Virus record (IMG/VR): IMGVR_UViG_3300027996_000120
Span: 1 to 30,009 of that record
Length of the DNA: 30,009 bases
Source of the DNA: a virus
Direction: 5' to 3' (one strand)
The notes under the pieces are model-generated. The model was not told the origin of the DNA and did not search any database. It was given only the letters and a program-made list of their open reading frames with translations. Within the stretch, counting starts at the first letter, position 1, and each line of letters starts with the position of its first letter. Shown here piece by piece: positions 1 through 30,009 of the stretch. The translations under genes were made by a program, and so were the position numbers.

Positions 1-138
1 GTGATCGAACATAAAAAAGTAAATATGAAAATCTTGATAAAGATTGAAACGAACAGAAAGATGAAAATGATGTTGTATAATATATATAAATGATAGAAAA
101 TTCACGGGGTTTTGAAAAATACAATTGCTTTAAATAGA
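1..138. repeat. Left copy of terminal direct repeat (circular overlap)
   Basis: This stretch matches the last 139 bases of the window except for one A: the run after CAT has six A here and seven at the far end. It contains the 3' end of the terminase small subunit gene and the start of the leader before the large subunit. With six A the reading frame of the small subunit is broken; with seven it continues to its TAA. The right-hand copy is therefore probably correct and this one carries a homopolymer error. Confidence 0.9.
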
Positions 139-151
139 TAAACTTGACAAA

Positions 152-1429
152 ATGGAGACTTCAAGAAATTTCGACAGAATATATGAAACTACAAAAAGGG
201 TTGTTTTGAATAGATGAGGGAGTTCAAGCTCAAAGACTTATTCTATCATGCAGCTTTTTTTTAAGCGGCTTATAACTTGAGAATTCAGAGAGAATGAGTG
301 GTTTATGAAATGAGTTTGATCAGTAGTCAGACAATTTAGAAGTCAGATTGAATGATCAGTTTTGAGAGATTGGAAAAATATTGTTGATGATGAATGATAT
401 ATTCTATCAAGTCGTCTTTCATGATGATCGGTGATCAAAGAAAACAAATCAAATTTAACTTATGAATATGAATGAAGAGTTCTTGAATTTATTTGATTAG
501 ATGATTTCTGAAAAGCAAAGTGACCGCGTAGAAAGATTTTATATTGTAATGAAGCAGATCAGATCAAAAGAAAGGTTTTTAATCAATTATTGATGAGAAC
601 TGAATGACCGGCATTGCTTGATTGGAATCCCGATGATGATGAAGTGTGGTTGAATACTGAAATTGAACAGAAAAGAGCAAAAGCAATTTGAGATGTTGAA
701 TTGATTGTCTCAACTTTCAGAGATAATTGATTCTTGAGTGATTCAATTGTTGCTGAAATTCTTGCATTGAAAGAGCTTGATCCGGCAGAATGGGAAGTTT
801 ATTGAAATTGATCATATTGAAAGATCAAGTGAGCAATATTCAAAGAGTGAATTCATTGGGATTCATGTGTTGAGATCCCCGAAAATGCAACTTTTGTATG
901 ATATTGACAAGATTATTGATTCACAACAGATCCAACAACATTGATTGAAGTTTGGAAAGGTGAATGATCAATCATATATTTAAACGAAATCATTTATGAA
1001 CATAATCTTGTAAATACTTATATTGATGAATCTCAAGCACAAAACTCGATTCAATGACATTATGAAATCAATTGAGTTGATAAAAGCTCAAAGATTCGGG
1101 CGGATTCAAGTGAACAAAAATCAAATGAAGAATTATTTGAAGCATGATACAATATTGAATGAGTTAAGAAATGACCTTGATCCGTTGTGACTTGATTGAA
1201 GTTCATGAAAAGATATAAAATACTTATAACTGAAAAGAGTTTCAAAACAATCAAAGAATTTAAAAAATATGTTTGGGCTGTTGATAAGAACTGAAAAACT
1301 CTAAAAGATAAAGACAAGCGTCCGATCCCGAAAGATAAAAATAATCATTGTATTGACGCAGCAAGATATTGAATGACTCATTTATTGGGTTGAACTGACA
1401 TGAGTGATCTTGATTTTTCTATTTGATAA
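152..1429 (+). CDS. terL: Phage terminase large subunit
   Basis: This is the ATPase-nuclease motor that pumps phage DNA into the prohead. The protein is 425 residues when UGA is read as Gly. The Walker A loop GGSSSSKT lies at residues 22-29, with the first Gly encoded by UGA at 215-217. The nuclease half has DYG at residue 254, ADSSE around 317-321 and a late Asp in CIDAARYG (D402), as expected for Terminase_3/PBSX-type enzymes. The start at 152 is the first ATG after an in-frame TAA at 131-133; it leaves only 21 residues before the Walker loop, short but tolerable. On the circle the small subunit gene lies immediately upstream. Two CGG codons occur (residues 39 and 316); the second, just before ADS, may be Trp rather than Arg. 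Confidence 0.95.
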
Positions 1430-1439
1430 TTTATATATT

Positions 1440-1706
1440 ATGACTTTTAATATTAAAAAGCCGAGATGTCTTTCATGGATATGTGATGACACATGGAAAA
1501 CTTTGAAACTTAAAGAAAAAGATTTTATTATCTTTCATTTTTGAATTCCGAAATTATCAAAGAAGCAGATCATGAGAAAATTATATTTTGAAGACAGAAC
1601 TTCGTATTGGAAATTTGAAAAAAGAGTAAAAGCAAAGATAAGATATGATGTTGAAAAATTCAACGAGTTTATTCAAATAACTATGAAAAAGGTAAAAAAT
1701 CAATAA
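1440..1706 (+). CDS. Small basic helical protein, possibly HTH
   Basis: The 88-residue product is basic and aromatic. Its middle (KLSKKQIMRKLYFEDRTSYW, about residues 39-58) resembles a helix-turn-helix of the kind that recognises a short repeated signal, but I do not recognise the family with confidence. It starts ten bases after the terminase large subunit stop and uses UGA only once. Its place between terminase and tail tube genes suggests a structural or packaging accessory role, or a regulator; this is inference from position only. Confidence 0.7.
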
Positions 1707-1742
1707 ATTGAATATATATTTTATTTATTAAATATATTGATT

Positions 1743-2711
1743 ATGAATCATATTTGAAGATTAGAGTGATATTGAATTGCTAAAGAAGCAACAAGATGAA
1801 CTGCCGTCGATCCGAGTGTTTGGGTGAAACAAACTGACGCAAATTTTGAAGATACTGTTGAAAATGTGCAAGATGAATCGGCTCTTTGAGTTCTTATGAC
1901 TACAAGTGAAAGTGAAAGGATAAAACAATATGCAGAATGAGAAATTGAATGAATTCTTGCAACGAAATCGATTTGATATTTTCTATTGTCTTTATTGTGA
2001 AGCGTTTCGAGTGCTGCTGCTTCGGCATGAGCATATCAACATGATTTTTCAATGAACAATACAAACAGTAAACAAAGTTTAACTATTTCAAAGAAAACTC
2101 CGATTGCATGAGAACAATTTGCTCTTGCAATGATTGAATCATTGTGAATTTCAGCAAGTGTCGGTGAAGCTGTTATGATGAAAGCATGATTAAGAGCAAA
2201 AGCGGCAGAAACTGCAACTCTAACAAAAGCGTATGTTGCGGACAATACTCTTTATGCAAAAAATGTAACAGTTAAATTTGCGGACACGGTTGCATGATTA
2301 GACGCAGCGGACGCATTATGTATTGAAAGTGTAGAATTGAATTTGACTCAAGAACTTGAAGATGGTTTTTGTTTTACTTCATGAGTTGATCTTTGAGATA
2401 TATTCAATAAAGGTTTTTCAATCGATTGAACATTCACAAAATTAAAAAATGATACAGTTTATCAAGATTATGTAAAAGACTGAACAATAAAAGCAATGAG
2501 AATTCAAATCATTGATACTGCGACAACAATTTGAGCGTCAGACAATCCAACAGTCACAATTGATATTGCAAAAGTTACATTCGAAGATCATGAAAGTGAT
2601 TGAGGATTAAATGACATAATGAGAGAAAATTTGACTTTCAAATGACACTATGACCTTGCAAATGCGAGTGATATTGATATAGTTGTTATAAATGAGCAAA
2701 GTTCTTATTAA
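1743..2711 (+). CDS. Phage tail tube protein (major tail protein)
   Basis: The protein is 322 residues. The N-terminus (GYGIAKEATRGTAVDPSVW) matches the opening of the phage tail tube family: glycine, then KExTxGTAVxPxxW, followed by acidic DESALG. Tube proteins polymerise as stacked hexamers around the tape measure and form the DNA channel. The C-terminal half is beta-rich and ends in a short loop-rich tail. The location is odd: tail tube genes normally sit after the head-tail connectors, whereas here it lies between terminase and prohead protease. The start is the ATG after an AT-rich spacer with no Shine-Dalgarno. Confidence 0.75.
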
Positions 2712-2738
2712 AATATTTTAAAAATTAATTTTATTATT

Positions 2739-3851
2739 ATGAGCATTAAAAAGATTGAACAAAATCTTGAAAAGGATTTGAAATCAATGTTTGATTCAGA
2801 ACAATTCGCAGCAAAAATGGCGGAATTAAAAGAAATCGAAGATGACAAAGAATATCAATTCAAAGTTGTTGTCACTACTGAATGAGTTGACAGAGATTGA
2901 GAAGTAATCAAAGCAGATTGAATTGAATTCAAGAATTATAGGAAGAATCCCGTTGTTTTGGTTGATCATTCATATAAAATTGATTCTATTGTTTGAAAAA
3001 CTTTGAAAATTTATCAAGAAAAATGAGTGACTTATGCAGAATGAGTATTTGCAAAAGGAATTGAAAAAGCAGAATTGATCAGAACTTTATATAATCAATG
3101 ATTTGTGAAAACTGTTTCAATTTGATTTATAGCAAAACAAAGAGATGATAAAGACAAAACAACAATCACAAAAAGTGAAATGCTTGAATTTTCTTTTGTT
3201 GCTGTTCCGGCAAATCCCGAAGCATTATCGCTTGACGGAAAAACATATCAAAAATGTTTAGATCTTTGAATATTAAAAGAATTTACAAGTGAAAATGTAA
3301 AAGCCGAAGATCTAAAAGTTTGAGACATGGTGACATATAGAAATATTGAAAGGTGGACGAGAGAAGATTGAACAGAGGTTGAAAATATTTATCCGAGCGA
3401 GAAACAATTGCCGAGAATGTGAAAAGTGATTCAAAAATTTGATAATTGAGAAGAAATTTTGACATGGTGAGATGAAGCTCTTGTTGCTTCAAAAGAAAAT
3501 CCGATTTTTACAATTCATGATCATATCAGAAGTGAAGATTGACCGAAAACAAGAACTTCAAGAATTAATATGTCAAAATATAGTGACATGAAAATTGAAA
3601 AGATTGTGACGGTTGAGGAATTTGAAAAAGGATTCAAAGAATATTTGAACAAAACTCAAGTTGACTTGAAAGATCTTTTAAATATTATAAAAGTGTTAAG
3701 AGATGAGGTTTCAGAAATGAAAAGTCAAATCAAAACTTTTGCCGAAGACAAGGCGAAATGAAAAACTCTTGAGGAATCAAGAAAAGACGCTCAAGATCTT
3801 GTCAAAGGTTTGTCAGCCTATCTTGAAAAGACAAAAACGAGTGCAAAATAG
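2739..3851 (+). CDS. HK97-type prohead protease with C-terminal extension
   Basis: This is a serine protease of the S78/U35 family that matures the capsid. The N-terminal domain carries the expected segments: EGVDRDGE, then VDHSYK with the catalytic His at residue 77, then KTVSIGF with the nucleophile Ser at residue 127, then LEFSFVAVPANPEA. Most homologues end near residue 200, but this protein continues to 370. Residues of about 195-280 look like a beta-barrel with KVGDMV and a GK-VI-KFDNGEE pattern. The last 90 residues are a charged coiled coil rich in Lys and Glu. The coiled coil could act as scaffold, since no separate scaffold gene is visible before the capsid gene. It ends in TAG, evidence that UAG is a normal stop. 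Confidence 0.9.
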
Positions 3852-3888
3852 TGCTTTAGTTTTATTTTATATATATAATTTTTATATC

Positions 3889-5022
3889 ATGGAAGTTAAA
3901 GAAATAGTAAAAGAACTTGCTCCGGTTTTAGAAAAAACAATAAAAGAACAAGTTGAAGAATGAACAAAAGAGTTCAACACAACTCTTGAAGCTCTTCAAA
4001 AAGATGTTGCAGAAGTGAAAACTTTATCTAAGAAAACAAAAGATTGAAGTGTTTCAGAAAAAAGAGAAAAAATAGGGAAATTTTTCAGAGCGTTTATAAA
4101 AGGTAATTTTGAAGAAGTGAAAACTTTATCAGAATGAGTTGACGCAGATGGTGGATATTTAGTTCCGAGTGAATTTCATAAAGAAGTGATCAGAGTTGCT
4201 GAAATTTCTTGATTTGCAAGAAAATATTGTTCTATCTTTGGAATGTCAACAGACTCAAAAGATGTGACTACTTTATCAACTTGAGCAACTGCATATATAG
4301 TTGACGAGGGGGCAGCTGTTACGGCTTCAACTCCGCAATTTGGTAGAAAAATTCTTTCTGCTAAAAAGTTTGCTGTTCTTGTTAAGTCAACTCAAGAATT
4401 GATTGATGATAACATGACAAATGAAGAAGTAATGACTCTTGTTGCTAAATTAGCGGCAGAAGCTCTTGCAGAATTAGAAGACGCTCAAGTTCTTACTTGA
4501 AGTGGTGCATGATCAAACATGACATGAATTCTTGTTGACGCAAGTGTTAATGTTGTGACTATGGCTGCAACAAAAACTTCTTTTGCAGATGTGACATATT
4601 GAAACTTGCTTGCTGTTAAAAATGCCGTTAAAGCAAAATATAAAAAAGCAAGTAAAGGAAAAAATGTTTGGGCTATGTCTCAAGATGTGTTTAATCATAT
4701 AGAATCAATTGTTGATACTACTTGAAGACCTATCATGAGAGAAAGCATAACTGCTCCAGATACATTCACAATGTTCGGGTATCCTATCGAATTAAATGAA
4801 GTATGTCCGGACGATTCAGATGACGCGGTTTCAACTAAATTTCTTGCTTTCGGTGCGTTTGCTTTCTTCGCTTTTGGTGATAGAAAACAAATTTCAACTG
4901 AAGTTTGATATGCTAGTGGAGATTTTGAAAAACAAATCAAATCTCAATTAATTTCAGAGAGAGTTGCATGAATCAATTTGATTCCTACTGCATTCGCTGT
5001 TTTAAAAACTGCTGCTGCTTAA
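3889..5022 (+). CDS. HK97-fold major capsid protein
   Basis: This 377-residue protein builds the icosahedral head. Residues 1-75 are a charged helical delta domain that would be removed by the upstream protease and can serve as scaffold. The mature part begins near EGVDADGGYLVP, with Gly83 encoded by UGA at 4135-4137, a hallmark of HK97-family capsids. Further segments fit the fold: a long region with KKFAVLVKSTQELIDD, the peptide NMTGILVDAS, and a C-terminus that returns to a hydrophobic strand. Codon use differs slightly from neighbours, with more GGT for Gly and fewer UGA, as often seen in highly expressed genes. A strong hairpin follows the gene. Confidence 0.95.
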
Positions 5023-5035
5023 TTGTAAACTATAA

Positions 5036-5059
5036 GAGGAGAAGAGAGATCTTCTCTTC
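5036..5059 (+). terminator. Hairpin after the capsid gene (partial terminator or mRNA stabiliser)
   Basis: A ten-base-pair stem with one G-U pair (GAGGAGAAGA / TCTTCTCTTC) closes a GAGA tetraloop, 13 bases after the capsid stop. It is followed by AT-rich sequence rather than a pure T run. It may reduce downstream transcription or protect the abundant capsid mRNA from 3' decay. Confidence 0.5.
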
Positions 5060-5089
5060 CTATTAATTTATAATTTTAATATATTTATT

Positions 5090-5584
5090 ATGAGCAAAAA
5101 TAACGGAAAAGAAACTCAAGATGAAGAAATTGTTGAAGAAACTGAAACTGTTGAAACAGAAGAAGTTGAAACTCAAGATCAAGAAGAAAGTGAACAAAAT
5201 TGAGATCTTGAAGAAAATGAAGAAAATGAAGAAATTGTTGAAGAAGAATCAGAAGAAGAAGTTGTTGAAACAGAAGAAGAAAAAATCGAATATAAAACAA
5301 TTAGAACAAAACTTCTTTGTAATTGTAAACATGGGAAAAATGGTGATGTTGTTGACATGAGAGAAGATCTTTTTGCCGCTTATGGTGAATGATATGTTGA
5401 AAAAACAAAAGATGACTTAACGAATAAAAATTGAAGAGTTGTTCTTGAAAAAAATGAAAAAGAAATCAAATCAGAAAGAGAAAAAGAAATTGAAGCTGCA
5501 AAAAAAGCTAAAAAAGAAGAAAAAGCAGCAATTAAAAAAGAAAATGAAAGACAAGAAAAAGAACTTGCAAATAAAAATAAATAA
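5090..5584 (+). CDS. Acidic/lysine-rich head-associated protein
   Basis: The 164-residue protein has three parts. Residues 1-65 are almost entirely Glu with Thr, Val and Gln. Residues of about 66-110 form a small folded core (KTIRTKLLCNCKHGKNGDVV, then EDLFAAYGEGYVE) resembling the short domain found in small phage proteins next to capsid genes, where GDVV is followed by a Leu/Ala helix and a Gly-Tyr/Val turn. The rest is a Lys-Glu coiled coil. It begins 67 bases after the capsid stop. A decoration or head-completion role is likely from position; function is not established. Confidence 0.75.
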
Positions 5585-5602
5585 TTCTTAATATTTTAAG
5601 AT

Positions 5603-6415
5603 ATGAAAACAAGACAAATTGCAAATAGTAATTTTATAGAGCCAATCTTTAAATTGGAAACAGCTTTATGAAGATTGGTTTGAATAACTCCATTTGAAAA
5701 ATTTTGACAAAATCCGGAAATTGACACATGAACAACTCCAGAAGATGTTTGGCATTGAGGGTGATTGTATACTTGATTGCCTACTTTTTGAGTTGCTGAA
5801 ACCTTAGAAATATCAAGCGCAAGTCCTTTAGACACAGACTGATGAACTTGAGCAAGAACAGTTGTAATTTCTTGATTATTAGATGAAGACTATAATCAAA
5901 TGCCGAGTATTACTGTGACTCTAAATTGAACTACTCCAGTTAGTTTATGAGTTCAGACATATTGGAGAGCAAACAGAATTCAAACATTAACTGCTTGATC
6001 GACTTGAACTAATCAATGAATATTAACTTTGAAACATACTACAACAACTACAAATGTTTTTGCTAGAATGCCCGCATTAAGAAATCAAACAACAATAATG
6101 GCTTTTACAGTTCCATTATGAAAAATTATTGCTATTGATAAATGAAATATTCAAATGGGTAGAGCTAGCGGAGCTGCTTGAAGTGCAGAAGTCACAGTAA
6201 GAGCAAGACCTTTTGGTTGAGTATTTAATGCTGCAAGAGATGTTTATATTACAAGTAGTCAATCATATAATTATGAAAATAATTGATTTATGGTATTTAG
6301 AGAAAAAACAGATGTAAAAGTAACTGTTGAAAGTGTAAGTGATAATGACACATTTGTGTCAAGTGAAGCAAATTGATATATGATTGATGTCACATTAAAC
6401 GATTTAGATATATAA
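5603..6415 (+). CDS. Virion structural protein (beta-rich, head or tail associated)
   Basis: The 270-residue protein is full of Thr, Ser and Gly and should be nearly all beta strand. The stretch ASPLDTDGGTGARTVVISGL, followed by LNGTTPV and later TAGSTGTNQGILTL, is a pattern I recognise from uncharacterised virion proteins of many environmental phages, where GTGARTV and a later GTNxGxI are conserved. The exact virion location in those phages is not known to me. Here it lies between capsid and connector genes, so a head decoration or vertex role is plausible. Many conserved glycines are UGA. Confidence 0.75.
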
Positions 6416-6427
6416 AATATAAAAATT

Positions 6428-6994
6428 ATGATCACTCTAGCAGAATTAAAAACATATTTGAAAATTGATGATATAACTCAAGATGATCAACTAAATTTAG
6501 CGATCCAAAATGCGACGGGTTTTTTGACTGCATATCTTTGATATTCACTTGAGCTTGACGCAGCAAAGATTGCTCTTTTTTATGGATATGATACTCAATT
6601 CGATTTGAAGTTTGCTCATATAAATTCAGTTTCGACAATTAAATATGCAACAGATGAATTTGATCCGTCATGGACGACTTATTCAGACACGGCAACAGAT
6701 TTCAAAGTCTTTCTTGAAAGATGACTTGTAAAAACAAGAGATTCAATTTGACCGCATGTTGAAATTACTTATTCTTTTTGATATGATGACGCGACTTGTC
6801 CGGACGATCTAAAAGCAATTTTGTTTGATGTTGCGGCAATGAATTTCAAAAGCATGTGAGAAGTTTCAATGTGAGATCTTAAAAGTGAAACTGTTGACGG
6901 TGATTCAATCACTTTCAAAGATATTACTTGAAGTTTATCAACAAATGCTCTTCTTTTACTTGATAAATACAAATTATATGAGTTTTCTGCATAA
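6428..6994 (+). CDS. Head-tail connector protein (gp6-like)
   Basis: The 188-residue product begins MITLAELKTYLKIDD followed by a helix with DDQLNLAIQNATGFLTAYLG. This is the classic start of the phage gp6/QLRG head-tail connector family, a mostly helical protein forming the ring beneath the portal through which DNA exits. Homologues often end near residue 100; this one has a beta-containing middle and a helical C-terminal half, as longer versions do. Its 3' end overlaps the next gene by 17 bases, indicating translational coupling. Confidence 0.8.
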
Positions 6995-7280
6995 AGAAAC
7001 AACTTGAGTGATTCAAGTATTGACTCAAGTTTGAGAAAAGTCTTCTTATGTTGCATGAGATTCGATCACATGACATTTGAAAGCGTTTTCATTAGAAGAT
7101 ACAACATTCAATGCTACATGAATTGATTGATCTCTTTATAAATTGACTGTTAAATGAGAAGTGACGATCTCATGAGCAGATCAAATATTGATTGATTGAA
7201 ACATTTATGTTGTTGAAGTTGTCAAAAAATATAAATGAATTAATTTCAACACAATAAAGATTTTATTATCTACAAAATAA
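6978..7280 (+). CDS. Putative head closure (neck) protein
   Basis: The 100-residue protein is beta-rich (GDSITGHLKAFSL, LYKLTVKGEVTISGADQILI, NIYVVEVVKKY), fitting the small barrel of SPP1 gp16-type head closure proteins. No direct motif proves this; the call rests on size, fold impression and the usual order connector, closure, completion, tail terminator. The start chosen is the ATG at 6978, inside the end of the preceding gene, because the same frame has no other suitable start before the conserved core. Confidence 0.7.
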
Positions 7281-7285
7281 ATATT

Positions 7286-7693
7286 ATGTGACTTACAGTA
7301 AAGGTTGAATGATTACAAGCGTTTGTCGACAAAATCGATAATAAAAAAGAAGTGACCTTTTGACTAAATAAATGAATCAAAAAAGTCATGTTTTTTTTGG
7401 AAGCAGAAGCAATCCCATTCACTCCGGTTGATAAATGATTTTTACATAATTCATATAGACAAAAGTTTTGAAATCTTACATGAAAATTATTCAATTTAAG
7501 AAAATATGCAACGGCTGTTCATGAATGACATGCTCAAACTCCATGAAGATTTGTTCCGGCAATTTGAGCGAGATTGGTGAGAAGTTTTGTAAAATGAAAT
7601 CCTTTTTTAACAAAAACAATAAAAAAGAGTTGAAAAAAGACAAACTTGATCATGAATAAAGAACTAAAAAAGGTTTTATCTATTTTACAATAA
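7286..7693 (+). CDS. HK97 gp10-like neck / tail completion protein
   Basis: The 135-residue protein has the profile of the HK97-gp10 family: an N-terminal GLQAFVDKID helix, then AEAIPFTPVDKGFLHNSYRQ, where the PVDTGxLxxS-type motif is characteristic, and a YATAVHEGHAQTPGRFV segment typical of the central strand. These proteins sit at the head-tail interface. The gene starts ATG-TGA (Met-Gly) six bases after the preceding stop. The C-terminus is basic. Confidence 0.8.
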
Positions 7694-7697
7694 TATT

Positions 7698-8114
7698 ATG
7701 ATTTTTGAACTTGAAACTGCTATAAAAACTAAACTTGAAACAATAACAAGATTTGTTGCTGTTTATGATCATTTCAAAAATAGCTCAACGGGTTATCCTT
7801 ATGCTTCTTTTGAATTATCAGATTTTGACGGAGAAATGCTTGACACTTGCTCAAATAAAAGAGTTTTTTCTTTTAATATTGTTGTAATTCAAGAAACAAA
7901 TGCAAATCTCACAAGAGATGAAGCAAAAAATATTGTTTATAAATGTCTTGAAGATATAATCACGGCGTTTGACGCTGACATGGATCTTTGAGAATCAACA
8001 ATTGTAAAATGAAATGTTTCAAAGGGAGAAATGTGAACAGAGCTTTGAAAAGAGTGAAGCATTATTGCTTTGAGCGTCAATATTGATCTTGAGATTGTGA
8101 CTGCCGCATGATAA
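7698..8114 (+). CDS. Tail terminator protein
   Basis: This 138-residue protein starts MIFELETAIKTKLETITRF and continues with GYPYASFELSDFDGE, then a strand RVFSFNIVVIQE and a helix ending DIITAFDADMDL. The alternation of an N-terminal helix, a YPYxxxE strand and a long C-terminal helix fits tail terminators (lambda gpU/SPP1 gp17 type), which cap the tail tube and join it to the neck. The order after a gp10-like gene supports the call. It ends in Gly encoded by UGA followed directly by TAA. Confidence 0.75.
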
Positions 8115-8141
8115 ATTTTATATATTATAAATATTGTAATT

Positions 8142-8276
8142 ATGAAAAAAACAAGTATAAATAAAAAGAAAGATAAGATGTTGAGATTTACTCTTCCCGA
8201 GTATTGATTCACTATTGAAGCTAAAAACACAAGAGAAGCCGTTGAAAAAGCGGAAAAAATACTTTCTAAAAAATAA
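8142..8276 (+). CDS. Small basic protein between tail terminator and portal
   Basis: The 44-residue product starts with Lys-rich MKKTSINKKKDKM and then forms one strand plus a helix (FTLPEYGFTIEAKNTREAVE). This resembles the short domains in which a strand precedes a helix with an EAxxxAE pattern. I do not recognise a family. It is closely packed between neighbours on the same strand, so it is likely translated. Confidence 0.6.
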
Positions 8277-8280
8277 AATT

Positions 8281-10296
8281 ATGTGAATATTTACAAAATT
8301 ATTTTCTTGAACATGAAAGTCTTTTGAAAGCATGTGAGGATATTCAATCTCAAATTGAATGTTTTGAAATTCAAACATATATAAACAATATAGTCATGAA
8401 GAACTTCTCTCTTTATATAAAGGGTGGGTTTTTTGATGTTCAGACACTATTTGAGACGGTATGGCTTTATTGAATAGATCTCTTTATAAAACAGAAGATG
8501 AAATTGAAAAAATTGATCATGCTTATATAGATTTGATTGATTCAAAAATGATGAAAGCAATTTCAATATTTTTAAAAACTCTTTGAGAAGTTTATTTGTA
8601 TAAAGAGACTGCATGAAATAAAATTATAAAACTTTCAATGCTTAAAAGCTGGAATGTTGTTGAAAAAACATGAACTCTTTGAGAGGTTTTATATTATACA
8701 TATTTTGATTGAATAAATTTCTTCGAATTTCAAAAAGAAGATTTGATTGTGATAAAAACTTTTTCACCTCTATTTGATCAATCATGAATGACTCCATTGA
8801 AAGCAATTGCAAATCAAATGGCTATGGATCTCGCAAGTATTGAATATAACAGACTATTTTTTGAAAATGGTTGAAAACCTTGAACGGTTTTGAAAAGTTC
8901 AGCAACAATTGATTCAGATATTAGAGACAAATATCTTGCAAAATGGAAACAAAATTTTGTTTGATTACAAAATTCAAATAAAGTTGCATTTTTGGATAGA
9001 TGAATCGAACTTGAAGATTTTTCAGCAAATCAAAAAGATATGGAATTGACAACTCAAAGAACTTTTACAATGGACGAAGTTTTGATGATTTTCAGAGTTC
9101 CAAAACCTTTGATGTGAAAAAGTGATTGAGTATGATTCGCAGACAAAAATGTTCCATGATACTATTTCACAGAATATTGTTTGAAACCTTTATGAGAACT
9201 TATAAAAGATGAATTAAATTCTCAATTATTTGATTGAATTTGATATTTTACTTTTGAATTTACTCAAGATAAAGAACAATTATTGAAAGAATATCAATGA
9301 AATGTGATCACTTTGAATCAATATTTATTATGAACTTGAAGATCTCCGGCAAAAAATGGTGATAGGCTTTGGGATTGATCAGAAATTGTTTTTGAAGAAG
9401 TGAAAGAGGTTTCATGAACAAGAATCGAAAAAGATCTTGAAAATGCAATTGAAAAATGATTTTTAAAAAAAGAATTTTGAACAGAAGAATTCAATGAGAA
9501 AATATGGAAAACTAAGATAAAAAGAACGGATTTATATGAAAATGACATGGAAAAAATTCAAAAGAAAATATTTTCAGCTCAAGAAAAAGAAATTCTTGCA
9601 AATCTTAAAGATACAAAATCAATAAAAGAAATTAAAAAAGAAGAAGATCTATTTGATGAAAAGAAGTCAGCTTTGATGTATTCTCTATTATATACGCCGT
9701 TTTTTACAAAAATGACGGGAAAAGAATGATCAATTGCAATGGAGGAAATAAGCGATGAAGATTTCGCGGTTGCAAAAATGAATGTATGGATCGGAGAAAA
9801 TATTGATCGCATGTCAGATGACATTGATGATGTCACAAGAACAGAAATGTTTGATATTATTAAGCAATGAAACAGAGATCAGGTTTGAGCAGATGAAATT
9901 GCAATTTCTATCAAATCAAAGTTTAATCAATACACAAGAAAAAATTGAAGAGTTGAAAAAATAGCAAGAACAGAAGTCACAAGAGCTTCAAACAAGTCTC
10001 AAGATGAAGCATATTCACAAAGTTGAGTTGTAAGCGAGAAAGAATGGTTCACTGCTCTTGATGATAGAGTTTCGGCAGAATGTGCCGTTTTACATTGAAA
10101 AAGAGTAAAAGTTTGATGAACATTTTTGAAAAAATGAAGTAAAGATGAATTATGAAACAAAGTGACTTATGAGACAGTTAAATTCCCTCCGCGTCATGTA
10201 AATTGCAGATGTACTTTGAGACCTATAATTTCGAGCAAATCTTTTGAAATTGTTAAAATAATTATGGAAAAAAATTGAAAAACTTTTAATATATAA
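8281..10296 (+). CDS. Portal protein fused to MuF-type minor head protein
   Basis: This 671-residue protein joins two usually separate virion proteins. Residues 1 to about 400 form an HK97-family portal: GWVFGCSDTIGDGMALLNR, later QSGMTPLKAIANQMAMDLAS, and then EVLMIFRVPKPLMGKSDG, which corresponds to the family's FGVPxxLLG segment. The portal dodecamer is the DNA gate. A charged linker follows. Residues of about 561-660 are a MuF domain: IARTEVTRASNKSQDEAY, then WFTALDDRVSAECAVLHGKR and PPRHVNCRCTLRP, the diagnostic ending. No stop or start separates the parts under table 25. The gene is displaced: portals usually lie between terminase and protease, but here it follows the tail terminator and precedes the tail chaperones. 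Confidence 0.93.
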
Positions 10297-10306
10297 AAAC
10301 GGATTT

Positions 10307-10612
10307 ATGTCAAATATAATTTTAAATAAATGAGATCTTAAACTTGAAATAATATCAAAGCCGAGTCTATTGCAAATGGATAAAATTTTGATGTTATATA
10401 GAAAATATAATAATTATATTGTTTGAGATATGGAATTGACGCTTGAAGCTGCAAAAGTTCTTCTTGTGGATAAAACAAAGGTGATTGAAATTGATGAGAT
10501 TATTAAGTGATCTTTTTCATGAGACATTCCGAAACTTATTGAGGAATGGGGGGTGATTATATTTGCTATAATAGAAAAAGCTCAAGAAGCAAAAAAAAAG
10601 TTAAACAAATAA
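10307..10612 (+). CDS. Tail assembly chaperone, short form
   Basis: The 101-residue protein (GDLKLEIISKPSLLQMD near its start, then LTLEAAKVLLVDK) is mostly helical and lies immediately before the tape measure region, the usual position of gpG-type chaperones that bind the tape measure during tail assembly. Close to its end is the sequence A AAA AAG in the zero frame (10594-10600), a classic -1 slippery heptamer. Slippage would join it to the following open frame, which has no convincing start of its own. Confidence 0.8.
10594..10600 (+). promoter_or_regulatory. Programmed -1 ribosomal frameshift site (A AAA AAG)
   Basis: Within a run of nine A followed by G, the zero-frame codons are AAA AAA AAG, so the heptamer A_AAA_AAG is in the correct phase for a -1 slip. 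The zero frame stops 10 bases later and the -1 frame continues for 63 codons. The position between the tail chaperone and tape measure matches the conserved frameshift of lambda G-T. Confidence 0.75.
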
Positions 10613-10791
10613 TATTTGATTATAAACAAGCTCTAAAAAGTAAAGTTTGAAAGAAAGTTGATGAGGAAATATGGATTCTTGAGATTATGAAAGAATATTC
10701 TCTTTCTTACAATGAACTCATGAATGAAACTCCGATCGAAGTATATGAACTTATGAAACAAAAAATGATTGCAGAAAGAAAAAATAAATAA
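10600..10791 (+). CDS. Tail assembly chaperone, frameshift extension (gpGT-like)
   Basis: This frame is open from the slippery site to the TAA at 10789-10791 and gives about 63 residues (FDYKQALKSKVGKKVDEEIW, then MKEYSLSYNELM, ending MIAERKNK). The frame lies -1 to the upstream gene. A product starting at 10307 and slipping at 10594-10600 would be about 161 residues, the long form needed in small amounts in lambda-like tail assembly. Coordinates given here cover only the -1 segment. Confidence 0.75.
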
Positions 10792-10808
10792 TATATAATA
10801 TTTAGATC

Positions 10809-12290
10809 ATGGCTATAAATAATGAAGTAAATATCACGCTCACGGCGAAAGATAAAGCGTCAAAATGATTCAAAAAAGTTGAGAAAAGTGCAACTTGACT
10901 TTGAGGGCGTTTAAAAAAACTTTGATGACCGTTAAAAAATGTTGCGATTTGATTATGAGCAGCATGAGTTGCCGCATGAGCGGTATGAGTGAAATTATTT
11001 AATATGGCTGATGATGTGGAAACAACAGTTTGAAAGGCTCAAACAGTTTTTTGAAGTTTTTTTGATGACATGGACGCATTTGCAAAAGAATCATGAAAAG
11101 CGATGTGATTATCAAGAGCAGAAATGCTTAAAACTTCGGCATGAATGGCGGATTTATTGATTCCTATGTGATTTGTAAGGAGTGACGCAGCAAATATGAC
11201 GAAAGACATGGTTTGACTTGCATGAGCATTGAGTGAATGGAGTGCGTGACAATATGACGCGGCTCAAGTATGAGAAATATTATCAAAGGCCATGTTGTGA
11301 GAAACAGAGCAATTAAAATCAATGTGAATTTCTATTGATCAAAGCTCGAAAGCATTTAAAGAAAGAACTCAAGCTCTTATCGATGATGAGGGGTGGACTT
11401 TACAACAAGCAAAAGCGCTTGATATTCAAGCTCAAATATTTGCAAAATCAACAGACGCTCAAGCGTCATTTGCTAATTGAGCGGACTCATTAACAAGAAA
11501 GAAAGCAGAATTATTGTCAACTTTGAAAAATGTTCAAGAAACTATTGCTTCGGCTTTACTTCCAGCATTTCATGATATTGTGACAACTTTGCAGCCGGTA
11601 ATTGAAAAGGTTTCAGAATCAATTTCTTTGTGGTTTAAAAATAAAGAAAATGTTGCAAAACTGACTGAAACAATAAAAACTATTATTTGAATTTTTTGAT
11701 TATTATTCAAAGCAATATGAAAAGTAATTTGGTTTTTGACTAAAATGTGAGAAATGCTTTGATTGGTTGCTTTTCATGTTGTTCAGTTTGTGGCCGCAAC
11801 GAGTGAAAAAATAATTTCATTTTGAAACACAATTGCTTCGGTTTGGAATTGAATCAAAGAATGAACAATGTCGGTTTTTAATTTTATAAAAGATTTTATT
11901 CAATGAATTATTGATTGAATAGTTTGAAAATTTACGGCTGCTTTTGATAAAATAAAAGCAATATTGAATTCTATAAAATCAATATGATGATCAATAACAT
12001 GAGCCGTTTCAAGTGCGGTAAGTTCAACAAAAAACTTTTTAACATGAACAAAAGCAAATTGATGAGATGTGTCGGCATGAAAATCTTATCTTGTTTGAGA
12101 AAGATGATCAGAAACTTTTGTTCCAAAAACTGATTGAACAATTGTTCCGAATTGATCGGGAGTTTGAAGTGTTTCAATAAATATGTGATGAGTTACAGTC
12201 AATGACTCCGCAGATGAAGACAGACTTGTGACAAAAATTAAAGATGAATTAACAAGAACAATTCAATTACAAGAATTTGGTATTTCTTAA
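10809..12290 (+). CDS. Tail tape measure protein (short)
   Basis: At 493 residues this is a short tape measure; at about 0.15 nm per residue it would imply a tail near 75 nm. After a basic N-terminus comes a Gly/Ala-rich hydrophobic segment (residues of about 35-65, largely UGA glycines). The centre is long helical sequence with KSTDAQASFANGADSLTRKK and a DUF-like NVQETIASALLPAF segment. Further hydrophobic stretches lie around residues 275-320. The C-terminus has YLVGERGSETFVPKTDGTIV, the recurring end motif of tape measure proteins. It follows the chaperone pair, as usual. Confidence 0.9.
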
Positions 12291-12300
12291 AACAAAAAAT

Positions 12301-13104
12301 ATGAACACTTATGCAAGTCAAACATACTCTTCTTGAAATCCTTTTGTTATTAGTACTCAAGATGACATTGCAATAAATTGATTTTGATTGCAAAATGAAT
12401 TTATAAGAACATTCTCAAGAGAAGAAAATAAAAAAATTGATCTTGTCTCTTTTCAGAATCCTGTAAGTGATTGATCATGATTTTTATGAAATTATAAAAG
12501 ATGAAATATAATTCCTTTATCAATTAGAATTAAATGAGATAATGTTTCAGATTTTCAAGAAAGACTTGATAATGTAAGAAAAGAAATTTTCATTGAGAAC
12601 AGTATTTTAGACATGAAAATTAATTGAGAAATCAGAAGATGTGTTGTGAATTGTACTTCATCACCAAAAATTGAAAAACATTATAATATTACTTTTATTA
12701 CTTTAAATATTATATTTGAAAGTTTAGAGCCGAACTTTTATGCTATAAATAGAGAATCAAGAGCATATTTAAACAAAACAGCTTCTTTTAATGAAGAAAT
12801 AACAAATAATTGATGAGATATTTCATTCCCTATTTTTTATTTTCAATTTAAAACATGATTAAGTTCTGTTGAATCAGTTGAAGTTGAAATGTGAGAAAAT
12901 ACAATCACAATTGAGGAAACAATTTCTGATAATGATATTATAATTGTAAATTGAGAAACAAAATCAATTACTTTAAATTGAAGCGAGATTGACTATCTTT
13001 GAGAAATTCCTTTTTTATGATTATCTCAAAATATTGTATTATTTACAATTTCATGAACTTTTGAGGTTGATATTAATGTTTTAAACAAAATATATTATGT
13101 ATAA
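12301..13104 (+). CDS. Distal tail protein (Dit-like)
   Basis: The 267-residue protein lies directly after the tape measure and before the baseplate hub gene, the canonical position of Dit, which forms the ring at the tail tip. The content is compatible: an N-terminal strand-rich half with RLDNVRKEIFIENSILDMKI, then NGEIRRCVVNCTSSPKIEKH followed by TFITLNIIFESLEPNFYA, resembling the first domain's closing strands, then a jelly-roll-like C-terminal half. The start at 12301 is 10 bases after the tape measure stop. Its 3' end overlaps the next gene by eight bases. Confidence 0.75.
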
Positions 13105-15115
13105 TATAAAAATTTATTCTTTGGATTTAGTTTATAAATTTACTTTGAATCCAAAAGCGGTAAAAAATGACATACAATTCACAGCTTCTTTGAATTCATG
13201 ACAATGACAAGTTCTTTTAAATTTGGACAAATCTTTTGTTTATAGTGAGATTAGCAATACAGATATTGTTTTTATTTATCAAAATACAACTTTAATTTAT
13301 CAATGAATCATTCAAGATGTTAAAAGAATAATTAATAATAATTTTGAAGAGATAATTCTTCCAATTTTATGAATTTGAACTTTGACTTCATATATTTTGT
13401 ATAGGGATTCATGAAATGATACATTCACAAAAAATCAAGATCCAAGTCAGACAATAAAAGACATTATTGACTATATAAATTCAATTTATGCTGCGTCATT
13501 TTTTTCTTATGATGTCAGTTCAATTGAAACATATTGAACAACAGTCTCAATTGATTTTGAGAAAGAAAGTTGTTTTTCTGCATTACAAAAATGTATTGAA
13601 GTTACAAATTTTAATTTATTTATAAATAATGATTGAAAAGTATATTTTAAATTAAAGCCTACAATAGCAACTCACAGATTGACAGTCACAAAAGATGTTG
13701 AACAAATAATTGTTGAAGAAGACAGTGAAAAATTAGTTAATAAATTAGTTTTAACACATAAAGATTGAACAGATATTCATGAAGACGCAACTTCTCAAAC
13801 AACATATTGATTGAAAGAACTTGCAATTTCAAAAACTGATTTAGATCAAGCATGAGCAGATGAATTTTGATCTAATTATATAAATACATATAAAAATCCA
13901 ATCAGTAAAACAACAATTATTTTAAATAAAAATTTTGATTTCAATAAAATTAAAGTTCTTGATACAATAAGAGTTAATAATTTTAAATATTCAATAGTTA
14001 ATCTTCAAGTTGTAAAATATTGATTTTCAAGAGATAAACTTCAATTATTCTTAGAAGATTTTGACAGTTTTTGAACAGCCTTGTGAAGCATGACAGCATG
14101 ATGAACAACTAACTCTTCGGAGCCTTGAAGTTGATCCGCATGGTGAGATATCACTTGAACATTGTCAAATCAATCAGATTTACAAACTGCTTTAAATTTG
14201 AAAGAAGATAATCTTTGATTTATAGCTGAAAATATAGCAAATAAATGAATTGCAAATTGATATGCTCCGCTTGATTCATGAAATAAAGTTCCGATTATTC
14301 ATATTCCAGATTCTGTTATTTGATGAGTAAAATATCAATGAACATGGAATGCGAACACAAATACTCCGACATTATCTGATTGATCTTGAGAAAATTGAGA
14401 ATATTATATTGTTTCAACTGCTTGAACAACAACAATTGATTGAATTTCAGATTGGGAAACAAATGATTGGATTATATCAGATTGAACAAGTCGGAATAAA
14501 ATTGACAATACGGATCAAGTGACCTCCGTAAATTGAAAAAAATGAATTGTTATTTTATGAATTGACGATCTATCAGATGTTGACACGACAACTTCAACTC
14601 CAAGTATTTGAAATATTATTGAATTTGATTGAACAAATTGGGTGCCTGTAACTCCAAGTAGTTCTACATTTATTAAATGTCATTTATGAAAATCTGCTAC
14701 ACAAAATTTGTGATGAGCAAATTGAGTTATAACAGCGGTTAATTGGGATTCAGAGGATAGAAAAGATACTTGATATACTCACAGCACGAGTGTGAATTCA
14801 AGTAGAATTACAGTTGATGAATCTTGAAGATATCACATAAAAGCAACTGTTTCAAGAACACAATCATGAGCAAATAGAACAACATTTCAAATATATTGAA
14901 GAAAAAATTGATCTACTGATTTATTAAGATGAATGTCAAGAAGTTATAGCAGATGAAGTGTCTATTGAGATTCTTCAAATACATATAATACTGAAGTTGA
15001 TCTTGTTGCTAATGATTATATTCAAATAATGAATAAGATTGATGATACGGACGCAACTTATACTGCAAATGCAATAAACGCACAATGTGAACTAATTATA
15101 ACTAAAATTGAATAA
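13097..15115 (+). CDS. Baseplate hub / receptor-binding tail protein
   Basis: The 672-residue protein is modular. Residues 1 to about 330 resemble hub proteins of siphovirus tails (Gp37-like): LNLDKSFVYSEI, WIQDVKRIINNN-like segments and DPSQTIKDIIDYINSIYAAS. Around residues 390-480 is a fibre-type module with KVPIIHIPDSVI, NGEYYIVSTAGTTTIDGISD and VTSVNGKKGIVIL, common in phage tail fibres. The last 150 residues look like a C1q/TNF-like jelly roll (SSRITVDESGRYHIKATVSR), a typical receptor-binding head. Codon 466 is CGG in a position (TS-x-NKIDNTD) where relatives usually have Trp. The start overlaps the previous gene. Confidence 0.8.
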
Positions 15116-15163
15116 ATATATTATTTTAGTATATTATATATAATAGCTTTTAATTTAAAAAAT

Positions 15164-16813
15164 ATGACTTTGATTAATTATAAAACTACTAATAATGCTG
15201 AAACAACTTTGTTTGCTACAATTTCAGCAAGTGCAACTTCATTGATTTCAAATACAGATGAATGAGATTTGTTCCCGATTGAATTCCCTTTTCTTTGTAC
15301 TCTTGAGAAATTTTCTTGAGAAAATATAATTAAAAGAGAAATTATAAAAGTTACAAATAGATCTTGAGACGCATTCACAATTGAAAGATGAATTGAAGAA
15401 TGTGTTCAAGATGAAACAGCAAGTCCAAAAATTCTTTCAAGCAATGGTTTGGAATTTACTGCATGATCAAAACTTTCTCTTTATAATACTGCTTGAAATG
15501 AGCAAGATATGAAAGCAGAACTTGTGAGACTTGAATCTGAAAAAGTTAATCAATCCGAGTATGATTTGGAAAAAAATGTTTTTTGAGCTTCAAGTGAATG
15601 AGATGATGACTATGTGATCACGGACGCAAGTTTGATTTCATATAATGATTGACAGCCGATCAGATTCAGAGTAGATGTTGCAAATACTTGAGCTGCAACT
15701 TTACAAATAAACGCTTTATGATCAAAATCATTAAAAAAACAACAATGAACAGAAGATTTAATCACTTGAGATATTCTTGCAAATTGAATTGTAACTGCTG
15801 TTTATAATTCAACATTAGATGTATTTCAATTTGTTTGACAACTTGCAACTGTTGTTTCTTGAGAAAATCCTATATTTTGAAATTGAAGTGATTGAGTTTT
15901 GAATATAACAAGTTGAACAACTTATTTGAACTTGAATCAAGAATATAATTTTTCATCAATAAATATTTCAGCTTGAGCAATTTTATCAACAAATGATACT
16001 GAATGAGTAATGATTTTAAAATGTAATTGAACAACAACAATTGATTGAACTATTGAATTAACTTGAAAACAATGTTTTATTTGAAGAGAAATTTTTGTTG
16101 TATGAATTGGATTATTAGAAATTTGAGAATGATGAGATTGATGAAATTGATGAATGTGAAGCACAACAAATGCTTGATGACTTTTATGAGCTTCTGAATT
16201 CTATTGATTTGGAGGTGGTTGATGATGATGAAGTGCTGTTGCTGTTGATTGATGAAATTGATGATCCGCTTCTTATATTTGATGAGTTTGATGAGAATGA
16301 AGCGTTGTTATTGGTAGTGTGACTTGAAAAGATTGATGAAATTCTGCTTGATGAAGTTGATGAAACTATTTTTGAAATTCGTGAGCTTGATGAGATTCTT
16401 TTTCAAATGATTGAATTGATTGAACTACTGTTTGAAGTTGATGATGAGGTGGTGGTTGATGAGCTTGATGAATCAAATGATGATGAATTATAATTTTTAC
16501 AATAAGTTTGATTTGAGCTTGATTGATAAATTGTATTTGAGATATTTGATGAGATTGATGAGCTTCGGCAGATAATGCAAATTTAGGGGCTTGAGATTAT
16601 ATGTGATGAGGTGGTTGATGATGATGAGGTGGTGGTTGAATTATATGAATTTGAACTAATTCTGATAGTTCTTCAATTACATTAGATGTAAGTTGATGAT
16701 TATGATGAACTTGATGAGTAGGTAAACAAGATAATTGAGTGAATCAAGCTCTTGCATTTTGAGATGATTGAATTGATTGAGCTATTTGAACTTGAATAAT
16801 TACTATTATATAA
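15164..16813 (+). CDS. Tail fibre/adhesin with UGA-encoded polyglycine tip
   Basis: The 549-residue protein begins with a beta-rich attachment part (FPIEFPFLCTLEKF, NIIKREIIKVTNRSGDAFTI) followed by a helix (NEQDMKAELVRLESEKVNQ). Residues of about 145-310 carry fibre-type repeats such as GAATLQINALG and TTTIDGTIELTGK. From about residue 315 to the end the sequence is Gly-rich with Asn, Ser, Ala and Asp, including runs of up to ten glycines, interrupted by hydrophobic strands (GIIIFTISLIGAG). Most of these glycines are UGA, often four in a row (16220-16231), mixed with GGT. The layout recalls glycine-rich phage adhesins such as T4-type gp38, whose polyglycine-II helices present variable loops to the receptor. 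Receptor binding is inferred. Confidence 0.8.
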
Positions 16814-16825
16814 TAATTTTAAAAA

Positions 16826-17272
16826 ATGATTTACTATATTAAAAATAATATTATTTTTTGTTCTTCTTTAGAATTACAGAAAGAAATAAAATGTGATAAA
16901 ACAATAGATTCTATTATAGAGAAATGAGTTTATGAGAATTGAAAAATTATTAATTATAAAGATTCAATAAAATGAAAAAAAGAAACATTGCAAAAAGAAG
17001 CTATTATTAAGAAAAAAAATGATTTGGAAAACAGTATTCCATATAAAACAAATAAGATAAAGCAAGAATATAATGAAATTATTCTTGCTAAATATCCATA
17101 TTTTGCTCAAATAAACATGAGTGCAGATATTCAAGAAATTCATTTGACTGCAAGGGATCAAGATAGATCTTTTACAGAAGATGAAATGCTAAAAGTTTGA
17201 GAAGCAAAAGAAATGAAAGATTGGATTCAACTTCAAAGAGATGAATGTAAAACAAAAATTGCTATATTATAA
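16826..17272 (+). CDS. Unknown protein downstream of the adhesin
   Basis: The 148-residue protein has a short beta start (MIYYIKNNIIFCSSLELQKE), a Lys-rich helical middle with likely coiled coil (about residues 45-85), and an acidic helical C-terminus (FTEDEMLKVGEAKEMKDWIQ). I do not recognise the family. Genes directly after an adhesin often encode a fibre assembly chaperone or a small trimming protein, and the size and helical content would allow that, but nothing in the sequence proves it. Confidence 0.65.
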
Positions 17273-17299
17273 TTTTATATTTTTTAATAATTCTTTTTT

Positions 17300-17590
17300 A
17301 TGTCACTTGATAAACTTGAACAACTTGAATGACAATTCAACGAAATGAATAAGAATTTTTGAAAAATAGAATGAACACTTGAAAATATTGAAAGATTACT
17401 TTCAATTGCCGTTTGAATGAATGAAACGGTGATCACTCATAAAGAAAAGCATAAGATTTCAGAAAAGAGAGTTGATAAGATAGACGAAAAAATTTCTAAA
17501 ATGCAAGAAAATATAAATTGAATTAATTTGAAAATTGCAATGGTATCTTGAGCATGGACGGTTGTGATTTTTGCTATTTCTAAATTGTAA
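17300..17590 (+). CDS. XhlA-like lysis-associated membrane protein
   Basis: The 96-residue protein has an N-terminal amphipathic region, a heptad-rich coiled coil (about residues 45-75, EKHKISEKRVDKIDEKISKM) and one C-terminal membrane segment (INLKIAMVSGAWTVVIFAIS). This architecture is that of haemolysin XhlA proteins, which work with a holin in some Bacillus phages. It starts the lysis region. No classical multi-pass holin was recognised next to it, so it may serve with the small membrane protein that follows. Confidence 0.65.
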
Positions 17591-17592
17591 AC

Positions 17593-17790
17593 ATGAAAAC
17601 AAGATGACTTGAAATATCTTTATTTATAATTTTTCTTTTTTTATTTATAGTAATATGAATAAAAATTTCAGATCTTGAAGATGTGATAAATTCAAATAAA
17701 TTATGAGAAAGATTCACTTTGCAAGACTGAAAAGATCTTTATAAGTATTGTGCATGAAATAAAATTGAATTAGACTTTTTAAAAAGATAA
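17593..17790 (+). CDS. Small single-pass membrane protein of the lysis region
   Basis: The 65-residue product has a hydrophobic segment near its N-terminus (LEISLFIIFLFLFIVIGIK, about residues 6-24) and a charged C-terminal domain. It begins three bases after the XhlA-like gene, so the two are likely translated together. It could be a holin partner or a spanin-like protein; neither is provable from sequence. Confidence 0.6.
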
Positions 17791-17793
17791 ATT

Positions 17794-18321
17794 ATGAAAT
17801 ATACAAAAGCAATAAAACTTTGACATAATTGATTATTAAAAAAAATCCCGAAGAGTAATTTTTGGGAAGTTAAGGAAGAGTTTTATTGGTATATTGATTT
17901 TGAAAATAAAAGAGGGAAAATAATTGTTCCGGTTTGATTCAAAACTAATTTTTGAAGTATTCCGAGACTTTTGAGAATATTCTTTGATCCTACAAAATAT
18001 ATTTGATATATTGTTCATGATTATTTATATAGTGAAGAATGAGTCATTGAATTAAATGATTGATGGGAAACTTGATATACAAGAAAAGAATCAGATCAAA
18101 TATTGATTGCAACTTTAAACTTAGAAAGTGCAAGAATCATTGAAAAATTTTGCATTTATATTTGAGTAAGAATTTGATGATTTTTATTTTATAAAAACTT
18201 TTTATGAAAGATTTTCAAATGATTAAAAAAGGATCTTAATATAATATTTATTTTACAATTACTTTGCTTTATTATTATTTTAATAAGCATTATTTATTTA
18301 ATAAAAAATTATGGAAACTAA
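17794..18321 (+). CDS. DUF1353 family protein with membrane-associated C-terminus
   Basis: Residues of about 45-95 contain VPVGFKTNFGSIPRLLRIFF followed by YIVHDYLYSE and later a YTRKESDQILIATLNLE segment. The TDFASIPR / HDYLY / RKxADxxL order is the signature of DUF1353, a small family common in phages and often found near lysis or tail genes, function unknown. The C-terminal 50 residues add strongly hydrophobic helices (FIIILISIIYLI at the end). It overlaps the next gene by 11 bases. Confidence 0.8.
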
Positions 18322-19006
18322 AAATTTGAATCAATACAAAGATTATTACACAAGAAACGCATGTTCAATTGTAATGCTCTTAAATATAATGAAATACAGA
18401 TTTGCAATTTTAGTTATTCCAAACTTTTTTATAAAAGTATGTGTTTATTTTGATAAAATCTGAAAATGGAGTCCGTCATGATGAGCGGTTTTTTCTGTTA
18501 TTTCATGGGCTTTTGTAAAAGCATTAAATTATAAATTAAAATTAAATTTTACAGTAGTCACAAATAAAATAAGCAAATTCAATCCGAGCGACAAGAGAAC
18601 TTATTGATTATGAATAAAAAACTATTCAACTTATAGATGGAATATAACAAAAAAAGATACAATTATTACAAAAGATGAGATAAATTATCTTTCAAATTAT
18701 AATTGAGTTTGACATGCAACAAATTGGGATTGATCAGCATGATGATATTTTATTGATACAGATTGAAGTAAAAACACTAAAATGAGTTTAGATGTTTTAA
18801 AATACTGACAAGAAAAAGATTTGTTTCGGGATAATATTAGAACAATTCAGCCGGTAGACAAAGAAACAAAAGAGGTTGTAAAATTAACAGTAAAAATGTT
18901 TATTGCTGAAAAGAAAAATAAATTAGAGAGTTTTTATAAAGATAATTTATATAATGCTTATTTAGAGAAAGCAAAACTTCTTTACTTTTATTGAAGATCC
19001 GTATAA
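18311..19006 (+). CDS. Putative papain-like (C39-type) cysteine peptidase
   Basis: The 231-residue protein contains YYTRNACSIVMLLNIMKYRF near residues 12-31, resembling the active-site Cys at the start of a helix in papain/C39-like peptidases. Later GVGHATNWDGS, followed by YFIDTDGS, resembles the His strand with a downstream polar residue. The C-terminal part is helical and basic. If correct, Cys18 and the His of GHAT would be catalytic. Its place between DUF1353 and the lysozyme would suit a wall-directed enzyme, but a virion peptidase is also possible. Codon 173 is CGG. The fold assignment is tentative. Confidence 0.7.
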
Positions 19007-19121
19007 TATAATTACTTTAACGAGTAAAAGGAGGTGAATTATCTATTATAGTTCTTAGAAACTATGATTAATAAGAAATATCCCCGACAAGGATTTTGAG
19101 CTAGAAATAGCTCTTTTTTTT
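19007..19121 (+). other. Intergenic leader with perfect Shine-Dalgarno and stacked hairpins
   Basis: The sequence AAAGGAGGTGA at 19027-19037 is an ideal complement of the 16S rRNA 3' end, yet no plausible start codon lies 5-12 bases downstream and no other gene here uses such a site. It is followed by a six-base-pair hairpin (ATAGTT at 19048-19053 with AACTAT at 19060-19065), a weak ATCC/GGAT hairpin, and a terminator. It could be a short noncoding RNA or a 3' UTR element. Confidence 0.4.
19098..19121 (+). terminator. Intrinsic terminator after late genes
   Basis: Stem GAGCTA / TAGCTC with a GAAA tetraloop (19098-19113) followed by eight T. This is a textbook rho-independent terminator about 90 bases after the putative peptidase gene and likely ends the long late transcript. 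Confidence 0.85.
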
Positions 19122-19159
19122 GTGTTTTGTGAAAAAGTTGCAAAAAAGTTGTTAAATAT

Positions 19160-19189
19160 TTGACAAAAGTTCATTCCATGTGATATGAT
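19160..19189 (+). promoter_or_regulatory. Promoter ahead of the lysozyme region
   Basis: TTGACA at 19160-19165 and TATGAT at 19184-19189 are separated by 18 bases. It lies right after a terminator and before the 40-codon gene at 19248, so it likely starts a new transcription unit. Confidence 0.65.
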
Positions 19190-19247
19190 TATATTAGTTG
19201 ATAAGTTGCAACACATTAACTTCTTACTTTTTAAAATAAAAACAAAA

Positions 19248-19370
19248 ATGCAAAAACTCTGAAAAATGGTTGTTTCAGATGAATTCTACAAAGAAATCAT
19301 TGAGGAAACAAAAGAAATCATAAAAGATTTCAATATGGATTTTCTCGTGAATCGGGAAGAAAAAATCTAA
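19248..19370 (+). CDS. Small acidic protein of 40 residues
   Basis: The product starts MQKLGKMVVSDEFYKEIIEE and is a single amphipathic, mostly acidic helix. It is the first gene after a strong promoter and is followed by repeat-rich DNA. I do not recognise it. Size and place suit a small regulator or an antitoxin-like peptide, but there is no motif evidence. It contains one CGG codon. Confidence 0.5.
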
Positions 19371-19465
19371 TATGCTCGTAATATGCTAAATATATGCTTA
19401 ATTGAGCATATAAAAATGGAATATAAAAATTCATATTCTAACTATTCCAAAAAAAATGGAATATA
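19371..19465. repeat. Phased TATGCT repeats and GGAATA inverted repeats
   Basis: TATGCT occurs at 19371, 19382 and 19393, each 11 bases apart, with an inverted copy AGCATA at 19405-19410. Next, TGGAATATA occurs at 19417 and 19457, with inverted TATTCT/TATTCC at 19434-19448. Same-face phasing and nested inverted repeats are typical of operators or of replication iterons. No gene fits this stretch. Confidence 0.7.
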
Positions 19466-19486
19466 CTTTAAAAATAAAAACAAACT

Positions 19487-20290
19487 ATGAAACATACAAT
19501 AAAAGTAAATTTAAAAAACACATTAACTCAAAGTGAACTTGATTCTATAATAGAAGATAAAAACACAATTAATCTTACAAATATGAAATCTACATGACAA
19601 AAAATTAAACATGCAAAGCAAAAACTTAAAAATAGGCTTAAAAAACAACTTTATATTAGCTTATTAGTATTATTTATTGTTTTATGAATGAATGTTCATG
19701 TCTACAATTCAAATGCTTTAGAAGTGAAAATTGAAGAGGTTTTCACAAGTGAATTTGAGAAAGTGCTAGAAAAAGAAGAAATTATTGATGAAGATGTTGA
19801 AAATTTAGTGAAAATTTTGCAAGAGTCAGTTGACAAAGAAATTCTGACAACTGACAAAGAAAATTTGATAGTTCACAAAACAGATGAAGAAATAATTCAA
19901 GAAACTATAAAATTTTTACATGAATTTGAATGAGTAAGATTTCAAGCATATTGGGATTATAAACAATTTTCAATATGTTATTGAACAGAATCATATAAAT
20001 GAGAAATTGCAACACAAGATGAATGTGATGAAAGATTGAGAGAAAGAATTCAAACAGAATTATTAAGAATCAACAGATTAGCTGACAACTTAGAATGGAA
20101 TAAAAAAGTTGCTCTTATAAGTTTTTTCTATAATACATGATTTAAAATTGATGTTCTGAATTATGCAGCTAGATGAGATGATAAAAGTGTTATTTACTTA
20201 ATTAGTTTATATAACAAAGCATGATGAGAAAAACTTCAATGATTAGTAAATAGAAGATATGCCGAAATTGAAATGTATAAAAATAAATAA
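19487..20290 (+). CDS. Membrane-anchored GH24 lysozyme (endolysin)
   Basis: The 267-residue protein cleaves peptidoglycan. A basic N-terminus is followed by one hydrophobic segment near residues 53-68 (LYISLLVLFIVLG), then an acidic linker. The lysozyme domain starts with LHEFEGVRFQAYWDYKQFSI: E148 and D157 match the catalytic Glu and Asp of T4-like lysozymes, with Ser162 near the usual Thr position. The later ALISFFYNTGF and GLVNRRYAEIEMY segments are standard for the family. The hydrophobic segment may act as a signal anchor (SAR type), keeping the enzyme membrane-tethered until lysis. Gene regulation may involve the repeats just upstream. A terminator follows. Confidence 0.9.
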
Positions 20291-20298
20291 AACAAAAA

Positions 20299-20325
20299 AG
20301 AACTGTGTTAGTCAGTTCTTTTTTT
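20299..20325 (+). terminator. Intrinsic terminator after the lysozyme gene
   Basis: Seven-base-pair stem AGAACTG / CAGTTCT with loop TGTTAGT, followed by a run of T. It lies nine bases after the lysozyme stop. Confidence 0.85.
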
Positions 20326-20339
20326 GAAACTCCGTGAGG

Positions 20340-20354
20340 AATTTTGGATTTATG
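20340..20354 (+). promoter_or_regulatory. Orphan copy of the AATTTTGGATTTATG leader
   Basis: This is an exact copy of the 15-base leader found before three real genes, but its ATG opens only a six-codon frame ending TAA at 20367-20369. It follows a terminator with no clear promoter. It may be a degenerate leader left by loss of a gene, or a leader peptide. Confidence 0.5.
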
Positions 20355-20419
20355 TGCTTTATGGAAAGCTAAATAATTATAAGGAAAAACCGAAGAAAGA
20401 AAAGTTTTTATTTTGTCGG

Positions 20420-20434
20420 TGGAAAAAAAGTCCA
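20420..20434. promoter_or_regulatory. Operator-like palindrome TGGAa-N5-GTCCA
   Basis: The half-sites TGGAA and GTCCA are separated by five A, one mismatch from the palindrome at 21338 and 27600. It lies eight bases upstream of a -35 box, with an additional GTCCA between -35 and -10 (20453-20457). Regulator unknown. Confidence 0.5.
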
Positions 20435-20442
20435 AAAAAGAT

Positions 20443-20470
20443 TTGCAATAAAGTCCATTGTAAGTATACT
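20443..20470 (+). promoter_or_regulatory. Promoter of the early/DNA-metabolism genes
   Basis: TTGCAA (20443-20448) and TATACT (20465-20470) have a 16-base spacer. The start codon of the 61-residue gene lies 38 bases beyond the -10, after the conserved leader. The same TTGCAA-16-TATAAT arrangement is found at 27623. Confidence 0.6.
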
Positions 20471-20507
20471 CAATTTGTTCAGTAATTTATATATTAATTT
20501 TGGATTT

Positions 20508-20693
20508 ATGGAAAATCAAAATGATCTTGATTTATTCATTCAATGGATCAAAGAAAGAGAATGACAATTTAAGAATTCTCTTTGAAACGAACAGATTGCA
20601 GAATTCATTGACGAAGCCGTTGAAGAATTTCAACAAGAGTGTTCAGAAGACGAACAAACAAATGTTTGAGTTTTACAATCTAAATGAGAATAG
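20508..20693 (+). CDS. Small acidic protein, first gene of its operon
   Basis: The 61-residue product (MENQNDLDLFIQWIKEREGQ, later EFIDEAVEEFQQECSEDEQ) is helical and acidic. It is preceded by the operator-promoter-leader module, so it is probably an early gene. No family was recognised; small acidic early phage proteins are often regulators or host-takeover factors, which is speculation here. It ends in TAG. Confidence 0.65.
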
Positions 20694-20694
20694 T

Positions 20695-20805
20695 ATGAAA
20701 AGAAAAGATAGGGTTTTTTTAAGAAATATAAACAGAATATGAAAAGAGGTTTCACCTCTCTTTATATTTGTTGTTTGCATTATTTTATTTTATTATTTTA
20801 AATAA
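20695..20805 (+). CDS. Possible 36-residue membrane peptide
   Basis: ATG two bases after the previous stop opens a frame with a basic start (MKRKDRVFLRNINRIG) and one hydrophobic segment (LFIFVVCIILFYYF). The second part is encoded by the hairpin and T-rich tract described at 20745, so it may be an accident of a terminator. The spacing to both neighbours is gene-like. Confidence 0.35.
20745..20765 (+). terminator. Possible terminator or attenuator hairpin
   Basis: Stem AGAGGT / ACCTCT with a TTC loop (20745-20759) followed by CTTTATATTTG. The T tract is imperfect, so termination may be partial. Confidence 0.45.
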
Positions 20806-20806
20806 T

Positions 20807-21358
20807 ATGGAAGAAAACACAAAAAATGTGATGTTTAGTTCTTGAAATGATAAGTGGGCAACTCCGCAAGATTATTTTAATAAGATAAACGAAAAATATA
20901 AATTTACACTTGATCCGTGTGCTGCTAAAGATTCTTTCAAATGTGAAAGATATTTTACAGAAAAAGACGATTGACTTTCTCAAAATTGGGATTGAAGAGT
21001 ATTTTGCAATCCTCCATATTCAGAATTGAAAAAGTGGGTGCAAAAATGTCATCATGAAATTAAAAATAATGAAAATTGTGAGTTTATTGCTCTATTGATT
21101 CCGTCAAGAACGGACACGATTGCTTTTCATGATTATATTTATAAAAAAGAAAATGTTGAAATCGATTTCATAAAATGAAGATTGATTTTCGGGACAGATG
21201 ACTATTGGGCGTGGCTTTGGGATCAAGAATTTGTGATAAATGCAAAATGAGTTCAAAAAAAGAATACTTTATTTGAAAAATATTGAAGAAAAGATCCCGC
21301 TCCATTCCCGACAATGCTTGTATTATTTAAAAAAGATTGGACAAATAGTCCATTATAA
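20807..21358 (+). CDS. Phage DNA N6-adenine methyltransferase (Dam family)
   Basis: The 183-residue protein matches the short phage Dam type: DKWATPQDYFNKINEKY at the start, then FTLDPCAAKDS, and the catalytic NPPY at residues 68-71, followed by LKKWVQKCHHEI. The C-terminal half has LIPSRTDTIAFHDYIY and KGRLIFG. It would transfer methyl groups to adenine in DNA, protecting phage DNA from restriction or marking it for replication control. Target site is unknown; GATC is common in parts of the window. The promoter of the next gene lies inside its 3' end. Confidence 0.9.
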
Positions 21359-21365
21359 ATATAAT
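21337..21365 (+). promoter_or_regulatory. Promoter with embedded TGGAC-N5-GTCCA palindrome
   Basis: TTGGAC (21337-21342) and TATAAT (21360-21365) have a 17-base spacer. The perfect palindrome TGGAC-AAATA-GTCCA occupies 21338-21352, overlapping the -35 box, so a bound protein would block the polymerase. The conserved leader and the ATPase gene follow. Confidence 0.6.
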
Positions 21366-21395
21366 GAAATTACTTTAATTTTTAATTTTGGATTT

Positions 21396-22274
21396 ATGTT
21401 AGAAATAAAAACTTATTCTCCAAAATCTCACAAAATAAAATGTTTGATTTATGGAGCTAGTTGAACTTGAAAAACGACATTCGGTTGAAGTGCAAAAGAT
21501 GTGATCTTTGCAAGTTCAGAGAATTGACTTTTATCAATTGCAGATAAAAAAGTCGCAATGACGGATATTAAAACTCTCGAAAATTTAAAAGAGTTAAGGG
21601 ATTTTTTAAAGAATGAGGATCATGAGTTCAAAACTTTAGTTATTGACTCAATAACAGATATAAACAATATTATAAAAGATTCTATTGAGAAAAAAACGGG
21701 AAGACAAATGCAGATCAAAGAATGGTGAGAACTGTCAAATTCTATAAAATGAATATTAGCAGACATAAAGGATATTGACATGAATGTGATCATTATTGCT
21801 CAAGAACATATTGAGAAAGATGATCAAGTGATTCAAAAAATAATTCCGAGCTTGAATTGAAAGATTGCAACTGAAATTTGTTATTTTATGGACATTGTTT
21901 GATATATAAGTATTGACAATAAATGAAATAGAAAATTGATTACTGCTCCGAGTGAAAAACTACTCACAAAAGACAGAACTTGAAAAATTTGAAATGATGA
22001 AGATCTTGATTTTGAAAGGTGGATCGAACTTGTGAATGAAATTTCAATTAATGATGAAGAAATATTGTATTCTGTTATGAATAAACAAGAAAAAGAATTG
22101 ATTAAGAAAGCAACTCAATTTGAATTGTATTCTAAGCAATTAAATGAGTGCAATGATGTTGAGTGTTTAAAAAAAATATATAAAAGTATTAATAATAAAT
22201 TAATTACACAATTACACTTGAATGATTTGATTAAAATTAAAGATCAAATAAAAAATAATTTAACTACTAAATAA
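21396..22274 (+). CDS. Sak4-like RecA-fold ATPase (AAA_24), recombination
   Basis: The 292-residue protein has Walker A GASGTGKT at residues 20-27, with both inner glycines from UGA, and a Walker B strand ending in TLVIDS (D84). The following segments (KEWGELSNSIKGILADIKDI, then NVIIIAQEH) match the phage AAA_24/Sak4 group, single-strand annealing recombinases related to RecA. About 85 extra C-terminal residues are helical and Lys/Glu-rich. It is the first gene after a regulated promoter and is followed by Gp157 and a NinB-like gene, forming a recombination cluster. Confidence 0.88.
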
Positions 22275-22281
22275 AAATATT

Positions 22282-22812
22282 ATGTCAAATATATACGAAT
22301 TACCGCAAGAAATTGAAGCAGCTCTTTTCAAATATTATTCTTGTTTTGATGAAGAGACTTGAGAATTAATTGTTGAAGAATCAGACTTTCAAAAAATTGA
22401 AAAAGAATTGTATGACTTACAGAATCAGAAAGAAGAATTGTTGAATTGGTATTTGAAAGATCGTGCAAACAGACTTGCTGACAACGCATGATTAGATAAT
22501 GAAATCAAAAGGTTGCAAAATAGAATTAAGATCAATAACGCAAAAATTAAAAGAGTTGAAAAAATTGTTGATTATAATTTTAAAGAAATGTATAAGTGAA
22601 AAGCAATCGCATTTTGAAACTTTACAGTGAATTATAGAAAATCAAAACAAACAATAATTGAGAATCAAGATTTGATTCCCGAATCATTTGTAAAAAGAGA
22701 AATGATCGAAAAAGTTTCTATTCCAAAAGCAGACATTAAAAAAGCAATTGAGAATGGCGAAGTTGTTCCATGAGCTACAATTCAAGAAAATCAATCTTTA
22801 TCAATTAAATAA
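22282..22812 (+). CDS. Gp157-family protein
   Basis: The 176-residue protein has a coiled-coil centre (LLNWYLKDRANRLADNAGLD and following) and a C-terminal beta segment FGNFTVNYRKSKQTIIEN followed by LIPESFVKREM, with KADIKKAIENGEVVPGA at the end. This order is the Siphovirus Gp157 signature. Members have been linked to phage resistance in Streptococcus thermophilus, but their molecular role is unsettled; they often neighbour Sak-type recombinases, as here. Confidence 0.85.
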
Positions 22813-22819
22813 TATTATT

Positions 22820-23248
22820 ATGAGAAAAGTTTGAAAATTAAATATAATATTTGAATTTATTTCTGAATATGTAAATGAGCGACTCGATTCAGATGACGAG
22901 TATATTCTCACTATAAAGAAAAAAAAGAAAACAAGAACACTTCAAGAAAATAAATTGATCCATGTATTGATTCAAATGTTTGTTGATGAAGAAAATAAAC
23001 TTTGAAATAGATATTCACTTGATGAGATGAAAAATATCATGAAACTTGCATTGATTTGAGTCAAAGAGATAAAGTTTTGAGATTTTATGATTCAATATCC
23101 CTTGAAGTGAACTTCGGAGCTTACAATCGAAGAATGAATTGATTTTATAGAAAAAATGATCTTTTCATTAAACAAAAGATATTGATTGGATATTCAATCG
23201 AAAGACGATGAAAGATTTTTGAAATATTATGATCAATACATACAATAA
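22820..23248 (+). CDS. NinB-like recombination protein (tentative)
   Basis: The 142-residue protein has a strand ILTIKKKKKTRTLQENKLIH, then a helix, and ends with GTSELTIEEGIDFIEKMIFS and YGLDI. The RTxxQNxxxH start and the STxELxxxExxxFxxxI end are the landmarks of NinB/Orf recombination-mediator proteins, which bind single-stranded DNA. Its place after Sak4 and Gp157 supports this. The only in-frame CGA codon of the window lies at 22880. Confidence 0.75.
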
Positions 23249-23265
23249 TTTTTAATTTTAAAACC

Positions 23266-23487
23266 GTGAAAAAATTTGCAGCAAAAACAATCCCCGAGTT
23301 AAGAAGACTCAAAGGAATAAATATTTCAGATATAAAAAAAGTAATGTCAAAACAAACATATTATAATTGGATCAGTTGAGAAGCTATTCCAAAAGATGAG
23401 ACAATAAAAACTTTTTGTAAATTATTTGAAATTGATCAAAAAACTTTTAACAAATTATTAAAAAATACTTTAAAACTAAAAAAATAA
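23266..23487 (+). CDS. Small helix-turn-helix DNA-binding protein
   Basis: The 73-residue protein is read from GTG at 23266, since no ATG in frame precedes the conserved part. It contains TIPELRRLKGINISDIKKVM, then KQTYYNWISGEAIPKDETIK and FCKLFEIDQKTFNKLL, the five-helix outline of Cro/C1 (XRE) HTH proteins, with WxxGxxxP at the end of the recognition region. It is the best candidate for binding the TGGAC-N5-GTCCA sites, though that link is inference. Confidence 0.75.
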
Positions 23488-23490
23488 ATT

Positions 23491-23958
23491 ATGGAAACTT
23501 TAATGAATTATTGAATCATTGCTTTGAACTTTATTGATCAAAATTTTACTTTTATATTTGCAATAATATATTGATTATTGATGATATATTTTCAATATAA
23601 ATATTACAAAGAAAAAAAGAAAAATATTGTTTTAAAATGAAACATTAATACTTATAAAACGCTTTCTTTATCTTTAACAAGTCTTTTAATAAAATTTAAT
23701 AAACAAAATAATAAATTAATTAAAACATTAAAAGAAGTAAGAAAAAACAGAGATAAAGTATATAAAAAACATCATACTCAAATTGCATATTATAAAAAAA
23801 GATATTTTGCTCTTGATCTTGTGATTCAAGATACATTCAGAGACAATCCGCCGTTTATAATTCTTATAAAAAATGATTTCTATGATCTACAAAAGAAAAC
23901 TTTTAAAGAGTTGAGAAAAATGAAAAAAAATTTGCAAAAAAGAAATAATAATATATAG
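23491..23958 (+). CDS. Membrane-anchored basic coiled-coil protein
   Basis: The 155-residue product has one membrane segment near residues 20-36 (FTFIFAIIYGLLMIYF), then a long basic helical region with about one Lys in four residues. A short hydrophobic stretch (PPFIILIKNDFYDL) lies near residue 128. No family recognised. A membrane anchor for replication or an exclusion function is conceivable. It ends in TAG, directly before a structured RNA. Confidence 0.65.
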
Positions 23959-23978
23959 TTAATTACATACATAAAAAC

Positions 23979-24105
23979 CGCGAAAAAAAATACATGCTTT
24001 GAGTTTGAAAATATAGTTTCACGACTAAATGAAAGCTGTTCTTTAAAGAAATAAGAACAGACAAAGCATATAAAAGAGATAGTTTTTCGCGATTCTATCT
24101 CTTTT
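23979..24105 (+). ncRNA. Structured leader RNA with three-way junction and terminator switch
   Basis: Four perfect helices can be read. P1: CGCGAAAAA (23979-23987) with TTTTTCGCG (24083-24091). P2: ATGCTTTG (23994-24001) with CAAAGCAT (24062-24069). P3: TTTCA (24017-24021) with TGAAA (24030-24034). P4: CTGTTCTT (24036-24043) with AAGAACAG (24053-24060). P2 encloses P3 and P4. The 3' strand of P1 forms the loop of the terminator hairpin that follows, so P1 and the terminator should compete. This is the design of a riboswitch or attenuator. The next gene starts 20 bases later. I do not recognise a known class. Confidence 0.65.
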
Positions 24106-24110
24106 ATTTT
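24072..24110 (+). terminator. Terminator hairpin of the leader RNA
   Basis: Eleven-base-pair stem AAAAGAGATAG (24072-24082) with CTATCTCTTTT (24095-24105), a 12-base loop containing TTTTTCGCG, and a following T-rich tract. It sits directly upstream of the replication gene, so it probably controls read-through. Confidence 0.7.
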
Positions 24111-24124
24111 GTAAAAAATTTAAT

Positions 24125-24931
24125 ATGAAAGAAACATTTTACTTCTCGCATGATTATAATGCTCGTGATGATGAAAAAATACTTCACATGGTTTCAGAAA
24201 TGTGAATGGAATGATATTGACTTTATTGGTGAATTGTTGAAATATTAGCAATAAATGAATGAAAATTTAATTTAAACACTCAATGAATTGCTTATAAATT
24301 TAGAATAGATAACAAACTTATAACACAACTATTACACAATTATAATTTATTTATAATAGACGAAGAAGAATGAATATTTTATAATGCAAGATTATTGGAG
24401 CATTTTGAAAAAAGAAGTAAACAAAAAGAAAGAAAATCAGCAGCATGAAAAAAATGAATGGCTAAAAGGTGGGGAAATAATAACACAGTTATAACAGAAA
24501 ATAACACAACTATAACAAACGATAACAAAGTAAAGGAAAGTAAAGTAAAGGAAAGTAAAGTAAATAATATTATATCTAAAGATATAACAACAGAAGTTGA
24601 AGTGTTTTGAAATGAAAATATAAATAAAATGCAAGAACATATAAAAAAAACAATAGAAGATACATGAAGAATTTATAAAGCATGAAAATATGAAAGAATG
24701 AGAATTAAAAATATTCTGACTTGAAAAGAGTTTTGAGAAGTTTGTGAAAAAGCAAAAATGAGCAGAAAAGATTTTGTTTTTAATATTATAAACTTAGCTT
24801 GAAAATTAAAATATTCAAAATCAATAAATAATTGAGCAGATTTATATTCAAATTATGCAGCCGTTTATAATAAATGACTTGAAGCAAAGCATGAACTTTT
24901 AGAAACTAAAATATTAAGAGAAATATGATAA
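24125..24931 (+). CDS. Replication initiation protein (DUF4373/Lin1244-type N-terminus)
   Basis: The 268-residue protein begins YFSHDYNARDDEKILHMVSE followed by GYGLYWGIVEILA, YKFRIDNKLITQLLHNYNLF and RSKQKERKSAAGKKG, the clear outline of DUF4373 winged-helix proteins found at the N-terminus of phage replisome organisers. A low-complexity Asn/Thr/Lys linker (about residues 120-150) is encoded by tandem repeats that may be the origin. The C-terminal domain (GRIYKAGKYERMRIKNILTG) could recruit helicase. No helicase or polymerase gene was seen, so host replication proteins are probably loaded. Confidence 0.82.
24480..24565. repeat. Iterons inside the replication gene (candidate origin)
   Basis: ATAACACAGTTATAACA (24480) and ATAACACAACTATAACA (24501) are followed by ATAACA at 24522, a strict 21-base period, two helical turns. 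Then AAAGTAAAGGAAAGT occurs twice in tandem (24527-24541, 24542-24556), followed by a half copy. Repeats inside the initiator gene recall the lambda O origin. They encode only a low-complexity linker, so protein constraint does not explain them well. Confidence 0.6.
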
Positions 24932-25521
24932 ATAAAGAAATAAACATTTATAAAGACTTAGTTGAAGTAAATATAACAGATTTTAACTGAAAAAATGAAA
25001 TTTTATATTGGGAATGAACAAGAGATGAATTTGCTTTGAAGTATAGGACTTTGAAAGCTGTTTCATTTAAGATTCATTGATGAAGAGTAGTCACAATGAA
25101 TAGAATTCAATGATTTGATGTTGCAAAATGAGATTCTAAGACATTACAACACAAAATATGATCATTAGATGAATTGGATCAAGAGAATATAAAATTGCAT
25201 GTAAAAAAATATAAATCTGATTTCAAAAAATATCCAACAAATGAATGGATTAATAATTTAATAGAAAAGATTGTGTTTCCAGAAAAACAACAAGAAATTG
25301 AATTTAAAAAGCAGATAGAATCTCAAAATATTGTAAAATTAAAATTAAAAAGAATAAATTATTTTAATAAACTGAATTATCAGTGACAAAAAGAGATTGA
25401 AGATGAAGCATGGAAATCAGTATTCAAAATAAATGCAAATTATAGTAAGCATGATATAAAAGCAAGAATTTTGTTCAATAAATATAAAAATCAAATTTTA
25501 AATGACTTAATTGACACTTAA
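24925..25521 (+). CDS. Unknown protein coupled to the replication gene
   Basis: The 198-residue protein overlaps the stop of the replication gene by seven bases (ATGATAA arrangement), so the two are translationally coupled. The N-terminal half is mixed strand and helix (FALKYRTLKAVSFKIHGGRV); the remainder is helical and basic with YSKHDIKARILFNKYKNQIL at the end. No family recognised. Coupling suggests a replication partner, such as a helicase loader, but there is no Walker motif. Confidence 0.65.
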
Positions 25522-25523
25522 TT

Positions 25524-25619
25524 ATGAAAAGTGATGAAGGATTCAATGAAGATGATATGGAATATATTAAAAAAGTGAATTGTGTTGTTCTTAGATTAAA
25601 ACATTACAATAAAATATAA
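25524..25619 (+). CDS. Very small protein (31 residues)
   Basis: A short frame (acidic start MKSDEGFNEDDMEYI, basic end) packed between two genes with two-base gaps on each side and its own AT-rich start context. No similarity recognised. Confidence 0.4.
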   Translation: MKSDEGFNEDDMEYIKKVNCVVLRLKHYNKI

Positions 25620-25621
25620 TT

Positions 25622-25822
25622 ATGGTTAAAATATGACATTATGTATATTGGGATATATACTGAATAAAAAACAATCCAAGTAAAGAAGCAATGGAGAAAG
25701 AGCTTGAGAAATTGAGTAAAATTCAAAAAAGACAAATGGAGAAAAGTTTTTCAATTACTAATTCCGATTTAGTACAAAGACAAAATAAGATTAATATTTT
25801 AAAAAAAGCATTATGAAAATAA
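25622..25822 (+). CDS. Small helical protein (66 residues)
   Basis: MVKIGHYVYWDIYGIKNNPS is followed by a Lys/Glu-rich helix. The stop overlaps the start of the next gene by ten bases, a sign of coupling. Function unknown. Confidence 0.5.
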
Positions 25823-26436
25823 AACAACTAATTGATGAATTGTGAGAGCTATCAAGAAAAATTGAGCATGAGTCATGATCGAAAGCATTTATTTCAAATT
25901 CTGAAACAGTAAAGTGGTATTGAAGACTTGTTTCAATTTTAGGTGAATTATGATCTGAATGAATTCAGATTGAATCAATTGTTGAAAATTGAATTCAGTT
26001 CTGTTGATCATGTCGCCAAAAAGTTTCTTTAAGAAAAAAGAGAATCGACAAAGCAATGGTTTCGGCTCTTATAAAATCTTTTAATTTTGTAATTGCTAAA
26101 CAAGAACAAACTTTTCAGATTCAAGAAATTTGATTCACTCCGATTGAATATTGAGTTGTCAATCATCTTGTAAGATTTGGCTTGTTATATAAAAATTGAG
26201 ACTTTTGACAATGAGTTTATTGAGTGCCGAGAAAAACTGTATCACAATTTTTGTCTTGAAAATGGAATGTTGCTGAATATTATGAAACAGATCCAACAAA
26301 GCAAGAATGAGAAGAGTGAAGACGCGTCATGAGTGAAAAGAGAATTTATATTTCAGAAATTCCGAGTGTTTCAGATTTACAAAAAGAATATTGAAAATGA
26401 TTGACTCAATATGAATGGAATGAAAATTTCGAATAA
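25813..26436 (+). CDS. Zinc-finger/winged-helix-like phage protein
   Basis: The 207-residue protein has a helical N-terminus (IKQLIDELGELSRKIEHES), a single CGSC motif (C64, C67), then KKRIDKAMVSALIKSFNFVI and VNHLVRFGLLYKNG followed by a beta wing and QFLSGKW. The C-x2-C, RxLxKxMAxALI, LxxxGLI order resembles an uncharacterised phage family with a zinc-bearing start and a winged-helix end. A DNA-binding regulatory role is likely but unproven. Only two Cys ligands are visible. Confidence 0.65.
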
Positions 26437-26459
26437 TTTATATTATAATTTTAAGAAAA

Positions 26460-26720
26460 ATGAGAACAAAAATATTATTAAATGAATGAACAGAGATTGA
26501 AGTGAAAGAATCAAGAGCAGAAATAAAAGAAAAAATCAGAGACCAAGTTCAAGTTGAGAAAATGCCTTTTTGTTGAAAAGATTTTCATTTTATTGAAGTA
26601 ACAATGAAATATTATTGAACTCTAAAAGTATGATTAAAATGAATACCTATTCCAGAAAAGCCGCAATATATAAAAACTGATTTATATTTTAAAAGGATTT
26701 TATTTATTTATGAATTATAA
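26460..26720 (+). CDS. Unknown small protein (86 residues)
   Basis: The product has a strand and helix start (MRTKILLNEGTEIEVKESRA), then FIEVTMKYYGTLKVGLKGIP and a basic hydrophobic end. No family recognised. It ends two bases before the HNH-like gene. Confidence 0.55.
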
Positions 26721-26722
26721 AA

Positions 26723-27223
26723 ATGATTAATTGCAAAAAATGTTGAATGCTGAAACTTGAATTAAAATCAAAGTGTGCGTGTAATGTAAAAAAATTTAAT
26801 GCAGATAAATTATCTAAAAAAACAAGAAAAGAAAAAGCTCCAACTCCGATCAAGGCTGTTTCAGACAAAAAAGCGAAAGAAAAAAGAGAAAGAGGATCTT
26901 TATTGCAACATTATGCAAATTTGGCGGGGTGACATTTTGACAAATATTGAGATTGAGAGTGTATGTATTGTTGAAATAAATTCAATATTGATCAAGATTT
27001 TGTTGATAATCGTGTCGCATTTGCTCACATATTGGCGAAAGGAGATGTATTATTCAAGCATTTAGCGATGTTTAAGAACAATATTGCGATTGTATGCAGC
27101 GAAACTTGTCACAATGACATGGATCAAGAAATTTGTGAATTGAAAATCAAGCCTATTTTAAAAATAAAGATTGAAAGTGGTGAAACAATAGATGTGAAAA
27201 ATTTATCTTCTTATGTTGAATAA
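26723..27223 (+). CDS. HNH/NinG-like zinc nuclease
   Basis: The 166-residue protein starts with a Cys-rich knuckle (CKKCGMLKLELKSKCAC), then a Lys-rich linker. From about residue 80 it has CMYCGNKF, AFAHILAKGD (H102) and FKNNIAIVCSETCHNDMDQ (H130). A CxxC, a central His, an Asn-Asn pair and a Cys-x3-Cys-His close to the end reproduce the beta-beta-alpha zinc nuclease pattern, similar to the NinG/Rap recombination endonucleases of lambdoid phages. It lies next to a second nuclease of the VRR-NUC type. Confidence 0.72.
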
Positions 27224-27622
27224 ATGAAAGAAAAAGACATTGAAAACGCTATTTATGAATATTTAAAATTAAGATGAGCTGTTGTTGAAAAGCTGCAAGG
27301 TTGAAAAGTTTTGATTGCTAAATGAAAATATAAACACATGATGACTCTTCAAAGTGAATGAGCTTGTGACATAACTTGTTTTTATAGATGAGAATATATT
27401 TGAATCGAAGTGAAAAAAGATCAAAAAGAAATTGGTCATTGGTTGAAGCAAGAAAAGAGATTTTATTCATGAGAAAAGATTCCGAAATCTTATAAAAGGG
27501 AGGAGTATCAAATCAAATATAAACAAAAAATATTGAAAAATTTTTGAACTTTCATTCTTACTTGTGAGCTTAAAGAAGTTATTGACTATATTTTAGAAAT
27601 GGACGAAAAGTCCAAAAAATAG
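27224..27622 (+). CDS. VRR-NUC nuclease (resolvase-like)
   Basis: This 132-residue protein starts MKEKDIENAIYEYLKLRGAV and has GACDIT with D49 and YIGIEVKKDQ with E62 and K64, the D-ExK core of VRR-NUC domains, followed by a strand GTFILTCELKEV. Such stand-alone domains cut branched DNA. It starts directly after the HNH gene stop. The operator-like palindrome for the next gene overlaps its last codons. It ends in TAG. Confidence 0.85.
27600..27614. promoter_or_regulatory. Operator-like palindrome TGGAC-N5-GTCCA
   Basis: Perfect half-sites TGGAC and GTCCA with a five-base spacer, inside the last codons of the nuclease gene and eight bases upstream of the -35 box at 27623. Same arrangement as at 20420. 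Confidence 0.5.
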
Positions 27623-27650
27623 TTGCAAAAAATAAATAAAACATTATAAT
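27623..27650 (+). promoter_or_regulatory. Promoter of the small-gene cluster
   Basis: TTGCAA (27623-27628) and TATAAT (27645-27650) with a 16-base spacer, followed by the AATTTTGGATTTATG leader (27670-27684). It would drive the 27682-29421 genes. Confidence 0.65.
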
Positions 27651-27681
27651 TATATTACTTTTAATTCTTAATTTTGGATTT

Positions 27682-27915
27682 ATGTCAGCATTAAAAAAAT
27701 TGTTTTTGTGAATAATTAAATATTTATTTATTACATGAGTTTTATTGTGACCGGTTTTATTGGTTTTATTATGACTTGATCTTGTTTCAAATCTTGAAAT
27801 GAATTTTCTCGATGAATGGAGTTTTTTAAGAGTTTTATTTTATATATGGTTTGTAATAGTTCAGATTGCATATTTTTACACAGAGTTTGAAAAAGAAATC
27901 AAAAAATTTTTATAA
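27682..27915 (+). CDS. Small two-pass membrane protein
   Basis: The 77-residue product has two hydrophobic segments (YLFITGVLLGPVLLVLLGL and FLRVLFYIWFVIVQIAYF) joined by an acidic loop. It is the first gene after a regulated promoter. Possible roles include superinfection exclusion or holin; none is proven. Confidence 0.65.
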
Positions 27916-27929
27916 TTTAAAACAAGATC

Positions 27930-28142
27930 ATGAAAAATTTGCATATAGACACTATTGACGCAAAAGACTTCTGACCGGATTATTCAAAAGCAAAACATAC
28001 ACAATGGATTTTGAAAGATCTTCATTTGAATGACGAAGCAAGAGAAGTATTTCAAGAAGAACTTCGGGATTTGATGTTGAAAAACAAGATCCGTGTTTGA
28101 AAAATGTGTTCATTAGAAGAAAATTGAATGCAACATAAATAA
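27930..28142 (+). CDS. Small soluble protein (70 residues)
   Basis: Helical product (MKNLHIDTIDAKDFGPDYSK, then WILKDLHLNDEAREVFQEEL) without recognised family. One CGG codon lies at 28065. It is spaced 14 bases from the preceding gene. Confidence 0.55.
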
Positions 28143-28162
28143 TATTTTTTAATTTTATATAA

Positions 28163-28351
28163 ATGAGAATATTAATCACAATCATTTTATTATGATTTTA
28201 TTGAAACACTTATGCAGATGAATTTTTGTTTGATTTATTTATATCAGATACAATCAACGCAGAAGAACTGATCTTTTTGCTTGAAGATGAATGAGAAGTT
28301 GAAAAAGAGTTTGATTTATATTTTAAAGAATTGTTATGAAAGAAATATTAA
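28163..28351 (+). CDS. Small secreted or membrane-anchored acidic protein
   Basis: The 62-residue protein begins with a hydrophobic signal-like segment (ILITIILLGFYGNTYA) that could be cleaved after TYA, then a very acidic tail. It overlaps the following gene by 16 bases. An extracytoplasmic role is likely. Confidence 0.55.
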
Positions 28352-28590
28352 AAACAATAATTACTGCATGTTTGATTATATTTATTATTTTATGAATATG
28401 ATGTTCAATTTGAAAATATACAGATATTGAGAACGCAAAAAATGAAATTGAATTCATTGAGGTATGTGAAAGATTATGAAAATATAATTCAGAGCTTGAA
28501 AATTGCGTGATTGACATGTGAGATCATTATGAATGATTCTATAATATAAAAACCTTGAAGCATATACAATTTGTAATTGATAATTTTTAA
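28336..28590 (+). CDS. Lipoprotein-like small protein
   Basis: The 84-residue protein starts with Lys and a hydrophobic segment ending IIFIILGIGC, resembling a lipobox (LGIGC) with the Cys as lipidation site. The following part is charged and contains two more Cys. Phage lipoproteins often block superinfection, which is a plausible but unproven role. Confidence 0.55.
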
Positions 28591-28594
28591 TAAT

Positions 28595-28783
28595 ATGTGT
28601 AAAGTTATTATTTTAAATAGAGAAAATTGCTTGAAAGTTATGAGAGAAGCAAGAGAAAATTTGAAAAATATTCCGACAAGAACAATGTCTCCATATATAG
28701 ACGCAACTTGATATGAGAAAGAATATAAAGAAGTGTTTTGAAATCAATATGATCAAATATGTTTTATAACTAAAAAACTATAA
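28595..28783 (+). CDS. Unknown small basic protein (62 residues)
   Basis: MCKVIILNRENCLKVMREAR is followed by an aromatic C-terminal part (SPYIDATGYEKEY, then QICFITKKL). No family recognised. Tight packing supports translation. Confidence 0.5.
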
Positions 28784-28784
28784 T

Positions 28785-28886
28785 ATGTGAATTGAACTTT
28801 TAAAGCCTACGAAATCAAAAAGAAAAAGACGCATGACAAGACAAGAGAAAATTGATGAAATGAAAAGGAGGAAAAAAAGAAAATAA
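28785..28886 (+). CDS. Very small basic protein (33 residues)
   Basis: Starts ATG-TGA (Met-Gly), two bases after the previous stop. The product is half Lys/Arg (PTKSKRKRRMTRQEK and RRKKRK). It may bind nucleic acid; alternatively the frame is fortuitous. Confidence 0.4.
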
Positions 28887-28907
28887 TATTTTTTAATTTA
28901 TGAATTT

Positions 28908-29234
28908 ATGGAAAGAGAAATAAAGTTCAAAGCGTGGGATTGACAAAAAATCATTCAATGTTGAATTGTTTGTGAATGAAAATGATATGAAGATTGGAGA
29001 CATTTTGAAGACGGGATTTCAGCGTGAATGAATCTTATGCAATATACATGAGTTAAAGACAAGAATTGAGTTGAGATATATGAATGAGATATTGTTTCAG
29101 ATGATAGTCAATGAGGACTAATATATTCAATTGAATTTCATGAAGCATGTTGATATTGTGATCCTACAAAAAATTATTATCTTACAAGTGATATGAGTTC
29201 AGTATTTGAAGTAGTTTGAAATATATATGAATAA
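28908..29234 (+). CDS. YopX family protein
   Basis: The 108-residue protein shows the YopX signature: REIKFKAWDGQKI at the start, LMQYTGVKDKNGVEIYEGDI in the middle, and VFEVVGNIYE at the end. YopX proteins are common in Firmicutes phages; their function is unknown. The start at 28908 is preferred to the ATG at 28900 because only the later frame encodes the motif. Confidence 0.9.
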
Positions 29235-29253
29235 TAATTTATAAATAATAATT

Positions 29254-29421
29254 ATGAATTGAAAAGAATTGAGAAAACAATGATTCAAGGTGAGATCAAA
29301 AGTTCATTTGCATTTTAATTGAGAAATAAGGCGTTGAACAATAACAATCTTGAAAAAGGATCAAATGAAAGTTAAAATGGAAACATGAGAGATTGCCGAT
29401 ATATCTTTCAATGAATCATAA
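29254..29421 (+). CDS. Small basic beta-rich protein (55 residues)
   Basis: The protein (KVRSKVHLHFNGEIRRGTIT, then KDQMKVKMETGEIADI) has the spacing of a small SH3/KOW-like barrel. Function unknown. It ends 31 bases before a terminator. Confidence 0.5.
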
Positions 29422-29452
29422 TTGTTGCATTTTTCAACAAAGAGAATAATAT

Positions 29453-29486
29453 GAGTTAGAAATAAATATTTACTAACTCTTTTTTT
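29453..29486 (+). terminator. Intrinsic terminator before the terminase small subunit
   Basis: Seven-base-pair stem GAGTTAG / CTAACTC with a 13-base loop and seven T. The T run touches the start codon of the next gene at 29487, so transcription read-through here could control packaging gene expression. Confidence 0.75.
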
Positions 29487-29951
29487 ATGGAATATAAATT
29501 TTGAACATGAAGACCTCCAAAGTTTGAAAAGGCAGAAGATATGCAAAAACAGATTCAAGAATATTTGAGCAGCAATATTGATAAAATGAATATTAAAACA
29601 TATTATGATGTCAAAGAAGTTCCCGTTTTAACGATTACATGACTTGTTCTTTATTTGGGTTTTGCAGATAGAAGTTCATTCTATAAGTACGAGAAAAAAG
29701 AAGAGTTTAGGCACACAGTAAGAAGAGCAAGAACTTTTATTGAGAATACTTATGAAAAGCAGCTTCAATCTTGAAACGCTACATGAGCGATTTTTGCATT
29801 GAAAAATTTCTGATGGAAAGACATTCAAACTCTTGAATGAGAAGTAAATGACAATTGAGAAAGAAAGTTTGTGATCGAACATAAAAAAAGTAAATATGAA
29901 AATCTTGATAAAGATTGAAACGAACAGAAAGATGAAAATGATGTTGTATAA
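29487..29951 (+). CDS. terS: Terminase small subunit
   Basis: The 154-residue protein recognises the phage packaging site and hands DNA to the large subunit. It opens GTGRPPKFEKAEDMQKQIQE and contains TITGLVLYLGFADRSSFYKY, a helix-turn-helix, then a helix with FRHTVRRARTFIENTYEKQL and GAIFALKNFGWKD. These are the landmarks of the gp3-like small terminase family. The C-terminus is charged. The ATG is fused to a terminator T run. On the circle it precedes the large subunit by about 70 bases. Confidence 0.9.
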
Positions 29952-30009
29952 TATATATAAATGATAGAAAATTCACGGGGTTTTGAAAAATACAATTGCT
30001 TTAAATAGA
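29871..30009. repeat. Right copy of terminal direct repeat (circular overlap)
   Basis: Matches 1-138 with one additional A in the run beginning at 29883. This version keeps the terminase small subunit frame intact through its TAA. The overlap indicates a circular assembly, or less likely a true terminal redundancy. Confidence 0.9.

Follow-up and report, generated by a model that had tools for sequence, protein, structure and literature searches.

The window, that is, the whole stretch of 30,009 nt analysed here, carries a terminal repeat of ~139 bp at its two ends; the left copy (positions 1-139) matches the last ~140 bases (right copy, 29870-30009), with a one-base difference in an A run. 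A contig from another metagenome (L002) is 99.98% identical to the window and crosses its end-to-end junction. Because of the repeat and the contig spanning the junction, we conclude that the window is a complete tailed-phage genome of about 29.9 kb, circular or circularly permuted. Under the standard code its longest open frame is 119 aa, whereas reading through UGA gave frames of 712, 677, 566 and 495 aa; reading UAG or UAA in place of UGA gave no more than 152 or 261 aa. With UGA as a stop, open frames of 100 aa or longer make up 4% of the window; with UGA read they make up 90%, and a full phage gene set then appears on the plus strand. The 42 genes contain 604 in-frame UGA codons and not one UAA or UAG; as the other two frames of the same genes are rich in both (324 and 361 UAA, 93 and 64 UAG), this absence cannot be attributed to chance. 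The original prediction, made from the letters alone, that the long genes are broken by UGA and otherwise clean of stops, is thus borne out.

All the genes described below lie on the plus strand, and profile matches are given with their E-values. The head and packaging genes comprise the terminase large subunit, TerL (152-1429; PF17288, 7.7e-18; PF04466, 9.5e-11), which has 35 UGA and three GGN codons, with CGG at 266 and 1097; the S78 prohead protease (2739-3851; PF04586, 7.9e-6); the HK97-fold major capsid protein (3889-5022; PF05065, 2.9e-44); a head-tail connector (6428-6994; PF05135, 6.2e-11); a portal protein with a fused Mu F-like domain (8281-10296; PF04860, 2.9e-38; PF04233, 2e-12); and the terminase small subunit (29487-29951; PF16677, 7.7e-20; phrog_606, 1.1e-22). 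Among and beyond these lie a minor tail protein that may in fact begin a few codons later (1737-2711; phrog_290, 9.8e-26), a phrog_8198 family phage protein (5603-6415; 5.9e-23), a tail completion or neck protein (7286-7693; phrog_5, 1.6e-13), the tail terminator (7698-8114; phrog_176, 1.3e-4), the tape measure protein (10809-12290; phrog_991, 1.4e-20), the distal tail protein, Dit (12301-13104; phrog_33, 1.4e-6; PF22768, 1.5e-4, under the curated cut-off), a second minor tail protein with a CGG at 14492 (13097-15115; phrog_13892, 9.2e-29) and a glycine-rich tail fibre-like protein with 105 UGA and 16 GGN among its 549 codons (15164-16813; phrog_8469, 1e-7). With TerL, portal, S78 protease, HK97 capsid, connector, tape measure and Dit all present, the phage is a member of the Caudoviricetes with an HK97-type capsid.

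The remaining recognizable genes encode a DUF1353 protein (17794-18321; PF07087, 9.6e-11), an endolysin of the phage lysozyme type (19487-20290; PF00959, 6.8e-17), a DNA N6-adenine methyltransferase (20807-21358; PF05869, 3.9e-24), a Sak4-like AAA recombinase (21396-22274; PF13479, 3.4e-32), a Gp157-like protein (22282-22812; PF05565, 1.4e-18), a NinB/Orf recombination mediator (22820-23248; phrog_72, 6.9e-11), an HTH regulator of uncertain start (23227-23487; PF01381, 2.7e-5), a Lin1244-type replication or DNA-binding protein (24125-24931; PF14297, 5.3e-9), an endonuclease-like protein (27224-27622; phrog_93, 4.9e-7) and a YopX-family protein (28908-29234; PF09643, 4.4e-15).

UGA was masked in the query before its meaning was scored on aligned columns from standard-coded homologues, which keeps the result from being circular. 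Over 120 masked columns glycine scored +49.4 nats and the next residue, alanine, -7.2; with a larger reference (114 columns) glycine scored +47.3 and tryptophan -75.5, so that the columns are not dominated by tryptophan or another residue, the outcome that would have gone against the original prediction, and in both sets (114-120 columns) the lead of glycine over every other residue exceeded 50 nats. Glycine was also the top residue in each of the six genes scored separately, and the same procedure called 46 of 46 control sense codons correctly, while the 73 UGG codons read as tryptophan, as had been proposed. Individual motifs agree: positions 215-217 are TGA, encoding the first glycine of the TerL Walker A motif RGGSSSSKT, and both later glycines of the Sak4 Walker A motif GASGTGKT are TGA, each as predicted; the similar claim for the capsid motif EGVDADGGYLVP holds for the first glycine, and for that glycine only. 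UGA is therefore confirmed as the main glycine codon of the phage. It occurs in frame in all 42 genes and supplies 87% of their glycine (604 UGA against 88 GGN); our first gene set had 612 TGA, 42 GGT, 31 GGA, 15 GGG and exactly the two GGC that had been roughly counted before.

The CGG codons suggest a further change. There are five in the genome, three of which could be scored: those at 266-268 and 1097-1099 in TerL and that at 14492-14494 in the minor tail protein. The fourth (18827-18829) lies in an unassigned protein (18311-19006) for which neither the viral scan nor a search against phages found a homologue, and the fifth (28065-28067) in a small protein (27930-28142), likewise unassigned. 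At the tail site, DGTS[W]NKIDNTD, all five standard-coded homologues, from phages of Rhizobium (two), Agrobacterium, Vibrio and Gordonia, have tryptophan. At TerL 1097, KI[W]ADSS, two related phage contigs (L003 and L005) have tryptophan, L004 phenylalanine and L145 tyrosine, and the standard homologues have mainly Y, T, I, V or W, with arginine in one of 61; the column at 266 is variable in standard homologues, and the match of TerL to PDB 2wbn was too weak to decide codons. The Trp-over-Arg scores were +4.46 (tail), +0.56 (TerL 1097) and -0.86 (TerL 266), a sum of +4.17 that is carried by one site of the three. Random triples of true arginine-codon sites reached this sum in none of 200,000 draws, whereas 15% of random triples of UGG sites scored as low. 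The three sites thus jointly fit tryptophan rather than arginine, and CGG most probably encodes tryptophan in this phage. The single CGA in the called genes (22880, in NinB/Orf) yielded no informative homologues; judging from the relatives L145, L205 and L005, CGA is probably tryptophan alongside CGG. Because CGG reads as tryptophan, NCBI table 25, to which the original prediction had assigned the phage, is correct for UGA but is probably not its full code.

It might be argued that table 25 applies unmodified, with CGG as arginine, the three sites being ordinary Trp-to-Arg substitutions and the host any Gracilibacterium. TGG becomes CGG by a single transition, so that such a substitution can mimic reassignment; the scorable sites are only three, with one dominant, and some related UGA-Gly phages do read CGR as arginine (see below). 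Against this, the best Trp-over-Arg score in the 59 other arginine-codon columns of the genome was +1.36, compared with +4.46 at the tail site, and the nearest relative, L003, has UGG opposite both TerL CGG codons but tryptophan opposite none of the 59 other aligned arginine codons of the phage. We consider this explanation unlikely, if still worth bearing in mind.

Relatives of the phage were found in IMG/VR through TerL (L003, L004, L005, L145, L203, L204, L205 and L206) and through Sak4 (L006, L221 and L222). L003 belongs to the same TerL clade, at 76% identity, while L203, L206, L145, L205 and L005 form a second, separate clade. Like the phage, these contigs have frames that open only when UGA is read, and column scoring gave UGA as glycine in those with enough aligned columns, L006 having too few. 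Their CGR codons differ in meaning. In L145 and L205, CGA and CGG fall in columns of tryptophan or of aromatic residues, and the TerL of L005 has CGA where 63 of 73 homologues have tryptophan, whereas the same scoring, in negative controls, gave arginine for L203 (13 sites) and L206 (29 sites). The fit in the former group is not perfect: in L005, codon 89 of UXS is a CGA opposite a lysine of human UXS (another CGA is opposite tryptophan), one CGA of its Mu F-like protein gives no clear reading, and over L145, L205 and L005 together the CGR sites fit tryptophan slightly less well than real UGG sites (P 0.011). Opposite-strand frames that relaxed ORF calling produced in L005, L145 and others were judged antisense and excluded, a few remaining within some codon counts for relatives. 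On balance we think it likely that UGA-Gly phages carry a sense-codon reassignment and form two host-tracking sub-codes, CGA/CGG being tryptophan in the present phage, L145, L205 and L005 and arginine in L203 and L206, and that at least two unrelated terminase lineages entered the code from standard-coded ancestors.

ARAGORN found no tRNA gene in the genome, Rfam gave nothing up to E 10 beyond chance microRNA and snoRNA matches, and no RF-1 domain was detected at E 10; a suppressor tRNA-Gly(TCA) of its own, as in phages like RSA-ATP1, is likewise absent by ARAGORN and Rfam. The prediction that no recoding tRNA or release factor gene is present therefore stands, and the host must do the decoding. 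The host would read UGA with a tRNA-Gly(UCA) and CGG with a CGR-reading tRNA-Trp, and would lack UGA termination by release factor 2; the whole genome would then be written in the host's altered code, UGA standing for glycine throughout early and late genes and CGG for tryptophan.

A standard-coded host in which the phage shifts the code during infection to delay its late genes, as do large recoded phages (summarised in PMC10746230), is very improbable: suppressor tRNA, release factor and synthetase are all absent, and UGA occurs in every gene, those for recombination, the regulator and the small terminase among them, where its share equals that in late genes (UGA:GGN 418:66 for the structural genes, 186:22 for the early half). 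UGA as tryptophan (code 4), as in Mycoplasma and one Patescibacteria family, is the commoner bacterial reassignment and is used by known phages (PMC10746230); it is refuted at the masked columns, it would make tryptophan about 7% of residues in a genome where UGG is in use and reads as tryptophan, and a genome with UGA as tryptophan looks quite unlike this one, so we give it practically no credence. An assembly artefact or decayed prophage, for which the single base separating the repeat copies might speak, counts as refuted by the second contig across the junction, by the breaking of frames by UGA alone and by the same pattern in L003-L006, L145, L203 and L205.

We are fairly confident in a genome-wide host code of UGA as glycine with CGG, and probably CGA, as tryptophan, decoded by the host. 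This code points most probably to an Absconditabacterium as host, or else to a Gracilibacterium in which CGG has also changed. No UGA-Gly genome was found among the sampled Patescibacteria (157-380 genomes, by TruB, tRNA pattern, EF-Tu and TerL profile); a scan of the genome collection with the TerL alignment gave no relative, and a viral scan with the portal protein gave no match. A tRNA-Gly(UCA) pattern scan returned 87 stretches, mostly Mycoplasma-type tRNA(UCA), and a Patescibacterium from it was rejected as host, UGA there being tryptophan.

UGA-Gly phages have been described before for Absconditabacteria and Gracilibacteria, and in its use of UGA the present phage is another. Liu et al. 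(2023, mBio, PMC10746230) described code-25 phages and prophages that resemble it in their dense in-frame UGA, in having hardly any genes under code 11 and in decoding by the host; their hosts were linked by CRISPR spacers, whereas ours is inferred from the code, and that study tested UGA alone, with no word on CGA or CGG. RSA-ATP1, a Strigamonas (Absconditicoccaceae) phage (2026, mBio, PMC13059738), is also complete, tailed and of code 25, with a NinB-like recombination gene. However, it is 39 kb rather than 29.9 kb, has four tRNAs, including the suppressor tRNA-Gly(TCA), and contains UGA in 60% of its ORFs rather than in all genes; its CGA and CGG usage is not discussed. The cellular code of Absconditabacteria predicted by Codetta (Shulgina and Eddy 2021, PMC8629427) has UGA as glycine and both CGA and CGG as tryptophan, with low GC and AGA as the main arginine codon; the phage resembles it in UGA, CGG, GC and AGA, the prediction being for bacterial genomes and the phage being viral. 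We found no report in the literature of CGA or CGG as tryptophan in phages.

If CGG is indeed tryptophan here, the phage would provide independent support for the Codetta prediction, drawn as that was from bacterial genomes, since its proteins have to be synthesised by the very translation machinery concerned. Automatic annotation with table 25 would then place arginine where the protein has tryptophan. The sub-code, with CGR as tryptophan or arginine, would serve as a host marker for phages that lack a CRISPR match, and the crossing of viruses from the standard code into one where a stop codon and a sense codon have both changed meaning would become testable.

Under the standard code, the longest reading frame of the window is 119 amino acids, compared with 712, 677 and 566 amino acids when UGA is read through; reading UAG or UAA instead brought no gain. 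The 42 genes of the window contain 604 in-frame UGA codons and no UAA or UAG, with hundreds of UAA in their two remaining frames. The proteins, with each UGA, CGG and CGA replaced by X in order to avoid circularity, were aligned to standard-coded phage homologs, and the 20 residues were scored at each column, entered once, by BLOSUM62-based likelihoods. Glycine scored +49.4 at 120 masked UGA columns, with alanine the runner-up at −7.2, and a larger reference (114 columns) gave +47.3 for glycine and −75.5 for tryptophan; among UGA columns with at least 70% of one residue, that residue was glycine in 31 of 37. All 46 testable sense codons, scored identically as controls, were read correctly. On this alignment evidence, UGA is a glycine codon in the window, and the open frames and masked columns together bear out the original prediction.

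UGA accounts for 87% of the glycines (604 of 692) and is present in every called gene, with UGA:GGN counts alike in the structural genes (418:66) and the early half (186:22), a distribution unlike the late-gene code shift of large recoded phages. A tail fibre-like protein (15164–16813), altogether unrecognisable under the standard code, has glycine at 121 of its 549 residues, and UGA encodes 105 of these. The window contained no tRNA, RF-1 domain or credible Rfam match, confirming the absence of a recoding tRNA or release factor gene, and decoding of UGA must presumably be supplied by the host.

The window (an IMG/VR virus record; 30,009 bases, 27% GC) is a complete genome of about 29.87 kb, circular or circularly permuted, because its ends repeat (about 139 bases, 1–139 and 29870–30009, with one base of difference) and because L002, a 12.2 kb contig from a second metagenome and 99.98% identical, extends from 23,890 through the junction as far as 6,221. 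A single A, in a run of six or seven right where the small terminase gene ends, distinguishes the two repeat copies. Every recognised gene lies on the + strand, and together they form the gene complement expected for a tailed phage whose capsid is of HK97 type: small and large terminase, S78 protease, capsid, connectors and a portal with a Mu F domain; tape measure, Dit and minor tail proteins; and lysozyme, Dam methylase, Sak4, Gp157, NinB, an HTH regulator, a Lin1244-type protein and YopX. The genes scanned included no recognisable integrase. The structural gene order (152–10296) is unusual: a minor tail protein gene separates the large terminase (TerL) gene from that of the protease, and the portal gene lies 3′ of the capsid, connector and tail terminator genes. 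None of 37 ATG starts is preceded by a Shine–Dalgarno-like motif; the upstream positions instead favour A at −11 (32/37), A at −3 (27/37) and T at −1 (28/37), a pattern similar to that of Bacteroidetes starts, which are known to lack an SD motif.

For Absconditabacteria, the codon-inference tool Codetta predicts CGA and CGG as tryptophan in addition to UGA as glycine, and Gracilibacteria vary (Shulgina and Eddy, PMC8629427). Five CGG codons lie in real genes of the window. That at 14492, in a minor tail protein (13097–15115; DGTS[CGG]NKIDNTD), occupies a column where each of the five standard-coded homologs (two from Rhizobium phages and one each from phages of Agrobacterium, Vibrio and Gordonia) has tryptophan. 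In TerL (152–1429), the column of the CGG at 1097 has UGG in L003, the nearest TerL relative, and in L005, phenylalanine in L004 and tyrosine in L145 (all four being IMG/VR phage contigs), and arginine in 1 of 61 standard homologs; that of the CGG at 266 has UGG in L003 and is mixed, including arginine, in standard homologs. The Trp-over-Arg score across the three sites, +4.17, lies within the range of UGG sites (15% of UGG draws are as low) and was reached by none of 200,000 random draws of true Arg-codon triples. CGG therein most likely encodes tryptophan, a reading that falls short of proof because one site dominates the score and because one transition, TGG to CGG, is enough to replace tryptophan with arginine.

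Among the other UGA-recoded contigs compared through TerL, L145 has five CGA/CGG codons in tryptophan or aromatic columns of TerL, L205 has three CGA codons at W, W and F columns, and L005 has a TerL CGA at a conserved tryptophan column. L005 is mixed, codon 288 of its UXS facing tryptophan and codon 89 lysine of human UXS. L203 (13 CGA/CGG sites; Arg +8.6, Trp −9.6) and L206 (29 sites; Arg +3.9, Trp −22.4), in both of which UGA scores as glycine, clearly read these codons as arginine by the same measure, and the procedure thus yields arginine where it is due; L204 clearly favoured neither residue. Within one terminase clade, UGA-Gly phages split between arginine (L203, L206) and tryptophan (L145, L205, L005). 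L005 also carries, at 5700–7691, a UDP-glucuronate decarboxylase homolog and, judged by sequence, a sugar-nucleotide dehydrogenase-like gene, possibly surface-polysaccharide genes.

A maximum-likelihood TerL tree (94 rows, 200 bootstrap trees) grouped the window and L003 amid standard-coded terminases, and seven further UGA-recoded terminases in a separate clade. Given the branches with good support, the code must have changed at least twice, in 200 of 200 bootstrap trees, within the limits set by long branches and terminase exchange. The tail segment at about 14240–14600 shares 50–60% identity with the Rhizobium, Agrobacterium, Vibrio and Gordonia phages and resembles them much more closely than the remaining genome does; modules have therefore crossed the code boundary.

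Phages reading UGA as glycine are already established (Liu 2023, PMC10746230; RSA-ATP1 2026, PMC13059738); neither text mentions CGA or CGG, and among open-licence full texts on CGG, tryptophan and phages the Codetta paper alone was relevant. Within that literature, the glycine reading of UGA is known, and reassignment of a sense codon in phages seems not to have been described. L008 (PP511318.1, Dulem virus 31; 35.8 kb), whose taxonomy line says Microviridae, has terminase, portal, sheath and tape measure genes, and that assignment is clearly wrong.

One genome scan and four Patescibacteria samples yielded no genome of class JAEDAM01 (Absconditabacteria and Gracilibacteria). Patescibacteria MAGs titled Campbellbacteria and Parcubacteria, L055 (G001), L045 (G002) and G552, have UGA at tryptophan sites, with 18, 8 and 15 in-frame UGA codons, respectively, in ValRS; the checked columns in G001 (C1:109745–111913) match tryptophans of T. 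thermophilus ValRS, and tRNA(UCA) is also present in these MAGs. They probably belong to JAKLIH01, a family reading UGA as tryptophan (PMC13092985).

On its own, code 25 suggests a host of class JAEDAM01, and CGG as tryptophan would narrow the choice to Absconditabacteria or CGG-changed Gracilibacteria; the meaning of CGA and CGG may serve as a host marker for UGA-Gly phages.

Follow-up and report, generated by a model that had tools for sequence, protein, structure and literature searches.

The window, the whole 30,009-base stretch of DNA analysed here, is a virus record whose two ends, 1-138 and 29871-30009, overlap by 138 bases that are identical bar one A (an A6/A7 run). Because of this overlap the phage genome is probably complete despite the linear classification of the record, and the one-A difference is probably an assembly or population indel. 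The only code in which the window reads is code 25, where TGA specifies glycine, and which is used by Absconditabacteria and Gracilibacteria (PMC10746230). An extreme use of the reassigned codon is seen in a glycine-rich tail-region protein of 549 aa (15164-16813), which has 105 in-frame TGA codons. Every gene of the window is on the + strand, in the order terminase, head and tail, lysis, a Sak4-like AAA protein, Gam, NinB, an HTH protein and a small membrane-type protein. A gap of 166 nt separates the last of these from a replication initiator gene (24125-24931, + strand, code 25) of Lin1244_N/phrog_2562 type, matching PF14297 (E=5.3e-9, with the domain starting at residue 6) and the phrog_2562 replication initiation protein (E=2e-16). 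The leader element described below lies inside that gap and the initiator gene is its presumed target, and so the position that the original prediction gave it, before a replication initiator, is borne out.

The leader RNA and its competing folds

Two short segments on the + strand are central. Segment A, CGCGAAAAA (23979-23987), is the perfect complement of segment A', TTTTTCGCG (24083-24091), each has a single occurrence in the 30 kb, and their pairing gives a helix, P1, of 9 bp. Between them is a domain (23994-24069, + strand) that is within the minimum-energy fold of both of the states to be considered and folds at -20.1 kcal/mol alone. It comprises P2 (23994-24001 with 24062-24069, 8 bp), P3 (24002-24010 with 24017-24026, 5 + 4 bp flanking a bulge) and P4 (24036-24043 with 24053-24060, 8 bp). 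There follows an intrinsic terminator, with its 5' arm at 24070-24082 and its 3' arm and T-rich tail at 24095-24110 (both + strand), the stem being of 13 bp with 24095-24107, counting outer A-U pairs, and TTTG coming after it. The 12-nt terminator loop, TTTTTCGCGATT (24083-24094), contains A'. Four helices and a competing terminator had been predicted here, and all are present in the predicted folds, which are better than those of 200/200 shuffles. The sizes given for P1, P2 and P4 were right, as was the use by P1 of 24083-24091 of the loop, a perfect complement over 9 bp; P3, put at 5 bp, gains a further 4 bp, and two outer pairs lengthen the terminator stem from 11 bp to 13.

The initiator ATG, at 24125, is 17 nt past the end of the terminator stem, and as this leaves no room for a promoter between them, transcripts of the gene must cross the terminator. 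A consensus scan yielded a tentative leader promoter, TTTGCA-17-TATAGT (23931-23959, + strand), in a leader region where the promoter-like sites it counts, 31 against 27.4 expected, are not above chance. Also overlapping the element is a code-25 frame of 84 codons (23994-24248) that opens with an ATG within P2, continues across the whole leader and the terminator and extends into the initiator gene, which is read in a different frame; a ribosome translating it would melt the leader structure, and the frame itself is possibly there by chance.

How unusual is the fold? For the 171-nt region the folding energy is -35 kcal/mol, compared with -20.3 +/- 3.6 in shuffled counterparts (z -4.15; 0/200 as good). 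Among 20,000 shuffled upstream sequences, 93 had a stretch of 9 nt or more complementary to the terminator loop, a p of about 0.005, and the energy of the A/A' loop/upstream duplex, -11.9 kcal/mol, was matched by one shuffle in 100. The state with P1 has a predicted energy of -28.7 kcal/mol, that with the terminator -33.6 and the minimum-energy fold -34.5, and at equilibrium the terminator is ahead by 5-6 kcal/mol. As the transcript lengthens, the lowest-energy fold is P1 while the 3' end lies between about 24090 and 24099, and it is the terminator once about 24102 has been reached. P1 pairs with the terminator loop and no stem strand is common to it and the terminator. The original prediction had the two states excluding each other, and the competition for the loop stands; strict exclusion and an on/off design are less secure, the former being what we infer from geometry, since with P1 frayed by two A-U pairs a 7-bp pseudoknot with the loop, its linkers measuring 2 and 3 nt, might form alongside the terminator.

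Recurrence and covariation before initiator genes

When 4227 Rfam families were scanned at gathering threshold and then at relaxed E, the window had no match at the former and chance-level matches only at the latter, and none was found in the leaders of relatives, in accord with the earlier claim that no known riboswitch class is matched. The window element has one close homologue, which is identical and hence without covariation; a covariance model of the element (R1), run over 353 related genomes and 330 kb of viral loci, picked up nothing but that copy, and no divergent homologue of the window's own element was found by sequence. The phages reached through terminase, portal and Sak4 searches either lacked this leader or were on contigs that stop short of it. 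The Sak4-retrieved code-25 prophages are without the element, as are the close code-25 relatives L332 and L051-L053 and, among other Lin1244 phages, EF62phi, Porphyromonas phage005, JNU_P2, LBR48 and Vibrio 1.236.O. In Porphyromonas phage005b (L128, 1440-1500) there is a strong GC-rich hairpin directly before the initiator, which has neither T-tract nor upstream partner.

The arrangement itself is real and broader than the window alone. Its defining features are an intrinsic terminator that heads a replication operon, 6-35 nt ahead of the start codon, and, no more than about 150 nt upstream, a segment of unique sequence to which the terminator loop is perfectly complementary; the window has a stem end 17 nt before the ATG and a 9-nt complement unique in 30 kb. 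In G055, of the Absconditabacterales class and using code 25, a distant initiator, 28% identical to that of the window in global alignment, is preceded by a leader of unrelated sequence and the same plan: the terminator is 17 nt before the start codon, its loop has GTCGCC and the upstream segment GGCGAC. Both Lin1244-type initiator loci of G055 carry the element, in the second one small ORF earlier; the complement at L132 (15222-15262) is 6 nt exact, or 9 bp once adjoining A-U and G-U pairs are counted, and that at L133 (minus strand, near 8239) is 8 nt plus more. When about 57 kb of G055 and the window were scanned with shuffles as control, exactly three terminators stood out, each of them at one of these replication-gene heads. 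As to background, in 527 kb of G055 four of 137 long-loop terminators qualify, one being the replication-gene site, while in 524 kb of phage loci 39 of 174 do, nearly all heading the replication operon.

A profile built from three initiators led to 80 viral loci, and 81 leaders were examined, with four hairpins defined by hand. In just over half (42), a terminator stands 6-33 nt ahead of the gene and its loop can pair with a segment further upstream; these make up 27 distinct pairs, and about half of the leaders are without the element. Later searches included, the number of distinct loop/partner pairs is by our own tally about 38, at least 37 of them lying outside the window, before replication genes of unrelated phages. 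The carriers are code-25 phages and prophages, metagenomic phages and three cultured Flavobacterium phages, morran9-1, tooticki6-1 and elemoA, among whose partner segments, GTGAGAAG, GTGAGACG and GTGAGATG, one compensated position differs. In the MKETFYF subfamily, to which the window's initiator belongs, the complement extends over 13 nt in L324, over 10 nt in L372 and to a 24-bp helix in the code-25 L256; the leaders of this subfamily have no sequence similarity to one another, and their pairs differ in sequence, yet are complementary. The T-tract is weak in L324 and L372. A further stretch of the window leader, CACGACTAAATG (24020-24031), is over its 12 nt a perfect complement of the loop in the terminator of L372, an unrelated phage, perhaps by chance.

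Two subtypes can be distinguished. In most Flavobacterium-type leaders the partner is itself the loop of a first hairpin, so that the loops can kiss; in many relatives both A and A' join the 3' arm directly, with 0 linker, and the 5' side through a short linker. The stems of both hairpins are there conserved together with the loops, and the terminators have strong T8 tracts. A TAnnTTTG (Bacteroidetes-type) promoter is just upstream of A in most phage leaders, and the terminator therefore stands between promoter and gene. The window is not of the kissing subtype, for its A is unstructured and closes a junction; A is also unstructured in L132, and is outside a stable hairpin loop in L183, L207, L324 and L372. 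Between the subtypes there is no detectable leader sequence similarity, while the place before the same gene family is the same. In L183 the partner segment occurs a third time, as CAACACGCA, directly before the initiator start codon (near 2300-2320).

Does selection maintain the pairing? A leader's own two segments are complementary over 7.9 nt on average, and exchanging partners between leaders lowers this to 5.3. Among 11 distinct leaders of one cluster, 100% of cells of the loop-loop helix are paired and 4 of its 8 pairs have changed on both sides; the covariation score of the whole structure was reached by 0/500 shuffles, and sliding that structure by 1-3 columns lowers its paired cells to 34-46%. 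This is strong comparative evidence that the pairing is under selection in the kissing subtype, and it comes from a cluster of relatives rather than from the window's own sequence. The covariation that the original prediction proposed to look for in homologous loci was supplied by sequence-divergent relatives; the one close homologue gave none, and no known family was matched. Leader and initiator gene recombine independently: L272 and L274 have proteins 97% identical and leaders 78% identical, with 2 of 8 loop bases changed, and L227 and L197 have proteins 62% identical and leaders 85% identical.

What the pairing may do

The location, the complementarity and the covariation are shown, over about 38 sequence variants before the same type of gene. 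From them, and from the energetics, our preferred reading, with a probability of roughly 0.55, is that the window leader is a co-transcriptional attenuator of the initiator gene, with read-through favoured by A capturing A' and with self-RNA as the likeliest masking agent. Polymerase would first make A, next the P2-P4 domain and lastly A', which lies in the terminator hairpin's loop. Capture of A' by A, forming P1 before the terminator 3' arm exists, would delay or weaken the terminator and let transcription enter the gene; were A masked, the terminator would form and the initiator would not be made. That gene expression depends on read-through follows from the terminator lying between promoter and gene in the Flavobacterium type, or, in the window, leaving no promoter room; that pairing favours read-through, and that the RNA acts in trans, is what we infer. 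Masking would perhaps be by the leader's own RNA in trans, by analogy with P4 and pT181, the likeliest agent being another copy of the same leader RNA, building up as phage copies or a resident prophage rise. Initiator expression would then be fed back on copy number, or be blocked in an immune cell. A point against antitermination is the equilibrium preference of the window for the terminator noted above, and a closed terminator hairpin can tolerate the kissing geometry, so that pairing might aid termination instead. Also weighing against it are the lack of the element in about half of the leaders and in several close code-25 relatives, the want of a divergent homologue of the window's element by sequence, and the weak T-tracts of L324 and L372.

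A real possibility, if short of even chances, is that the terminated leader is itself the product, a trans-acting immunity or copy-number RNA of the kind exemplified by P4 CI or c4, with the variable loops as specificity tags; its loops would act on the leaders of sister phages or of incoming ones. P4 offers a precedent, in that an RNA derived from its leader represses the replication genes by terminating their transcription early (PMC4825925), and the diversity of the loop pairs, with about 38 variants, and the independent recombination of leader and initiator seen with L272/L274 fit it. However, the loops change no faster than the leader around them (mismatch 0.138 in loops and 0.130 in the rest of the leader in the best cluster), because of which diversifying selection is not shown, and A and A' within one molecule would tend to pair together. 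This reading can be combined with either cis mechanism. Beside it may be set the observation that L255 and L261 have CTCACTAC upstream and GTAGTGAG in the terminator loop, with the roles swapped in L232, L235 and L236; phages with such a swapped pair could interact in trans.

Might the upstream segment strengthen or speed the terminator, with pairing as the OFF state and relief by a competitor RNA or protein? The Flavobacterium-type loop-loop geometry, with its short 5' linker and 0 on the 3' side, suits a closed hairpin, and the strong T8 tracts and the joint conservation of both stems with the loops are as such a stabilised terminator would have them. Yet by rough estimate the spacer looks too short in many leaders for both stems and the kiss in cis, the spacers of L190 and L194 being 7 nt for a rod of 36-37 bp, which favours competition between stems and kiss. 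In the window the partner is outside any hairpin, and most of the 12-nt loop is taken up by the 9 bp. Stabilisation of the terminator by the kiss is a serious rival, if clearly less likely than antitermination.

Two further readings are improbable, and about equally so. An enclosing P1, a junction domain and a following terminator are what a ligand riboswitch with P2-P4 as its aptamer would present, and the original prediction had allowed for metabolite sensing. The aptamer is the most conserved part of riboswitches, whereas the enclosed P2-P4 domain varies in sequence and shape among relatives, even among those that retain the pairing of the terminator loop; L132 has only about 3 nt between A and terminator, and no Rfam class matches. 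Metabolite sensing is therefore unlikely. The other reading is that the element acts as DNA, either as a hairpin at the origin or as inverted repeats that bind a protein. Origins usually contain inverted repeats, the element adjoins an initiator gene and the minus strand folds too, but the T-tract past the hairpin in gene direction and the same-strand upstream promoter in relatives argue for RNA, and a cruciform needs no loop-loop complementarity. Least credible of all is an ordinary terminator of the upstream gene with a chance complement, for though such complements are common in an AT-rich region and the window alone gives a p of only about 0.005, about 38 variants at the same place, compensatory changes and the swapped-pair controls speak against it.

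Kinship with known attenuators and significance

The gene controlled in pT181 is rep, encoding the replication initiator. In the attenuator of pT181 type a 5'-leader terminator is set among mutually dependent folds and kissing hairpins initiate the interaction (PMC4878617). Common to it and to the present leaders are a terminator in the 5' leader of an initiator gene and interdependent folds; there, the anti-terminator pairs with the terminator 5' arm and an antisense RNA is involved, whereas here a sense-strand segment pairs with the loop, at 24083-24091 in the window, and the 5' arm is not what it pairs with. In the immunity of satellite phage P4 the replication genes are repressed by premature termination, and an RNA derived from the leader pairs with sites in that same leader (PMC4825925). 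CI RNA with seqA and seqC resembles the present case in being from a phage leader before replication genes, in having mutually complementary segments and in having termination as the control step (PMC4825925). The difference is that in the present leaders the loop of an intrinsic terminator, directly before the initiator, supplies the complementary segment, and any processing or trans action is putative. With c4 RNA of phages P1 and P7, where complementary sequences are probably in loops and are linked to immunity specificity (PMC12197685), the likeness is that of a phage regulatory RNA with loop-placed complements, but its target is ant mRNA, and here both loops are in one leader around a terminator before the initiator. 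Riboswitches with a terminator platform share the helix-closed junction that competes with a terminator; here there is no aptamer conservation and no class match. The window leader is best read as an RNA attenuator of a replication gene that is unlike those described in pairing its terminator loop with a sense-strand segment, an arrangement not found described in the open-access literature.

Could these leaders form one functional class? Tentatively, and rather less likely than not, each may carry two matching loops, one of them that of the terminator, and give a terminated RNA that serves in cis and trans as a sequence-specific RNA for copy number and superinfection immunity, with interchangeable specificities, in a widespread class of Bacteroidota phages and of code-25 (Absconditabacteria/Gracilibacteria) phages.

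RNA control of the start of replication is classical for plasmids and for satellite phage P4, though, to our knowledge, its examples have come one at a time. Dozens of covarying specificities before one initiator family, in cultured Flavobacterium phages as well as in phages of uncultured code-25 bacteria, make a general mechanism testable. The loop-paired terminator architecture provides a rule for finding such leaders in raw sequence, and the loop pairs may serve as orthogonal parts for RNA circuits. For the phages themselves, the recurrence points to a widespread and hitherto undescribed RNA switch for starting DNA replication.
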